Origin: Opitutus sp.
GTDB taxonomy: Bacteria > Verrucomicrobiota > Verrucomicrobiia > Opitutales > Opitutaceae
Length of the DNA: 64,000 bases
Direction of reading: 5' to 3'
Assembly (NCBI GenBank): GCA_024998815.1
Contig: JACEUQ010000002.1
Location: forward strand, 194,501-258,500
In this document: one piece after another, positions 1 through 64,000 of the stretch
Layout of the letters: every line of letters starts with the position of its first letter
Numbering within the stretch: the first letter of the stretch is position 1
Program-made: the position numbers and the translations under genes
Notes under the pieces: model-generated
What the model was told of the DNA's origin: nothing
The model's input: the letters and a program-made list of their open reading frames with translations, nothing else
Database searches by the model: none

Positions 1-1356
1 TTGTTCGAGCAAGTTGAGGATGTAATCGCTGGAGTAGGCGCCGAGTTCATGGGCGCTTTCGATCGCCCGGCCGACTGCCTCCGTTCCATACAGGGCCACC
101 AAACCCACGATAGTCGCCAGGTGGTGTCCCGCGTTGAGCCGGCGCTCCTCCAGCCCCCGTTGGTAGGCGGGTGCCGCCGGGCTCAGTTCCAAAAACCGTA
201 GCCGCAGGCGCTGCCGCGCCCCCTGCCGTTTGCGCTCCTCGAGTTCGCGCACATGCTCGGGGTTTTCCACATCGGCGCGGCGGGCAAAACTGCGGGCATG
301 CTCGGCCACCAGGGTGCGGTCCGCATAAAACCTCACCTGCGCCCCCTCGATCTGCGCGGTGAGTAGCGCCCCGGCAAACTTCGTGGGCACCGAGTAGCGG
401 TTCGTTTCGATACTCACCCGGCACCGCCGCGACGCCCGCACGCTTAAGGTGCGCACCGCCGGACTGGCCACCGGGTTAAGCGGCAGGAGCGCAGCGCGCT
501 CCTCGGGCAGCCGGTCCACCGGCCGGCCCTGGGTTTCAGCGTGCACGCGCACGTTGGCCACCGTTTCCAGCCACAAGCTGGCGGCCGGCCCCAGCTCGGT
601 AAACCCATTCATCTGCCTCCCGCCAAGGAAGCTTTTTTTCACGTAACCCACCGCGTTTTCCACCATGCCCTTGGACTGCGGATGCCCCGGCCCGCACGCT
701 TTTATCGTAAACCCGTAGTGCCGGGCAAAGTCCAGGTACTGGGCGTTGTACACCGGGTCGGTCCCGGGCACATGCGAGAGGACGGCCGTCTTGCAGTTAT
801 CGACCATCACCTCGCGCGGCACCCCGCCGAGTTTTTCAAAGGCGCGCCGGTGACAGCCCAGCCACCACTCCTGGCCCTGCCCGAGGGTAAATTCCACATG
901 CAGGAACCGGCTGTAGCCCAAAACCATGACGAAAAAACTTAAAGCCCGCCGGGTGCCGTCCACCTCCACCGAGCCAAAGCTGCCCCAGTCCACCTGCGCG
1001 GTCTGGCCGGGGGCAAACTTGAGGGTAAGAAACGCCTCCAGGTTCCTCGGCCGCACCCGCCGCACGTAGTCTTTCAAAATTGAATACCCGCCCGTGTACC
1101 CCCGCTCGCGCACCTTTTGCCAGAGCTGCATGGCGGTGAACGGATGGGCCTCCAGCCACCGCGCGATCGCCGGCTTGTGCACGTCGAGCTTGCTTGGCCT
1201 AGGCACCTGCGCGGCCTGGCTGCGCGCGTACTTTTCCTGCGCCTGCCAGCGCCTCACCGTCTGCACGTGCAACTGGAGCGAGCGGGTGATTTGCGGCGCA
1301 CTGTGACCGGCAGCCTCCGCCTGTTTTATCCGGCAATACAGTTCGTAATTGATCAC
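1..1356 (-). CDS. istA: IS21-family transposase IstA, C-terminus outside window
   Basis: DDE-type IS21 transposase that cuts and joins the element ends. It starts with GTG at 1356, overlapping the preceding accessory gene by four bases, and is still open at position 1. By alignment with the complete copy (31439-32905, 488 residues) about 36 residues are missing. The N-terminus carries a helix-turn-helix region (about residues 10-45) and the catalytic core begins near the conserved QVDWG stretch (about residue 120). I saw no frameshift relative to the complete copy but did not check every codon for a stop. Confidence 0.85.
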   Translation of the reverse strand, partial: MINYELYCRIKQAEAAGHSAPQITRSLQLHVQTVRRWQAQEKYARSQAAQVPRPSKLDVHKPAIARWLEAHPFTAMQLWQKVRERGYTGGYSILKDYVRRVRPRNLEAFLTLKFAPGQTAQVDWGSFGSVEVDGTRRALSFFVMVLGYSRFLHVEFTLGQGQEWWLGCHRRAFEKLGGVPREVMVDNCKTAVLSHVPGTDPVYNAQYLDFARHYGFTIKACGPGHPQSKGMVENAVGYVKKSFLGGRQMNGFTELGPAASLWLETVANVRVHAETQGRPVDRLPEERAALLPLNPVASPAVRTLSVRASRRCRVSIETNRYSVPTKFAGALLTAQIEGAQVRFYADRTLVAEHARSFARRADVENPEHVRELEERKRQGARQRLRLRFLELSPAAPAYQRGLEERRLNAGHHLATIVGLVALYGTEAVGRAIESAHELGAYSSDYILNLLEQ

Positions 1357-1712
1357 GCCCCCACCTCCCGGCTCGGCGACGGCGTTACCGCCAGCGTGTG
1401 CGATGGCCTGCCCCGGTCCAAGGAAAGCACCTGGTAAAGTGGCGCGGCGTAGGCGATCACCCCGGCCTCGATTAACTGCCGACGCGCCTCGACCAGGCCG
1501 TCCTCGCTGAGCGTGAGCAGCCGGGCCAGGGTGCGCGTGGCGTAGTAACTCAGCCCGTCGGCGTCACCCACGGTTACCAGGACCAGATAAAGTCCCCAGG
1601 CGGGGGCACTGGCCCGCCCCAGGTAATTGCCCCGCACCAGCCGGTGGTCCAGCCAGCTAAACTGGGCCGGCGTGCGCCGGAGTTGTTCGCGATCGATCGG
1701 TTGTTTTTGCAT
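1353..1712 (-). CDS. IS21 accessory protein, winged-helix-like, 119 aa (left copy)
   Basis: Small protein encoded between the zinc-ribbon accessory gene and istA. The residue pattern around 45-85 (a serine/tyrosine-rich strand, then ARLL and an arginine-rich helix) resembles the winged helix of replication or plasmid-type regulators. That is an inference from pattern only. The gene overlaps istA by four bases and the upstream accessory gene by 56 bases in another frame, so the four genes look like one transcription unit. The translation matches the right-hand copy. Function unknown; it may regulate transposase expression or help choose targets. Confidence 0.6.
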   Translation of the reverse strand: MQKQPIDREQLRRTPAQFSWLDHRLVRGNYLGRASAPAWGLYLVLVTVGDADGLSYYATRTLARLLTLSEDGLVEARRQLIEAGVIAYAAPLYQVLSLDRGRPSHTLAVTPSPSREVGA

Positions 1713-2214
1713 AATCGGGCGGCTGGACGTCGATGCCCAGGATCACCCGCCCCCGGGATTGCAGGTGTCGCAGCATGGGTTCGAGGTCCTCTTGTAACGT
1801 CACTCCGGCGAACTGCGCGATAAGCCCCACGAGCACAGGGTTTTGCGACTCCCAGCTGTCTTGTAACGCCGCGCAGGGATTCGGTAACGCCACCTCGGCG
1901 ACCGGCTCGGCTTTAGGCTGGTGCACAACGGATTGCGTAGTTGGGATGTCTTGTAACGCCACCCGCCGTCGCGGCCCCCTCCGCCTTGAGTACCCCGGAT
2001 TGGCCTTCCGCCACTCCTGCACCCGTTGGACATTTTCTGGGCCTTTCCAGTGGTCGAGGTTCTCCGGCTTCGCCAACCATTTGGCCTGACTGGCCGCCCG
2101 GCTCGCCCGTCGGCATCCCGGCTTCCCGCAGTAGCGCTGACGCTCGCGGTTATGCGCGTCGGGCAGAAAGAAATCGACACAGTGCAAACACTTGCGTGAA
2201 CCGGTTGGATGCAT
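1657..2214 (-). CDS. IS21 accessory protein with N-terminal zinc-ribbon-like cysteines, 185 aa (left copy)
   Basis: First gene of the element. The N-terminus has paired cysteines C9-x2-C12 and C29-x4-C34 within a basic segment, which looks like a small zinc-binding DNA- or RNA-binding module. The middle is rich in charged residues and contains three short repeats of the type (V/A)(A/T)LQ(D/E). It differs from the right-hand copy at a few positions (for example V13 here, A13 there). No catalytic motif is recognisable. Conservation in both copies suggests the gene is an active part of the element. Confidence 0.6.
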   Translation of the reverse strand: MHPTGSRKCLHCVDFFLPDAHNRERQRYCGKPGCRRASRAASQAKWLAKPENLDHWKGPENVQRVQEWRKANPGYSRRRGPRRRVALQDIPTTQSVVHQPKAEPVAEVALPNPCAALQDSWESQNPVLVGLIAQFAGVTLQEDLEPMLRHLQSRGRVILGIDVQPPDYAKTTDRSRTTPAHAGPV

Positions 2215-2451
2215 CGCTGTGCATCCGCCAAGCGTCCCGCCGGTTCAATCTCCACCCATTCGCACCCCTCATATCCCCAGCCGGACAGGGAAGAAAACCC
2301 ACCCACGGAAGAAGAGTATTACTCTTTTTAAGGGGAAGAAGATCCACCGAAGAAGAAGTGCATTCCTAACCGCCAGAAATAGACGCTTTCCCGCTCGCCG
2401 CTCACATATTATACACTTTCGAACTCTTCCATAGTTTGCCTCTGATTCCCC

Positions 2452-2811
2452 ATGCCTTTACTTTCCCCTGCCTTTACCGTCCTGGATGATCCCGCCAGCA
2501 GCTTCGCTGCTGAATCCATTTTCGCCACCGCGCTGAGCGATGAGGGACTGATCTCAGCTTACAGTTTGCTTGGCGATTTGCTGGGGCACCTCGGCGACCA
2601 ACCGGAGTTGGAGGGGCCGGTCAAGGGCCTGCAAGTCTGCCTAGACACGTTGCTCAATGAAGCACGCCCGTTCGACGATGCCTCGGTCAAGCACCTCACT
2701 GCGCTGGCCGCTTGGTTGCCCGGCGCGTTGGTGGCGGTGCGCGATGGCAATAAGCCCGCGCCGCTGGCCGTGAAGTGTCGAATAACCCAGACGCACTCAC
2801 TAACCGCATGA
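2452..2811 (+). CDS. Hypothetical protein, 119 aa, overlapping the autotransporter start
   Basis: I do not recognise this protein. It is mildly acidic, with leucine-rich amphipathic segments around residues 35-75, and has no signal peptide or membrane segment. It begins 45 bases inside the IS21 flank, so its own promoter may have been replaced. Its TGA overlaps the ATG of the autotransporter gene as ATGA, which would allow translational coupling. The last dozen residues have a different character from the rest, so the gene could also be a truncated remnant whose frame happens to end there. Confidence 0.4.
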   Translation: MPLLSPAFTVLDDPASSFAAESIFATALSDEGLISAYSLLGDLLGHLGDQPELEGPVKGLQVCLDTLLNEARPFDDASVKHLTALAAWLPGALVAVRDGNKPAPLAVKCRITQTHSLTA

Positions 2812-5800
2812 TCACCTTTAACTTCCGAACCGCTAAGCTTATCTCCGCAATCGCCGCCATCCCGCTCCTGGCCGGCACATCCACGCAAGCCGCCAACGGC
2901 ACATGGACGCAGTTGACCAGCGGCGGCCTTTGGAGCAATACGGTAAACTGGTCCGGCGGCACCGTGGCCGACGGCAGCGGATTCACTGCCGACTTCAGCA
3001 CGCTGAACATCACCAGCGCCAACATCGTCCACCTGGACGGAGCGCGCACGCTGTCCGCGCTCACGTTCGCCGATACGACCACTCCCTTCGTCGGTTGGAC
3101 CCTGGATAACAACGGCAGCGCAGCAAATATTCTCACCCTGGCAGGCACCACGCCCTCGATCACGGTGGGAACGAGTTCCACAGCAGAGATCAGCGCCGAA
3201 ATTGCCGGCTCCACTAACTGGAGTAAAGCGGGCACCGGCACGCTGACCCTCTCCGGCAGCAACACCTTCAGCGGCAATCTCACGTTTTCGACCGGGAGGT
3301 TGGTGGTCAGCAACAACAATGCTTTGGGCACGACAGGCGGCACCAACAGCGTCACCAACGGCGCCGCGCTGGTGCTGGGCAACGGAGTCACCGTCACCGG
3401 GGAAACGGTGACGATCAACGGTTCTGGCACGGATTTCAACGGGGCGTTGACCGTGGACGCGAATACCTCGGCGACTTGGAACGGCACGGTGATCATGAGC
3501 AGCGTGGGAGCAAGCCCCCGCGTCGGCGCGGGTGATAACGGGACGCTGACCCTCAGTGGAGTGATCCAGGGAAGCGGCCAGTCTCTGCAGGTCCGCGGTA
3601 ATAACGCCGCCGCCACGGTGATCGTTTCCGCAGCAAGCGGAAATAACAGCTTCAGCGGAAACACGCAGGTCGTGCAGGGCACCCTGAAGCTCGGCGCGGC
3701 AAACACTCTGCCAACGGGGACGACGCTCGACGTGGATTCTTCAAATGCATCTGTTGACGCTATCTTCGACCTGAACGGCTTTAACCAGACCGTGGCCGGC
3801 CTGCAGCGGACCGGCGCAGGCTCTGGGACCGGCGGCAGTTTCGTGACCAACAGCGGCAGCGCGGCCACCCTTACGATCAACCAAACCGCCAGCACGACCT
3901 ACAGCGGGAACATCACCGGCAGCCTGGCCCTGACGAAGTCCGGCACGGGCACGCTCACTCTCACCGGCACCAACAGCAACAGCGGAGCGACGATCATCAG
4001 CGGGGGCACTTTGGCGATCGGCACGGGCGGCCAGTTATCCACCAGCAGCGCGATCACCAACAACGCCAACCTGACCGCCAACAGCACCGGCAGCCTGACC
4101 CAGGGCACCCACTTCAGTGGAGCGGCGATCACGGGCAACGGCTCTTTCACCCAGCTCGGCTCGGGCACGACGACCCTCAATACGGCCAACACCTTCTCGG
4201 GCGTCACCCTCATCAGCGCCGGAAAGATCGCCCTCGGTCATACGCTGGCCCTTCAAAACAGCGCCTACGACACCACCGGCTCCATCGGTGCGATCGGGCT
4301 CGACGTCACCGGATTCACCGCCCCCACGCTCGGCGGCTTGCGGGGTAGCGTGGCCCTGGCGACGGCGATCACGGGATACTCGGCGGTGACCAACCTGATC
4401 CTCAATCCCCAAACCGGCGCGTCGAACAGCTACTCCGGCGTCATCGCCAATGGCGCGGCCGGCCTGACGGTCACGAAAACGGGCGCGGGCACGCAGGTCC
4501 TCTCCGGAAACAACACCTTCACCGGTCAATTGACCGTGGCGGAAGGCGCGATCTCGGTGAGCACGGTCAACAACTCGGGAGCGGATGGCGTGCTGGGCAA
4601 CAGCACCTCCTCGGTGATCCTCGGCAGCACCGGCAAGAGCGGCGCGCTGAGCTTTAATACCAACGTCGTTACAGCCACCAAGAAGTTCACCATGGCTGCC
4701 GGTGGCACTGGCATTTTTGACGTCACAAGCGGCCAGTTGGCCGTGGGACTGATCGACGGTTCCGGCGCCTTAAGCAAAACCGGAGCGGGAAATTTGGTGT
4801 TAGGCAACGCCAACACCTTCAGCGGCGGGGCCACACTGGGTGGCAGTGGTTTTGTGGCCGTCAACGTAGATTCCGCCGGCCCTGCTGGTGCTCCGACCAG
4901 CGGCGCCCTAGGCACGGGCACAGTCAATCTCGCCGGCGCGCAGATTCGGGCGGGAACCACAGCTTCGCGGACAATCGGCAACAACGTCACGATCTCCGCC
5001 GACACGCCCTTTGCCACCATCGCCAGCGAGAAATCGCTGACTTTCACCGGCACCATCCTTTTGAGCGGTGGCAACCACACCCTGAACGTTCTAACCGGCT
5101 CTACCGTGGGAACGGAAAAGCTGACCTTCTCCGGAGCGATCGGTGACGGCGGCAACGCCCTGGGCATCACCAAGACAGGGGCCGGCAACCTAGTTCTCTC
5201 CGGTAACAACACCTACACCGGCGCGACCACGGTCAGCGCGGGTTCCTTGGCAATCGGTAGCGCCGGCAGCCTTGCCAGCGGCAACGCGCTCACAGTGGGT
5301 GCAAGCGGCTTAGCCACCTTCGCCAACGCGGGCCAAACCCTCGGCGCAGTCAGCAACGCCAACACGACGACCAACGCACTTAACTTCAGTGCTTCGACCG
5401 GCACGGTGACGCTCGCCAGCCTGAGCGGCGCAGGTAACACGACCTTCGGCAGCAACGGCATCGTTACCGGCGACATCTCGGCTGGCACGGTGACCTCGGT
5501 CGGCAACCTCACCGCCAACATCTCCGGTGGTACAACCACGGTGGGTGGCGTGGCGACGATCGGCACGCTCTCCGGCGGCACCGCCAACTTGAACGGCGCC
5601 ACCAGTGCCATCACGACGCTCAACGGCGGTACGGTTAACTTGGGTTCCGGCACCGCGCTCACCGTGAGTGGCGGCACCAGTGCCGGAGTGATCACTGGCA
5701 CCGGCAGCAGCCTCACCAAAACCAGTTCCGGCACCCTCACGCTCACCGGGACCAACACGTACACTGGCACGACCACGGTTTCAGCCGGTACGCTTGCGCT

Positions 5801-6686
5801 TAACAACCCGGGCACTACGGCGCTCGTCAACACCTCGGCGGTGGTGATCGCCAGCGGTGCCTCGGTTTCACTCGGCGCGGCCAATCAAATCAACGCCGCC
5901 GCCAGCCTCACGCTCAATGGAGGCACCATGGACCTAGGCGTCTTTAGCCAAACCCTCGGCACACTCGATCTCAATGCCTCCTCCGCGCTCAGCCTGAGTG
6001 GCTCGGCGGCCCTGGTGTTTGCCAACAGTTCGGCGCTCGATTGGAACTCCGCAACGCTTTCGGTAAGCCATTTCGAGGTCGGCACCAACTCCCTGCGCTT
6101 TGGCACCACCAGTGGCGGCCTGACTGCCACCCAGTTGGGCCTTTTTCGGTTTGTCGAATTCGGCAACGTCGCGGCGCGCATCGATGACGACGGCTTTATC
6201 GTCCCGTTGTCCACGAACTACCTCAACTCCGGCGGCACCGACCTGGTCATCGCCACGCCGATCACCGGCACCACCACGGTTAATCAATCAGGCACGGGAT
6301 CGATCACCCTGACCGGCTTAAACACCTCTAGCGGGACGGCCACGGTCACTGCTGGCACCTTGGTGATCGGCACCGCTGCCGGTGGCCACTGGGCGGGTAA
6401 CGTCACCGTCAGCGGCACCGGCACCCTTAAAGGCCGCGGCGACATTGGCGGGGCTGTGATCGTCGACGCCGACGGCACTTACAGCCCGGGCAACTCCCCC
6501 GCGATCCAGCACGTCGGCTCGCTTACGGTAAATACCGGCGGCTCCGTCACGATCGAACTCGATGGCGCCACCGCCGGCACCGGAGCCGGGTTTCACGATC
6601 AGGTCATCTCAGCGGGCGCGGTCACTCTCACCGGCGGCACTTTAATCGGACAGACGATTTTCACCGGTTCGAGTGTGCCGGCCTAA
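2808..6686 (+). pseudogene. Autotransporter passenger domain (PATR beta-strand repeats), ends at in-frame TAA
   Basis: Passenger half of a type V autotransporter. I start it at ATG 2808, where a signal peptide is obvious: basic start, hydrophobic core to about residue 25, then a T-Q-A-A cleavage region. The passenger is a beta-helix built from at least eight autotransporter-associated repeats of the form LxGxNTYTGxTTVSxGTL, and is rich in Gly, Thr, Ser and Asn. Near the end it reaches the usual junction sequence (SPGNSP followed by an ELDG segment). The reading frame then meets TAA at 6684-6686 and continues in the same frame as the barrel domain. Without readthrough the passenger has no outer-membrane anchor. 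I read it as one gene broken by a point nonsense mutation. Confidence 0.8.
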
Positions 6687-8066
6687 GTGCCGACCCTCGG
6701 CGCCGTCCACGCCGTGATCACCGGCAGCACGGTGACAGGCAAATTCGACGACTACACGTTCGCCCCCGGCGACAATGCCGCCGGCATCACCTGGCTGCCC
6801 GAATACACCGCCACCGCCGTTAACCTCTACGCCGTCCCGTCCAACTACGCGACCGCAGTGCCCGGCCTCAACGCCAACCAAACCCAAGTCGGCGCGGCGC
6901 TCCAATCCCTGCGTAACTCCGGCCTCAAGTTTGAGCTCGACCAGCGCACCACCATGGACGACCGCGCCACCCTGTTTAACGGCCTGAAAACCCAAACCGC
7001 CGCCGGCCTGCGCACGGCCTACGACCAGCTCACCCCGGAAAAACTCACCGCCTTGGCTGCTACCACCTTCCAGTCCGCCTCGATCCTCAATTCCAGCCTG
7101 CAACAGCGCAGTGCGGAATTGCGCCGCTACGGGTCGGCGTCGATCAGCCTTAACGGCGTGGCCACCCCCGCCGCCGCGGAAGATTACAGCGTGCAAACGG
7201 TCATTGAAGACGGGGTGAGTTATCAAATCGCCAAGGCTAAGCCGAAAAAACGCTTCGGTTATTTTGCCTCGGCTACCGGTGCCTTTGCCGCAGTCGATGG
7301 TTCCTCAGACCGCCTCGGCTCTTTTTCGCAGACGGGGGCGGCCACCGCCGGAGTCGATTACGCGCTCAACCCCAACCAGTCGGTCGGGCTGGTGGTCAGC
7401 CAGGCGCTGGCCGACACGGATTTCTCCTCCAATAGCGGCACTGCCCGCACCACGACGAGCCGGGTTGGGGTGTTTCACGATTACCATAACGCGGGCTTCT
7501 TTGTGAATACCTCGGTGTCGGCCGGGCTTTCGGCCTATGACAGTAAGCGTAAAATCGCCTTTTTAAATCAAACCGCCAGCGGTGAAACGCAGGGCTTCAG
7601 TTACGGCGGCCAGTTGGCCACCGGCTATGATTTTAAGGTGGGCGGTTTTATTGTGGGACCGACTGCCTCGGTGGCCTATGACCATGCGCACATCAACGGC
7701 TTCGAGGAAACCGGCTCCGCCGCCGATTTGCGCGTTAGGCGTCAGAATGCGGATTCATTCATCACGAAGTTCGGGGTTCATGTGAGCCGACCCTTTGTTG
7801 CCAATAAAATCGGGTGGATTCCCGATTTGAGTCTGAGCGCAAGTCGCCAGTCGTTTAACCCCAATCGTATCACCGCGCGCCTGGCCGCCGGTGGAGAAGC
7901 GTTCAGGGTTAACCCGCAGGCTGGAGGCAGTGAGTATATTAACCCCGGCGCGAGTTTGTCGGCGCTGTTGCCCAACGGTTGGACGGTGCGCTTGAGCTAC
8001 GACGCGATCCTCAATCCGCAATACTCCGAACACCGGGTGAACTTGAGCCTTAACGCAGGGTTTTAG
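6687..8066 (+). pseudogene. Autotransporter beta-barrel domain, separated from its passenger by a stop codon
   Basis: C-terminal translocator of the autotransporter begun at 2808, in the same frame directly after TAA 6684-6686. The first 180 residues are the linker and helical region; roughly residues 185-459 form the alternating pattern of a 12-stranded outer-membrane barrel, and the protein ends in phenylalanine (LNAGF), the standard signal for the BAM assembly machinery. A GTG follows the TAA immediately, but a product starting there would lack a signal peptide and could not be exported. So this is half of a broken gene, unless the stop is read through or is a sequencing error. Confidence 0.8.
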
Positions 8067-8081
8067 GCCAGCGCATGCGGT

Positions 8082-8249
8082 GTGGCGCTGAAAGCGAACG
8101 GGCCGGCGCCGGCATCAAGGGTGATCTTCGTGCCTGAATCTGCGTTTATGGACCCTTATATTCTGCTTAAAAAGACCAATGCGGTTGTTTTAAGTGAATT
8201 TAAAGTGCGGGATTTTGAAGGTGAAATTGTCTGTTTTCGTCTTCCTTGA
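8082..8249 (+). other. Possible small ORF or gene remnant, 55 codons, after the autotransporter
   Basis: An open frame starting at a GTG and ending at TGA 8247-8249 encodes a peptide with ordinary-looking composition (PESAFMDPY, LSEFKVRDF). It lies in the frame of the autotransporter after its natural stop, but the barrel already ends in the canonical phenylalanine, so it is not part of that protein. I cannot tell a small gene from the 3' end of a lost gene. The rest of 8067-8298 shows nothing else I can support. Confidence 0.25.
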
Positions 8250-8298
8250 TATGCAGGCGGTTGCTAGCCGCATCCTCGTTAAACGATACGCGAAGCTA

Positions 8299-10207
8299 GA
8301 GCCTCCTCGAAAAGCCTTTCGCAACGGGCGTATTCCCGCCCCGGCCGGCCACTGGGGGCGCAAACAGCCCTGAACGAACTCGGTTTACGTGTTCACGAAG
8401 GGGCGGCGGCCTAAAAACAGCCCCGGCCCCATCACCAAGGTCGCTTTTCCAACGGCGAAGTCCACGGCGGTTCGCTCCGGGGCTTTTGCACCGAACTAAT
8501 TGAACCGATTTGGGTTAGCCGCGACGAGCGAAGCGACTCAGGCCGCCAAGGGCAGCGGCTTTTCCTGAGACTTCCTCGCGCGCACCAAAATCATCCGGTC
8601 AAAGTTGTGCGCGAGGATCTTCAGGGTCAGTTCGCTGCGCACCGCCGCCAACCCGCGACGACCCGGCCGGCCGAACCCGTGGTTGAACTTGAGCGTAAAC
8701 ATCAGCGACTCGATCGCGCTGCGCTCGGCGCGAAGCGTGATATAATCCTGGTGGTTCCACAGTTCCTCGCCGAGCAAGGCGCGCCCCTTGGCGCCGGAGA
8801 TGCTCACCTTGGCCACCTTCAGCTCGTATGCCTGCGCCAGCCCTTCGGCGCTGGAGTAGCCGTCGTCGACGTTCGCGCTCGCCGGCACCAGGCCCGTGTT
8901 GGCGATATTCTGGATCAGCAGGGGCACCAGTTGCTTGCAATCAGCCACGTTGCCCGCGTCGAGAATCAGCGCGGTGACAAAACCGCCGCGGCTGCGGGCC
9001 AATTGCGGCTTGTAGCCAATCACCGGTTCCCGCCCGCCTTTTTCAATAAAAGCAGCACTGCGATCGGCCAGGCTGAGGACCCTTTCCCTCGACTTGGTCT
9101 TCACCCCATCATGCACCCGCGCAATGCTTTGCTGGATCGTCGTAATCACCGCGACCACGTCCCCGTGGATGCAGTCCAGTAGGTCTTCCGCGATCCGGCG
9201 CTTGGAGGGCCGCAGCTTGGACAGTTTAACATTTGCTTCGGCCTCTGCGGCTTCTACTTGGGTGAGCAACTTGCCGCCCAACTTGCAGGCGATTTGGTAA
9301 AACTGGTCGTAGAGCAGCCGGAGTTTTTGGGCTCGGCGGGGACCACCACCCAGCAGGGCGATGGCGCGGGCGCTCTTTCGCAACTCCTCCAGCCAGTGGT
9401 CTTTGAAGCCATCCTGCAGCGAGTTAAGCCCGACCTGGTCGAGCTTGCCGCCCATGCGGTAGGCTCGCTCAAAGAGGCGGTAAATGATACCGGAGTCTGT
9501 TGGCCAGCAACTGGATGCCTTGATCGCCGTGCTGTCCAGGGTGATATCGGTAAACGAATCGAGCCCTTCGGCCAAAATATCGGCCAATTGGGCCCGGTGG
9601 ATCAGGGCGAGAGTACTCTCACTCAGGCGATTTATCAGGGGGCCAACGGTATTAGGTGCAGGCAGCGTGTACCCCAAATCATCGAGCAAGGTGCGCAACG
9701 ATGCCGATTCAAGCAGCACCATCCGGGGGCAGGCACTGTATTGCGACCCCAAGTAACCGGTGGCCATGGCCGTGATAAAAACCACAACAGCGGGGGTGCG
9801 CGGACGCCCTGCGGCGAGGAACTCGGCTTGCGTTTTTTCCGCCGTGCCTGACGCCGGCACGGCGAACAACGCCTCGGTCTGCGCCAGTTCGAACTCCCGG
9901 TCCTTCCGCCGTTCGCGCTTTTCCGCCATGGCGTGGGCGTCGAGATCGGCGGTCATGGCCACTTCGATTTCGGGGTGGGACCGCCAAAAGCGCTTCAATT
10001 CCAATAAAAAATCACCAAAATCACTGCGCGCCGGGGTGGAAAAGAAGTCGCCGGAGGAATAAACGATCGATTCGTTACTTGATAATTTAACGCCGCTACT
10101 TATTTTGTTTCCTGTTTTCATGCAGTATAATACGGCACTTTTACAGTAAACTTAAATCACATAAGTTGTTTTTAATAAAAAAACCAAAAGCCTTTTCGAG
10201 GAGGCTC
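8299..10207 (-). mobile_element. ISNCY-like insertion sequence, complete
   Basis: Both ends carry the inverted repeat GAGCCTCCTCGAAAAG, flanked by CTA on the left and TAG on the right, consistent with insertion at a CTAG or TA target. One minus-strand transposase gene (8538-10121) fills most of it. The 240 bases between the transposase stop and the left end hold no gene I can support. The terminal GAGCCT is shared with the elements at 35081-36873 and 38962-40768, whose transposases have a similar layout. Family assignment is tentative. Confidence 0.8.
8538..10121 (-). CDS. DDE transposase, ISNCY-like, 527 aa
   Basis: Full-length transposase of the surrounding element. A first acidic catalytic position is likely in the segment TLDSTAIK (about residue 195), a second near VDDGYSS (about 420) and the glutamate in ERSAIESL (about 465), giving a D-D-E order. 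The N-terminal 130 residues are charged and probably bind the ends. The ATG at 10121 is preceded by an AT-rich segment containing TATTAT, a candidate -10 box. Acts in the cytoplasm on its own IS. The frame is intact, so the element may still be active. Confidence 0.75.
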   Translation of the reverse strand: MKTGNKISSGVKLSSNESIVYSSGDFFSTPARSDFGDFLLELKRFWRSHPEIEVAMTADLDAHAMAEKRERRKDREFELAQTEALFAVPASGTAEKTQAEFLAAGRPRTPAVVVFITAMATGYLGSQYSACPRMVLLESASLRTLLDDLGYTLPAPNTVGPLINRLSESTLALIHRAQLADILAEGLDSFTDITLDSTAIKASSCWPTDSGIIYRLFERAYRMGGKLDQVGLNSLQDGFKDHWLEELRKSARAIALLGGGPRRAQKLRLLYDQFYQIACKLGGKLLTQVEAAEAEANVKLSKLRPSKRRIAEDLLDCIHGDVVAVITTIQQSIARVHDGVKTKSRERVLSLADRSAAFIEKGGREPVIGYKPQLARSRGGFVTALILDAGNVADCKQLVPLLIQNIANTGLVPASANVDDGYSSAEGLAQAYELKVAKVSISGAKGRALLGEELWNHQDYITLRAERSAIESLMFTLKFNHGFGRPGRRGLAAVRSELTLKILAHNFDRMILVRARKSQEKPLPLAA

Positions 10208-10431
10208 TAGCCCTGTGCCACTAAGAAACCGGAAGAACCCAGCAGATGCGGATCGACAAGTTCCGGCATGAGCTTCTCCAGCGAGGATATACAAGGCTGC
10301 GATATCAGCGTTAGCATCCCCACCACCACCCTTTCCGGCGTCCATATCCTCCTACGCTTGAAACGGATGTCGAGGGTGCGGAAGTGTTCCACCAAAACGG
10401 TAAGCAGGGCGCGTGTGTGTGTAGGGGACAT
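10207..10431 (-). pseudogene. N-terminal fragment of an unidentified protein, cut by the IS
   Basis: Seventy-four residues open at ATG 10431 and end at a TAG formed by the IS junction. The sequence is arginine-rich with a segment RRRIWTPERVVVGMLTL that resembles the N-terminus of some IS4-type transposases, but I cannot assign it firmly. No continuation is recognisable across the IS at 8100-8298, so the rest of the gene is lost or decayed. The 200 bases up to 10634 contain nothing I recognise. Confidence 0.35.
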
Positions 10432-10634
10432 ACAGTCGCCGACCGTCTCCCATGCCTAGGGTTCACGACCATCGCATTGGCCATAAAAAATCAGGCCTTA
10501 CGATGTGTTGCGGGCTTAACCGAGGGCCATTGTGGGTAGCCCCCCCCTAGGCAATGAGATCTGGAAATTCCGACAAGGCCCAGAACCGCACTCACCGACT
10601 GTAAATCATTTTTTACAATGACTTAGCAAAGATA

Positions 10635-11489
10635 CTAGGCCTGAACTGAAGCCGAACCCGCCCGGCGGCGCCTGACTAAAGTCATCCCCAGCATCAGGCC
10701 GCCGGCTAAGAGCGCATAGCTCGAGGGCTCGGGGATAGGGGAGGTGGTGGTGCCGAAACCGAAGTCGTCGATACCGACAGTGGGAGTGGCGGAGAAAATG
10801 GACGCCTTGGTCGTAAAGGTCAGGCCCACGCTGCCAACCTGCTCTCCTTGATAGCCAAAGTAACCGGCGCTGACGCTCGAGTTATTAACAATAGCAAGGT
10901 CGGTCAATGTTTGGGTGCTGAGCGTTTCGCCCGAGAGACCCTTGAAAGTCGCAGTAATTGTAGCGAGCATATGCATGCGGCTTCCTAGACCTGCGAAAGT
11001 GAATGCCACGGTATTAGGTGCGACGAGAGAGCCCGAAGCGGCATCGGTGAAGCTTGTTCCATCCCAATCGCCAAAGGTCATCGTGGCCGTAAAGGTTTTG
11101 GCCGTGGCACTGGTATTGGCGGTGGATTCAAACCGCACGGAGTTGCTGCCCGAGGTGGCGAAATTAGGATTAGCTAAGTTGGATCCCGTAGTCGGCGAAG
11201 TATCGCCAGAGAAAGAAAACTTCACGTCGGGCTTGCCGGCCGAGAAGTCGATGATGTTGGTTCCGTTGCCAAAACCAGTAAACGTCTGCACCGTTCCGAA
11301 TCCATCCGTGTTCTCGATAACTGACTGAGAGGTCACGTTAGTGGGAGTGAGAGTCTCGACGACGCGCGCCAAAGGATCGATCGCATTTGGCCCGGTGACG
11401 AGGGTAGGACCGGTGATGACGGCGGCGAACGAAGACTGGACGATCGCGATTGCTAAAATTCCTATTGGTAAATATTTAGGGCTTTTCAT
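10635..11489 (-). CDS. Secreted PEP-CTERM protein, anchored member of a three-paralogue family
   Basis: Exported protein of 284 residues. It has an N-terminal signal peptide (hydrophobic residues 8-22, ending SSFAA) and a C-terminal PEP-CTERM tripartite tail: I-P-E-P-S near residue 252, a hydrophobic segment, then RRRR. Such tails are cut by an exosortase; one is encoded at 60184-61296. The middle is homologous to the proteins at 20134-20913 and 23561-24361: all share NAIDP near the start, AFTxxGLGxR in the middle and SATPxxGxDDxGF at the end of the domain. The other two lack the tail. The gene is alone on its strand, followed by the beta-helix gene upstream. Function unknown; probably a surface or matrix protein. 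Confidence 0.85.
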   Translation of the reverse strand: MKSPKYLPIGILAIAIVQSSFAAVITGPTLVTGPNAIDPLARVVETLTPTNVTSQSVIENTDGFGTVQTFTGFGNGTNIIDFSAGKPDVKFSFSGDTSPTTGSNLANPNFATSGSNSVRFESTANTSATAKTFTATMTFGDWDGTSFTDAASGSLVAPNTVAFTFAGLGSRMHMLATITATFKGLSGETLSTQTLTDLAIVNNSSVSAGYFGYQGEQVGSVGLTFTTKASIFSATPTVGIDDFGFGTTTSPIPEPSSYALLAGGLMLGMTLVRRRRAGSASVQA

Positions 11490-11595
11490 TGTTTTTTAAG
11501 GCTATGGTTAAACGTTGGGCGCTAGTATTAGTACTAGCGCATTCATTCGTTGATTAATAAATTTTGGGCGCAAGGGAGCAAAAATGTTAACCGTC

Positions 11596-14130
11596 TCATT
11601 CGGCGCGGGTCCCGTAATCGTATCGGATAAAGATTGTTGCGGAATTTCGGGTGCCGTTGGTTTCGTCAAAGATCGAGTGGCCTTGCGGGTCCAATGATTC
11701 GATCGAGTTCGCCCGCAGCAGGGCTCCATTGGCCGGCGAGCTGAGGACGATCCCCTGCCGCGCTCTTTTAAAGTGGCAATGTTCGACCACGCCCAGAATG
11801 ACGCCGCCTTTGTCGTGGGGCACATAGTTTTTCACCGGCTCCTGCCAGTTCTCAAAGCGGGTGTGGAGATAGGCCACCGTATCCACATCTTCGCCTTGGT
11901 TGTGGCGGCAGATCTCGCCGATGGAATAGGCAACCCGCTCGCCCGGCTCTGGCCAGCGCTGGAAGGCGCGGTAGTGGTTAACCCAGCACGCAGGCGTGAG
12001 GCTGGTGTCGCCGCTATAACCGTGGATATGGGCAAAGGTGTTGCGCGTCGTGAGGTTCCAAGCCGTGGGATTGCGGTATCCGTGATTCCAGATCACACCG
12101 CCGGAGAGGTTCCGGTATTCGTTGTCAGCCACGATGTTTTCGATGCTGTTGAACCAGAAAATCGTGCCGTGGCTCTTGTGTTCGGCATCCACACCGCCGG
12201 TATCGACGTGGTTGCCGACGACGTGGTTCTGGTGATAGCAGGCCTGCAAGACGATCCGGCTGCCGGCGTCGGGAGCGATCAGCCAGGGGCGATCGAGGAG
12301 CAGGCGGGCCTCCGTTTCGCTGCGCTCGATGCCGGTCACGATGCGGAACTGGCCGAGCCCGCGCCCGTCGCACACCAACACCATCCAGTGGTCGTTTTGC
12401 CCCACATCCTCGGGCACCTTGCTGCCGAGAGGTGTCGTCACGGCGATGAAGAGCGTGTTGCCATCGAAGTTCTTCGAGGTGACATCACCCCGCAGGCTCG
12501 GGTCGGCGAGATCGAGCGTGACCGAGCCTGTGTCCGCTTCGTTGACCCGGAAAATGCCGCCGTCCGAATAGCGGAAATGGAACATAAGTTGCTCGCCCAT
12601 GTTCTTGTCGAGGCCGGGACCGAGCGAGGCATGATGCCCGACGTCCGTGCCGCGGTTGCCGGAGACAAAAATATGGCGGTTGGCGCTGTTAACCGAGAGA
12701 AACATACGGTTAAGCGTGCGCCCATGGGTGCGATCGGCACCGCGCATCGTGTTGTTTTCGACGATCACCCGCCGGCCCGCCATGGTGACAACTCCGATGC
12801 AGCGGAAGCCGCTGTAGAAAATCGCCACCTTCTCACCCTTACAATAAAGACCGGGAAAATAGCCGGTAAAGCGGCAGCCGCTGATCCGCACATCGTCAGT
12901 GAAAACAGGCGTTCCGCTCGCATCGCGCCGGCCGATCTTAATGCCGATGCCGAGGTGATTAAACTCGCACTCCTCGACGGCGATAAACGAGGAACCCGCT
13001 GCCTCAAGGTGCAGGGCCGCGCTCTCGACGGAATGCGGCACGCGCTCTGCCATCGGGACTTTGGGCATCGCATCCGGCGTGATAAACCGGCAGCGGGCCA
13101 CTACCACGCCTGGTGCAGCCACGGTGACACAGCGCTGGCAGGCACCGTTCACACCATTAATAAAATTGATCCCCTCCAGCCGGGAGCCTGCGGACTCGAC
13201 AGACAGTAATTCCGGCAAGGGTTCAGCATCAGCGGGGCCGGTGAGGACCGTGTGGCTGCCATCAATGACGTGCCGGTCTTCCTCGCGCGTCCAACGATGC
13301 GTGCCCGCCCCGGCACCGAGCAGTTGGACGGGAGATCCCGCGGAAATCCGCAGTGGTCGGCTGATGCGATAGGTGCCCGCTGCCAGGCGCACCGTGCAGC
13401 CCTTCCGTGCGGCCGCATCCAGGCAGGCCTGCAGTGCGTCCGTGCAATCCGTTCCGCCATCGGCCAACGCGCCCCAATTAGCTGGGTTCAGGGTCTCCGC
13501 AGATGCTGTTTGCGCCGGCATTTCGATACGGATGGAAACCGGTGCGCTCCAGCCCCAGTCTGCGCCCGTGCCGTTGTGGCATTGCACCTCGTAGTTACCA
13601 GGCGGGATATCCTCCGGCAACCGGGCCGAGAGTTGCCAGTCGCTGGCGGCGACCACCTCCAACCAGCCCTTAAAACTCGCCCCGACAATCCAGACCCGCG
13701 AAGGTGATTGGGTGAGCGACAGGTTTCGCCCGAAGATGCGAACAAGGGAATTCTCCACACGCCACCACCAAACCGTCGCGGCATTGATCCGGAACGGCTC
13801 GCCCACCAGACCGCCACGCATCGGCCAGATCAGCAGAGCACCGCGTTCTAGCGCTGGCGGAAGCACCGCCAGCAACCGGTCTTCAGCCGCATGAGCGGGT
13901 TCAACTGCGTGAAAGCTCACCCCATCCCAAATATGGAGCCGCGCCCCGGCCAACCCAAGGCCCGTGGCCGCGAGCGTCTCGTCGGCAAAAGTCGTGTCCG
14001 AGACCATCGCCAAGACAGGCGATTCCCCGGAGCAGTCTTTGGGCGTCGACGACGGACGAGGTAAGGATTCCGCTAACACGTCGCAGGAACCACGTGGCGG
14101 CAAAGGGATACCGGATGAAAATGAAGTCAT
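11596..14130 (-). CDS. Right-handed beta-helix protein, pectate-lyase-superfamily type, 844 aa
   Basis: Large carbohydrate-active-type protein. Residues 1-210 form beta-sandwich material including an IPT/TIG-like stretch. From about residue 218 the segment NPANWGALADGGTDCTDAL followed by LAAGTYRIS is the start of a Pectate_lyase_3-type beta-helix. Asparagine-rich coil turns continue to about residue 800. No signal peptide is visible from ATG 14130, so the location is uncertain; the start could be misplaced or export could be non-classical. Substrate cannot be read from the sequence. It ends about 100 bases from the PEP-CTERM gene and starts about 70 bases from the AraC gene on the same strand, so regulator, beta-helix protein and PEP-CTERM protein may be co-transcribed. 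Confidence 0.7.
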   Translation of the reverse strand: MTSFSSGIPLPPRGSCDVLAESLPRPSSTPKDCSGESPVLAMVSDTTFADETLAATGLGLAGARLHIWDGVSFHAVEPAHAAEDRLLAVLPPALERGALLIWPMRGGLVGEPFRINAATVWWWRVENSLVRIFGRNLSLTQSPSRVWIVGASFKGWLEVVAASDWQLSARLPEDIPPGNYEVQCHNGTGADWGWSAPVSIRIEMPAQTASAETLNPANWGALADGGTDCTDALQACLDAAARKGCTVRLAAGTYRISRPLRISAGSPVQLLGAGAGTHRWTREEDRHVIDGSHTVLTGPADAEPLPELLSVESAGSRLEGINFINGVNGACQRCVTVAAPGVVVARCRFITPDAMPKVPMAERVPHSVESAALHLEAAGSSFIAVEECEFNHLGIGIKIGRRDASGTPVFTDDVRISGCRFTGYFPGLYCKGEKVAIFYSGFRCIGVVTMAGRRVIVENNTMRGADRTHGRTLNRMFLSVNSANRHIFVSGNRGTDVGHHASLGPGLDKNMGEQLMFHFRYSDGGIFRVNEADTGSVTLDLADPSLRGDVTSKNFDGNTLFIAVTTPLGSKVPEDVGQNDHWMVLVCDGRGLGQFRIVTGIERSETEARLLLDRPWLIAPDAGSRIVLQACYHQNHVVGNHVDTGGVDAEHKSHGTIFWFNSIENIVADNEYRNLSGGVIWNHGYRNPTAWNLTTRNTFAHIHGYSGDTSLTPACWVNHYRAFQRWPEPGERVAYSIGEICRHNQGEDVDTVAYLHTRFENWQEPVKNYVPHDKGGVILGVVEHCHFKRARQGIVLSSPANGALLRANSIESLDPQGHSIFDETNGTRNSATIFIRYDYGTRAE

Positions 14131-14197
14131 GATAGTTTTTTACCAATTAACGGCCGCCCGGCGCTATCGCTTTGGCATGTGCTACGTCGCAGGCGGG

Positions 14198-15049
14198 CTA
14201 ATCCTCGCCAAGAGGGACGGTGGCCGACCCTTGCCGACGCCATGCTTTGGGTGTCATGCCGGAGCGGGCGAGGAAGTTCCGATAAAAGTTGGCGAGGTTT
14301 CCAAACCCGCAAGCGAAGCCGATCAAGATGACTTTGTCGTCGGTCGAGCTGAGCAGCGTTTTCGCCCGTTCGATTCGGGCTTGGTTGACGATATCTGTTG
14401 GCGTGCAGTGGTAGAACGCACGGCAACTTCTGGCGAGATGTTCCGGGCTGCGCCCGCTGCGTTTCTGCCAAAAGGCCAGCGACTCGGAAACCGTCTCCCC
14501 GGCATCCAGCAGTTCGCTTCGCCACTGTTCGAGCCAGGGCGGTGGTGAGGGTGCGAGTGACTCATCCTGTGCGCGGAATGAGGCGATAACCTGAAGGACG
14601 GCGTCGATCACATCGGAAGGCGGGCGCTTATCGCGTCCAGCGAGTTGCTCGAAAACCTTCCGAAGGTCCCGGAGATTCTTCGAACTGAGCCGGACATGTC
14701 CCGCCGGAGTTCCACTGCGGAACCAGTTGGCGGGAACCGATAAGCCCATCAACTGATGAAATTGACTCCACCAGTCGGATTCCATGGCGACGTTGAGGAT
14801 CGCAAGTTCCTCCCCGGCCCGACAGGAGAAATGATGGCAATCCTCCGGACGGATGACGGCCAAGTGCCCAACCGATACCTCCACTTTAATGCGGTTGATG
14901 TGATGCGTGCCGGAGCCGGCCACGATCAGAAAGACCTCAAAAAAGTCGTGGGTGTGGCGAAGCGAGACCTGCTGCGAGAGCACGCGTGTGGTCGCGACAT
15001 GCGGCCGGTGGGCCCGAGTTTCCAGGTTTTCAAAGAGAAGCGTTTTCAT
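14198..15049 (-). CDS. AraC-family transcriptional regulator
   Basis: Two-domain regulator of about 283 residues from ATG 15049. I prefer this start because the longer frame to 15202 runs into the divergent gene and adds hydrophobic residues unlike an AraC N-terminus. The N-terminal cupin-like sensor (RHTHDFFEVFLIVAG, about residues 30-45) resembles sugar-binding AraC sensors. The C-terminal two helix-turn-helix region ends with the family signature (IGFACGFGNLANFYRNF, then GMTPKAWRRQ). It is divergent from the PhyH-GRE operon across about 110 bases, so it most likely controls that operon and itself, presumably in response to a sugar or derivative. Confidence 0.85.
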   Translation of the reverse strand: MKTLLFENLETRAHRPHVATTRVLSQQVSLRHTHDFFEVFLIVAGSGTHHINRIKVEVSVGHLAVIRPEDCHHFSCRAGEELAILNVAMESDWWSQFHQLMGLSVPANWFRSGTPAGHVRLSSKNLRDLRKVFEQLAGRDKRPPSDVIDAVLQVIASFRAQDESLAPSPPPWLEQWRSELLDAGETVSESLAFWQKRSGRSPEHLARSCRAFYHCTPTDIVNQARIERAKTLLSSTDDKVILIGFACGFGNLANFYRNFLARSGMTPKAWRRQGSATVPLGED

Positions 15050-15161
15050 CACTACAGTATAGCTTTTTGTCAATGGCTTGGAAGAACCGTTTGGGAAATT
15101 CGCGTAAGCTATTTGTGTGATGGCCATACCGGCTGTCCCAACAACACCAATCATTCCAACA

Positions 15162-15977
15162 ATGAATCCCAGACTGACTCCGCAAAAGGTGGCTAAATAC
15201 AAAACCGATGGCTACCTCGTAATCAACGAACCGGTTCTCAAGCCGGACAGATTCGAAGCTCTCAAGGCGTGCTTCGAGAAAATCCTCAGCAATCTGCCCT
15301 CCAACGAGCGCCCGGAATCCATGGACGTTCCCCACTTCATGCACCCGGAGCTGCTCAAGTGGGCGCTGGATGATGATATACTGGCGCTGGTTGAACCGAT
15401 CATCGGTCCAGACATTGCTCTCTTCTCCACCCACTTCATCTGCAAGCCGAAGGGCAACGGCAAGCGCGTCCCCTGGCACGAGGACTCGGCTTACTGGAAA
15501 GGCCTGGTCGAGCCGATGGAGGTGGTGACCGTCTGGCTGGCGATCGATCCCTCCACCAAGGTCAACGGCTGCATGAAGGTCATTCCCCGCACCCATGTCG
15601 AGGGGCGCAAGGGCTTCTCCGATTATGATGCGGTGGACACCGCCACCAGCGTGTTCGGCACCGAGATCAAGAAGGAGCAGCGCGATGACGCGCGTCAGGT
15701 TTACGTGGAGATTCAGGCCAATGAGTGCTCGCTCCATGATGCGCGCATCATGCACGGCAGCGAGCCGAACACCTCGCAGATCCGCCGCTGCGGCTGGACT
15801 CTGCGTTTCGCCAGCACCGCTTGTAAGTTCAACGAGGAAAAGTTCGCCGGCGCCCATCAGGTTTATCTGGCCAAAGGCCGCGACCTGGGCGGCAACCGCT
15901 ACGCCGATCCGACCCGCGCTTATCCCGAGGTGATGGCCGCGCGCGGCGCCACGACCCGCTACAAGAACGCCCACTAA
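15162..15977 (+). CDS. Phytanoyl-CoA dioxygenase (PhyH)-family Fe(II)/2-oxoglutarate oxygenase
   Basis: Non-haem iron dioxygenase of 271 residues from ATG 15162, chosen because the family begins LTPQKVAKYKTDGYLVI; an earlier start at 15120 is possible and no clear ribosome site decides between them. Iron ligands are H106 and D108 in WHEDSAYW and H198 in MHGSEPN; a downstream arginine in the GWTLRF region would bind 2-oxoglutarate. The product presumably hydroxylates a small molecule or sugar derivative. It is the first gene of an operon with a sugar-isomerase-like protein and an oxygen-sensitive glycyl radical enzyme. Substrate unknown. Confidence 0.8.
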   Translation: MNPRLTPQKVAKYKTDGYLVINEPVLKPDRFEALKACFEKILSNLPSNERPESMDVPHFMHPELLKWALDDDILALVEPIIGPDIALFSTHFICKPKGNGKRVPWHEDSAYWKGLVEPMEVVTVWLAIDPSTKVNGCMKVIPRTHVEGRKGFSDYDAVDTATSVFGTEIKKEQRDDARQVYVEIQANECSLHDARIMHGSEPNTSQIRRCGWTLRFASTACKFNEEKFAGAHQVYLAKGRDLGGNRYADPTRAYPEVMAARGATTRYKNAH

Positions 15978-16036
15978 TCATCACCCGCAGGCGCGTATCC
16001 TGGACGGATACGCGCCCCGCAGCCGATTTAAAAGCC

Positions 16037-16846
16037 ATGCAAACGCTCTTCGCCAAAGCCTGCTGGGAAGTTTACAGCCGCCCTCTCAACTGGTTTGTCG
16101 GGGAGGTGGCCGCCGCCAAGTGGCAGGCCACGGAAATCTACTTGGCCAACCGCCCGGAATCGACTGCGGAAATCCGCCGTCTTCATCGCAACGCCAACCT
16201 CAGTCTCATCGCCCAAATTTCCACTGCGGGGGCAACTCCGGAACAACACCTTTCCTCTCTTTATGAGCGCTATCACCACGCCCTCGAATCCGAACCCCTT
16301 TTCATCAATTGCCACACCGGTCGCGACACTTTTTCCTTCGAAGACAATCTCAAGTTGTTCGAGGCAGGGGTCGAACTGTCGTTGCGGGAAGGCGTGCCCC
16401 TGCTCCATGAAACGCACCGCGGCCGCGCCCTCTTCACCGCGCCCCATTGCCTCGCCTATCTCAAAGCCGTCCCCGGGCTGCGCTTGACGGCGGATTTCTC
16501 CCACCTGCTTTGCGTCCACGAGAGCAACCTCTCCGACCAACCGGAAGCGGTGGATGCCATCATCGCCGCCTCCGATCACATCCACGCCCGGGTCGGCTTT
16601 TGCGAGGGTCCTCAGCTCTCTGATCCGCGCAATCCCGCCTACCGGGACTGGGTGGACTTGAGCGTCGGCTTCTGGACCCGCATCCGCGAGCGCATGGCCG
16701 CCGAGGGCCGCGAGTTCATGACAGTGACCCCGGAGTTCGGGCCAGCCCTCTACGCGCCTCTCGAGGGTCTCTCTGACCAACCCTCAGCCGACCCGTGGCA
16801 AAGCAACCACTGGATGCGGGAGGAGTTGAACCGCCGATGGTCTTAA
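16037..16846 (+). CDS. Xylose-isomerase-like TIM-barrel protein (sugar phosphate isomerase/epimerase family)
   Basis: About 269 residues with the pattern of an AP-endonuclease-2 or sugar epimerase TIM barrel. Candidate metal ligands are E124 region (LLHETHRGR), D and H in TADFSHLL (about residues 155-160), H in DHIHARVGF (about 180) and E near TPEFGP (about 235). It begins 59 bases after the dioxygenase and ends 42 bases before the GRE, so it sits inside the operon and probably acts on the same substrate or its product. Sugar or polyol isomerisation is likely by family; the exact reaction is not readable. Confidence 0.75.
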   Translation: MQTLFAKACWEVYSRPLNWFVGEVAAAKWQATEIYLANRPESTAEIRRLHRNANLSLIAQISTAGATPEQHLSSLYERYHHALESEPLFINCHTGRDTFSFEDNLKLFEAGVELSLREGVPLLHETHRGRALFTAPHCLAYLKAVPGLRLTADFSHLLCVHESNLSDQPEAVDAIIAASDHIHARVGFCEGPQLSDPRNPAYRDWVDLSVGFWTRIRERMAAEGREFMTVTPEFGPALYAPLEGLSDQPSADPWQSNHWMREELNRRWS

Positions 16847-16888
16847 ACCGTAGCCGACCCCGCAACCAAACTAACCCGCAAAATCGCC

Positions 16889-19126
16889 ATGGCAACCAAA
16901 CGCCCAATCGAAACGCTCGGAATGGACTACGTCCGGCGCTACACCGCCGCCTATCGCGAAGGCTCCGACGCATTTCACCGTGAAATCCTTTGCGAGGATG
17001 TGCAATTCCCCGCCGTGCTGGTCCCGCCTCGGCCATCGGATTTGCTGGCCGGCAAGCGGATCTATCCGGAGGTCGGCTACTCGGTCCAATACGGCGGGCT
17101 GGGCTACTACGCCAACTTCGCGGCGTGGGACGCATCTATCAAAATGTCCGCGCCTTCGGCCGGGGAGCTTGCGGAGTGGCAACGCCTGCGCGCGTTTTGG
17201 GAAGTGGAAAACACGATGGCTAAGTGTGACCGGGAGTTTCCCGCTGAAATCCGTCAGCGTCTTCCCGATCTCTACGATCGGGCGGAGAGTCTCGCCATGC
17301 CTGCACTGCCGCTCTTCCGCATGGCGGGCCTGCAATTGGATTACGGGAAGCTGGTGAAACACGGCGTTGCGGGGCTGGAGGAGTTAATCTGGTCGATGCA
17401 GACCAATCCGCCCGGCGGTCAGGCCGCCGGGTTTTACGATGCTGCGTTGGCCTCGCTCGGTCGGCTGCGGCGCTGCATTGGGCACTATCACCGCGAAGCG
17501 GAAAGACTGGAAGCCGCCGATCCGGTCGGCCCGGCGTCGGCGCTGCGCAAGGCGCTGGTCGGTCTTCTCGAGCACGCGCCGGAGACCTTCCACGAGGCGC
17601 TGCAGCTGATTCTGCTGACCTCCACTCTCACCGGCACGATCAACTTCGGCCGTCTGGATGTGGTGCTCGGGCCCTATCTCTGCCGCGATCTCCACTCGGG
17701 CGCGACAACCTGGGCCGAGGCGCTCAAGGTGATGCAGAATTTCTACACCATCCTCGAGGAGGAGATCCTGCATTACGACGCCCGGATCATCGTGGGCGGC
17801 ATGGGGCGGGAGAATGAGGCGGCTCCCGATCGGTTTGCCCTGCTCGCGATGGAGACCACCGAGAGCCTGAGCCTGCCACTGCCACAGCTCACCCTGCGGT
17901 TTTATTCCGGCCAGAACCCGGCGTTGCTGGAGAAAGCCTACGACGTGATCGGCAAGGGCAAGACCTTCCCGATGCTCTACAACGACGAGGTGAACGTGCC
18001 TGCCGTCGAAAAGGCCTTCGCTGTCGATCGCGAAACCGCCCGCGAGTATCTGCCGTTCGGTTGCGGCGAGTATATGATCCATCACCGGAGCTGCGGCACG
18101 CCCAACGCCATCATCAACCTGCAGCGCTGTCTCGAATCGGCCATCAACCATGGGCGCTGCCTGAGCACCGGGCGGAGCATCGGTCCCGACTATGGGGATC
18201 TGACCTGCTACCCGGATTTCGAGTCGCTCTGGAGCGCCTACACCCGCACGGTGGAGTTCTTTCTCGATCCGCTCGCCAAGGCCCAGGACTCGGTTTACCG
18301 GACCACCGGGCGCGAGTGCCCCTATTCTCTGATCAGCCTGCTTTACGACGATTGCCTCGGTCGCGGCCGTTCGATCTTCGACGGGGGCATCCGCTTCCTC
18401 GGAGGCACCAATGAAACCTACGGGAACAACAACGCGGCCGACAGTCTCACCGCCATCGAGAAGCTGGTCTATCAGGAGCGCGCCTGCACGGCCGCGGATC
18501 TTCTCTCGGCGCTGCGGGACAATTGGGAGGGGCATGAACTGCTCCAGCGGCGATTCAAGGAGGCGCCCAAGTTCGGCAACGACGACACGGCTGCCGACGC
18601 GATGGTCTGCCGCGTGCACGATCACGTCTGCCTGGGCACCTCCGCCGCCGCGCGGGGCACCGGCCTCCACCATTTCCTGGTCGTGGTCATCAACAACGAT
18701 CACAACACCCGCTGGGGCAAGTTCACCTCCGCCTCGGCCGACGGCCGTAAAAACGGCGACCCGCTCGCGCCCGGCAACGCCGCCGGCCCCGGCTGCGATC
18801 GCAACGGGCTGAGCGCGCTGTTGAATTCGCAGGCCAAGCCCGACCCGTCCATCCACGCGGGCACCGTGCAGAACGTCAAACTCACCCCCGCGCTGCCCCG
18901 GCAGCACCGGCCGCTCTATCACGCGCTCTTCAACACCTACTTCAAACAGGGGGGCACCCAGACGATGGTCACGGTCACGAGCCGCGAGGACCTGCTCGCC
19001 GCGATCGAGCATCCCGAAAAATACGCCAACCTGCTCGTGCGCGTCGGCGGGTTTTCCGTCCGGTTCATCGACCTCGACGCCGCCACGCAGCGGGAAATCC
19101 TCTCCCGCACCGAGCACGGAACATGA
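16889..19126 (+). CDS. Glycyl radical enzyme, CxE type (dehydratase/lyase-like), substrate unknown
   Basis: Pyruvate-formate-lyase-superfamily enzyme of 745 residues. The thiyl-radical cysteine is C392 in FGCGEY with E394 two residues later. This Cys-x-Glu arrangement is typical of GRE dehydratases and C-N or C-O lyases, not of pyruvate formate-lyase, which has Cys-Cys. The glycyl radical site is R718-V-G-G-F, with G721 the likely radical glycine, about 24 residues from the C-terminus as usual. The activase gene follows with an ATGA overlap. Cytoplasmic and oxygen-sensitive by family. The operon suggests a sugar-derived substrate such as a diol or polyol. It does not match a named subfamily that I can confirm, so I give no symbol. 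Confidence 0.85.
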   Translation: MATKRPIETLGMDYVRRYTAAYREGSDAFHREILCEDVQFPAVLVPPRPSDLLAGKRIYPEVGYSVQYGGLGYYANFAAWDASIKMSAPSAGELAEWQRLRAFWEVENTMAKCDREFPAEIRQRLPDLYDRAESLAMPALPLFRMAGLQLDYGKLVKHGVAGLEELIWSMQTNPPGGQAAGFYDAALASLGRLRRCIGHYHREAERLEAADPVGPASALRKALVGLLEHAPETFHEALQLILLTSTLTGTINFGRLDVVLGPYLCRDLHSGATTWAEALKVMQNFYTILEEEILHYDARIIVGGMGRENEAAPDRFALLAMETTESLSLPLPQLTLRFYSGQNPALLEKAYDVIGKGKTFPMLYNDEVNVPAVEKAFAVDRETAREYLPFGCGEYMIHHRSCGTPNAIINLQRCLESAINHGRCLSTGRSIGPDYGDLTCYPDFESLWSAYTRTVEFFLDPLAKAQDSVYRTTGRECPYSLISLLYDDCLGRGRSIFDGGIRFLGGTNETYGNNNAADSLTAIEKLVYQERACTAADLLSALRDNWEGHELLQRRFKEAPKFGNDDTAADAMVCRVHDHVCLGTSAAARGTGLHHFLVVVINNDHNTRWGKFTSASADGRKNGDPLAPGNAAGPGCDRNGLSALLNSQAKPDPSIHAGTVQNVKLTPALPRQHRPLYHALFNTYFKQGGTQTMVTVTSREDLLAAIEHPEKYANLLVRVGGFSVRFIDLDAATQREILSRTEHGT

Positions 19127-20028
19127 CCGGAACCATCACCGACATCCACCGGACATCGGTAGTGGACGGGCCGGGTCTCAGGACCACGGTCTTCCTCAAA
19201 GGCTGCCCGTTGCACTGCCTCTGGTGCCACAATCCCGAGACCCAGAGCCGCCGGATTCAGCTCGGCTTCGATCCCTCCAAGTGCCTCGGCTGCGGCAGTT
19301 GCGTCGCTGCCTGCCCGCCCTCCGCACTTTCGCTCCACGACGGCAAAGCTCACCTTGGCCGTGCCCTCTGCACCGACTGCGGCCAATGCGCGGACGTGTG
19401 CCCCTCCGGCGCCTTGTTTCTCTACGGTAAGGAAATGACCGACGACGCGGTGCTGGCGGAAGTCGTGAAGGATCGCGCCTACTACGATGCCAGTGGGGGC
19501 GGAGTCACCATCTCAGGCGGGGAACCGATGGCGCAGCCGGAATTCACACTCTCCCTGCTGCGGAAATGCCGGGAGGCGGGCATCCAGACCACCCTGGACA
19601 CCACTGGTTTTTTCCCGCGCCAGCTTTGGGAGCGGACTCTGGCCGTCACCGACCTCTATCTCTTCGATTACAAGGCCACCGATGCGGAGCTTCACCTGGC
19701 GCTCACCGGCGTCCCGCTGGCCCCCATTCTCGAGACGCTGGACTTTCTCGTTTCCCGCGGCGCGCAGATCCTTGTGCGTTGCCCGATGATTCCCGGCCTC
19801 AACGATGGGGAGGACCACCTCGCCGCCATCGCGGCGATGGAACGCCGTTATCCGTCGCTGGCTGGAATCGAGATTCTCCCGTGGCACACGATGGGGAACT
19901 CCAAATACGCCAAACTCGGCAAATCACTCGGCCCGGGGCTTCCCGCGGAGAACGTCTCCGAGGAGACTAAAAACCGCTACCGCAATTTCTTCGCCGGGCG
20001 GGGCTGCGGCAAAGTGCGAATCTGCTGA
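19123..20028 (+). CDS. Glycyl radical enzyme activating enzyme (radical SAM)
   Basis: Activase of 301 residues that installs the glycyl radical on the GRE encoded just upstream; the genes overlap by four bases. The radical-SAM cluster is C28-x3-C32-x2-C35. Two further 4Fe-4S motifs follow: C54, C57, C60, C64 and C83, C86, C89, C93. This ferredoxin insert is usual for activases of non-PFL GREs. The SAM-binding GGE is in VTISGGEPM (about residue 130). It uses S-adenosylmethionine and an external electron donor in the cytoplasm. A decayed partial copy lies at 22832-23438. Confidence 0.92.
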   Translation: MTGTITDIHRTSVVDGPGLRTTVFLKGCPLHCLWCHNPETQSRRIQLGFDPSKCLGCGSCVAACPPSALSLHDGKAHLGRALCTDCGQCADVCPSGALFLYGKEMTDDAVLAEVVKDRAYYDASGGGVTISGGEPMAQPEFTLSLLRKCREAGIQTTLDTTGFFPRQLWERTLAVTDLYLFDYKATDAELHLALTGVPLAPILETLDFLVSRGAQILVRCPMIPGLNDGEDHLAAIAAMERRYPSLAGIEILPWHTMGNSKYAKLGKSLGPGLPAENVSEETKNRYRNFFAGRGCGKVRIC

Positions 20029-20133
20029 TCTCTGCGACGATTCACACGGTGTCCCTATTTCAAAGAAGTTCGCAGTTGCCATACTGTCGCCTCATCGTCG
20101 AACCTTTCGGCAAAACCTGAAAAAACCTCTGCC

Positions 20134-20913
20134 ATGAACAAAAAAACTACCCTCGTCCGCGCCTTGCTTTTCGCAGGCATCGCAACCTCAGCTTCGGCCA
20201 TGGTTCTCACAAATCCTCTACGCGTCGGGGGCCAAAAAGCGATCGACCCCAAGGGCGTCATCGCGAAGGAACTCGTGCCCGCGAATGCCGTGAGCAAGGA
20301 GGAAATTATCGCCCTTCCCTCATTCCGCTCGGTCCAGGTTTTTGGTGCGTCTGGAACGTTCTTTGAACCGAAACAGAATATCATCAACTTTACTGGCACG
20401 AATGACATGGTCCCCGATGTCGAACTGACATTCGGAGGGTATGATCCCACCCCGCAGAGCGGCGCGGCGATATTTAATGCGAATTATACGAGCTCTGACG
20501 GCATAGCGATCCGCCTCGAGGCCACGGGGAGCGCGGTGCCCAAATCCAAATCGATGAATGCGGTTCTGAAATTCGGGGACTATAATACAGACTCCAATAC
20601 TTTCACTCCAGCCTCCGTTGTCTCAGGCAAAGCTCCCGTCGCCGTGGCCTTCACATTGACCGGTCTGGGCAACCGCACCTACATGCTCGATTCCATCGTT
20701 GTCGTTTTCAAAGACACAGAAGGAAATGTTTTAGAGACCCAGGCACTGACCGGTCTCACTATTCCGAACGACGCCAAGCCGCGCGCTGCCTACTTTGCCT
20801 TCAAAAGCACGGGGGCCCGTATCGGCAGTGTCTTGATCACGGCAACAACACAGGAAATCAAATACTCGGCAACTCCTCTGCTGGGCCTCGATGATCTGGG
20901 ATTCGCACGCTGA
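20134..20913 (+). CDS. Secreted protein, paralogue of the PEP-CTERM protein but without the anchor
   Basis: 259 residues with a signal peptide (basic MNKK, hydrophobic core, ATSASA). The mature part is homologous to the proteins at 23561-24361 and 10635-11489: shared landmarks are AIDPKG, FRSVQVFGASG, DMVPDVELTF, AFTLTGLGNR and SATPLLGLDDLGF. The domain ends at the chain terminus; there is no PEP-CTERM tail, so the protein is probably released or held by other contacts. It follows the GRE activase by 105 bases and precedes the GH16-like gene by 25 bases, so it may be in the same transcript. Function unknown. Confidence 0.75.
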   Translation: MNKKTTLVRALLFAGIATSASAMVLTNPLRVGGQKAIDPKGVIAKELVPANAVSKEEIIALPSFRSVQVFGASGTFFEPKQNIINFTGTNDMVPDVELTFGGYDPTPQSGAAIFNANYTSSDGIAIRLEATGSAVPKSKSMNAVLKFGDYNTDSNTFTPASVVSGKAPVAVAFTLTGLGNRTYMLDSIVVVFKDTEGNVLETQALTGLTIPNDAKPRAAYFAFKSTGARIGSVLITATTQEIKYSATPLLGLDDLGFAR

Positions 20914-20938
20914 AAACATGCCGCCCGTCTCGACCTTA

Positions 20939-22777
20939 ATGAAAACCATTCTTCTGGCCGCGCTTTGGACCATCTGCTTCTTTTCAACGTCCCGGGGGTT
21001 TGCGCAGGAACCCCCGTCGGCCGTGGTGCCGGAAGAACCGGCGGAAGCGGCGTTTGTTTTATCACGCCGTGAGGAGGCGCCAGCCTTTCCCGCGAGCCAG
21101 AAACGCACCCTCAAACCCGGCTTTAGCAGCGTGGGCACGTGGACCGCGTCCGGCACATTCAAAACCCCGCTTGGCAATTCGCGCTGGAGCAACCAAGCGG
21201 GCATCGCCCGATGGAATCCCTTGCTGACCACCCCGGGCCTCTACCGCGTGTCGGCCTACAAGATCGTCAGTGGTAAAAAAGACGATCCCGAGATTGCTTT
21301 CACGATCAACCACTCCGGCAAGAAATCATCCGCTTCGCTGGACTCGACGCAGGGTGCCAGCGAATGGGTTGTTCTCGGAGAATACGACTTCTCGGCCGAC
21401 CGGGATGAATTCGTCGAGTATGTGCCCTCCGGCAGCGCGCAGGGAAACATCTACACCCGCATTTCCGATGTGCGCTTCGACAGGATCGATGCCTCGGGAA
21501 AAATTGAGGACTCGTTGATCGTCACGGTGGAACCCTGGTTGCCGCGTTATCTGAATGTGGCAGGCATCAAGGAACATCCTGCTCGCCAGGAGATCACCAC
21601 CCTGGTGCGCAAGGGATTTGCCACGCTTCTGCCGGATGGCACATTCGCGCCGGATGAGCCGATCAGCTCCAGCGATTTCCTCGCATGGGCGATGGCCACA
21701 GCGTCTGACGAGAAGCCAAGCACTCAAGACAAAACGCTCGCCAAGGCCAAGGAACTGGGAATTCCACAGGCCGAGGAGTTACTGAAAAGCAATGGCATCA
21801 CCGGCAAACAGGCCGCCAAACTTCTGGCGCAAATCGCGCAGGCCAAGGGCCGGTCATTGGCGGCACGTCACGGCGCGCCTGCGACTGCCTCCGAGGTTGA
21901 GATATGCGAGTCAATAGGCATCCTACCAAAAGCCCCTCCGCAGAATCAGGGCTTTTGGAGCCGCTTGAAAATGCGTCTGGGATTCGTCGGCGAGGCTGCC
22001 GAAAAGAATCTCACCCGCGCCGAGGCGGCGGTCGCGCTGCGCCGGTTCCTCCATCTTGTGCTGGCACCCAATCCCCCGCCCGGTGGCGATTGGCAATTGG
22101 TGTTTGAGGATCGCTTCGACAAGCCTGCGGTGGACGAATCGGTCTGGACGATCGACAACTCCGTGCGCGTGCCCAACCGCCTCGGCCGCTGGCGGGAAAA
22201 TGTGGAGGTCAAGGACGGTCATATTCGCCTGCTCAACAAGGTGGAATCCCGCAATGGCTGCGTCTGGTCGAGCGGCAACCTCCAGACGAAAGGCGAATGG
22301 CAATACGGTTACTTCGAGGCCTCGTATCGCTACGCCCGCGCTGTCGGCATCAACAATGCCTTCTGGGGTTTTTCCAAAAACAGTGACAACCCCCAGGTGG
22401 AGCTCAATCCCAACGAAGGATGGTATCCAGACATCATCAACGCGCACTTTTACATCCACCACAAGAAGGATAGAAAAGTCACGCACCTCACCAATGGCAC
22501 TGCGGACGGAACGCTCCTCGGTTACCGCGCAGGGGAGAATCTGGCCGATGACTTCCATGTGTATGGCATGGAGTGGAACGAGAAGGAACTCATCTTCTAC
22601 TTTGACGGGCGCGAGATTCGCCGCCTGCCCAACATCGACTGCCACCGCCCGATCGCGGTCTGGTTTTCCACCTACATCGGCGACTGGTGCGGCGGCAAGG
22701 CCACCCGCGCGGTGGACGGCACGGCCATGGAGGTCGATTGGGTGCGGGTCTGGCAGAAAAAACCGGAACGCCGTTAA
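20939..22777 (+). CDS. Secreted multidomain protein with C-terminal GH16-like domain; altered catalytic motif
   Basis: About 612 residues from ATG 20939, where a signal peptide begins (MKTILLAALW to GFAQ). Residues 30-185 look like a galactose-binding-type beta-sandwich, about 210-250 resemble an S-layer-homology repeat, and about 375-605 are GH16-like (WQLVFEDRFD at the start, AMEVDWVRVWQKKP at the end). The GH16 active-site motif E-x-D-x-x-E is here E488-L-N490-P-N-E493: both glutamates remain but the central aspartate is asparagine. That may lower activity or mean a binding role. Substrate would be a beta-linked polysaccharide. The gene is last in the GRE cluster. Confidence 0.75.
   Translation: MKTILLAALWTICFFSTSRGFAQEPPSAVVPEEPAEAAFVLSRREEAPAFPASQKRTLKPGFSSVGTWTASGTFKTPLGNSRWSNQAGIARWNPLLTTPGLYRVSAYKIVSGKKDDPEIAFTINHSGKKSSASLDSTQGASEWVVLGEYDFSADRDEFVEYVPSGSAQGNIYTRISDVRFDRIDASGKIEDSLIVTVEPWLPRYLNVAGIKEHPARQEITTLVRKGFATLLPDGTFAPDEPISSSDFLAWAMATASDEKPSTQDKTLAKAKELGIPQAEELLKSNGITGKQAAKLLAQIAQAKGRSLAARHGAPATASEVEICESIGILPKAPPQNQGFWSRLKMRLGFVGEAAEKNLTRAEAAVALRRFLHLVLAPNPPPGGDWQLVFEDRFDKPAVDESVWTIDNSVRVPNRLGRWRENVEVKDGHIRLLNKVESRNGCVWSSGNLQTKGEWQYGYFEASYRYARAVGINNAFWGFSKNSDNPQVELNPNEGWYPDIINAHFYIHHKKDRKVTHLTNGTADGTLLGYRAGENLADDFHVYGMEWNEKELIFYFDGREIRRLPNIDCHRPIAVWFSTYIGDWCGGKATRAVDGTAMEVDWVRVWQKKPERR
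21926..21958. repeat. Perfect 10-bp inverted repeat inside the GH16-like gene
   Basis: CCAAAAGCCC and GGGCTTTTGG flank a 13-base loop, within codons of the linker before the GH16 domain. It has terminator-like shape but no T-run outside the stem. Probably incidental to the coding sequence. Confidence 0.5.
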
Positions 22778-22831
22778 AGGTAGGCGAAGGATTGTTAGAA
22801 TTCCCATTCTTACGGACTGGTGATTCACGAA

Positions 22832-23438
22832 ATGGTCACTATCACGGGAGGCGAGCCGATGGCGCACCCGAAATTCACCCTTTCGTTGCTGCGAAAATGC
22901 CGGGATGCGGGCAACCACACCGCCTTGGACTCCACAGGATTTCCAAGGCGGAAGCTTTGCGAAAGGACCCTGGCCGGAATGGCACTAAGTTAGGCACGAC
23001 CGCCCCAACGGGGCTCTCTACCACAGCCTAGGGCAACCCCTAGGAATCATGGGGTAAAGTGCACAAGCCCTGAAGGGGCGATTAAACCAGGAGCGACGAT
23101 AACACCCCTTAACTTAGCGCCATTCGACCCTGGCCGTCACTAACCTCTATCTGTTCGATTATACCCATTACATAGCTATTCGGGCCAGACGCAAAGACGC
23201 TAAGCCGGGAAGTATGAGTAACCCATTTCAAGTCAATGCTTTCTTTGCGCCTCTGCGACCGAAGGTCCTTCTGCGCTGCACGATGATTCCCGACCTCAAC
23301 GAACAGGACGAACCCCTAGTGGCCATCGCGGAGATGGAACGCCGTGATCCGTCTCTGGCCGTTATCGAGACCATTTCTTGGCATATGATGGGGAAATCGA
23401 AAAACGCTTGGCTCGAACGGCCAGTCGCTCGGGGTTGA
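22832..23438 (+). pseudogene. Decayed partial copy of the GRE activase
   Basis: Translation shows pieces that align in order with the activase at 19123-20028: VTITGGEPMAHPKFTLSLL, then the CRDAG region and a TLAVTNLYLFDY piece, then RCTMIPDLNEQDEP and AIAEMERRDPSLA, then a WHMMGKSK piece. The iron-sulphur N-terminus is absent. The copy is interrupted by a 149-bp MITE-like element (22977-23125) and by about 80 bases of a sequence of the type common in bacterial spacers (acgcaaagacgc and ctttgcgcctctgcg). Like the intact copy it is followed by a secreted-family gene, so both were duplicated as one unit. Confidence 0.85.
22977..23125. mobile_element. MITE-like element, 149 bp, with 11-bp target duplication
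   Basis: Ends are imperfect inverted repeats GAATGGCACTAAGTTAGG and, read from the other side, GAATGGCGCTAAGTTAAGG. The 11 bases GACCCTGGCCG occur immediately before (22966-22976) and after (23126-23136) and read as a single copy in the intact activase gene context. The interior has three short hairpins (GCCCC-AAC-GGGGC, CCTAGGG-CAA-CCCCTAGG, CCC-TGAA-GGG) and no ORF. It is therefore a non-autonomous element mobilised in trans. No second copy is in the window. Confidence 0.8.
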
Positions 23439-23509
23439 CAGCAACTTGCGAATCCGCAATTTTTGAGACGTTTCACATGAGGGAAATCTTGTAACCACGT
23501 TCAAGGATT

Positions 23510-23534
23510 TGATGTATTTCTAAATAATACATCA
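23510..23534. promoter_or_regulatory. Palindrome upstream of a secreted-family gene
   Basis: TGATGTATT and AATACATCA are perfect 9-bp arms around a 7-base AT-rich centre, 27 bases before the ATG at 23561. There is no T-run, so an operator or an mRNA leader hairpin is more likely than a terminator. It is absent upstream of the paralogue at 20134. Confidence 0.4.
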
Positions 23535-23560
23535 GGGAGATTTTTGGAATCTCCAACATT

Positions 23561-24361
23561 ATGAAATCTAAATTTACAGGTCTTTACACTTTTTTTTTAG
23601 CAGGGATGACGGCTTCGGCTTCAGTTGTGGTTCTAACAAATCCTAAACCGATCGAAGGCATCAACGCGATCGATCCCAAGGGGCTTATCGTGCAGGAACT
23701 TGTGCCCAATAATGCCGTGAGCAAGGCGGAAATCATCGCCCTTCCGACATTCCGCTCGGTCCAGGTTTTTGGTGCGTCCGGAGAATTCTTTATGTCGCGA
23801 CGGAATATCATCAGCTTTACTCAGGGGAATGACATGGTTCCCGATGTCGAGCTCACCTTTGAAGGATCGGATACCTCCCCGGCGAACGGCGCAGCGATAT
23901 TCAATTCGAATTTCACAAGTTCGGACGGCGTAGCGATCCGCCTAGAGGCCACGAACAGCGATATACCCAAATCCAAGTCGATGACTGCGGTTCTGAAGTT
24001 TGGAAACTACGACACAAAATCCAAAACTTTTACTCCCGCTGGCAAATCCTCAGGGCTAGGAGCGACCGCAGTGGCCTTCACATTGACCGGCTTAGGCAAT
24101 CGTAACTACATGTTAGATTCGATAGTTGTAAAATTCAAGGACTGGAATGGGTTAATTTTAGAGACCCAGTCGCTGACAAAACTTAACATTCCGAACGACG
24201 CTAAGTCGCGCTCCGCATACTTTGCTTACAAGAGCACCCAGAAGCTCATCGTAATAGTCGATATCAAATTGACCACAAAGGACATGGTATATGCTGCCAC
24301 GCCATTGCTTGGCCTCGATGATCTGGGCTTCGCTTTTTTAAAACCACCTCTGCACCATTGA
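23561..24361 (+). CDS. Secreted protein, third member of the PEP-CTERM-related family, no anchor
   Basis: 266 residues with a signal peptide (MKSKFTGLYTFFLAGMTASAS). Very similar along its length to the protein at 20134-20913 (INAIDPKG, FRSVQVFGASG, DMVPDVELTF, AFTLTGLGNRNYMLDSI, LLGLDDLGFA). The last eight residues after GFA are unrelated and probably come from readthrough into the sequence beyond a duplication endpoint. It has no PEP-CTERM tail. It follows the decayed activase copy just as its paralogue follows the intact activase. A palindrome at 23510-23534 may regulate it. Function unknown. Confidence 0.75.
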   Translation: MKSKFTGLYTFFLAGMTASASVVVLTNPKPIEGINAIDPKGLIVQELVPNNAVSKAEIIALPTFRSVQVFGASGEFFMSRRNIISFTQGNDMVPDVELTFEGSDTSPANGAAIFNSNFTSSDGVAIRLEATNSDIPKSKSMTAVLKFGNYDTKSKTFTPAGKSSGLGATAVAFTLTGLGNRNYMLDSIVVKFKDWNGLILETQSLTKLNIPNDAKSRSAYFAYKSTQKLIVIVDIKLTTKDMVYAATPLLGLDDLGFAFLKPPLHH

Positions 24362-24458
24362 CGGCATCAAGCCTTGCGGTGAAACCGAGCGCACCGACTC
24401 CTTCGGCCCGGTGACGATCGTCAGCGCCAACGAACTCCCACCGGGGACTTTCAGCTAA
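24342..24458 (+). pseudogene. C-terminal remnant of an unidentified gene
   Basis: A frame open from 24342 to TAA 24456-24458, with no start codon of its own, reads GIKPCGETERTD and then FGPVTIVSANELPPGTFS, which looks like a genuine protein end. It lies directly upstream of the Verru_Chthon cassette gene, so it may be the end of another cassette member cut off by the upstream duplication. Assignment is a guess. Confidence 0.3.
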
Positions 24459-24480
24459 AAGCGTTTTCTTACCCCTACCC

Positions 24481-27400
24481 ATGCTTCGTCCTACCCACAT
24501 GCAGTACCCCCAAAGCCTAAGTTCGCGTCGGGGATTCGCGCTGCTCATAACTATTGAGCTGATAGCGCTACTCGTGATACTCGTACTAGGTATGGCCTCC
24601 TTTGTCCGCGTCGAGGTCCAACTCGCCGCCAACACCCAGCAAGTCGAAGTCGCGCGCCAAAACGCCCTCTTCGCCCTCAACCTCGCCCTCGGAGAACTCC
24701 AGCGCACCGCCGGACCCGATCAGCGTACCACCGCCCCGGCCGCCCGCCTTGACACCAACCCCGCCACTCCCCCCATCGAAGGCGTATTCAGTGCGAATTG
24801 GACGGGCGTCTGGGGTCGCACTGCACCCAGCGCGACTAATTTCAACGCCCCTTCCACCATCACCCAGCCGCGATTACTTCAGTGGTTAGTCAGTGGAAAT
24901 ACCTCCAAAAGTCCGCTCATCGCCTCAGTCGCCACAGCCGACTTCGGACGCATCACTACGCCGTCGGTGGATGCCACCCCGGACTTTCAACCCACCCAGG
25001 CCATCACCGGGCTCGACTCGTCTACCACCGCCCTCAGCTCCCTCCATTCCACCGCCGGCACGAGAATTAACAACCAACCCGCCGCGCTGCTCGTAGGCCC
25101 CAAAACCACGGACTTTTCCTCCACCTCTGCAGCTCAAGCCAATGCCGTTGTGGCGCCTTTGGTCCCCATCACTGCCCCCGCCGGCTCCGTACCCGGCCTA
25201 GATCCCGCCGCTCCCCCCCCCATCATCGGTCGTTTCGCCTGGTGGGTAGGCGACGAAGCCGTCAAAGCTCGCATCAACCTCGTGGATGAATACAACGCTG
25301 CCACGGTCGGCTCGTTGCAGGACCGGCTGCGCGCCCAAACCGCCCAACGCGTTGGCATCGAACTTGTCGATGACGACACCGATCCGCTCAACGCCTCGCT
25401 CATGCCCTCGGTTTATCCAACCAACGCTGGCGACCTCAGCAAAGTTCTCGAACTTAACCAGTTTCCCTTCTCCAGTGCAGATCCCGTCGCACAGTCCACG
25501 CTCTCCGGCGTGCGCAAACTGCGCTTTCACGATCTTACCACTACCAGCACCGGCGTGCTGGCCGACACCCTGCGCGGTGGCCTGCGCAAGGATCTTACTG
25601 CTGCCTTCGCCGGCCCTGCCCTGCCAGTCGCCTTGACCGGTACCGGTGCGCCCGTCTTCACCGCTGCTGATGCCGGCGCGGCGGCTGGCAAACCCGACGG
25701 CCCCACTTGGGATTCAATTCGCGACTATTACCGCCTCAACCCAAGCGGCAGTGCCACCTTCCCCGTGCAGACCAGCACCCCGACCACCGCCGGTGTAGCC
25801 CCGATTATGGTCGGCGCCCAAATCGCCGTCTCCGCAGGCGTGGCCCCCGTCGGTGGCGTGCCGCGCATCCACTACCATATCGTGCCCTCGGTTGCGCTCT
25901 GGAACCCTTACAATGTCACCCTCGCCGCCAGTGTTTATTCTTTCAATGTAACCCCAGGTTCCGGTTGTTTTTTGGTCCTCCAAGTCAACCAAGGTGGCAC
26001 CCTCACCCCCGCCAACACCAATGCTGCATCCACCGACGGATTCATCATTTTCCAACCCGGTGGTGCGATTCTCAACTTCACCCTTCAGTCTCGAGCGCTC
26101 GCCCCCGGTGAAACCGTTGTTTATTCGCTGGCTGCCAACCAATCACTGAGCAGCAATCGAACCCCCGGAGTTGGCTTCACCCTCACACCCGATGTAATCA
26201 ACCCCTACTTCGCGGCTACCTATATCGACCCCAAGGTCACCGTGCCGGCTGGCACCCTGACCAACCTGCGTCTCACGGTTTATGGCAACGGAGGCCTCGG
26301 GGTTGATCCTAGCGGTTCGGCCGTGGGGCTAATGAAACTAGGTATGAGAAAAGATAGTTCAGCCGGCTCTGTGCTGGGCCGCTCGCAAGGCCTGCGAGGA
26401 CGCGTAAGTATGGCCAGTACATTTACCCTGCCAGACCATGGCGGCAGTGTGAGTGGCGCCCCGCAGTTTGGCTGGAAATACGCCCTGCGGATGGGTGACC
26501 AGTCGGGCACCACCATCATCCGTTCACGCTGGCTAGCCGATCTAAATCCACGCTCACCCCGTTCTAGTACTTCGCCGTCGGACATCACGGTGAGTGGCGA
26601 CTGGCATAACAACCCCAGCTTCCATTCGTGGATACCCTCGTTGGTGAACCCCTTTGCTTTCGGACTCACACCGGTCGCGTCCGGCTGGCGGGTAAATGAC
26701 GTTGCACCGCAGAACGCTTGGTTGTTCACCATCCCGACCACCAGCGACGACTTTGCCGCCCGCATCACCTCCTTGGGCGAACTGCACTCCGCCCCTTGGT
26801 ATCGCAACGATCCCAATAACGCATTAGGCGGCTCCGACACCATCAGCAACTACCAGCCCGCCTTCCCCCTTGGCAACTCCCTCGCTCCCGCGAGGATTAG
26901 CGCTGCCACCATCAGTCGAACTTACACACCTGCACAGGCAGGGTCAGCACAGGACACCGTTTACGACCACTCCTTGCTGCTTAATCACGCACTCTGGGAC
27001 CGTTATTTTTTCAGCACAGTGAGCGCGACCACCCCGCCTGCCTTCCCCCTGCCCAATGGTCGTTTCTCCGCCTACTCCGCAGACGGTACTCCGCCAGCCA
27101 CTGCCGATCTGCGCGACTATGACCGCGCCGCCTCCCGACTCCTCGTTAAAGGCGCTTTCAACATCAACTCCACCTCCGTCGATGCCTGGGCCGCCTTACT
27201 CGGCAGCCTGCGCGATGTCCCCATTGCCGGTGCCACCCCCGTCGCCGGGCAGCGCACGCCCTATACCCGCTCGGCTACGCCGGCCACCGCCGTCTTCGAC
27301 CCATCCACCGACGATGCCTCCTCAATTACGGCCGTCGGCGGCTTCCGCGCCCTGACCGATGCCCAAATCCGCGATCTCTCCGAAAAAATAGTCGTCCAAG

Positions 27401-27990
27401 TAAAAACCCGTGGCCCCTTCCTGAGCCTTGCCCAGTTAATCAACCGCTCGCTGGTGACTGGCGATGTTCGCGGCCTCAAAGGTGCGCTCCAAGCCGCCAT
27501 CGACGCCTCCACGCTCAACGCCCGCCTCCTCCTGCCCGCCGGCATTGTGCAGCTCCCCCCATCTGCTCCGGCCAACCCCTACACCGATTTGCCGACGGGG
27601 TTTTCCGCTAGCGATCGCAAGTTTTTCCTTGGCCAATCAGGCGGCATCAATGACCGACAGTTTGGCTTCGGTGATACCGGGGCTGATACTACCGCCCATA
27701 GCACCCCCGGTTTTTTCACCCAGGCCGACCTCCTCCAATCCCTCGGAACCACCTTGCAGGCCCGCTCCGATACCTTCCGCATCCGCACCTATGGAGAAGT
27801 CGTCAACCCCGTCACCCAAACCACGACAGGCCGCGCCTGGTGCGAAGCCATCGTCCAGCGCCTCCCCGGCTACCTTAACCCCACCGCCGACGCCGCTTGG
27901 ACTTCCCCCCCCACCGACGTGACCAACCAGGTTTTTGGGCGTCGTTTTCAAGTCGTCTCTTTCCGCTGGCTTTCCCCGGAAGACATCTAA
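24481..27990 (+). CDS. Verru_Chthon cassette protein A
   Basis: 1169-residue protein with a prepilin-like N-terminus: RRGFALLITIELIALLVILVLG, a basic segment then a long hydrophobic helix (about residues 17-40), followed by the conserved stretch of small and charged residues (AANTQQVEVARQNALFALNLALGELQ). The size and layout match Verru_Chthon cassette protein A, so far known from Verrucomicrobia with large secreted-protein repertoires. The remainder is mostly beta-rich, with SGDWHNNPSF and a C-terminal RPY-like region with YGEVVNP near residue 1105. It probably resides in the envelope as part of a pseudopilin-like apparatus. The other cassette proteins (B-D) are not visible here apart from a possible remnant just upstream. 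Confidence 0.8.
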   Translation: MLRPTHMQYPQSLSSRRGFALLITIELIALLVILVLGMASFVRVEVQLAANTQQVEVARQNALFALNLALGELQRTAGPDQRTTAPAARLDTNPATPPIEGVFSANWTGVWGRTAPSATNFNAPSTITQPRLLQWLVSGNTSKSPLIASVATADFGRITTPSVDATPDFQPTQAITGLDSSTTALSSLHSTAGTRINNQPAALLVGPKTTDFSSTSAAQANAVVAPLVPITAPAGSVPGLDPAAPPPIIGRFAWWVGDEAVKARINLVDEYNAATVGSLQDRLRAQTAQRVGIELVDDDTDPLNASLMPSVYPTNAGDLSKVLELNQFPFSSADPVAQSTLSGVRKLRFHDLTTTSTGVLADTLRGGLRKDLTAAFAGPALPVALTGTGAPVFTAADAGAAAGKPDGPTWDSIRDYYRLNPSGSATFPVQTSTPTTAGVAPIMVGAQIAVSAGVAPVGGVPRIHYHIVPSVALWNPYNVTLAASVYSFNVTPGSGCFLVLQVNQGGTLTPANTNAASTDGFIIFQPGGAILNFTLQSRALAPGETVVYSLAANQSLSSNRTPGVGFTLTPDVINPYFAATYIDPKVTVPAGTLTNLRLTVYGNGGLGVDPSGSAVGLMKLGMRKDSSAGSVLGRSQGLRGRVSMASTFTLPDHGGSVSGAPQFGWKYALRMGDQSGTTIIRSRWLADLNPRSPRSSTSPSDITVSGDWHNNPSFHSWIPSLVNPFAFGLTPVASGWRVNDVAPQNAWLFTIPTTSDDFAARITSLGELHSAPWYRNDPNNALGGSDTISNYQPAFPLGNSLAPARISAATISRTYTPAQAGSAQDTVYDHSLLLNHALWDRYFFSTVSATTPPAFPLPNGRFSAYSADGTPPATADLRDYDRAASRLLVKGAFNINSTSVDAWAALLGSLRDVPIAGATPVAGQRTPYTRSATPATAVFDPSTDDASSITAVGGFRALTDAQIRDLSEKIVVQVKTRGPFLSLAQLINRSLVTGDVRGLKGALQAAIDASTLNARLLLPAGIVQLPPSAPANPYTDLPTGFSASDRKFFLGQSGGINDRQFGFGDTGADTTAHSTPGFFTQADLLQSLGTTLQARSDTFRIRTYGEVVNPVTQTTTGRAWCEAIVQRLPGYLNPTADAAWTSPPTDVTNQVFGRRFQVVSFRWLSPEDI

Positions 27991-28002
27991 AGCCCCCTCT
28001 CC

Positions 28003-28740
28003 ATGACTACCCCAAATTGTGTGCTAAGACTCTGCTTACTCTGCTTATTCGTGACCGGGCTCCTCGGCGCCACCGAGCCTCCATCCCGCACCATTGCCGT
28101 GACCGTGCGTTTCCTGCTCTGGTCCGAGCCCGTCGAGAGCACCGACACCCCGACCGACCTGGTTGCGCCGACCCTACCAATCTGGACCTTCCCTTCCGAG
28201 AAAAGCCGCTCGGTCAATGTCGAGCTGACTCCCGCCGTGGCCACAGCCCGCCAAAGTTACCTCGGTCCCGAACAACTCACCTTTTACCGCGAGACGCCCG
28301 CCGCCCGTAAGGGCGATTCGCCTCTACGCGAGCCGGTGGCTCGCACAACGCTTCCGCCTGACTGGTCCGCCGCGCTCTTCATAGTCACTCCCGCCCCCCC
28401 CGGTTCGACCCTGCCCTGGCGATTGTTTCCCGTGCGCGACGACGAGGAAAGCCTGCCATGGGAAAATCTCCGCATCCATAATCTAGGAAGCATACCAGTG
28501 TTTCTGCGCCTCGGCAGCCGCGAGATTACCTTATTGCCGGGCGAAGCCGTCCTATGGCCTTATTTACAGACTGCGATCGGTCAGCCTCTGCTACTCGCGG
28601 CTGAGATCGAAGATAAACCGAAACGCGTCTTCACCGGCTACTTGGCTACCCTGCCGGCCACCCGCAAACACGTTTTCCTCCGTCCCGCGCCCGGCACCCC
28701 CCACCTCTGGCGCACGGTCGAAATAGTCGAACTCCGGTAG
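28003..28740 (+). CDS. Exported protein of unknown function, next to Verru_Chthon protein A
   Basis: 245 residues with a clear signal peptide (CVLRLCLLCLFVTGLLGA). The mature part is proline-rich and beta-predicted, without a motif I recognise. It starts 12 bases after protein A, so the two are co-transcribed and probably act in the same envelope process. There is no lipoprotein box or C-terminal anchor. Confidence 0.65.
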   Translation: MTTPNCVLRLCLLCLFVTGLLGATEPPSRTIAVTVRFLLWSEPVESTDTPTDLVAPTLPIWTFPSEKSRSVNVELTPAVATARQSYLGPEQLTFYRETPAARKGDSPLREPVARTTLPPDWSAALFIVTPAPPGSTLPWRLFPVRDDEESLPWENLRIHNLGSIPVFLRLGSREITLLPGEAVLWPYLQTAIGQPLLLAAEIEDKPKRVFTGYLATLPATRKHVFLRPAPGTPHLWRTVEIVELR

Positions 28741-28755
28741 CCCCTCCTTTATAAG

Positions 28756-28827
28756 CCTAAATCCGGCATATGGCGGCCAAACAATCACCTGCGTGATTTT
28801 TGGCTAGTTTCTGCTGCCGGATTTAGG
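28756..28827. mobile_element. 72-bp internal-deletion derivative of the IS1380 element
   Basis: Begins CCTAAATCCGGCA and ends TGCCGGATTTAGG, the same terminal repeats as the IS1380 element at 53087-54827. Between them is the terminal ~57 bp of that IS's right end with only a few substitutions (contains CAAACAATCACC and GTGATTTTTGGC). So the transposase gene has been deleted and only the ends remain. No clear target duplication is visible. Confidence 0.75.
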
Positions 28828-28966
28828 TTTAGCCTGAACTCCAAAGTTGAGTTAGGAGTGGAATCGCGAAAGCGCATCAATGTAATCCCACTAGCTGCAT
28901 GATTTTAGACTTAAAATCAGCCATATTTGGGCATTTTATACCATTTCGCTTTCAAACGTATAATAA

Positions 28967-30009
28967 CTAGGAGGCAAGCCAAGGGAAGAAGGTGAGGCTA
29001 CGCAGGCGATTGGAGTCGGCCGCGAGTTCCTCCAGTGGGGTTTTTAGCCGAACTTCAACATCGGCAAGGGTGGCAAAGAGCTGGTTGGCAAAGCCCTTTT
29101 CCCGAGTTTCGTCCCAGATGTGTTCGCTCGGGTTGCATTCAGGGCAATAGGGAGGCAGGTGCCAGAGACGAAGTCGCTCAGGCACCGGCAAAGACCGCGC
29201 CTTGTGCCAGCCCGCGCCATCAAGTACGAGCAAGAGCGGCTCATCGGGCCAGGCACCGAGCAGGTCTAGCAGGAACAACGACATGGCGGCGGTGTTGCAT
29301 TTGGGGGAAAGTCGATGAACCAGTTCGCCGCGTTCGGGCGCGACAGCCGCAAAGGCATACAACGACTCCCGGACTACTTGGCGGGGCACCTTGGGGCGAA
29401 TGGGTGCAGGAGCCCAGCAATCGGTCAGATTGCTGATGCGTCCAAAACGTCCCTCGTCCATGAACACCACCAGCGGCGTGCGCCCTAGCCGGGTGCGCTC
29501 AGCGGCTACTTCCGCGGCGAAGTTTTTTTAAAAGCCGCCTCCGCTGCCGGATCCTTCTTGGGGTGACTGGGCCTGGGCGCGAGTTTACGCCAGCCAGCCT
29601 TGGCCAGCAGGCGATAGATGCTGGAGAGGGCGACCTTGTGCCCGACCAGCTCTTCGTAATCCCGCTTAAAGACATTGGCCACGACGATGCCTCCCTGGGC
29701 CGCGGCCGGAGCGTGCCGATCAAGCAGCGTCTTGGTCTGGTCAGCGGTTAACAACGTGCGCCTGCGTCCACCTCGCCCGGGCCGACCGATCACGCAGGCC
29801 TCACCCTCGCGCAAAAACCGGGAATGAAGCACACGCACCGAGTGCACGCTCAAACCGGTCAACTCGGCAATCTTGGTTGGGGGTAACGCATCTGAAGCTC
29901 GCATCAAAACCGCTTGGATGCGCCGTTGCTCTGCAATGTCCTTGGCTCGGCGAAGCAAGACCCTCATTCGCTCGGCGGTATCCCCCGGAAAATCTTTAGG
30001 TGGGCGCAT
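28967..30009 (-). CDS. IS630 transposase, two frames joined at a run of seven A
   Basis: N-terminal part (helix-turn-helix, from ATG 30009) reads to a TAG near 29506. The DDE part (MDEGRFGRIS with the first acidic residue, LVLDGAGWHKA with the second, NPSEHIWDETRE with the last) is in the -1 frame and ends at 28967. At the junction the coding strand reads TTT-AAAAAAA-C; moving back one base at the A-run yields a continuous protein. Some IS630 elements make their transposase by frameshifting or slippage, so this may be functional; a simple mutation is the alternative. I place the start at 30009, downstream of a terminator-like hairpin, although the frame opens at 30042. Confidence 0.65.
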
Positions 30010-30040
30010 AAAAAAGCCTTCTGGGGCTTCCCCAGAAGGC
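30010..30040 (-). terminator. Terminator-like hairpin just before the IS630 transposase start
   Basis: Read on the minus strand: GCCTTCTGGGG, a 3-base loop, CCCCAGAAGGC, then six T, ending directly at ATG 30009. An 11-bp perfect stem plus T-run has the form of an intrinsic terminator, and would block transcription entering from outside the IS. Confidence 0.6.
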
Positions 30041-30135
30041 ACGGTTATTATATTTTTGAAAGCGAAATGGTATTATGCGCATGGGACGTAAATTGCTGTT
30101 ATAGGGAGAGGATGTAGGCGCGGACCTTTAACTCG

Positions 30136-30393
30136 ATGGCCGAGGAGTCCGGGTGCAGGCAGATGGCTGCGGCGGCGGGGCTCTCGATCCCGCATTATAG
30201 CGACCTGTTCCGTCGGGCGACCGGGTATCCGCCCGTTGAGTACTTTTTACGGTTAAAAATCCAGCGCGCCTGCCAACTGCTCGACACCACCGAACTGCGG
30301 GTCAACGAGGTGGCGGCGGCCGTGGGCTGGACCGACCCGTTTTATTTCTCGCGGTTTTTCAGGAAAATCACTGGTCAATCGCCCCGTGTGTGA
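30136..30393 (+). pseudogene. AraC-family regulator remnant, DNA-binding domain only
   Basis: 85 residues covering both helix-turn-helix units of an AraC regulator (MAAAAGLSIPHYSDLFRRATG, then VNEVAAAVGWTDPFYFSRFFRKITGQSP). The N-terminal sensor is missing; an in-frame TAG lies at 30115 just upstream, and an IS630 sits 65 bases further out. At the C-terminus the IS21 element starts at 30389 and supplies the stop. The last few residues of the domain should lie beyond the other IS21 copy if the inversion proposed below took place. Confidence 0.75.
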
Positions 30394-30580
30394 GCGGCGA
30401 GCGGGAAAGCGTCTATTTCTGGCGGTTAGGAATGCACTTCTTCTTCGGTGGATCTTCTTCCCCTTAAAAAGAGTAATACTCTTCTTCCGTGGGTGGGTTT
30501 TCTTCCCTGTCCGGCTGGGGATATGAGGGGTGCGAATGGGTGGAGATTGAACCGGCGGGACGCTTGGCGGATGCACAGCG

Positions 30581-31138
30581 ATGCATCCAACCGGTTCACG
30601 CAAGTGTTTGCACTGTGCCGATTTCTTTCTGCCCGACGCGCATAACCGCGAGCGTCAGCGCTACTGCGGGAAGCCGGGATGCCGACGGGCGAGCCGGGCG
30701 GCCAGTCAGGCCAAATGGTTGGCGAAGCCGGAGAACCTCGACCACTGGAAAGGCCCAGAAAATGTCCAACGGGTGCAGGAGTGGCGGAAGGCCAATCCGG
30801 GGTACTCAAGGCGGAGGGGGCCGCGACGGCGGGTGGCGTTACAAGACATCCCAACTACGCAATCCGTTGTGCACCAGCCTAAAGCCGAGCCGGTCGCCGA
30901 GGTGGCGTTACCGAATCCCTGCGCGGCGTTACAAGACAGCTGGGAGTCGCAAAACCCTGTGCTCGTGGGGCTTATCGCGCAGTTCGCCGGAGTGACGTTA
31001 CAAGAGGACCTCGAACCCATGCTGCGACACCTGCACTCCCAGGGGCGGGTGATCCTGGGCATCGACGTCCAGCCGCCCGATTATGCAAAAACAACCGATC
31101 GATCGCGAACAACTCCGGCGCACGCCGGCCCAGTTTAG
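30581..31138 (+). CDS. IS21 accessory protein with N-terminal zinc-ribbon-like cysteines, 185 aa
   Basis: Intact copy of the protein at 1657-2214. Cysteines C9, C12, C29 and C34 suggest a small zinc module in a basic context (KPGCRRASRAAS). Three short repeats of the form (V/A)(A/T)LQ(D/E) at about residues 87, 116 and 139 are mirrored in the DNA as three copies of gcgttacaaga-like sequence (around 30836, 30927, 30992). They could be peptide repeats or DNA sites. It overlaps the next gene by 56 bases. Function unknown. Confidence 0.6.
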   Translation: MHPTGSRKCLHCADFFLPDAHNRERQRYCGKPGCRRASRAASQAKWLAKPENLDHWKGPENVQRVQEWRKANPGYSRRRGPRRRVALQDIPTTQSVVHQPKAEPVAEVALPNPCAALQDSWESQNPVLVGLIAQFAGVTLQEDLEPMLRHLHSQGRVILGIDVQPPDYAKTTDRSRTTPAHAGPV

Positions 31139-31442
31139 CTGGCTGGACCACCGGCTGGTGCGGGGCAATTACCTGGGGCGGGCCAGTGCCCCCGCCTGGG
31201 GACTTTATCTGGTCCTGGTAACCGTGGGTGACGCCGACGGGCTGAGTTACTACGCCACGCGCACCCTGGCCCGGCTGCTCACGCTCAGCGAGGACGGCCT
31301 GGTCGAGGCGCGTCGGCAGTTAATCGAGGCCGGGGTGATCGCCTACGCCGCGCCACTTTACCAGGTGCTTTCCTTGGACCGGGGCAGGCCATCGCACACG
31401 CTGGCGGTAACGCCGTCGCCGAGCCGGGAGGTGGGGGCGTGA
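31083..31442 (+). CDS. IS21 accessory protein, winged-helix-like, 119 aa
   Basis: Same protein as at 1353-1712. The central pattern (SYYATRTLARLLTLSEDGLVEARRQL broken as a strand and two helices) suggests a winged helix that recognises DNA; this is pattern inference. It ends four bases into istA (GTG start at 31439), so translation of the transposase may depend on it. Not a standard IS21 component. Confidence 0.55.
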   Translation: MQKQPIDREQLRRTPAQFSWLDHRLVRGNYLGRASAPAWGLYLVLVTVGDADGLSYYATRTLARLLTLSEDGLVEARRQLIEAGVIAYAAPLYQVLSLDRGRPSHTLAVTPSPSREVGA

Positions 31443-32905
31443 TCGATTACGAACTGTATTGCCGGATAAAACAGGCGGAGGCGGCCGGTCACAGTGCGCC
31501 GCAAATCGCCCGCTCGCTCCAGTTGCACGTGCAGACGGTGAGGCGCTGGCAGGCGCAGGAAAAGTACGTGCGCAGCCAGGCCGCGCAGATGCCTAGGCCA
31601 AGCAAGCTCGACGTGTACAAGCCGGCGATCGCGCGGTGGCTGGAGGCCCATCCGTTCACCGCCATGCAGCTCTGGCAAAAGGTGCGCGAGCGGGGGTACA
31701 CGGGCGGGTATTCAATTTTGAAAGACTACGTGCGGCGGGTGCGGCCGAGGAACCTGGAGGCGTTTCTTACCCTCAAGTTTGCCCCCGGCCAGACCGCGCA
31801 GGTGGACTGGGGCAGTTTTGGCGCGGTGGAGGTGGACGGCACCCGGCGGGCTTTAAGTTTTTTCGTCATGGTTTTGGGGTACAGCCGGTTCCTGCATGTG
31901 GAATTTACCCTCGGGCAGGGCCAGGAGTGGTGGCTGGGCTGTCACCGGCGCGCCTTTGAAAAACTCGGCGGGGTGCCGCGCGAGGTGATGGTGGACAACT
32001 GCAAGACGGCCGTCCTCTCGCATGTGCCCGGGACCGACCCGGTGTACAACGCCCAGTACCTGGACTTTGCCCGGCACTACGGGTTTACGATAAAAGCGTG
32101 CGGGCCGGGGCATCCGCAGTCCAAGGGCATGGTGGAAAACGCGGTGGGTTACGTGAAAAAAAGCTTCCTTGGCGGGAGGCAGATGAATGGGTTTACCGAG
32201 CTGGGGCCGGCCGCCAGCTTGTGGCTGGAAACGGTGGCCAACGTGCGCGTGCACGCTGAAACCCAGGGCCGGCCGGTGGACCGGCTGCCCGAGGAGCGCG
32301 CTGCGCTCCTGCCGCTTAACCCGGTGGCCAGTCCGGCGGTGCGCACCTTAAGCGTGCGGGCGTCGCGGCGGTGCCGGGTGAGTATCGAAACGAACCGCTA
32401 CTCGGTGCCCACGAAGTTTGCCGGGGCGCTACTCACCGCGCAGATCGAGGGGGCGCAGGTGAGGTTTTATGCGGACCGCACCCTGGTGGCCGAGCATGCC
32501 CGCAGTTTTGCCCGCCGCGCCGATGTGGAAAACCCCGAGCATGTGCGCGAACTCGAGGAGCGCAAACGGCAGGGGGCGCGGCAGCGCCTGCGGCTACGGT
32601 TTTTGGAACTGAGCCCGGCGGCACCCGCCTACCAACGGGGGCTGGAGGAGCGCCGGCTCAACGCGGGACACCACCTGGCGACTATCGTGGGTTTGGTGGC
32701 CCTGTATGGAACGGAGGCAGTCGGCCGGGCGATCGAAAGCGCCCATGAACTCGGCGCCTACTCCAGCGATTACATCCTCAACTTGCTCGAACAACGCGCG
32801 CGGGCCTTGCCGCAAGCCGGGCCGATCCACCTCACCCGCGCCGACGCGGTGGCCGCGTTGGAACTCGAACTGTGTCCCCCGGATTTAAGCCCCTACACTC
32901 TATGA
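31439..32905 (+). CDS. istA: IS21-family transposase IstA
   Basis: 488-residue DDE recombinase. The N-terminal helix-turn-helix (APQIARSLQLHVQTVRRW, about residues 20-38) binds the ends. The catalytic core begins at QVDWGSFG (first aspartate about residue 121), with the second acidic residue in MVDNCKTAV (about 183) and the glutamate in KGMVENAVGYVK (about 231). Starts with GTG. The TGA overlaps the ATG of istB as ATGA. Full family length; likely active with IstB. Confidence 0.92.
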   Translation: MIDYELYCRIKQAEAAGHSAPQIARSLQLHVQTVRRWQAQEKYVRSQAAQMPRPSKLDVYKPAIARWLEAHPFTAMQLWQKVRERGYTGGYSILKDYVRRVRPRNLEAFLTLKFAPGQTAQVDWGSFGAVEVDGTRRALSFFVMVLGYSRFLHVEFTLGQGQEWWLGCHRRAFEKLGGVPREVMVDNCKTAVLSHVPGTDPVYNAQYLDFARHYGFTIKACGPGHPQSKGMVENAVGYVKKSFLGGRQMNGFTELGPAASLWLETVANVRVHAETQGRPVDRLPEERAALLPLNPVASPAVRTLSVRASRRCRVSIETNRYSVPTKFAGALLTAQIEGAQVRFYADRTLVAEHARSFARRADVENPEHVRELEERKRQGARQRLRLRFLELSPAAPAYQRGLEERRLNAGHHLATIVGLVALYGTEAVGRAIESAHELGAYSSDYILNLLEQRARALPQAGPIHLTRADAVAALELELCPPDLSPYTL

Positions 32906-33669
32906 AAACAGAACCCGAAAAAACCGATTTATTAAAAGATCAACTCAAGTACCTGAAACTCGGTTACCTGCTGCGCCACCACGGCGAACTCACGGCCGAG
33001 GCGGCCAAGGCGCGCTGTTCGCACGCCGAGTTTTTACGCCGACTGGTGCAGGCCGAGACCCAGGACCGCCAGATCCGGGCGCTGGAGCGGCGTATCCAGG
33101 CGGCGCGCTTCCCGGTCAAGAAAACCGTCGACCAGTTCCAGTGGGACTGGCCCAAGGAGTTGAACGAAGCGCAGGTGCGGCACCTCTTCGAACTGGGCTT
33201 TGTCAAGGAGCGCACCAACGCGGTGTTTTGCGGTGGTGTGGGGCTCGGTAAAACACACCTCGCGAGCGCGTTGGGCTACGCGGCCTGCCAGGCGGGTTAC
33301 ACGGTGCTGTTTACGACGGCGGTGGACGCGATCAACGCCCTGGTCACCGCCCAGTCCCTGCACCGGTTGCAAGCCGAGTTAAAGCGTTACATGACCCCTG
33401 CGGTGCTCGTGCTCGATGAGGTCGGCTACCTGCCGCTCGACAAGTCGGGGGCCGACCTGCTCTTCCAGATCGTCAGCCAACGCTACGAACGCGGCTCGCT
33501 GATCGTCACCACCAACAAGGCCTACAAACACTGGGCAGGGATCTTTAACAACGACGCTGGCATCACCGCGGCGATCCTGGACCGCCTGCTGCACCGGGCC
33601 CAGACCGTCGTCATCGAGGGCAAATCCTACCGCATGAAAGACCGCCTGGCCGACGAACCTGCAAGCTGA
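32902..33669 (+). CDS. istB: IS21-family helper ATPase IstB
   Basis: 255 residues from ATG 32902; this start is chosen because it overlaps the istA stop (ATGA), as is usual in IS21. AAA+ ATPase related to DnaC: Walker A GGVGLGKTH (about residues 112-120), Walker B VLVLDEVGYLPL (about 170), and the sensor region GSLIVTTNKA (about 200). It controls target-site selection and stimulates IstA. Followed 9 bases later by an intrinsic terminator. Confidence 0.92.
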   Translation: MKTEPEKTDLLKDQLKYLKLGYLLRHHGELTAEAAKARCSHAEFLRRLVQAETQDRQIRALERRIQAARFPVKKTVDQFQWDWPKELNEAQVRHLFELGFVKERTNAVFCGGVGLGKTHLASALGYAACQAGYTVLFTTAVDAINALVTAQSLHRLQAELKRYMTPAVLVLDEVGYLPLDKSGADLLFQIVSQRYERGSLIVTTNKAYKHWAGIFNNDAGITAAILDRLLHRAQTVVIEGKSYRMKDRLADEPAS

Positions 33670-33677
33670 CCGGGCCT

Positions 33678-33714
33678 GATGATCGGCCCCTGGCGGGGCC
33701 GGTCATCGGCTTTT
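33678..33714 (+). terminator. Intrinsic terminator after istB
   Basis: GATGATCGGCCCC, loop TGGC, GGGGCCGGTCATC (one G-U pair), then GGC and TTTT. Strong 13-bp stem, nine bases after the istB stop. Confidence 0.75.
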
Positions 33715-33905
33715 ACGACAGGTGATTTTGTAACCGCCAGAAATAGACGGTGTTCGCGCCGCCGCTCACATATAATACGGCACGTTGCCCCGCCCAATTA
33801 AGTGCTGAATGCCATAATATGCTGAAAATCACTCGCTACAGCGCGTTGAGGCGTAACGCCTACGCGTGGACCACGCCGGAACGGACGACACGGAGGTCGT
33901 CCCTC

Positions 33906-35080
33906 GTGTGCCCGGCATGGGCGTGAACTAAACATATGAAACGAAATGTTCGGGAAAAGTGACAACAACCGTAGCCAAAACCAAGGCGGGAGCGACGAGG
34001 CACTCAGCACGAAAGAAGGAGGAGGCAAAAGTCCGACCGTAGGAACACGAACAGGCAGCGAGGCCGCGATGCGGGCGACAAGCGTGCTAGGAAACGCGAA
34101 GTCCAATAGTCACCGAAAGACGCATTGGGTAGAGCCTGACGGCACGGATGGAGAGTTCACGCACCTTACCCGGGGAGGCCTGCCAAGCGAAAGCGAGGCA
34201 GGAGTCAGCAGAGGCCGTAGTAGCGAAGAGGCCCGCGTAACGGCGGGAAGAGCGAAGGGCCGAAGAGAAGGAGAAACGCGGATCGCCAGAAGTCCCCGAG
34301 GTAGTGGGCGGGAAGGTTTCCGAAACGAAGCGGGCGTGACAACTACGGTCGCCACCTGCAGCGGTGCGAGCGGACTGGGCGGATGGATAGCCGTCTGGAA
34401 CGTGAGCGCGGGAGCCGAGTCCGGCAGCGGGCGGCGGAAGGGAAAACGATGAACGCGAGTGAAACGCCGGGGGTGACGTTGGAAGACGTTTGCTCGGCGG
34501 AGAACCTAAACGAGGCCTGGGCGAGGGTGAAAGCCAACGCCGGGGCCGCGGGAGTGGATGCACGATCGGTGGCACAAACCGCCGAGCTGATCTGGGGGCA
34601 CAAGGAGGAACTGCTGGAGCTGCTTTTGGCCGGTAAATACCAGTCCAAGGCCGTGAAAGCGGTGGACATCCCGAAAGCCAACGGAGGGGTTCGCCGGTTG
34701 GGCATACCGACAGTGCTGGACCGCTGGGTGCAGCAAGCCGTACACCAAAAGCTCGGCCCCCTGTGGGAGAGCGAGTTTAGCGAACACAGCTACGGCTTCC
34801 GGCCAAACCGCTCCGCGCACGACGCGGTGCGTGCGGCCCAAGCCTACGTGCAAGCAGGCAAAAGCCCCGTCGTGGACATTGATCTAAAGGCCTTCTTTGA
34901 TCACGTGAATCACGACCGGCTGATGCATCTGGTCGGGCGCAAGGTACGCGACAAGCGCATCTTGCGGCTGATTGGGGAGATGTTGCGCGCGCCCATGAGA
35001 CTGGCCAGTGGCCAAGAAGAACCGCGCCGGGAAGGTACGCCGCAAGGCGGACCCCTCTCGCCGCTACTGGCCAATATCTA
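33906..35080 (+). mobile_element. Group II intron, 3' part missing
   Basis: The 5' end GTGTGCCCGGCATGGGC resembles group II intron starts (GTGYG...). About 540 bases of structured, non-coding domain I-III sequence follow, then the intron-encoded reverse transcriptase. The element stops at 35080 where an ISNCY-like element begins, so domains V and VI and the end of the protein are absent; the rest does not reappear elsewhere in the window. Just upstream, GGACGAC-acggag-GTCGTCC (33883-33902) is a hairpin that may have been the insertion site. 33771-33882 contains nothing I recognise. Confidence 0.75.
34449..35080 (+). pseudogene. ltrA: Group II intron reverse transcriptase/maturase, truncated
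   Basis: Starts at ATG 34449 with a purine-rich ribosome site (GGAAGGGAAAA) a few bases upstream. About 210 residues cover RT domains 0-4: IPKANGGVRRLGIPTVLDR, SYGFRPNRSAHDA, VVDIDLKAFFDHVNH and GTPQGGPLSPLLANI. The chain is cut directly after LLANI, before the catalytic YADD, so reverse transcriptase activity is lost together with the maturase and endonuclease domains. Confidence 0.85.
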
Positions 35081-36873
35081 GAGCCTGTCCCGTGCTCATA
35101 AGTAATTGTAAATAAATTACTAATGAATTAAAATAGAGGCCGAAACCAAGAGGATTTCCTGGCTTCGGCCAAAAAACGGCCTCTATAATTGGGTGTGAAA
35201 CAAACCACAAAAGCCGTCACCTCGAACATCGCCTTACAAAGCTGGCTGCGTCCAGCCTCACTGTGGTCGGGGCCAATAAAGATTACGCCGAGTTTCGCCA
35301 GATGCTCGAAGCGGTGGATCGGCTGCTGAGAGGGAGCCATCTGGAGGCGATGGCGGTGGACTTCGCCAAGGAGGAGGCGGGCGAGGTCAGTTTCGTGCAA
35401 CTGCGCAACCGGATGGAGTTTGCACTCAAGGCGCTGCGTTTTGAAGTACTGCGCCTGCTATTGGGCAACATGTCGTTTCGTAAGTTGTCCCGCAGTATCG
35501 CCGCAAGTGATTTGCTGGCGGACTTTTGCGGAGTGCGCACGCGGGAGGGCATCCACGGGGTGTTAAAAAAGCGTACTGGAGCGGGCGGCGAAGTTTTTCA
35601 CCGCCGAGCAGGTACGCTGGATGGGACAGGTGTTTGTGGAAATGTGCGGCGAGCCGGACCGCGCGAGCGAGTTGGGACTGAGCGCGGCGCTGGACACCGA
35701 CGTTTGCCGCGTCGACGGTACATGCCTGGAGACCAACATCCACTTCCCAGTGGACTGGGTGCTGTTGCGCGATGTGTCCAAGACCTTGCTCAAGGCCATG
35801 ATTTTGATCCGCCGGGCGGGATTGCGCCACCGCATGCCGGAAGAGCCGGAGTGCTTTGCGCGGCAGATGAACAAGTTGTGCATGGCAATGACCCACGCCC
35901 GGCGTCGCAGCGATCCCAAGCGGGCGCGCAAACAGATCCTGCGCCAGATGAAGCACCTGTTGCGCGGAATCGGCGAACATGCCCGCCACCGCGACTTACT
36001 TGAGCACAAGCATAGCCAAACCCCTTACAGTCAGCGGCAAGCCAAACAGATCATCGCACGCATCGACGCCATGCTCGGTCAGCTGGGCGCGGTGATCAAG
36101 CAGGCCCACGAGCGCTTGATCGGCGAACGGTCCGTGGCCAATGAGGACAAAATCCTCAGCGTGCACGAGCGTGACGTCAACGTGCTGGTCCGGGGCAAAG
36201 CCGGGCGCAACGTCGAGTTTGGCAACTCGTTGTTGCTCAGTGAAGCATCCTCGGGCCTGATCACCGACTGGCAACTTTACCCAGGCGCGGCTCCGGCCGA
36301 ATGGCGTCAACTTGAGGAAAGTCTGGCGCGGCAAAACCGCTTTGACCTGAGTGCGCCGATCAGCGCGGTCGGCACCGACCGCGGCTTCGCCATCAAAAAA
36401 ACCGCCGCAATCCTCAAGCAACAGGACATTTACGACGCGGTTTGCCCGCGTGATCCACGTGAACTCACCGAGCGCTTAAGCGAAAAACGCTTCGCCCAAT
36501 TACAGCGGAGACGCTCGGCGACCGAAGCACGTATTGCGATTATCAAGCAACGCCACGGTGGACGCCTGCGTTGCAAGGGCTTTGCCAACCGCTACCGCTC
36601 GGTGGGCTGGAGTGTTATCGGTCACAACCTCTGGCTGGTATCACGACTGCTCGCCGAAGAAATCATACTCAAACGGGCCGCTTAATATCGGTTTTGTGAA
36701 TAACCGGGCACTCGCCCCGGCTTTGCCGTGCCCGTTCACCGGGCTTGACGACCAGAACTGCAAACTGGGCCGCCGTTTTACCTCTTTTGGACGATCTGCG
36801 TAGCCCGGTTCACCCTGAATCCTATTGGGGCTTCCGCTCACGTTTTGAAAATCGGGAAGCGCGGGACAGGCTC
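35081..36873 (+). mobile_element. ISNCY-like element, copy A, defective
   Basis: Ends GAGCCTGTCCC and GGGACAGGCTC, flanked by TA on each side. It is inserted in the group II intron. The same element occurs inverted and intact at 38962-40768. The right end abuts the next IS through TATATA. Confidence 0.85.
35195..36685 (+). pseudogene. ISNCY-like transposase with frameshifts (copy A)
   Basis: Homologous throughout to the intact 497-residue transposase of copy B, but in three frames: a start from GTG 35195 (ALQSWLRPAS), a shift near 35260 into KDYAEFRQ..., and another near 35565-35620 into MGQVFVEMCG onwards to 36685. The C-terminal frame keeps the segments DGTCLETNIHFPVDW, GTDRGF and RRSATEARIAI that carry the probable catalytic residues. 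Not expected to be functional. Confidence 0.85.
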
Positions 36874-36935
36874 TATATAGAGCCTCTGGAGTTTGGCCCC
36901 AAAAGCAGGTGGATGCGAAGCGGCCGGAGGCCCGG

Positions 36936-38348
36936 TTACGCAGCGCGGAAGAGTGCTTCAGCCAAGAAGGGTGGCGCTTTTGATGAGTTCGTGGAGGGAG
37001 GGTCGGTCGACGTGAAGTCGGAGAAACTCTCTGGGGCGATCTGGTCGGCCCAGCATTCGCTGCGCAGGGTGCGCAAGAGGTCCCCCGTGGAACTGGTCGC
37101 AGGCGAGGCGCCCGAAGAGTGCGTGCGCCATTTGGGCGGGCGAAGATGCGGCGGCGGATCAGGGGTTTGCCCCGCAGGATCGCCGAAGAGCAGGGCGGCG
37201 ATTAACAACAGCGCATAGGCGGCGACGGTGGCGGCGGGTTGGTTGCGGTTGGAGGCGGCGGTGCGCAGTTGTGCCTGGCCGGTGCCGATCAGGGTTTTCT
37301 CATCCCGGAAGTTTCCCTCGATGCCCCAACGCCAGAGGTAATACTGGAGTTGGTCACCCACGGGCATATCCGGGTCGGTGCAAACCAAGAAGGCAGGCTG
37401 GCGATAGAGCAGCTTCGAGCCTGCGCGCAATCGGTAGCCCACCGGGGCGATCACCATGACTTGCAACGGGAGCGTCGCCCCGGCTTTACGCCACAGCACC
37501 GGCCCGAGGGTCTTGATTTTAAAGGTGTGCTTTTTTCCGGCCGCATAAGCCTCGACGCTTTGCCAGGCCACGGTGTCGTCGGTGCGCAGCTCTTCCGGGG
37601 TCTGGACCGGCGCGCCATAGACCGGCGGGCGACCGGTGGCCGCGGGTGGTCCAGGCAGGGCGTTGAGCACGGCGTCCCGGCGGATCCGGCCGATATAAAC
37701 GGTCTTGGCGGGCAGGCCCTTGAGTACGACCGCATTGGTGTAACTGCCATCGCCGGCGACCACCAGTTTGCGCGTGTCTGGCAGCGCCTGGCGAAGCTGC
37801 TGGATGCGGGCGAGCGCGACGACATTAAGCCGCTGCTGTTTTTTCTTCTCCGTGTACTGCTGAACCTCGTCGGTAGTGGCTTTTTTACCCGGCTTTGGCG
37901 GCGTCGGCGCGTGGGTGAAATCCACCGGAATCATCCGGGCGTGTCCGTCGGAACCAGGCCAGGCCGCAGAGAGTTGCACATAGCGCTGGCCGCGCACCAG
38001 GTTGGTTTGGAACGCGGGGCCGAGCGGATCGCGTTTCCAGCCGACGCCGTCGATCTTGACCCCGGTTTTGCGTACCAGGGTGTCATCGATGGCGGCCACC
38101 AACGGGGTAAGCGCCGGCAGGTTTACCTCAAGCTCATGGAGGACCGTGCGGAAAAGCCCCGCCGGCTTCACCCGGTCACGCGAATACAACCGGTAGTCGG
38201 CCGTCCAGTCCTGCTGGGCACGCCCGCACAGACAAATCAGGTTGGTAAGAGTCCCCCGGCACGGTGAAACCAGTGCCGCCATGAGATGCCCCTGCAGTCT
38301 CCGGGCGCACTCGGGGGCGGCGCAAGCCGCAGCACAAGCCCGTTTCAT
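36936..38348 (-). CDS. DDE transposase, IS4-superfamily/IS701-like
   Basis: 470 residues from ATG 38348; I use this start and not the upstream TTG because it overlaps the stop of the AbrB-like gene as ATGA. Candidate catalytic residues: the aspartates in AAIDDTLVRKTG (about residue 88), the aspartate in VVAGDGSYTN (about 190) and the glutamate in WRWGIEGNFRDEK (about 340), matching the D-D-E order with a YREK-like helix. The C-terminal 70 residues are proline- and serine-rich. Intact frame. Confidence 0.75.
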   Translation of the reverse strand: MKRACAAACAAPECARRLQGHLMAALVSPCRGTLTNLICLCGRAQQDWTADYRLYSRDRVKPAGLFRTVLHELEVNLPALTPLVAAIDDTLVRKTGVKIDGVGWKRDPLGPAFQTNLVRGQRYVQLSAAWPGSDGHARMIPVDFTHAPTPPKPGKKATTDEVQQYTEKKKQQRLNVVALARIQQLRQALPDTRKLVVAGDGSYTNAVVLKGLPAKTVYIGRIRRDAVLNALPGPPAATGRPPVYGAPVQTPEELRTDDTVAWQSVEAYAAGKKHTFKIKTLGPVLWRKAGATLPLQVMVIAPVGYRLRAGSKLLYRQPAFLVCTDPDMPVGDQLQYYLWRWGIEGNFRDEKTLIGTGQAQLRTAASNRNQPAATVAAYALLLIAALLFGDPAGQTPDPPPHLRPPKWRTHSSGASPATSSTGDLLRTLRSECWADQIAPESFSDFTSTDPPSTNSSKAPPFLAEALFRAA

Positions 38349-38602
38349 AAGTCGTCCCAGCCGATCGGATAAACCCAACTGGACTTTTTTTTAACGCCTA
38401 CGTCCACCAGCTCGGGCGTGACCGGCATAACGGGCGCGACCAGACTGCGTGAGAGGACCAAATGATGCGCGTCGGTGACGGTCCACTCGACGGCCTCCGA
38501 CTTGGCGAACCCCATCGTCTGGGCGATGGAAGCGGGTAATGTCACATACCACTGCTCACTGTTTTTGCGGATGATGCGCTGAACTTTGGTGGTGGTGCTC
38601 AT
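38345..38602 (-). CDS. AbrB/SpoVT-like small DNA-binding protein carried by the IS
   Basis: 85 residues from ATG 38602. The segment VQRIIRKNSEQWYVTLPASIAQTMGFAKSEAVEW followed by HHLVLSR, broken over residues 6-52, has the swapped-hairpin AbrB pattern seen in antitoxins and regulators. It is coupled to the transposase by an ATGA overlap, so it probably regulates transposase expression or end binding. A toxin partner is not present, so I do not call it a toxin-antitoxin system. Confidence 0.6.
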   Translation of the reverse strand: MSTTTKVQRIIRKNSEQWYVTLPASIAQTMGFAKSEAVEWTVTDAHHLVLSRSLVAPVMPVTPELVDVGVKKKSSWVYPIGWDDL

Positions 38603-38830
38603 GGTCCGACACCATCGTTCATGGCCACGCTTTTTCCCATGGGCCCGACGCCCCATTTATCTCTACGGCCTTCTCCGGGCCAACTAGTCAGAGGCCAAAC
38701 TCCAGACCTTGAGCTCACGCTCAAGGCCACGTTCGGGCGGGTGCGGCCTGGAGTGTGCCTTTGCCTGGGTGGCTTTGGCTCGGTGTGGCTTCGTGCGTGA
38801 GCACGAGGTGTTTTTTCTGGCTGCGGTGCG

Positions 38831-38912
38831 CCGAATCCTTGAGCTCACGCTCAAGGCCACAAGGAGTGTGTTCGCGAAGAGTGTGGCCTTGAGCGTGAGC
38901 TCAAGGATTCGG
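38831..38912. repeat. Perfect 31-bp inverted repeat with internal palindromes
   Basis: Arms 38831-38861 and 38882-38912 are exact complements around a 20-base loop. Each arm contains CCTTGAGCTCACGCTCAAGG, itself an imperfect palindrome. The same 20-mer also occurs at 38707-38726. The structure sits in the non-coding end of the IS4-superfamily element. Confidence 0.9.
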
Positions 38913-38961
38913 CTGATCTGCGTTCGACTAGTCAGGGGCCAAACTCCAGAGGCTCTATATA

Positions 38962-40768
38962 GAGCCTGTCCCAAATTTCCGGATTTTTAAAAAGTGCGCA
39001 GAGGTCCATTGGGATTGCGGGCGAACGAGGTGGCACGAATCACCCCAGCGACGTTAAACGGCGGCCCGAATCGATTTTTCCCGCCCCCAAGCGCGGTAGT
39101 AAGGTACGGCAAAGCCGGGGCGAGCCCCAGGGTTATTCACATTTTTGCCGGAAAATTGAATTAAGCGGCCAGCGGAAGTGTTATTTCCTCGGCAAGGATT
39201 CGTGACACCAGCCAGAGGTTGTGACCGAGTACACTCCAACCCACCGAACGGTAGCGGTTGGCAAACCCTTTACAGCGCAAGCGTCCGCCGAGGCGTTGTT
39301 TGAGGATCGCAATGCGCGCTTCGGTCGCCGAACGGCGCCGCTGCAATTGGGCGAAGCGTTTTTCGCTCAAACGCTCCTTGAGCGCGTGCGGATCACGCGG
39401 GCATACCGCATCGTAAACGTCTTGTTGCTTGAGCATTGCGGAAGTTTTTTTGGTGGCGAAGCCGCGGTCGGTGCCGACCGCGCTAATCGGCGCACTCAGG
39501 TCAAAGCGGTTCTGCCGCGCCAGGCTTTCCTCGAGTTGGCACCATTCTGCCGGAGCCGCGCCCTGGTAGAGTTGCCAGTCGGTGATTAAACCGGAGAGCG
39601 CCTCGCTCAACAGCAACGAGTTGCCAAACTCGACTTGGCTCCCTGCTTTGCCGCGAACCAGTACGTTCACATCAAGTTCATGCACGCTGAGGATCTTTTG
39701 GTCGTTGGGCACCGGGCGTCCGCCGATGATGCGCTCGTGGGCCTGCTTGATGACGGCGGGCAGTTGGCCGAGCATAGCGTCGATGCGGGTGGTTATCCGC
39801 TTGGTTTGGCGTTGGCTGTAATGGGTTTGGCTATACTTCTGCGCCAACAGGTCGCGGTGGCGGCGGGCATGTTCTCCGATCGTGCGTAACAGCGTCTTCA
39901 TCTTGCGCAGGATCTGTTTACGCGCGCGCTTGGCGTCGTTGCGGCGGCCTGCGTGGGTCATTGACATGCACAACTTGTTCATCTGCTTGGCAAAGCACTC
40001 CGGCTCTTCAGGCATACGGTGGAGCAGTCCAGCGCGGCGGATTAAAATCATGGCCTTGAGCAAAGTCTTGGACACATCACGCAACAGCACCCAGTCCACC
40101 GGGAAGTGGATGTTGGTCTCCAAGCACGTGCCGTCGATGAGGCAAACATCCATGTCCAGCGGCGCGCTCAACCCGAGTTCAGTGGCGCGATCCTTCTCGC
40201 CGCACATCTCCACCAACACTTGCCCCATCCAGCGCACCTGTTCGGCGGTGAAAAACTTCGAGGCCCGCTCCAGCACACTTTTGGACGCCCCCTTGATTCC
40301 CTCAAGCGTGCGAACACCGCAAAAATCCGCCAGTAAATCACTTGAGGCAATGCTACGGGAAAGCTCGCGAAAGGATATGTTGCCCAAATGCACCCGCAAC
40401 ACTTCAAAGCGTAACGCTTTGAGCGCAAACTCCATACGCTGGCGTAGTTGTGCGACACTGGCTTGGCCTGCCCCCGCCTTGGCAAAGTCCATCGCCATCG
40501 TCTCCAAGTGGCTGCCACGCAACAACGCGTCGAGTCCTTCCAATTGCTGGCGAAACTCGGCGTAATCTTTATTGGCACCGACTGGCGTTAGCGCCGGACG
40601 CAACCAGCGTTGCAGGGCAATGGCCGAGGTGGCGGATACGGGTTTTGACTTCATGGCCGATTATAGCGGCTTTTTTTTGACCAAAACCAGGGAATTACCC
40701 CTCTTTAGGCATCATTAAACTTATGCTAATAGTTCACTGCTAGGTTTTTATGCTTTCGGGACAGGCTC
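38962..40768 (-). mobile_element. ISNCY-like element, copy B, intact
   Basis: Ends GAGCCTGTCCC and GGGACAGGCTC flanked by TA. Inverted relative to copy A. The left end abuts the IS4-superfamily element through TATATA. The transposase frame is open from end to end. Confidence 0.85.
39161..40654 (-). CDS. DDE transposase, ISNCY-like, 497 aa (copy B)
   Basis: Intact version of the transposase broken in copy A. Landmarks in order: SRSIASSDLLADFCGV (about residue 110), LIDGTCLETNIHFPVDW (first acidic residue about 172), SAVGTDRGF (about 393) and RRRSATEARIAILK with the glutamate (about 449). The ending CKGFANRYRSVGWSVLGHNL is the usual last helix. It resembles the 527-residue transposase at 8538-10121 in layout and in the shared DxTxLxxN-type motif. 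Family name tentative. Confidence 0.75.
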   Translation of the reverse strand: MKSKPVSATSAIALQRWLRPALTPVGANKDYAEFRQQLEGLDALLRGSHLETMAMDFAKAGAGQASVAQLRQRMEFALKALRFEVLRVHLGNISFRELSRSIASSDLLADFCGVRTLEGIKGASKSVLERASKFFTAEQVRWMGQVLVEMCGEKDRATELGLSAPLDMDVCLIDGTCLETNIHFPVDWVLLRDVSKTLLKAMILIRRAGLLHRMPEEPECFAKQMNKLCMSMTHAGRRNDAKRARKQILRKMKTLLRTIGEHARRHRDLLAQKYSQTHYSQRQTKRITTRIDAMLGQLPAVIKQAHERIIGGRPVPNDQKILSVHELDVNVLVRGKAGSQVEFGNSLLLSEALSGLITDWQLYQGAAPAEWCQLEESLARQNRFDLSAPISAVGTDRGFATKKTSAMLKQQDVYDAVCPRDPHALKERLSEKRFAQLQRRRSATEARIAILKQRLGGRLRCKGFANRYRSVGWSVLGHNLWLVSRILAEEITLPLAA

Positions 40769-40774
40769 TACCTA

Positions 40775-41928
40775 GTGTAGTGGACGATAAATAACACTAC
40801 TTATTATTGATCGATGAGCGGGCGCGCTGAACCTTGGCGAGGATGTCGGAGGCCTTGGCAGTCCAGATGAAGGGTTTGGGCGAGCGGTTATGATCGGCCA
40901 AGTAGGTTTCGATGGCAGCGAGCAGTTCGTCGAGGCTCCTGAAGATGCTGCGGCGGAGGCGATTGACGGTAAGATCACGGAAAAAGCGTTCGACCATGTT
41001 CAGCCAGGAAGCCGACGTTGGGGTAAAGTGGATCGTGAAACGAGGGTGCTTGGCCAGCCAGCGGCGGACCTTCTCGTGCTTGTGGGTGGCATAGTTGTCG
41101 ACGATGAGGTGCAGGGGCTTGTCGGGCGGGGTGCTCGCGTCGATCAGGCGCAGGAACTTCAACCATTCCTGATGGCGGTGGCGTTTTTGGCAGGTACCGA
41201 TGACCTTTCCGTCGGCCATATTGAGGGCGGCGAAGAGTGTTGTGGTGCCGTGACGCTTATAGTCGTGGGTTTGGGTTGCCACCTTGCCTTGTCGCAAAGG
41301 CAGGCCGGGTTGGCTGCGGTCCAGAGCTTGGATCTGGCTTTTTTCATCGCAGCACAAAACCAAGGCGTGCTCGGGGGCGTTGAGATAGAGCCCGACGATC
41401 TCCTCGAGCTTCTCCACAAAGCGCTTGTCCTTCGATAATTTGAAGCCCCGCACCAGGTGCGGTTTCACTCCGTGGTTGCGCCAGATCAAGCCTACGCTGC
41501 TGGCGGCCAGTCCGCTGACTGCCGCCATGCGCCGCGTGCTCCACTGTGTCGCCATGGGAGGTGTTTCCTCCAGTGTGCGCCGTATCAGTTCGGCCTTGTC
41601 CTCCGGCTTGATCTTGGCGCGACGACCTCGCCCGGCACGGTCCCGTAGCAGTCCCGGCAACCCCGACTCCAAATAACGCCCCCGCCAGCGCGCCACCTTC
41701 TGCCGACTCATTCCCAACTTATTGCCGATCCATTCGTTGCCGTTGCCTTCAGCGGCAAGCAGCACGATCCGGCACCGCTGGGCATGCTTCTGCGGTGTGC
41801 CGCCTCGTTTCGCCCATGCGCTCAATTCGGCCTTCTGCTCCTCCTTCAAATTAACTGGGGCTGCTTTTCTCATTCAGCTACAGACGCTCGGCCGTTAATT
41901 TAGTTACGCTATTTCTCGCACACTACAC
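40775..41928 (-). mobile_element. IS630-family element flanked by TA
   Basis: Ends GTGTAGTGGACG and, read from the other side, GTGTAGTGTGCG, each flanked by TA (40773-40774 and 41929-41930). An older partial copy of the same element abuts the right TA. Confidence 0.85.
40797..41873 (-). CDS. IS630-family transposase, 358 aa
   Basis: Complete single-frame transposase. N-terminal helix-turn-helix region (WIGNKLGMSRQKVARWRGRYLESG, broken over residues 49-72). Catalytic positions: D in LCCDEKSQIQAL (about residue 177), D in LIVDNYATHKH (about 264) and E in SWLNMVERFFRDLT (about 300), the D-D-E pattern of IS630/Tc1. Likely active. Confidence 0.9.
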   Translation of the reverse strand: MRKAAPVNLKEEQKAELSAWAKRGGTPQKHAQRCRIVLLAAEGNGNEWIGNKLGMSRQKVARWRGRYLESGLPGLLRDRAGRGRRAKIKPEDKAELIRRTLEETPPMATQWSTRRMAAVSGLAASSVGLIWRNHGVKPHLVRGFKLSKDKRFVEKLEEIVGLYLNAPEHALVLCCDEKSQIQALDRSQPGLPLRQGKVATQTHDYKRHGTTTLFAALNMADGKVIGTCQKRHRHQEWLKFLRLIDASTPPDKPLHLIVDNYATHKHEKVRRWLAKHPRFTIHFTPTSASWLNMVERFFRDLTVNRLRRSIFRSLDELLAAIETYLADHNRSPKPFIWTAKASDILAKVQRARSSINNK

Positions 41929-41930
41929 TA

Positions 41931-42185
41931 GTGTAGTGGACGACAAATGTCGTTACTTATTCTTAATGGTAGAGCGTGCACGCTAAACCTTGGCGAAGAT
42001 GTCGGAGGCCTTGGCCGTCCAGAACAAGGGCTAGGCGAGCGATTGTGATCGGCTTAATAGGTTACGATGACGATGAGCATTTCGTCGAGGCTCTCGAAAA
42101 TGATGCGGCGGAGTCGATTGACGGTAAGGTCGCGAAAAAAGCTTTCGAACATGTTCCGCCAGGAAGCAGAAGTGGAATTGTACCG
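41931..42185 (-). pseudogene. Remnant of a second IS630 copy (C-terminal part)
   Basis: Starts GTGTAGTGGACGAC directly after the TA of the intact element and aligns with its first 250 bases at clearly lower identity. It contains the end of the transposase (SASWRNMFESFFRDLTVNRL) with several stops, and alignment is lost near 42185. An older insertion next to which the intact one landed. Confidence 0.8.
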
Positions 42186-42234
42186 CCTCTTGCGAATGAC
42201 AAATCGCGCTTCAACTGCGGCGTTCGGGTTGAAG

Positions 42235-42605
42235 GCCATGCCCGCACAGTTCCTCGGCTACGACCCTCATCTTAGGCGTGGAAACCCTTGCACATACATC
42301 TCGGCGAGCACTTAAAGCAGCGCCTTCTCACTACGTTGGTAAAGCGCGAACACTTCGGTGGTAAACAGTCCATCCCGGTCCTGCGGCACACGCAGCTCCA
42401 GTGTGCCCAGCCGGGTGGGCAGCTTCCGGCGTTAGTGGCCACTGCGGTAGCCTCGCCTTCCATCGCTGGGTGCATTTTTGCCGGCCCCAAGCGCCTCGTC
42501 CATCTCGGCTTCCAACGCCGATTGAATCATCTACAGCAACATCTCCTTGAGAGGTTCTTCGTCTTGTAAAAGCCCCAGCATTTGCTCGCGCGCTACCTTC
42601 TTCAT
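42235..42605 (-). pseudogene. IS256-family (mutator) transposase remnant
   Basis: From ATG 42605 the minus strand reads MKKVAREQMLGLL, then ALEAEMDEALGA, GRRGYRSGH, TRLGTLELRVPQDRDG and EVFALYQRSEKALL, the N-terminal third of an IS256-family transposase. Three in-frame stops interrupt it. The catalytic part is missing. Confidence 0.85.
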
Positions 42606-42704
42606 ATTATTTTCCTTCGCCGGTCAGGTGATGCTTTAGGGAACTCCTAAATTTAGCATATAAATGATGAACAATGACATAAGTTATGCATAGCGTATAT
42701 CTCA

Positions 42705-43748
42705 ATGAGCCTGAATCAATATACATTCTTTGGAGATCACGCGTCGCTGGAGTCCTTGACGCAGCACGGCGACCGCCTGGTGGAGTTGGCCAAATATATC
42801 CGGTGGGAGCCATTGGTGGTGGTGGCCGGAAAAATCTGGCGTGCGGGGGCGGACAAAAAAGCACCGTGCGGAGCCAAGCCGTGGGATGCCGGTGTGATGG
42901 TGCGGGTGCTGGTGCTCAAACGCCTGTATAATCTTTCCGACGAGCAGATGGAGTATCAACTCAGGAACCGCTTGTCGTTCTTGCGCTTCGCCGGACTCGG
43001 TTTGGGCGACGCGGTGCCGGACAGCCGCACGATTTGGCTGTATGCCGATCAGTTGGCCAAGGCGGATGGTGCCCGGGAGCTGTTCGAGGCGTTCAACCGG
43101 CAGTTGGCCGAAAGGGGCTTGCTGGTGAAGGAGGGCGTCATGGTGGACGCCACGTTTGTCGCGGTGCCGAAGCAGCGCAACTCGCGTGAAGACAACACGA
43201 AGATCAAACAAGGCGAGACTCCGCCGGGGTGGCTCAAGCAGCCGAATAAACTGGCGCGTAAAGATGTAGACGCGAGATGGACGCAGAAAAACGGCCAGTC
43301 GTTTTACGGCTACAAGAATCACGTGAAAATGGGCGCCAAAACCAAAATGATTCATGCGTTTATCGTGCCCCCGGCCTCCACCCACGACAGCCAGGTGATG
43401 GCGGATTTGCTCACCCCCGGTGATAGTGCGGTGCATGCGGACTCGGCCTAAACGGGTGAGAAAATCGAAGCGGACCTGCTGGCCAAAGGCGTGCACAATT
43501 ACATCCACGAGAAAGGCAGCCGAGCGGCCCCACTGACCGAAGAGCAACAGCTGGCCAACACCCGCAAGTCGAAGGCGCGGGCGCGGGTCGAACACCCTTT
43601 TGCGTTCATGGAAAAGTCCCTCGGGCGCATTTCTAACCGTGGAGTCGGCCGGGTTCGCAACGAGTATCAGATCGGCATGATGAACCGGTGCTACAACCTG
43701 TGCCGTTGCGTGCAACTGGTCACCGGTCGGGCTCAATGCACTGCCTGA
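42705..43748 (+). pseudogene. IS5-family transposase broken by one stop codon
   Basis: From ATG 42705 the frame runs 248 codons (WDAGVMVRVLVLKRLYNLSDEQMEYQL; MVDATFVAVPKQ with the first aspartate; STHDSQVM) to TAA 43449-43451. It continues in the same frame (TGEKIEADLLAKG, then ARVEHPFAFMEKSLG with the glutamate, ending at 43748). The expected residues are DSAYTGEK, so a single change from a tyrosine codon to TAA inactivated it. GGGAACTCC at 42649 may be part of one end; the other end was not found. Confidence 0.85.
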
Positions 43749-44070
43749 GCGCTCCTTCCCCGGACTCAAACCGCGTGAAACCATAATATTAAACACCTGT
43801 TAACCCACGCTTTTTGCGAGTGCACTCACACTCGCCTCAGCGGGATGATTAAAAATCACATCAGGAAATGAAATTAGGACCTCCCTTTATTCCTTCAGTT
43901 GGTGGTTTTCATTTTACACCTCACCCACTACCATAAATCGTCTTTTTGCTGAGCATTCCTGAAAACTACCCGCCTTTAGCGATACCCTGTTTCAAACGTG
44001 GTGCGGCAGTCTCTGATGATCGGCGTATTTTCTCGTGCTGCCATTCGACCCAGGTCACGCTTTTACTAAA
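43749..44070. other. Intergenic region before the LacI pair
   Basis: About 320 bases, less GC-rich than its surroundings, with no gene or strong hairpin. The part up to ~43800 probably still belongs to the IS5 end. The remainder should carry the promoter of the LacI-LacI-MFS unit, but I cannot assign boxes with confidence. Confidence 0.4.
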
Positions 44071-45138
44071 ATGTCCGCCGAGCTACTCCATAAATTGAAG
44101 TCCATTACCGGTTGTTCCCGAGCTACGATTTACCGCGCATTACAGGGCAGCCCGCTGGTCAGCTCGGCTACCCGGGAAAAGGTGCAGGTTGCGGCTCAAC
44201 AAATCGGGTTCCTGCTCAATCCACTGGTGGGCGAGTGGATGGCTCGCGTGCGCAACCCCGAGGCCAGGCTTTCTCGCATGCCGATGCTCTACTTGGCCGG
44301 CCACAGCCGCGCGGAATATGCTAAGAATTTTTTCCTCACCGCCGCCTGGATTGCGGCGCGCCAGCGGGCGCGCGAGCTCGGATTCTCGATCGAGATTTTC
44401 TATCTCAATCACCGCACCGATGGCTCGGAGCGCACGGTGGACCAGATCCGCAAGCGCGGCATCCGGGCGATCATCCTTGCGCGCTTCCCGCCGGGCTCGC
44501 CACCGGTCAAGCTGCCATGGGATGAGCTATCGGTGGTGGCGATCGGCTTTACCGGAGATCACCCGCCGGTGCACACGTTGGCCTCACACGGATTTGAAAC
44601 GATGCGCCACGTCATGGAGGAGCTGCGCCAGCGTGGCTATCGGCGGCCCGGCTATGTCGGCAGCTTGGTCACAGAAAAAATCGGTGGTAGCCGGCACACT
44701 GCGGATTTTTTGGCCTGTCGCGAATCGTTTCCCGAGGCGCTGGAGGTGCCGCCTTTGCGACTGGTAATGGAGGGAGACCTCGCCCCGTGCAAGGCCGCGT
44801 ATTTGCTGTGGTTCCGGAGATATCGCCCGGATGTGGTCGTGAGCGGCGGCATCGCCGAGTATCTGGCATGGCTGCACGAGGAAGGGCTGAGAATCCCGGA
44901 GGAGGTCGGCTATTTTCACCTCGGCCTTCGCAAGAATCTTCCGGCGACCCGGCATGCTGCGGGGATCCCGCAACCGGGCGCGGAACTTGGGCGCAGTGCG
45001 GTGGATACGCTGGCCGCGATGCTCTACCACGGCGAAACCGGACTGCCTGCTCGGGCCGATATTGTGCAGACTTTCGCCGATTCGTTCGTGGAGGGGCGCA
45101 CGCTGCGCGCGCCCCAAAAGGAGATGATCCGGGCATGA
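44071..45138 (+). CDS. LacI-family transcriptional regulator, first of a coupled pair
   Basis: 355 residues from ATG 44071, chosen because the DNA-binding helices begin soon after (HKLKSITGCSRATIYRALQGSPLVS, broken over residues 5-29). The remainder resembles periplasmic-binding-protein-like sensor domains, but is divergent from classical LacI. The TGA overlaps the ATG of the next regulator gene (ATGA). The pair precedes an MFS transporter and a fucosidase-like gene, so it likely controls sugar uptake and breakdown. Confidence 0.8.
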   Translation: MSAELLHKLKSITGCSRATIYRALQGSPLVSSATREKVQVAAQQIGFLLNPLVGEWMARVRNPEARLSRMPMLYLAGHSRAEYAKNFFLTAAWIAARQRARELGFSIEIFYLNHRTDGSERTVDQIRKRGIRAIILARFPPGSPPVKLPWDELSVVAIGFTGDHPPVHTLASHGFETMRHVMEELRQRGYRRPGYVGSLVTEKIGGSRHTADFLACRESFPEALEVPPLRLVMEGDLAPCKAAYLLWFRRYRPDVVVSGGIAEYLAWLHEEGLRIPEEVGYFHLGLRKNLPATRHAAGIPQPGAELGRSAVDTLAAMLYHGETGLPARADIVQTFADSFVEGRTLRAPQKEMIRA

Positions 45139-46220
45139 AGGCGACCCTCATTTCAGTCTCCAAAGAGGCCGGAGTGTCGAGCATGACCGTGTCCCGGGTG
45201 ATCCACAATCATCCCACGGTCGCGAAAGAAACGCGTTTACGGGTGCTAGCGGTTCTGCAAAAGCAGGGCTACCGGCGCAATCCGTTCCATTCGGCCTGGA
45301 ACGTCAGCAGGCGCGGCGACCGGGTCGCTTACCGAGCAATGATTATGTTTCTCTGCGGCGAACCGGAAGCGAGCTTGGAGAACCGGCCATGGATGGCCGC
45401 GATCTGGCAGGGAGTGCGGGAACGGGCAAAGACGTTGGACCTCACAGCGGGTTACTTTCACGTGAATCCCGCTAATCCGGGCTGGAGGCGTATCGGCAGC
45501 ATTCTCGGCGCCCGCGGGGTGAACGGCGTGGTGTTCGGGCCCTTGGCGGCGGAATGTGCTCCCATCGCAATGCCCTTGGATAATCTGGCGGTTGCCGCTG
45601 CGGATTATTGCCAACCTCTCACTCAAGTTCACCGGGCGGCCCAGCACCATTACGACGAGATGCAGCGCGTCTTCTCGAGGTTGCTTGCGGCGGGCTATAC
45701 GCAGCCGGGTATGGTCGGCCCTAGTGCTCCTGACGCCCGCGCCTGCCAGTGGATGGGCGCCTTCATTGAGCGCCAATTATGGCTGCCTGCGAAGCATCAA
45801 GTTCCCTCATTGCGTTTGGGTGGCCCGGGTGCGGAGCAGGAGTTCCGCCGTTGGTGCCGCGAATTCCGTCCGGACGTGGTGGTGACCGCGCTGGGCGAAG
45901 TCGTCCGTTGGCGCGAGGCGTTGCCGTGTAGCCACCCCATGCCTCCCGACCTTTTCCTGCTCGATCTCGATGGCCCGTTATCAATGGAATGGGGCACTCC
46001 TTCCGCCCCCCCAACCCGCAGCCAGAATCTTACCGGTCTCGTTTATCCCGGAGCCCTGATCGGTGCCGCGGCTGTGAATTTAATGGCTACCCAGTTGCGA
46101 CAATACGAACAGGGCCTTGCCGCAATGCCCCAAACCGTCCGTATCTTGAGCCGTTTCCAGGAAGGCAACAGCTGCCGCTTGGGGAAGGAATTAGGCGTGG
46201 AGGGCAGGTTGCGACGATAA
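45135..46220 (+). CDS. LacI-family transcriptional regulator, second of the pair
   Basis: 361 residues from ATG 45135. A textbook LacI helix-turn-helix: LISVSKEAGVSSMTVSRVIHN, broken over residues 5-25, followed by RLRVLAVLQKQGYRRNP. A ligand-binding domain follows; the C-terminal half is shorter than usual. The overlapping longer frame from 44787 is antisense-like noise in the first gene and is not used. Coupled to the previous gene by ATGA. Two regulators in tandem may form a heterodimer or respond to two ligands. Confidence 0.85.
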   Translation: MKATLISVSKEAGVSSMTVSRVIHNHPTVAKETRLRVLAVLQKQGYRRNPFHSAWNVSRRGDRVAYRAMIMFLCGEPEASLENRPWMAAIWQGVRERAKTLDLTAGYFHVNPANPGWRRIGSILGARGVNGVVFGPLAAECAPIAMPLDNLAVAAADYCQPLTQVHRAAQHHYDEMQRVFSRLLAAGYTQPGMVGPSAPDARACQWMGAFIERQLWLPAKHQVPSLRLGGPGAEQEFRRWCREFRPDVVVTALGEVVRWREALPCSHPMPPDLFLLDLDGPLSMEWGTPSAPPTRSQNLTGLVYPGALIGAAAVNLMATQLRQYEQGLAAMPQTVRILSRFQEGNSCRLGKELGVEGRLRR

Positions 46221-46298
46221 ACATGAATTATGTTTCGAATTTTGCCCCTTCACATAATGGTGTTACCTGCTTTTCTTTAAACTACCTATATTACCCTA

Positions 46299-47702
46299 AT
46301 GAAAGAATCTACCCAAGAGCCGCCCCAGCCCGTATCGTCCTCGAACCGCTTCAGCGTTGGGACGTTGACCTACACCAAGTCAGGTGTGGTGGCGTTGTTC
46401 GGCTGGCTACTTTGGGGCGACTTTTGTTTCCAAGCCATGGAGTCTCTCAACCCGGCGTTCATACCGCTCAAGCTGCGGAGTCTGGAGGCGCCGAATTGGG
46501 CCATTGCGCTGATAATGACCACGCTTCCTGGTATGCTTAATATGACGGTGTCCCCTTGGGTGAGCTTCAAAAGCGACCGCCACCGCGGGCCGCTGGGGCG
46601 CCGGATTCCCTACATCCTCTACACGCTGCCGTTTTTGACCGGCTGCCTTCTGCTGCTTGGCTTTTCCGAGCAGATCGGCAAAGCCCTGCATGGCCTCATG
46701 CCCACCACTTGGGGGCTTACGCAGTCCACAGTTACGATCGCCTGCATTGGCGTTTTTATGGTGGCCTTCAAGTTCTTCGACATGTTCGTGAACTCGGTCT
46801 TCTGGTATCTTTTCAATGACGTCGTCCCACGCAATTTCATGGGACGCTTTCTTGGTCTTTTCCGTGTCGTATCGAACTTTGAGTCGATGATTTTTGGGTT
46901 CTTCATCTTCAAGCATGCGTCGACCCACATGACCGAAATCTACGTGGGTGCGGCCATCGTGTATTCCATCGGCATGGGCCTCATGTGCTGGAAGGTGAAG
47001 GAGGGCGAATACCCTCCGTTGCCTCTCGAAGAAAAAGCACGTAGCGGCTTTCTTGCCCAGATAAAAACCTACATCACCGAGTGCTACAGCCAGCGCTACT
47101 ACTGGAATCTATTTTTGTGCACTGCCTGCTGGGCCATCGCGGGCACGCTCGGGATTTTTAATGTTTTTCTACAAAAAGATATTGGGCTCGACCTCGCGCA
47201 GATCGGAATGATCGGCGGCGCCGTGAGCTTCATGAACATGTTGCTCACCGTCCCGGCCGGGGTGCTAGGCGACCGCTTCCATCCCCTGCGGGTACTGGTG
47301 TGGGTGAAGCTGGTGAACCTGTTTTTTCTGCCCCTAGGCCTGGTCTGGCTGTTCTTCGATTTTTCCCCCGCCACCGCGTTCAACATCGCGATCTCGATCA
47401 GCGCTATCAATCTCCCCTTCACCGTCCTCACCGAGGCCATGCTGATGCCGATGAACATGCGCGTGCTGCCGCTGGATCGCTTCGGACAGTTCTGCTCGGC
47501 TAACGCGCTGGTGCGCGCTCTGGCCTCCATCTTGGGTGGACTCCTAGGCGGGCTTTTTCTCGACCTCATGAAGTACCTCCACGACGGCAGCGATTACGCT
47601 TACCGCTACATTCCGGTATGGAGCATTTGCTGGAGCGCCATCGCCCTCTTCTTCCTCTGGCGCTTGTATCAGGACTGGAAGTGTCGGTCTCGCGTGGACT
47701 AA
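46299..47702 (+). CDS. MFS transporter (sugar-type), 467 aa
   Basis: Twelve hydrophobic segments are visible, beginning LTYTKSGVVALFGWLLWGDFCF (about residue 26) and ending CWSAIALFFLWRLY. The cytoplasmic loop with GPLGRRIPYI after TM2 (about residue 100) is an MFS-type signature. Related transporters of the GPH or SLC45-like type move sugars in symport. It follows the regulators by 78 bases and precedes a sugar-isomerase remnant and a GH151-like hydrolase. A truncated paralogue lies at 50384-50506. Inner membrane. Confidence 0.85.
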   Translation: MKESTQEPPQPVSSSNRFSVGTLTYTKSGVVALFGWLLWGDFCFQAMESLNPAFIPLKLRSLEAPNWAIALIMTTLPGMLNMTVSPWVSFKSDRHRGPLGRRIPYILYTLPFLTGCLLLLGFSEQIGKALHGLMPTTWGLTQSTVTIACIGVFMVAFKFFDMFVNSVFWYLFNDVVPRNFMGRFLGLFRVVSNFESMIFGFFIFKHASTHMTEIYVGAAIVYSIGMGLMCWKVKEGEYPPLPLEEKARSGFLAQIKTYITECYSQRYYWNLFLCTACWAIAGTLGIFNVFLQKDIGLDLAQIGMIGGAVSFMNMLLTVPAGVLGDRFHPLRVLVWVKLVNLFFLPLGLVWLFFDFSPATAFNIAISISAINLPFTVLTEAMLMPMNMRVLPLDRFGQFCSANALVRALASILGGLLGGLFLDLMKYLHDGSDYAYRYIPVWSICWSAIALFFLWRLYQDWKCRSRVD

Positions 47703-48187
47703 TGAACAGCAGCACGGCAACGACCACTGGGCAGGTGAACTCCTTGAAGACTTCGAGTCACGCCGCCCGCTCTCTTCGGAACAACGCTCCGGACTCCCCT
47801 CGGAGCTTGCCGACAAGCTTCAACAAGCGGTCCCCTTCATCCCGCTCATCGGCTTTCCAGCGCTGCGCCCCGCCGTCGCCAACGACATCGATCACAACCT
47901 TGAATTCGCACAGCTCGTCATTGCACTCGGACGGCCCGGCAGCCTGCTCATCGGCATCTCTACCACCGGCAAACGCCGCCAATATTTACACAGCCGCCGA
48001 AGTCGCTCGTGCGCGCTGGCTCAAGGTGCTCGGACTGACCGACGAATCCAGCGGCAGCCTAGCCGGGCTTTGCGACCTTATGCCACCGCGTGTCCGGCAC
48101 CCGCACCTTGGAAATCCATGAACTCCACCTCCCCATTTATCACACCCTCTGCCTGATCATCGAAAACGAATTCTTTAAAAACTGAAA
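47703..48187 (+). pseudogene. SIS-domain phosphosugar isomerase remnant (GmhA-like)
   Basis: Reading several frames gives, in order, HWAGELLEDFESRRPLS, the ADKLQQAVPFIPL region, FAQLVIALGRPGSLLIGIST, AAEVARARWLKVLGLTDES and finally ELHLPIYHTLCLIIENEFF, which align with sedoheptulose-7-phosphate isomerase-type SIS proteins. The N-terminal part is missing and at least two frameshifts are needed. It starts immediately after the MFS stop codon. In the intact ancestor it would have acted on a phosphorylated sugar. Confidence 0.75.
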
Positions 48188-48251
48188 TGTTAAGCCCTAG
48201 AGGCAAAATAGTCACGACATCCCGATCACCTCAACCTAAGCAAATCTCGAA

Positions 48252-50306
48252 ATGACTCCAACCCTACATCCACTCCGCTACCGCCAGATCCACCTCGACT
48301 TCCACACTTCGCCGCACATTCTCGGCATCGGGCAAAAATTCGACAAAAAGCGCTGGCAGGAAACGCTTCAGACCGCCGCAGTCGACTCGATCACGCTGTT
48401 TTCAAAGTGCCACCATGGCTGGAGCTACCATCCGACCAAAGTCGGAAAAATACACCCTAAACTTTCCGTCGACCTGCTGCGCAAGCAATACGAGGCCACT
48501 AAGGAGGCGGGCATCAACGCACCGGTCTACCTCTCCGCAGGCGTGGATAACCTCGCTTCCTACGACCATCCTGAATGGCGCGAGGTAAACAAGGACGGCA
48601 CCTATACCGGTTGGGCCAAGAGCTCGCTCCAGGCCGGGTTCCACTTGATGGATTTTCACAGCCCCTACCTTGATTACCTCTGCGCGCAGATTCGCGAAGC
48701 GGTTCGCCTGTTTCCGGATTGCGACGGCATCTTCCTCGACATCATCAACCAGAACCAATCCTGCGGGCGCTGGAGCCTCGACTTCATGAAAGCCAACGGC
48801 TTGGATCCCGAAAAGGAGGAAGATCGGAAGGAATCTTCACGGCTTGCCCTGGAGAAATACTATCAGCGCACCACCGAGGCAGCAAAATCGCTTCGTGCTG
48901 ATATGCCGATCATCCACAACGCCGGTCACATTTCGCGAGGGCGCCAAGATATTTTACCGTATTTCAGCCATCTGGAACTCGAGTCCCTCCCGACCGGCGG
49001 CTGGGGCTACGACCACTTCCCGATGTCTGCCAAGTATGCCTGCAACCTTCCGCTCGACTTCCTCGGGATGACGGGAAAATTTCACACCACGTGGGGCGAA
49101 TTCGGCGGCTACAAACATCCCAATGCCCTCCGCTACGAATGCGCGGCGATGCTGGCCTACGGTGCAAAATGCAGCGTCGGAGACCAGCTTCACCCGAATG
49201 GCACTCTCGACGCCTCGACTTACGAAATCATCGGCGAGGCCTACCGCGATGTTCGTGACAAGGAACCATGGTGCGTCGGCGCCGAGCAGGTCTTCGATCT
49301 CGCCATTCTTTCCAGTGAAGCCGAAAGCCGCACCCAACGCGAAGCGCTTTCCGACGAGGGATCGTGCCGCGTCTTCCTGGAGAGCCATTTTCTCTTCGGA
49401 CTGATTGATCGGACGATGGATTTCGCCCGCTACCAGGCGCTTGTTCTACCCGACGACATCCGGATTGATGCGGCGCTGAAAGCTAAGCTCGACACCTACC
49501 TCGCCCAGGGCGGCAAACTGATCCTCTCCGGCGAGAGCGGGCTCTGGAAAGAACGCGCCGAATTCGCGTTCGATATCGGTGCGGAATACGACGGTCTCAG
49601 CCCGTATTATCCGCCGGACAACGAGCGCAATCGCGGCCACGACTACCTTCTCCCCGTGCCCGAATTACGCGCCGCTTTTGTCAAAATGCCACAAGTTATG
49701 TATGAGCGTTCGCATCGTATCCGTGTGACAAAAGGTGAATCACTCGGACAGATATTCGATCCCTATTTCAATCGGAAGTGGGACCATTTCTGCAGCCACC
49801 AGCACACACCGAATCAGGAGGAGCCCTCGGGCTTCGACTGCGGTGTGCGTAACGGTAGCATCATCTACTTTGCGCATCCGGTCTTCCGGAATTACCGCGC
49901 TTATGGGGCGGTGGCCTACCGCGAGTTTATCGTAAAGGCGATTCGTGCATTCTTGGGCAACACGCTCACGCTTTCGACTAACTTGCCTTCCACCGCGCGG
50001 GTCACGCTCACCACGCAGCCGAAAGCAAACCGCCACGTTCTGCACCTGCTCTATGCGCCGACGGTGAACCGTGGTGGCGTCATACAGCTCTCAGGCGGGA
50101 CCGTATCCGGCGGCAAGAGCGTGGAAGTGATCGAGGATTTGCCTCCCTTGCCTGGCGTCGAGGTCACCCTGACCCTTCCCTCCAACATCCGTGGCGCGCG
50201 CCTCGTGCCACAGGGTGCCGAGCTCTCGCTCGAGCGCGTCGGCGACCGTGTGACTCTCCGCCCGCCGGAGTTCTCATGCCATCAGATGATCGAACTCCAC
50301 CCCTGA
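48252..50306 (+). CDS. GH151-like alpha-L-fucosidase (GHL6 plus trimerisation domain)
   Basis: 684 residues with an N-terminal TIM barrel (residues ~1-350; QIHLDFHTSPH, DGIFLDIINQNQ, and TTWGEFGGYK) and a class-I-glutamine-amidotransferase-like middle domain (about 370-560; ARYQALVLPDDIRI, GGKLILSGESG) followed by a beta domain. This layout is the GHL6 plus GH42-type trimerisation domain found in GH151 enzymes, one of which is described as alpha-L-fucosidase. No signal peptide, so cytoplasmic. Fits with the MFS transporter upstream. Activity is inferred from family and is not certain. Confidence 0.7.
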   Translation: MTPTLHPLRYRQIHLDFHTSPHILGIGQKFDKKRWQETLQTAAVDSITLFSKCHHGWSYHPTKVGKIHPKLSVDLLRKQYEATKEAGINAPVYLSAGVDNLASYDHPEWREVNKDGTYTGWAKSSLQAGFHLMDFHSPYLDYLCAQIREAVRLFPDCDGIFLDIINQNQSCGRWSLDFMKANGLDPEKEEDRKESSRLALEKYYQRTTEAAKSLRADMPIIHNAGHISRGRQDILPYFSHLELESLPTGGWGYDHFPMSAKYACNLPLDFLGMTGKFHTTWGEFGGYKHPNALRYECAAMLAYGAKCSVGDQLHPNGTLDASTYEIIGEAYRDVRDKEPWCVGAEQVFDLAILSSEAESRTQREALSDEGSCRVFLESHFLFGLIDRTMDFARYQALVLPDDIRIDAALKAKLDTYLAQGGKLILSGESGLWKERAEFAFDIGAEYDGLSPYYPPDNERNRGHDYLLPVPELRAAFVKMPQVMYERSHRIRVTKGESLGQIFDPYFNRKWDHFCSHQHTPNQEEPSGFDCGVRNGSIIYFAHPVFRNYRAYGAVAYREFIVKAIRAFLGNTLTLSTNLPSTARVTLTTQPKANRHVLHLLYAPTVNRGGVIQLSGGTVSGGKSVEVIEDLPPLPGVEVTLTLPSNIRGARLVPQGAELSLERVGDRVTLRPPEFSCHQMIELHP

Positions 50307-50383
50307 GTTCCCCCCCTTTCTTTAAATCCCCAAAAGCATGACCTAAAACCCAAGCGCCACAGGCGCACCGCCCGCCAAGGTTT

Positions 50384-50506
50384 TTCACGTCAGGCCCCCT
50401 CACCTACACCAAAGCCGCGCTCTTCTCGCTCTTCACGTGGCTCCTTTGGGGAGGCTTTTATGCCCAGATAGCCGCCGCGATCACTCTCGCTGGGTCACCG
50501 CTATAA
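50384..50506 (+). pseudogene. N-terminal remnant of a second MFS transporter
   Basis: The frame from 50384 reads SGPLTYTKAALFSLFTWLLW and GGFYAQ, clearly parallel to the N-terminus of the intact transporter (TLTYTKSGVVALFGWLLWGDF), then loses homology and ends at TAA 50504-50506. Begins about 80 bases after the fucosidase gene. Confidence 0.75.
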
Positions 50507-50651
50507 CCAATGCCCCCAATAATCACTCTGTTTTTCTCCACCGATCACACCTTCACAATCGCGACTTCCTGCTCGCACGAGCCTGTGGAGGGGGCGCGCG
50601 GTTCCGCCGAATGCACCGGAGCTGAGCTATCCCGGTTCTGTCGTTGCGGAT

Positions 50652-51232
50652 GTGAACGCGGAACGGGCGCAATTCAGCCGCGTGGTAAAGGCAGATCATG
50701 GTCTCGAAAATGACGCGCCCGACACACGCAACATTTTTCGCACGGATGCAAAAGTCATTGTGGCGCGGCTACAGGCCAACGGACTGCGTGTCCGCGACGC
50801 GGTCAACGGTGTTGGCGCCGTGGTTGTGAACGGCAAGAAAACCAGCAATTACGCGGTGGAGGGACCGGGAACTGGAATTCTGAATGTGCCAGTATTGTAT
50901 TCCGCAGATGCCCACTGCGCGACATAGAAATCTGGCTCCCCTACGCCGAGTCCGTCGATTTCCTTGGGCTGACGGTCAACCAGACCGCGCAAATTCTTCC
51001 GATGAAGCTGCCTGACCGGCTGCGTTATGTGGCTTACGGCGATTCGATCACACAAGGGTATCGCGCGTCGGATGCGCTTGCGGCTTATCCGGTGCTTGTC
51101 GCGAAAGCGCGCGGATGGAAACTGACCAATCTCGGGCTTGGGTGGCGACAGGCCACTTCTGATGGTCGGTTCATCGGTTCAATGCCGGCTGACATCATTA
51201 CGATTCTGATCGGATTCACAGCCATCCCATAG
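50652..51232 (+). pseudogene. SGNH-hydrolase remnant
   Basis: Two pieces in different frames. The first (50652-50927) contains FRTDAKVIVARLQ and VNGVGAVVVNGKK, resembling the beta-sandwich that precedes SGNH esterase domains. The second (~50900-51232) contains DIEIWLPYAESVDFLGLTV, YVAYGDSITQGY with the catalytic serine block, and LTNLGLGWRQA. A frameshift lies near 50905, and the C-terminal part with the catalytic histidine is missing. The IS66 element starts 49 bases later. Probably once a carbohydrate esterase of the sugar locus. Confidence 0.7.
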
Positions 51233-51341
51233 CCCGCGAAAAAGAAGGTTCGGACAGGGTGCTTGATGCTGCCAGAAGGCAGTATGCGTCCGGTCTCCGA
51301 CCTCGGATGAGTCATAGCATCGAGCCAAAGCCATGTCATAA

Positions 51342-51384
51342 TGGTAACCATTCTGACATAGCCCATGGTCCGTAATGGTTACCA
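51342..51384. repeat. 11-bp inverted repeat near the IS66 left end
   Basis: TGGTAACCATT and AATGGTTACCA separated by 21 bases, between the IS66 end and tnpC. It may form a hairpin at the 3' end of the tnpC transcript. No T-run. Confidence 0.6.
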
Positions 51385-51418
51385 ATACGAAGAGCGCCTA
51401 CGCTCCCTATGCCTGCGA

Positions 51419-52927
51419 TCAGCGGGTAGCAGGGACCAACTCGACTATGCCGGTCGGCTGCCAACGCGCTGGAGTCAGCGCTCCGAGGTCGTCGCGGTTA
51501 GTCATACGGGGCAGGCGGGTGAGCACGTCGCGAAGGTAAACAAAGGGATCTTTGCCGTGGCGTTGGCAGGAGACGACCAGCGAGTAAATGATCGCCGAGC
51601 GCTGGCCGGCGTCGGGGTGGCCGATAAACAACCAGTTCTTTTTACCAATGGCCGAGGGGCGGATGGCGTTTTCCACCAGGTTGTTGTCGATGCGGGTTTG
51701 GCCGTGGCGCACATGAGCCGTCAGCGGCTCCCACTGGTTGAGCAGGTAGGTACAAGCTTTGCCCAGCAGCGAGCGGGGCAAGACCCGCGTTTGCAGGCGC
51801 TGCGCCAGCGCCCGCAACCAGCGCAACGCACGGGCAAAGTGTTTACCTCTCAGTTCGGCGCGAACATCCGCCTGGGTAACCCCGGCTTCGTCCCAACCCC
51901 GCTCATAGGCATAAAGTCGGCCGATCAGCTTGAGCGCAACCCGCACTGCTTTTGGGTTTTCAGTCTGCGCCTCAAAAAACTTCCGCCGGGCATGCGCCCA
52001 GCAGCCCACCCAGCTGACCTCCGGGTGCTCGCGGGCGTAACTCGCGTAGGCTTCATAGCCGTCGGACTGCAAGACGCCCCGGTAGTCGTCGGTGAGCAAC
52101 GTGGTCAGTTCGCCGTGGCGACGCGACAGTCGCCAGTCAAAGACCACGTCGCCACCCGGTCGGCTGACCACCCAGAGGTATCCTTGACTCGTGCCCCCGC
52201 GTTTTTCATCGGGGTCGTTACATTTGATCGGGGTTTCGTCGGCTTGTATATAGCCGCCCGCCAGCAGCCCCCGGTACATGTGTTTATAAAGCGGTTCGAG
52301 ACAGTCGGCCGTCATGCGGATCCAGTCAGCAATGGTCTGGCGGCTAATCTGCGCACCCCAGCGCGCCGACATCTGCTCGAGTCTATACAGGGGCAGATGA
52401 TCAACATATTTGGACAGCACTACCCAGGCCAAAAGTCCCGCCGAGGCGTACCCGCCCTGCACCACCCGAGCCGGCGCCGGGGCCACCACCGGCGGCTGCA
52501 TCCGGTCCGCTTTAACCCGGTACTTCGGGCGGATGATCTCGCGCTTAAACAGCTGCGGCGGCACCACATCGACCTCAAAGGTCCGCTCTTCACCGATACG
52601 CTCAAAGCTTTCCGGCTGCGCCTTCACTTCCTCCGGATCGATCACCACGGTCTCTTTGACCGGCAGCTTGGCAAACACTTCGGCTGCCACCGGGCGCTTT
52701 TCCACCGCCCGGGCCCGCTCGTAACTGATCAACTTGGTCGTCTCCACCACCGCCTCGGCCAGCTTTTCCAGTTCACCGAGTTCGAGCTGCAATTGCGTCC
52801 GGTCCAAGCGCTCGCTTTGCCCGCCGCCGAACAGCTTTTGTTTGAGCCAGCCGATCTGCGCACGCAGGTTCGCGATTTCCTCTTCAAGGAATCGGATCCG
52901 CTCGTTGGCTTGTTCCAGTGATGACAC
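51419..52927 (-). CDS. tnpC: IS66 transposase TnpC
   Basis: 502 residues, full family length. N-terminal coiled coil (ANERIRFLEEEIANLRAQ, broken here, residues 6-45), zinc-finger-like and helix-turn-helix middle (YRLEQMSARWGAQISRQTIADW, about 190-212), and the DDE core: QADETPIK (about residue 243), LQSDGYEAY (about 305) and NLVENAIRP (about 425). It performs strand transfer with TnpA and TnpB as partners. Intact frame, but the operon is interrupted upstream by an IS1380. Confidence 0.92.
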   Translation of the reverse strand: MSSLEQANERIRFLEEEIANLRAQIGWLKQKLFGGGQSERLDRTQLQLELGELEKLAEAVVETTKLISYERARAVEKRPVAAEVFAKLPVKETVVIDPEEVKAQPESFERIGEERTFEVDVVPPQLFKREIIRPKYRVKADRMQPPVVAPAPARVVQGGYASAGLLAWVVLSKYVDHLPLYRLEQMSARWGAQISRQTIADWIRMTADCLEPLYKHMYRGLLAGGYIQADETPIKCNDPDEKRGGTSQGYLWVVSRPGGDVVFDWRLSRRHGELTTLLTDDYRGVLQSDGYEAYASYAREHPEVSWVGCWAHARRKFFEAQTENPKAVRVALKLIGRLYAYERGWDEAGVTQADVRAELRGKHFARALRWLRALAQRLQTRVLPRSLLGKACTYLLNQWEPLTAHVRHGQTRIDNNLVENAIRPSAIGKKNWLFIGHPDAGQRSAIIYSLVVSCQRHGKDPFVYLRDVLTRLPRMTNRDDLGALTPARWQPTGIVELVPATR

Positions 52928-53086
52928 TCAAGCCGTTTATAGCAAATGACATGCCAACTATTACGGGCCGCGCTCATACCATGCTTTTTGGCAGCCATTT
53001 TTTAAATCGATGCCCGCCAGCAGCATGGTCAACGCCTCCGGGGTGAGCGAGAGTTTCACCCCGTTGCCGCCCAAGGGCCAACTAAA

Positions 53087-54827
53087 CCTAAATCCGGCAA
53101 TAGAAAGTGCGGCCGGCGGGCGTTGCCCGTCGGATAGATGAGGGTGGAGAGTGCTGCGGCAGGCTGAACGGAAGCGCGATCAGCTTGGGGCGGTGGCCAA
53201 AGGCGGTTCAGGGCCGAGTACAGGGAAGTTTTCCTGTAAAATCCTCGCTACGATTTGCCCCCAGCGCTGGGCGACACTCCATTGCTCCGCATTATGAAGG
53301 ATACCATGTAACCATCTGGCCAGCTTTGTGATGAGTTCACTCAGGCGAGGTGCCTCGGCATGGCTCAAGCGCACGTCCAGGCGGCGTTGACCGGAGTGTT
53401 CGCTCTGCCGGGTCGCTCCGCAGAGCAGACGGGGACGTGTACTCACCGCCTCGTGGTGCTGACCGGGTTGAAGCAGGCGGTGATAGAGCGTCCACCAGTT
53501 GTAAACCAGTGCGGCCAAACGCGCGGCGTGCTGACAGGAGTTTAGCTCCTGGGAGGTAAACCCCGACCAGCTCCACTGGTTCTTGAGCTCGTCGAAGGGG
53601 TTTTCCGCGCCCCCACGTTCCCGATACAGGGTGGCAAGGGTAAGGATCTCGTAGGGCAGGCTCGTAACGAGGATCTGATGTTCGTAGATGATCGGCTCGC
53701 AGGCGGCCGCGTCGGGGATGTTCAGCAGCAAAGCGTGGTCGGCTTGCTCGCGCACGAGGCGGCGGCGGGCCCGGGGGTGGCGTTGGTCGTTGAGGCGACG
53801 GCGCAAGACCACCACACGTCGGGCCCGGTTCCAGCCTTGCAGGCGCAGGCAGCTTTCGCAGCCCTGCCAGCCTTGTCCGGCGTCGGTCCAAGCGGTGGTG
53901 GTGGTGCGTTCAAGCGCGGCCACCAGCTCGCGGGCCTTGGCGGTGCGGCGCAGTTTGAACAAATAGTTGAGTTTACGCGCTTCAGCTTCACTGAGCAGCG
54001 CCTCCTGGCCATAGGCGCAGTCACCGCGCAAAAGATGGGGCCGGCGCTCGGCTGGCAGTCGGTCGATGAGCGCCCACAGCCCCGCAAAACCATGTCCGGC
54101 GGCGGATTGATCGCCGGGGTGCACCTCCACGTCCAGACACAGGCGCAAGGTGGCGATCCAGTAGGTGTGGTAGGCGTGGCTGGGGCGTCCGGGCTTTTGC
54201 GGGTTATAGCCGATGCTGGCACCTTCCTGACGTCCATAGATGGGCTTGATGGTGACATCGATGTCGAGGATCCACTGGTTATCCAAAAACCCATGACAGG
54301 TTTGGTCGAGGTGACGCCGCAACCAGTCCTGCCCCTGCTCGGCACCGATGCGAGCCAGCGCCCGGCGCACACAATCCTCGCTGACAATCGACTTAAGTCC
54401 GAGCAGGCTCGGGGCAATGTCGTCGCCGCGCAGGGCCGCGAGGTGCGCGTAGCGATAGTGCCCGGAGAGCATCCCCAAAAGCAGGGTTCCAATCACGTCG
54501 CGAGGGCGGTGTGCGCGGTTGCTGCTGTAACAAAGCGGCGTGTCCGCAACCAGTGCCTCGAAGCCTCCTGTCGCACACAAGTACTGCGTGAAAAACACCA
54601 GTGCCCCCAAGGGGCTCACCGGCAACTCTGGGGCGAACTGCGCACGAAAACGTCCTCCGGGTGTATCCACAATCAACACCTCGGCGGCATCGCTTGGCGT
54701 TGCCTTGTGATCAGGGTTTTCTGACTCACCCTCGGGGTGAGCTTTTTCCGGCGGTAAAAACGGCGGCATATGACAGCCAAACAATCACCTGCGTGATTTT
54801 TGGCTAGTTTCTATTGCCGGATTTAGG
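53087..54827 (-). mobile_element. IS1380-family element nested in IS66 tnpB
   Basis: 1741 bp with terminal repeats CCTAAATCCGGCAATAGAAA at both ends, flanked by 5-bp direct repeats CTAAA (53082-53086 and 54828-54832). A 72-bp derivative made only of these ends is at 28756-28827. Confidence 0.92.
53180..54784 (-). CDS. IS1380-family transposase, 534 aa
   Basis: Intact transposase. Catalytic candidates: D in LDIDVTIKPIYG (about residue 175), D in LLRGDCAYGQE (about 256) and E in ERGGAENPFDELKNQW (about 400), the D-D-E order with an IS4-type YREK-like helix. ATG 54769 (MPPFLPPEK) is an alternative start. The frame is open throughout, so it may be able to mobilise the mini-element at 28756 in trans. 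Confidence 0.9.
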   Translation of the reverse strand: MFGCHMPPFLPPEKAHPEGESENPDHKATPSDAAEVLIVDTPGGRFRAQFAPELPVSPLGALVFFTQYLCATGGFEALVADTPLCYSSNRAHRPRDVIGTLLLGMLSGHYRYAHLAALRGDDIAPSLLGLKSIVSEDCVRRALARIGAEQGQDWLRRHLDQTCHGFLDNQWILDIDVTIKPIYGRQEGASIGYNPQKPGRPSHAYHTYWIATLRLCLDVEVHPGDQSAAGHGFAGLWALIDRLPAERRPHLLRGDCAYGQEALLSEAEARKLNYLFKLRRTAKARELVAALERTTTTAWTDAGQGWQGCESCLRLQGWNRARRVVVLRRRLNDQRHPRARRRLVREQADHALLLNIPDAAACEPIIYEHQILVTSLPYEILTLATLYRERGGAENPFDELKNQWSWSGFTSQELNSCQHAARLAALVYNWWTLYHRLLQPGQHHEAVSTRPRLLCGATRQSEHSGQRRLDVRLSHAEAPRLSELITKLARWLHGILHNAEQWSVAQRWGQIVARILQENFPVLGPEPPLATAPS

Positions 54828-55063
54828 CTAAACCGGCCCTGCTCCAAGCGCTTGGCCAAAACCCAAACCCCGCTACCGTCCCAGTAGAGCATTTTCAGTC
54901 GGTCTCGGCTTTTGTTGGTAAAAACAAACAACGCACCCTGGCGCGGATCCTCCTTCATCCGATCTTCGGCCAGAGTCCACAGGCCGTTAAACTGTTTGCG
55001 CATGTCCACCGGCTCGATCGCCAGGAAGACTTTTAGTACCGAGGGAAAGCCGAGCATCTTGAG

Positions 55064-55462
55064 TCACCCCCGCAAGGCTTTGACGAGCTCAGCCAGCGCC
55101 ACCGCGTCGGCCCCTCGAACCACCAGCCCGTCGGGCAGCGTCACGCTCAACGAATCGGCGTCACTGCTCAACGCGCGCTGGGTCGAGGCGGGCAGGTTCA
55201 CTTCAGCAAACCGCACCTGCTGTTGCGTGCGAATCGGATCACGTTGGCGCAGTGGCACTGCGGTACGCTCGCGCCGCCCCTGTACCCACGAGGCAAATGT
55301 CGGATAATTAACCCCTGCACGCCGCGCAAACGCGGCCTGTGTCAGCCCGCTTTGCTCGTACTCATTTAGCAACTCCTCGCGCCGTTGCTTCGGCGTAATT
55401 CGCCGCCCCTTTGTATCCCGCTTGGTTTCGTCCACCACCAAATCCGCTGTGATCATTTTCAT
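55064..55462 (-). CDS. tnpA: IS66 protein TnpA
   Basis: 132 residues; starts MKMITADLV, contains a helix-turn-helix (LLNEYEQSGLTQAAFARRAG, residues ~31-50, with SWVQGRR following), and an RFAEVNLP segment near residue 85. First gene of the IS66 operon, six bases upstream of tnpB. Probably binds the element ends. Intact. Confidence 0.85.
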   Translation of the reverse strand: MKMITADLVVDETKRDTKGRRITPKQRREELLNEYEQSGLTQAAFARRAGVNYPTFASWVQGRRERTAVPLRQRDPIRTQQQVRFAEVNLPASTQRALSSDADSLSVTLPDGLVVRGADAVALAELVKALRG

Positions 55463-57356
55463 CCAGCCACTTTACCCTACTCAGCCCTTCTGCGGTAGTG
55501 GGTCTCCGGCCAGACGCTTACAGAAGGCAGGTGTGAAAAACAAAAAGAACGCCCGCCCGAACCAATGTAAAACAAATATCCTGAGGCAGCTCGGCGAACC
55601 AGCGCCGATTCATAGCGGGAAGTTTACCGAGGTAAGTGCGCGGAGCGCGCGACGGTCATGATTTTCGGACATGTGGGCGATAAAGTCGGAGGTATAAAGG
55701 TGGCGTTTTTTAGTTCGTTGACCGCGCCAGTGCATGAAAAGGCTGTTGGCCCAGCGGTTGAACATACCGTGTAGGCGAACCGCGTTCGGGCGGCGTAATC
55801 GGCAGCGATCATCCTGGCGCGAGGCGTCGAGCCGGGCGTGCAAACCGGTTTCGATCGCCCAGTGCGCGATGTTGACCTCCAGCCATTGGGCGGGAGTTAA
55901 CTCGGCGGCGGGACGACTGGTGATCAGCTCAATGGTCTCGGGTGACTTGCCGTGGCGTTTTCGGCAGATTCTCGCTGCTTGCGCCACCAGGGGGAAGCAG
56001 GCGCTTTCCGCGCTCAACTCGCGCGCCACCAGGGTGCGCGTCACGGGGTGCTTCTTTTCCTTGCTCGTGCGTTGCTCGGCAGCGGGATCTTTTAACGGGT
56101 CAAAAAAGGGGCGCCCGGATCGGGCACTTGCGCGGCTACGATTTTCTGCAGGCCGGGCTGGTTGCCTTTGACGGTGAACAGGTAGTCGCCGCCATGCTCC
56201 ATTACGATCGCCCGCGCGGTGTCCGCTTGGGTATGCAGGGCATCAAGGCTCACGAGTTTATCGACCAAATCGAGTCTCTCACACAGGGCGCGGGCGGCGG
56301 GAATCTCGTTACTTTTTTCGGCGACGACCTCGCTGCCGAGATAAAACAAGCTCGGCGAGGTAACCGCGGTCACGACGTTTTGTCCGCCGCTGTGCTTGGG
56401 GACTTTGCCGTCGATGACCACGATCTCGCTGTCGGGGGGCTCGCCTCGCACCTGACGTTGGTGGGCGAGTAAAACCTCCTCGATGCGCGAGGCCTGAACG
56501 CGGGCGAACAGCCGACTAAAGGTGGGCTGGCTGGGAGCGCCGTATTTGCCGCGGCGGCGGATCACCCCGAGGGCTTGGCGTTGGACCGGGGAGAGCCGGC
56601 GGGCGAAAGCGGCCAGGTCACGTTGGCCGCGGGGTGCTCCGGCCAGATAGGCCGCCGCCGTGATCGCCAGCAGCGCGTGCAAGGGATAGGCCCCGATGTA
56701 GGCGCGGTATTCAGGCACTTGCCGGAAGGCCTCCGCCAGGCTGATTAAATCGGGGGCCTTCAGGGTACTTCGCACCGGAACTTTCGCCTCCACCGCAGCC
56801 AGCGAGGGTTTGATCTGCCCTGCCTGAAGAGCTCTCCGGGCCCGGGGCTCCAGCTCGCGCACAAACAAGCGCTTGGGCTTGGCGTGGTGCTCGTAGTAAT
56901 CGCGCGACTTACGCGTGTTGCCCTTGGTCAGGCCCAACTCGGTCCACCCGGATGCCTTGTATACACTTCCCGTAAAACGCTCGGGGTCGACGAAGGTTTC
57001 CACGACGAGCACGGGGTGCTCGTAACGCGACTGCCAGTCGGCACTGAGCCGGCCGAGCACCCGGCTCAAAACCGCCGAGCCCAAGTTGGGCACCGCCGGC
57101 TTGGGCAGCAGCAGGAACCGCACGTTGTTGACCACCAGCGCCAATCGGCGTCGGCGCTGTTCGCCACTCCAGCCAATCCACGCCTCCCGGCCGCGCAGGT
57201 GCAGCGCCGCCGCCGCAAACACCAGCACCGCCACCCAGGTGCCCTGCGCATCGCTCACCGCGTACAGCAGCCGCTCGCCCACCGGTTTCACCGCGCCCAG
57301 ATAGTGATGCTCCTCAAGCAGCCCCTGCGCTCGGGCGTTTAACTCGGGGCTGTCTA

Positions 57357-58471
57357 GTGCTTACTTGCAATAATAAGTGATATTTTATCCGCTTTGTAGA
57401 TGGGACGAAAAGCCGTGCGAATCACTTGTAGCGAGGGGGATCAGCAATCCCTAGAAAAACGGGCAACCAGCCGGATTGAGTCGAGGCAGCGAGTTGAGCG
57501 CGCCCGGATGATCCTTGGGTGCGTGAGTGGCGAGCAGGTGCAAGAGGTGGCGCGCCGCTGCAACACCAGGCCGAACACCGTAATAAAGTGGAGGGATCGC
57601 TTTGTGCTGCTTGGCATGAAGGGGCTGGATGATGCGGCACGGCCGGGCGCGAAGCGCACCTACGGTGAGGACTTTCGAGATCGGGTGCTGGCTTTATTGG
57701 AAGGGCCACCCCCTCCGGGGCAGGCGCGCTGGGATGGTCCAGCGGTGGCCCGTGTGCTCGGCGGCTCGGTGCACGCGGTCTGGCGAGTGCTGCGCAAGGA
57801 GGGCATTTGCCTGCAGCGCCAGCGCTCGTGGTGCGTGAGCACTGACAAGCAGTTCGCAGCCAAGGCAGCCGATATCGTCGGGCTCTACCTGAGCCCACCG
57901 GAAAAGGCATTGGTGATAAGTGTGGATGAAAAGCCTGGCATCCAAGCCCTAGAGCGCGCCACCGGTTACGTGGAGACCGACAATGGTAAAATCGTCCAGG
58001 GACTCAAAAGCACCTACAAGCGCCACGGTACACTCAACTTGTTCGCTGCCCTTGATGTGGCCACGGGCTTGATCAAGACGCAGAAAACCACCCTTAAGCG
58101 CCGGGAGGAGTTCCTGCTGTTCATGGACCAAGTGGTGGCGGATCACCCGCCCGAGAGAGAACTCCACGTGATTTTGGATAATTATTGCACCCACAAAAAG
58201 TGCGACGCTTGGCTCGCTCGGCACCCCAATGTCCACTTCCACTTTACCCCAACCTCGGCGAGTTGGCTCAATCAAGTTGAAATCTGGTTCGGCATACTAA
58301 CAAGGAAGGCGCTACGGGGCGCGAACTTCAGAAGCGTCGCCGAACTTAGTCAGGCCATTGACGCTTTCGTCGCCGCCTACCTGCCCAATGCCAAGCCGTT
58401 CAAGTGGCGCAAGCGCGAGGTCAAGGGAAGCCAACTCAGAAATACTATCATTAATCTACGCAATTAAGCAC
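57357..58471 (+). mobile_element. IS630-family element nested in the ISAs1-type gene
   Basis: Ends GTGCTTACTTGC at the left and GCAATTAAGCAC at the right, flanked by TA at 57355-57356 and 58472-58473. Removing it and one TA restores the host reading frame. Confidence 0.88.
57400..58467 (+). CDS. IS630-family transposase, 355 aa
   Basis: Complete. N-terminal helix-turn-helix (VQEVARRCNTRPNTVIKWRD, broken around residues 47-66), catalytic D in VISVDEKPGIQAL (about residue 175), D in HVILDNYCTHK (about 262) and E in SWLNQVEIWFGIL (about 298). Different subgroup from the IS630 copies at 28967 and 40797 by sequence. Intact, so possibly active. Confidence 0.9.
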   Translation: MGRKAVRITCSEGDQQSLEKRATSRIESRQRVERARMILGCVSGEQVQEVARRCNTRPNTVIKWRDRFVLLGMKGLDDAARPGAKRTYGEDFRDRVLALLEGPPPPGQARWDGPAVARVLGGSVHAVWRVLRKEGICLQRQRSWCVSTDKQFAAKAADIVGLYLSPPEKALVISVDEKPGIQALERATGYVETDNGKIVQGLKSTYKRHGTLNLFAALDVATGLIKTQKTTLKRREEFLLFMDQVVADHPPERELHVILDNYCTHKKCDAWLARHPNVHFHFTPTSASWLNQVEIWFGILTRKALRGANFRSVAELSQAIDAFVAAYLPNAKPFKWRKREVKGSQLRNTIINLRN

Positions 58472-58694
58472 TAGCACCTGCACCTGCAAGTGGCGCAGCG
58501 AAATCACCTCCCCTTGGGGGTTCGACGGGTTCGTTTCGGCCGGCATCATTCACCCAGCCAAAATGATTTCCTGGGGCTTGTCCCGCTTATTCCGCTCCTT
58601 TGTTAGTATTCAGGTGTTTAGCTGTTCAATGAATCGGCGGTGCCGAATCCCCGCTTTAGCGCATTTTAAATACGGTTATAGCCGAGATCGGCTC

Positions 58695-58755
58695 GAAGTA
58701 GCGCAGGCTTCTAGCCTGCTTTTCTGATGAGCAGACTGGAAGTCTGCGCTACTTC
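58695..58755. repeat. REP-like palindromic element
   Basis: GAAGTAGCGCAGGCTTCTAG with a complementary arm ending CTGCGCTACTTC; each arm is itself a small palindrome (GCAGGC...GCCTGC and GCAGAC...GTCTGC). Such paired stems (gtagcgcaggc ... gcctgcgctac) are widespread intergenic repeats in Verrucomicrobia. The rest of 58550-58877 shows nothing further. Confidence 0.7.
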
Positions 58756-58877
58756 AGGCGGCTACAGCTTAATTTGAAATGCTCTGAACCACTCGATTTA
58801 TCACTCGAGACGGAGGGAATTGTAGTCGGCAACCTGTGCGCGGCAGTGATCAGCGAGTCGGTGTGCCGCCTGCTGGC

Positions 58878-60167
58878 CTAAAGACCGGCCAGCGTCGTGC
58901 GGATAACGGCTAGAGTTCGCGCCACCGCGCCTTGGTTCGCCACTCGCCAAGCTTGGGCTGCCTGCGACATCGCCAGCCGCGCCGGCGCATCCGACCACAG
59001 CGCCAGCACGGCCGTCCGCAACTCCCCGGCATCGGCCACCGAACGCGCCGCGCCGACCGCGCGCATGTCCCGCGCGATCACGCGGAAGTTGCTCAACTCC
59101 GGCCCGAAAACCACCGGTTTACCCAGCGCCGCCGCCTCGACCGGCGTCTGGCCCTCGTGATGGGGCGGCAGGCTTTTGCCCACAAACACCAACTCGGCCA
59201 ATTGGGTAAACTTGCGCAGTTCTCCGGTCGTATCGCCCACCGCGACCTCCACCGCCGCGCCCGCCGATGCCGGCCCGCGCGAGCGAAAGTGATAGGTAAA
59301 ACCGCTGGCTTGCAGCAGCGCCTCGATCTCGCCGCGTCGCTCGGCGTGACGTGGCACGAGCAACAGCCGCACAACCCGGCCTTCGCTGCGCAACGCCTTA
59401 AATACGTCGAGCAACGCCGCCTCCTCGCCCGGCCAAGTCGAGGAACCAAGCAGCACCGCTTCCTCGCCGAAACCGAGTTCACCGCGCAACGCGGTTTTTT
59501 CGCCGGCGGTGAGCAACGGGATACTCACGTCGAGTTTGATGTTACCCGTGATGGTGATGCCCTTCGGCGCCAAGCCGATCGCCCGAAAACGCTCCGCGTC
59601 GTGCTCCGAACACGCCAGCACCTGGGTGATGCCCCGGAACAGCGGCGCGGCCAGAGCGCGCAGCTTAAACATGCGCCGGAAACTGCGGTCGGAAAGGCGG
59701 GCGTTAACCGCCAACACGGGCACGCCGCGCATTTCGGCTTGGCGGATATGCTCGGGCCAGCGCTCGCCCTCGGTGAGCAGCACCATGTCGGGCGCGATGC
59801 GTTGCCAGGCGCGCCGCGAAAACAGCCACCAATCCAGCGGAAAATACCCAATCGCCACCGTCAGCGCGGCGTAACGCTCGCGCGCCAGCGCATAACCCGT
59901 GCTGGTCGTCGTCGTCAGGTAAACCTCCACGGCCGGATCGGCGCTGAGCGCCTCCAGCAGCGGGGCGATGGCGAGCATCTCGCCCACGCTCACCGCCTGC
60001 AGCCACACCCGCCGCACGCCCGCACGCTTGGCCGGCAACACCGGGGTCGCCCCGAAACGTTGGCCAAAGTCATCCTGATAACCGCCGCGCCGCCGCATGC
60101 GCAGCAGGTAATAAGGCGAGGCCAGCAGCATCGCCGGCGGAAACAGAAAACGGTAAATCCAGATCAT
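58878..60167 (-). CDS. waaA: 3-deoxy-D-manno-octulosonic acid (Kdo) transferase
   Basis: About 430 residues from ATG 60167 (MIWIYRFLFPP); the longer frame to 60353 adds arginine-rich residues that overlap the exosortase gene. N-terminal membrane anchor, then the Kdo-transferase fold: VWLQAVSVGEMLAIAPLL (about residue 50), LLTEGERWPE with the acidic acceptor site, LGSSTWPGEEAALL (about 240) and the C-terminal SLPPHHEGQTPVEAAALGKPVVFGP (broken, nucleotide-sugar binding). Transfers Kdo from CMP-Kdo to lipid A at the inner membrane. Ends an operon with exosortase, DUF2238 and fabF. Confidence 0.88.
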   Translation of the reverse strand: MIWIYRFLFPPAMLLASPYYLLRMRRRGGYQDDFGQRFGATPVLPAKRAGVRRVWLQAVSVGEMLAIAPLLEALSADPAVEVYLTTTTSTGYALARERYAALTVAIGYFPLDWWLFSRRAWQRIAPDMVLLTEGERWPEHIRQAEMRGVPVLAVNARLSDRSFRRMFKLRALAAPLFRGITQVLACSEHDAERFRAIGLAPKGITITGNIKLDVSIPLLTAGEKTALRGELGFGEEAVLLGSSTWPGEEAALLDVFKALRSEGRVVRLLLVPRHAERRGEIEALLQASGFTYHFRSRGPASAGAAVEVAVGDTTGELRKFTQLAELVFVGKSLPPHHEGQTPVEAAALGKPVVFGPELSNFRVIARDMRAVGAARSVADAGELRTAVLALWSDAPARLAMSQAAQAWRVANQGAVARTLAVIRTTLAGL

Positions 60168-60183
60168 CGAGAGCGGCGAAAAC

Positions 60184-61296
60184 TTAGCGCGAATCGCCGG
60201 CAGCTGAGTCGGAGGCGGCGGCCTTCGGCGCGTTGTCCTTCGGTTCGGCGGACAAGCCGTCGCCACCCGCAACAAACGTGAGATTAAACAACGGCAGCAG
60301 GCACAACAGTCCGGCCACCGTGAGCCCGAGCACCGCATAACCGGCCACATCATGCACGGTACCTTCGATCGCCTTGGGGCTGTAATTGTAGGCCCATGCC
60401 GTGAGAAACAGGCTGCGTGCGAGATTGGTTAAGAAGGCAAAACCAATGGCCGAAATCACCAGGCCAACCTTTTTCCAAAGCTTGTCCAAAAACACTGCTG
60501 CCAAAAACGAACCGGCAAACAAGCAGGCGGTAAACGAACGGATACCCGAGCAGGCCTCGGCCACGCCCACATCGCCCGTGGGCAATTTGAGAACGTTACC
60601 CTGCTGCTCGATGGACAAACCTAGGGTGTCGAAAACGAAAAACACCACGGAGGCGACCCGGTTGAGCATGAACAGGCTCAGGTTGTTCTCGATCACCGAG
60701 ACCATGGGCGCCGAAACCAGCCAGACCAACGCGGGAAACAAAAACATGACCACCAACTTCACCCGTGCATCCGCCCACAAGCCGACGCTGCCTGGAACCG
60801 CGACGGGCGCGCGAGGAGCCGAATCGGGCTCGGTTGCAACGGGTGCTGTCGCCGGTTCAGGCGCATTGAGCAACAGGAGCGGCAGTACCAATGCGCCCGT
60901 GCCCAACGACAGCGCGAGTGTTCCGGGATACGACGAGCCGGCTCCGGCGCGGTAAAGTGCGCCGATTAAAAACAGCAGCGCGCCACCGGCCAGCGCCGCG
61001 TAAGTGAGAAAACCCAGCGTCCAACCGGCTGCGCCGCTCGCCCGCGGACTCGCAGGAGCTTGGCATACCTTGATAGCACCGAGAATGCGTGGCCAGCGGT
61101 CATGCACGACAAACGCCACGAACGCCGGCACCAGCCAGCCGAAGCCGTAGTCCTCTTTGGTGCTCCACCAGTGGGACTGATCCCAGGCGACGAAACCCAT
61201 GAATCCGGCGCACAGCAGCAGCGCCGACAAGAACGAGGCGGGCACGGTAGCGGTCCAGTCTTTCCAAAGGCGCGACAGCATAGAAGACGCCTTCAT
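60184..61296 (-). CDS. Exosortase (PEP-CTERM protein-processing transpeptidase)
   Basis: 370 residues with eight or so membrane segments. The catalytic triad of the exosortase/archaeosortase family is present: C249 in VAEACSGIRS, R294 in NLARSLF and H315 in GTVHDVAGY. A proline/alanine-rich loop (about residues 145-172) is inserted between membrane segments. It cleaves PEP-CTERM tails during export; a substrate candidate is at 10635-11489. Overlaps the DUF2238 gene by ATGA and is followed 16 bases later by waaA. Confidence 0.92.
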   Translation of the reverse strand: MKASSMLSRLWKDWTATVPASFLSALLLCAGFMGFVAWDQSHWWSTKEDYGFGWLVPAFVAFVVHDRWPRILGAIKVCQAPASPRASGAAGWTLGFLTYAALAGGALLFLIGALYRAGAGSSYPGTLALSLGTGALVLPLLLLNAPEPATAPVATEPDSAPRAPVAVPGSVGLWADARVKLVVMFLFPALVWLVSAPMVSVIENNLSLFMLNRVASVVFFVFDTLGLSIEQQGNVLKLPTGDVGVAEACSGIRSFTACLFAGSFLAAVFLDKLWKKVGLVISAIGFAFLTNLARSLFLTAWAYNYSPKAIEGTVHDVAGYAVLGLTVAGLLCLLPLFNLTFVAGGDGLSAEPKDNAPKAAASDSAAGDSR

Positions 61297-61946
61297 TGAC
61301 CGAGCCCGACGCCGCCCGCCAGAACTTTCGCCAAGGAGCGATCATGCAACCGCGCCAACGTTAGCAGCGCACACACAGCGCCGATCAGCGCGAGTGCCAT
61401 ATCTGACTGCGTATCCCATACGTAACCCTGAGTGCCGAGGAACGCCTCGGCATCCGCCCCACACCACTCCGCCACCCACCATTCGATCAACTCGTAAAAA
61501 GCGCTAAACGCCAAACACACTGACACCACCAAAAAACCTAGCCAGCGACTCGGCTGGACGTTGTGCCGGCCTCCCAGCGGCGAGGTGCGAAGCAAGAGTT
61601 CGCGTACTAAAATCGCGGGTACGAAGCCCTGGGCAAAGTGCCCGAGTTTATCGTAGTTGTTGCGCGCCCCCCCCAGCGTATCCCGCAGCCAATCGAAAGC
61701 CGGCACCGCCGCATAAGTATAGTGTGCCCCGACGAGAAGAACCACGCAGTGCAACCCCGCTAAAACGAGCAACAAGGTGGAAAGCGGAAAACGCTTTTGC
61801 AGCGCGACCAGCAAGACCGCCGCCAGCACAAAAGGCCCCGCCTCCAGCCACCACGTGAAACGGTCGTGCGGCGAAATCCACGACCAAACCACGACCGGCG
61901 CGAGCAGGACAAAAAACCAGAGCAAGCGGCGGTCGAAGTTCATCAT
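61293..61946 (-). CDS. DUF2238-family inner membrane protein (YjdF-like)
   Basis: 217 residues with about six hydrophobic segments. The motif YDKLGHFAQGFVPAILVREL (broken, about residue 97) and the later FYELIEWWVAEW (about 160) are the family signatures. Function unknown in general. Overlaps the stop of fabF and the start of the exosortase gene, so it is translationally coupled to both. Confidence 0.8.
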   Translation of the reverse strand: MMNFDRRLLWFFVLLAPVVVWSWISPHDRFTWWLEAGPFVLAAVLLVALQKRFPLSTLLLVLAGLHCVVLLVGAHYTYAAVPAFDWLRDTLGGARNNYDKLGHFAQGFVPAILVRELLLRTSPLGGRHNVQPSRWLGFLVVSVCLAFSAFYELIEWWVAEWCGADAEAFLGTQGYVWDTQSDMALALIGAVCALLTLARLHDRSLAKVLAGGVGLGQ

Positions 61947-63268
61947 ACTGCGGTGAACACCAGCGAGCAGTTGGTGCCGCCGAAGCCAAAGCAGTTGGCC
62001 AGCGCAGCACGCACCGGCTTACGCACGGCGACGTTCGGCGTGACGTTGAGCCCCAGGGCGGCGATCGCCGGGTCGAGGTTGTCCATATTGATCGTCGGCG
62101 GCACCAGCCCCTCGTGAATCGCCTTCACCGCGGCAAACGCCCCCATCGCACCCGCACCACCCAGAAGGTGGCCGGTCATGGACTTCACCCCGCTCACGTG
62201 GAGCGTGGCTTTGTTCTCGGCAAACACCGCCGCGATCGCGGCCGATTCCTCGCCGTCGCCGCCCGGAGTCGAGGTGGCGTGCGCCGAAACGTAGTCGATC
62301 GCCGTCGCCGGCAGCTCCGCCGAAACCAGCGATGCGCGCATCGAGCGCTGCGAGCCTTCCGCGCCCGGTGCGAGCGAAGACAAATGGTAGGCGTCGGCCG
62401 AGGCGCCGTAACCGCGCAGTTCAGCGTAGATGCGCGCACCGCGTTTCACCGCGTGCTCATACTCTTCGAGCACAAACACCACCGCGCCTTCGGCCAACAC
62501 AAAGCCGTCGCGATCCTTGTCGTAGGGGCGCGAGGCCTTTTCCGGGGCGTCATTGCGCGTCGACAGGGCGCGCATTTGGGCAAAGGCGCCGACCGCCAGA
62601 GGCGTCACGGTGGACTCCGCACCACCGGCGATCATCACCTCGGCATCGCCACGGGCGATAGCCGCCGCCGCCTCACCGAGCGCATGGCCGCTGGTGGCGC
62701 AGGCCGAGGCGACCGCCATATTCGGCCCACGAAAATCGAGCAGCAGGCTCACCTGGCCAGAGAGCAAATTGGGGGCGATTTGAATAATGAAAAACGGCGA
62801 AATTTTCCGAAAACCGCCTGCGTTAAACGTCTCCTGCATCGCCTCGATCTCGGGCAGACCGCCCAGGCCCACGCCGAGGTTTACCCCCATACGCTCGGGG
62901 TTCAGCGACGCACGGTGCGCATCCAGACCGGAGTCGGCGTACGCCTCGACGGCGGCGGTGGCGCCGAGATGGGTGAAGCGACCGAATTTCTTGGCGTCTT
63001 TGGGGGTGAACACCGAAACGAGCGCCTCGCCCTCGGCACCACGCGGGTGCAGCGGTTGGGCGAGGGGTTTGGTGGGATCGAAGCCTTTGACCTCGCCGGC
63101 GATCTGCGCGGTGCAGCCGGTGGCATTGAACCGGGTGATCGGACCAATGCCCGAACGGCCGGCCGCAAGACCGCCCCAGGTATCAACGGCGTTCAACCCC
63201 AGCGGGCTGACCGCACCCAGACCGGTGACCACGACACGACGACGCACGGAAGGCTTAAAATTATTCAT
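61943..63268 (-). CDS. fabF: Beta-ketoacyl-ACP synthase II
   Basis: 441 residues, first gene of the operon. Active-site cysteine C190 in VASACATSGHA, histidines in VSAHATSTPGGD (about 335) and MTGHLLGGAG (about 365), a lysine just before the second histidine (VKSMTG) and the C-terminal NCFGFGGTN loop. Elongates acyl-ACP with malonyl-ACP in fatty acid synthesis. About 20 residues longer than typical FabF because of an insertion near residues 65-90. No acyl carrier protein gene is visible upstream. Confidence 0.92.
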   Translation of the reverse strand: MNNFKPSVRRRVVVTGLGAVSPLGLNAVDTWGGLAAGRSGIGPITRFNATGCTAQIAGEVKGFDPTKPLAQPLHPRGAEGEALVSVFTPKDAKKFGRFTHLGATAAVEAYADSGLDAHRASLNPERMGVNLGVGLGGLPEIEAMQETFNAGGFRKISPFFIIQIAPNLLSGQVSLLLDFRGPNMAVASACATSGHALGEAAAAIARGDAEVMIAGGAESTVTPLAVGAFAQMRALSTRNDAPEKASRPYDKDRDGFVLAEGAVVFVLEEYEHAVKRGARIYAELRGYGASADAYHLSSLAPGAEGSQRSMRASLVSAELPATAIDYVSAHATSTPGGDGEESAAIAAVFAENKATLHVSGVKSMTGHLLGGAGAMGAFAAVKAIHEGLVPPTINMDNLDPAIAALGLNVTPNVAVRKPVRAALANCFGFGGTNCSLVFTAV

Positions 63269-63439
63269 GAATGAGGATGAAAACCGCCATTCAACGTCAG
63301 CGTCGGGCCCGGCGACAATTTAAAACTCCACGCCGCTCGCCGTCGATTTGGTGGACGCGAGCCGCACCGATAGCGCCTCGTCCGCACGAGCTTTGACTTT
63401 GGCCACGGCGGACTATTTGGTCCTGCCATCTTTCTACCG

Positions 63440-63937
63440 ATGTCGCAGCTTCACCCTTATTGGCGCATGGAATACATCGAGGCACCGCGCATGCCCGAGT
63501 TAAAACGGCCGTTCACCGAGTTGCCCCTGCTGGGCGACGACCGGGCCGCGCTCATCGTTCACCGCAGCCGGTTGTCGTACCTGATGCTCAACCGCTTCCC
63601 GTACAATCCAGGGCACCTGCTCGCCATTCCTCTGCGCGAGGTCAGTGACATCGAGGAACTCACCGACGAAGAGAGCGCCGATCTTTTTGCGATCATCACT
63701 TTTGCAAAAAAACTCCTGCGCACCGCGATGAAGCCCGACGGTTACAACATCGGGTTTAATCTGGGCACAGCCTCGGGCGGCAGCATCGCCCACCTCCACG
63801 GCCACCTGGTCCCGCGTTGGAATGGCGACAACAACTTCATGCCCGTCCTGGGGCAGACGCGCGTTCTGCCGCAAGCACTGGAGTCGACCTGGGAGCGCCT
63901 CTCCGCCGAAGCCGCCCGCCTCGCCACCTCCGCCTAA
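63440..63937 (+). CDS. HIT-family nucleotide hydrolase/transferase
   Basis: 165 residues with the histidine triad H118-L-H120-G-H122-LVPR. The N-terminal part (MLNRFPYNPGHLLAIP, about residues 48-63) and the GFNLGTASGGS loop match the AP4A-phosphorylase-like HIT branch. Catalyses nucleotidyl hydrolysis or phosphorolysis in the cytoplasm. Divergent from fabF across 171 bases. Confidence 0.88.
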   Translation: MSQLHPYWRMEYIEAPRMPELKRPFTELPLLGDDRAALIVHRSRLSYLMLNRFPYNPGHLLAIPLREVSDIEELTDEESADLFAIITFAKKLLRTAMKPDGYNIGFNLGTASGGSIAHLHGHLVPRWNGDNNFMPVLGQTRVLPQALESTWERLSAEAARLATSA

Positions 63938-63943
63938 ACCGTA

Positions 63944-64000
63944 TGGCGACCAAAACCCTCCGCTTCCCCTCAGCTCGCCACCTCCACCTGCTCTACGCCG
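63944..64000 (+). CDS. Start of a gene cut by the window edge
   Basis: ATG six bases after the HIT stop opens a frame MATKTLRFPSARHLHLLYA still open at 64000. Similar beginnings occur in PhoH-like proteins of this phylum, but 19 residues are too few to name it. Confidence 0.4.

Follow-up and report, generated by a model that had tools for sequence, protein, structure and literature searches.

Two inverted IS21-family copies and their surroundings

The window, by which we mean the whole 64,000-nucleotide stretch of DNA that was analysed, carries an inverted repeat whose arms (1-2406 and 30389-32794) are 99% complementary and separated by 27,982 nt. The right arm belongs to a complete IS21-family copy of 3,382 bp (30389-33770) with the ends TGTGAGCG...CGCTCACA. 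The left copy is also complete (G000:C2:193525-196906, G000 being the genome under study), extends 976 bp past the window, lies in the opposite orientation and differs from the right copy at 39 of 3,382 positions. The initial annotation, which had described two inverted IS21-type copies, is confirmed in this respect. Assignment to the IS21 family is based on istA (DDE/rve) followed by istB and on the TGTGAGCG...CGCTCACA termini, found at both ends in 39 of 40 copies in the genome; the 40th is interrupted near its left end. IS21 elements carry TG...CA ends in their terminal inverted repeats and generate target duplications of 4-8 bp. The features of the locus are as follows:

1-2406, minus strand: left IS21-family copy, here its accessory-gene end with the accessory ORFs and the larger part of istA (a further 976 bp lie outside the window, leftward)
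2407-2413, minus strand: TATAATA (minus-strand reading), inner flank of the left copy, one target-duplication half
2407-2770, no strand assigned: partial cheA-like paralog, comprising its initial ~106 codons (alignment over 2447-2770) and the region upstream of them; it makes up one half of the split insertion site
2407-30388, no strand assigned: segment probably inverted between the IS21 copies
30104-30388, plus strand: AraC-family regulator remnant, in which 60 bp of the divergent gene next to it are joined to ~75 C-terminal codons
30382-30388, plus strand: CCCCGTG, left flank of the right copy, with no matching right flank in any of the 40 copies examined
30389-33770, plus strand: right IS21-family copy, complete, 3,382 bp
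30581-31138, plus strand: element accessory ORF 1, 185 aa, no Pfam match
31083-31442, plus strand: element accessory ORF 2, 119 aa
31439-32905, plus strand: istA transposase (rve PF00665, Mu-transpos_C_2 PF22483)
32872-33669, plus strand: istB ATP-binding protein (PF01695)
33771-33777, plus strand: TATAATA, right flank of the right copy, second half of the same target duplication
33771-33840, plus strand: stretch homologous to the DNA directly upstream of the cheA-like gene (in the genus relative G012 and in the genome's own paralog), most clearly so in its first ~33 bases

The right copy is flanked by CAATCGCCCCGTG (CCCCGTG) on the left and TATAATACGGCACG (TATAATA) on the right and thus lacks a self-matching duplication, as originally observed. 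Read in element orientation, the accessory-gene-end flank of the left copy is AAAGTGTATAATA, and the claim that its TATAATA equals the istB-end flank of the right copy holds for all seven of seven bases. The missing end of the AraC gene and a flank matching CCCCGTG had been predicted just past the istB end of the left copy. Extension of the sequence leftward did not bear out either prediction: the flank there is CTTCGGT, beginning CTTCGGTATTTGG, the tail of a dispersed repeat, which is followed by a group II intron. Nor is TATAATA present there, which would have pointed to an ordinary duplication of the left copy; of the two refuting outcomes named in advance, the lack of an AraC tail is the one that occurred.

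The intron call was made on a sister copy, L049, which has RF00029 RNA domains and an ORF with RVT_1 and GIIM. L049 and the left intron do not differ in the 1,100 bases compared in the 3' part, and in the 5' part the sole difference lies in the 13-nt exon. The junction of IS21, CTTCGGTATTTGG and intron occurs at two copies, L009 and L035. In its 3' part and the 13-nt exon the left copy equals L035, but the intron lineages differ (L049-type at L009, L063-type at L035), which implies separate intron entries or a conversion tract ending between exon and intron body.

At the other junction, 1.43 kb that lie between the two fused AraC parts in G012 are missing from the window. Judged by this alignment, the AraC gene in the window is a deletion remnant. 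In G012 the gene is intact, ends ...GQSPRAYRQVVKS and shows no order shared with the other flank. DNA downstream of it matches our genome at C2:319780-320090 (the best 40 of 282 candidates were scored, so weaker matches could escape), next to putative ExbD/TonB-like genes and away from every IS21 copy seen. The AraC tail was not found next to the IS21 copies seen. The sole match to a 23-base pattern of the tail (up to 3 mismatches), CCACGTTCCCATCGGCAGGTGGT at C1:1142524-1142546, has 3 mismatches and is not read as the tail; with just 86% identity between the G012 stretch and the window's AraC piece, this pattern search has limited power.

The split cheA-like insertion site

The cheA-like fragment beside the left copy's inner end is 81% identical to the genome's own intact gene (C2:1648586-1648909) and 78% identical to that of G012. 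In both unbroken loci, the homolog of the left copy's inner flank abuts the homolog of the right copy's outer flank without interruption, and therefore the two TATAATA flanks were once a single insertion site. When 79 IS21 flanks were scored against both unbroken sites, the right copy's outer flank came top (summed score 61, next 41), and joined to the left copy's flank it ranked first of 40 right flanks against each of the two sites (134, next 111; 134, next 101). Its best place in the entire 18.9-kb G012 contig is the cheA-like site (32; next distinct place 23), as it is in an 18-kb stretch around the paralog (29; next 26). Shuffled versions of the flank reached the G012 score in 1 of 1,000 cases and the paralog score in none of 1,000. 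G011 has a third homologous site (71% in the gene part) at which the upstream match is absent; the best scores in G011, 23, fall at other places. Undoing one inversion of 2407-30388 would restore the cheA-like insertion site. As far as these alignments reach, one insertion site has been shown to be split, and the copies flanking its halves stand inverted.

In the proposed comparison of gene order with relatives, G012 has the unbroken cheA-like site, and across the breakpoints no shared order was found in the 23 loci compared, all of them short. When 28003-28740 was compared with 56 genomes, three matched, namely the genome itself, G005 (a hit of 28 bases) and G022 (a hit of 41 bases). GHL6 orthologs occur in seven other genus members (47-49%) and a PFL operon in G003 (45%), likewise with no order in common across the breakpoints. 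The rearrangement may help to explain why gene order around the window is difficult to compare with relatives. GC skew is uninformative (segment -0.073; 95 kb leftward -0.028; rest of the window -0.014; 100 kb rightward -0.049).

Target duplications and exchange among IS21 copies

The genome holds at least 40 copies of the element; this is a lower bound, since the best 40 of 120 candidates were scored, exactly 40 of them long matches. A self-matching target duplication is present in 27 of the 40 copies examined (7 bp in 19, 8 bp in 5 and 6 bp in 3) and absent in 13. Among the 156 ordered pairs of these 13, five left/right flank matches of at least 6 bp link one copy to another; the null mean is 0.075, and 0 of 5,000 random draws reach 5. 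Two of the matches are of at least 7 bp, where the null mean is 0.018 and 1 of 5,000 draws reaches 2. As a control, no cross-match turned up in the 702 ordered pairs formed by the 27 copies with a duplication, and comparison of the duplication-bearing with the duplication-less class gave one (L042-/L011-, 6 bp). Each of the five matches within the group of 13 is one-sided.

CCCCGTG does not open the right flank of any of the 40 copies examined. A check for further pieces, which covered 738,274 bases of the genome, recovered the 40 copies and additional pieces. Copy L044 proved to be interrupted, not truncated, its first 117 bp lying 1.3 kb off across an insertion and its GTGTATT duplication being intact. 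Another IS21 copy is split across contigs (C1:12468-13329 and C2:183433-185957) with GGGCTTT at both outer ends; in addition, C2:1433655 has a 130-bp left-end fragment and C2:367925 a 60-bp end-like piece. Within the bases checked, neither CCCCGTG nor CTTCGGT accompanies L044, the split copy or the end fragments; the lost flank partners could sit in the remaining ~3.5 Mb.

The other 39 copies are 97.8-99.1% identical to the right copy, and four are nearer to it than the left copy with its 39 differences (L010, 32; L011, 33; L012, 34; L013, 38). In a four-gamete test on 39 copies, 2,699 of 4,656 informative site pairs fail, corresponding to at least 18 recombination events, and variants are shared in a mosaic fashion by those copies that differ from the consensus at more than 5 positions. 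The left copy is a mosaic as well: element positions 1400-2000 exactly match only L012, L013, L016- and L032, positions 2530-2800 only L026, L035 and L036, and positions 2800-3382 only L035 and L036, with the switch falling between 1863 and 2535. On these patterns, ectopic recombination between IS21 copies in this genome is heavy.

A probable recombinational history, its rivals and known systems

We infer that a single inversion of 2407-30388 split the site, and that it was the work of the host's recombination system and not of the transposase. An IS21-family element would have inserted upstream of the partial cheA-like gene, duplicating TATAATA. Homologous recombination with an oppositely oriented copy ~28 kb off would then have inverted the intervening DNA, leaving the TATAATA halves at the left copy's inner end and the right copy's outer end. 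Before or after the inversion, a deletion, or an exchange with a further IS21 copy, would have altered the second junction. CCCCGTG is partnerless and the left outer flank is a dispersed-repeat tail shared with L035, which argues for such a further event. Of the original proposal that recombination between the two IS21 copies inverted ~28 kb, the part that stands is the split TATAATA site, contiguous in G012 and the paralog. The simple reciprocal two-copy event does not: CTTCGGTATTTGG and the intron at the left outer flank rule it out at the second junction, and because that junction is not reciprocal (CCCCGTG versus CTTCGGT) we do not class the event as such. Inversion by recombination between the two copies, plus one further deletion or exchange, is probably what occurred.

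Two independent insertions into AT-rich, promoter-like sites could have produced TATAATA twice by chance, the 7-mer being AT-only and resembling a -10 box. Such a coincidence, already judged unlikely at the outset, is very improbable: in both G012 and the paralog the DNA past the 7-mer runs on without a break, and the null expectation for 7-bp matches is 0.018 per set. Misjoining of IS21 copies during assembly, or several unrelated rearrangements with no single 28-kb inversion, would be conceivable given the near-identity of the 39 other copies to the right one, the 13 of 40 without duplication, the doubled IS21-CTTCGGTATTTGG-intron junction (L009, L035) and the presence of at least one further copy split between contigs C1 and C2. 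Nevertheless, the three-contig assembly resolves 39 uninterrupted copies, and the matching duplications of 27 of the 40 imply that most of those junctions are correct; a single inversion is also the most economical way to restore the split site. We regard this explanation as improbable.

The transposase itself could also have made the inversion, by intramolecular transposition into TATAATA via a tandem dimer, a replicative intermediate or the ends of two copies. This would leave new duplication halves at two inverted copies while the old, non-matching outer flanks stay, so that a single step gives one matched and two unmatched flanks, provided that the ends came from two copies or the donor was duplication-less. 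Precedents are described for inversions by intramolecular transposition of IS6 elements (PMC7986276) and for hybrid-end transposition of eukaryotic elements (PMC2775673). All five matched pairs are one-sided, and random inversions and deletions left no closed exchange cycle in just 191 of 4,000 simulations. However, among the 431 simulations whose outcome had the observed number of five exchanged edges, 106 have no closed cycle, so one-sidedness is not strong evidence. A single donor, moreover, predicts sister copies, whereas the two copies differ at 39 of 3,382 positions, four others are nearer to the right copy and the left copy looks chimeric. The transposase route is unlikely. Less likely still is the broader proposal that IS21 transposase pairs the ends of two different copies and that the five one-sided pairs record five such inversions. 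If true, each event would split one new duplication between two copies, leaving a one-sided scar, and this pairing would replace five recombinational inversions and separate deletions.

Recombination between IS copies, the reading that we prefer, is textbook, and the event type is well known, nothing out of the ordinary for IS elements in a genome with so many copies. Target-duplication bookkeeping across many IS copies can recover past rearrangements from a single genome, and an unbroken paralog can confirm a split insertion site. Our literature search, limited in scope, found nothing treating Opitutaceae together with IS21, and met IS21, inversion, homologous recombination and target site duplication together only in the IS6 review.

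That review (PMC7986276) describes inversions or deletions by intramolecular replicative transposition of IS6/IS26 and lists IS21 among the families with circular copy-out-paste-in intermediates. As with IS6/IS26, an intramolecular event would have yielded an IS-bounded inverted segment here; unlike in those transposase-driven cases, the IS21 copies are not sisters, given their 39 differences. In Wolbachia, IS inversions are reported to arise through TIR-TIR recombination (PMC3004938). There too, homologous recombination of repeated IS sequence reshuffles bacterial DNA, but between the two ends of one IS, whereas here separate IS21 copies 28 kb apart would be involved. Inversion 2z3 of Drosophila buzzatii is reported to have arisen by ectopic recombination between two Galileo copies (PMC2775673) and shares with our locus the inverted copies at the segment ends, target-duplication exchange and, as regards the TATAATA site here, an unbroken form without insertion. 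2z3 shows exchange of both duplications and, reportedly, chimerism of both copies; in the IS21 case one duplication is exchanged and the chimera-like pattern is seen in the left copy alone.

The inverted IS21 pair and its split insertion site

The G000 genome is 4.24 Mb in three contigs, with the window at C2:194501-258500. Two window segments (1-2406 and 30389-32794) are arms of an inverted repeat, 99% complementary and separated by 27,982 nt. They belong to two copies of an IS21-family element that encodes IstA (rve and Mu-transpos_C_2 domains), IstB and two accessory ORFs.

IS21-family element: 3,382 bp, start TGTGAGCG, end CGCTCACA
Left copy: extends past the window to C2:193525
Intact cheA-like gene, same genome: C2:1648586-1648909 (aligned part), 81% to the window fragment at 2447-2770

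The accessory ORFs (185 and 119 aa; 30581-31442) lie upstream of istA-istB, and ORF 1 has no match in Pfam. This four-gene order is kept in eight of nine loci (L133-L140) found in MAGs titled Opitutus, Deltaproteobacteria, Desulfobacula, Desulfobacterales, Sulfuricella and Acidobacteria; the ninth (L141) matches ORF 1 alone, in two pieces.

The complementary arms and the flank match confirm the initial annotation of two inverted copies with TATAATA on the left inner and right outer flanks. On the inner side of the left copy, positions 2447-2770 hold a partial paralog of a cheA-like gene, matching its 5' end. The genome's own intact gene encodes CheW, HATPase_c, H-kinase_dim and Hpt domains, and the ortholog in the genus relative G012 is 78% identical to the fragment. 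At both places, the DNA preceding the start codon continues unbroken into TTATTACGGCACGTTCC.CTGCCAACTT.AGT. The right copy's outer flank is TATAATACGGCACGTTGCCCCGCCCAATTAAGT. Compared along the entire 18.9-kb G012 contig, and likewise along the 18-kb stretch holding the own paralog, it matches best at this upstream site; the more distant G011 homolog has no such upstream match. Among 79 IS21 flanks scored against both sites, the right outer flank ranked top, scoring 61 against 41 for the runner-up; when joined to the left copy's flank, it was first of 40 against both targets. From this ranking and the unbroken homologous sites, sequence comparison indicates that 2407- and 33771+ were once adjacent, with a single IS21 copy inserted between them. 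At present they lie 31 kb apart, on opposite sides of the inverted pair, and re-inverting 2407-30388 yields an ordinary TATAATA-IS21-TATAATA insertion.

The 324-bp cheA-like fragment heads an autotransporter-type gene (2775-8066), possibly a partial duplication.

The second junction and the AraC remnant

After reversal, the left copy would lie between CCCCGTG and CTTCGGT; as these differ, it is not a clean insertion. Beyond the left copy, where a flank matching CCCCGTG had been predicted, we found CTTCGGTATTTGG, with which a dispersed repeat (...GAAATCTGTGGTTAAAACTTCGGTATTTGG) ends; next comes a group II intron with the typical 5' exon AACTTCGG..TT..G. Three other loci (L051, L015/L008, L065) carry the repeat with no IS21 beside it, and the whole 845-bp query, which includes the intron exon, matched in at least 24 genomic places (best 40 of 47 candidates scored). 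The IS21-CTTCGGTATTTGG-intron junction recurs at the IS21 copy L035, though the intron there belongs to a different lineage.

None of the 40 IS21 copies examined has a left flank ending in CTTCGGT or a right flank beginning with CCCCGTG. Thus, an additional deletion, or an exchange with a further IS21 copy, is needed, either before or after the inversion. An interrupted copy elsewhere than in the 738 kb scanned may carry the lost partner flank.

The AraC tail, also expected beyond the left copy, fared no better, as the last AraC codons lie beside none of the 40 copies. In G012 the AraC gene is complete (316 aa; HTH_18, AraC_binding) and has a divergent 1,119-aa gene as its neighbour. Of that neighbour the window keeps 60 bp, fused to ~225 bp of AraC; the 1.43 kb that separate the two pieces in G012 are missing. 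With this internal loss and the cut at IS21, the AraC gene is a remnant twice over.

Two IS21 copies, L009 (C2:189298-192679) and L026 (C1:1624213-1627594), have clean 8-bp duplications inside group II intron copies, so the two elements nest in each other. Intron copies at L035, L038/L052, L067 and L051 cease matching at one internal position (779-780 of the 3' part), as if position ~780 were a repeated target of another element. Another group II intron, unlike the one left of the window, lies at 33880-34260, beginning ~110-140 bp past the right copy.

IS21 copies across the genome

G000 holds at least 40 IS21 copies (40 long matches; best 40 of 120 candidates scored), all examined. Uninterrupted copies number 39; L044 has an interruption of ~1.3 kb behind its initial 117 bp. 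With L044 rejoined, 19 copies have flanks that match each other over 7 bp, five over 8 bp and three over 6 bp; in the remaining 13 the flanks agree over 0-3 bp. Duplication loss was commoner among the more diverged copies (10/23, against 3/17 of the others), though not significantly (p = 0.10). Among the 13, five left-right flank matches of at least 6 bp join different copies.

L009-/L045+: TATAATA, the pair flanking the window's segment
L039+/L032+: CGCGGAC, on different contigs (C2 and C3)
L013+/L027-: GTAACG
L027-/L042-: GCCGAC
L028-/L016+: CTTTAC

Drawing random 8-mers out of these flanks gave a mean of 0.075 matches; five were reached in 0 of 5,000 draws. Same-contig exchanged pairs comprise three inverted and one direct (L027/L042). 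A 6-bp match between L042- and L011- was read as chance, one partner having its own intact duplication. The 7-bp L039/L032 exchange across C2 and C3 hints at one replicon or DNA exchange.

Further IS21 pieces were present in a scan of 738 kb. One copy is broken at element positions 858-862, one part lying at C1:12468-13329 and the other at C2:183433-185957; GGGCTTT is present at each of its outer ends. A short repeat, CCTAAATCCGGCAATAGAAA, stands at the break on each contig, and a second repeated element thus seems also to be rearranging the genome. L017 (C1:1364588-1367970), a copy without duplication, has an identical 303-bp repeat on either side, inside ORFs resembling one transposase, which suggests that IS21 insertions in two copies of one host IS have recombined.

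Homologous recombination or transposase

IS-mediated inversion is a known kind of event. The initial annotation had the ~28-kb segment inverted with flanks swapped reciprocally; the split TATAATA site upholds the inversion, which is very probably real, and the second junction tells against a simple reciprocal exchange. Of the 4,656 pairs that 97 informative sites form across 39 copies, 2,699 fit no tree, and recombination events number at least 18. Between positions 1863 and 2535 the left copy's haplotype changes from L012/L032-like to L035/L036-like, and on its outer side this copy carries the L035 flank. The mosaic copies, this switch and the L035 flank favour homologous recombination as the probable cause of the inversion.

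A fresh inversion by transposase from one donor copy would make the end copies sisters. They differ at 39 positions and four other copies are nearer to the right copy, which speaks against it, although later gene conversion could mask sisterhood. Reciprocal exchange was seen in none of the five exchanged pairs. Simulations of random inversion and deletion likewise gave no reciprocal pair in 191 of all 4,000 runs; among the 431 runs ending with five exchanged edges, 106 did so. The non-reciprocal pairs are a hint, not a strong one, of a one-sided mechanism.

For the Drosophila inversion made by Galileo, PMC2775673 gives opposite orientation, exchanged duplications and chimeric copies as criteria. 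Like the Galileo copies, the IS21 copies lie in opposite orientation. The exchange of duplications is matched by half, in TATAATA but not in CCCCGTG/CTTCGGT. As to chimerism, the left copy's haplotype switch may be a sign of it in one of the two copies.
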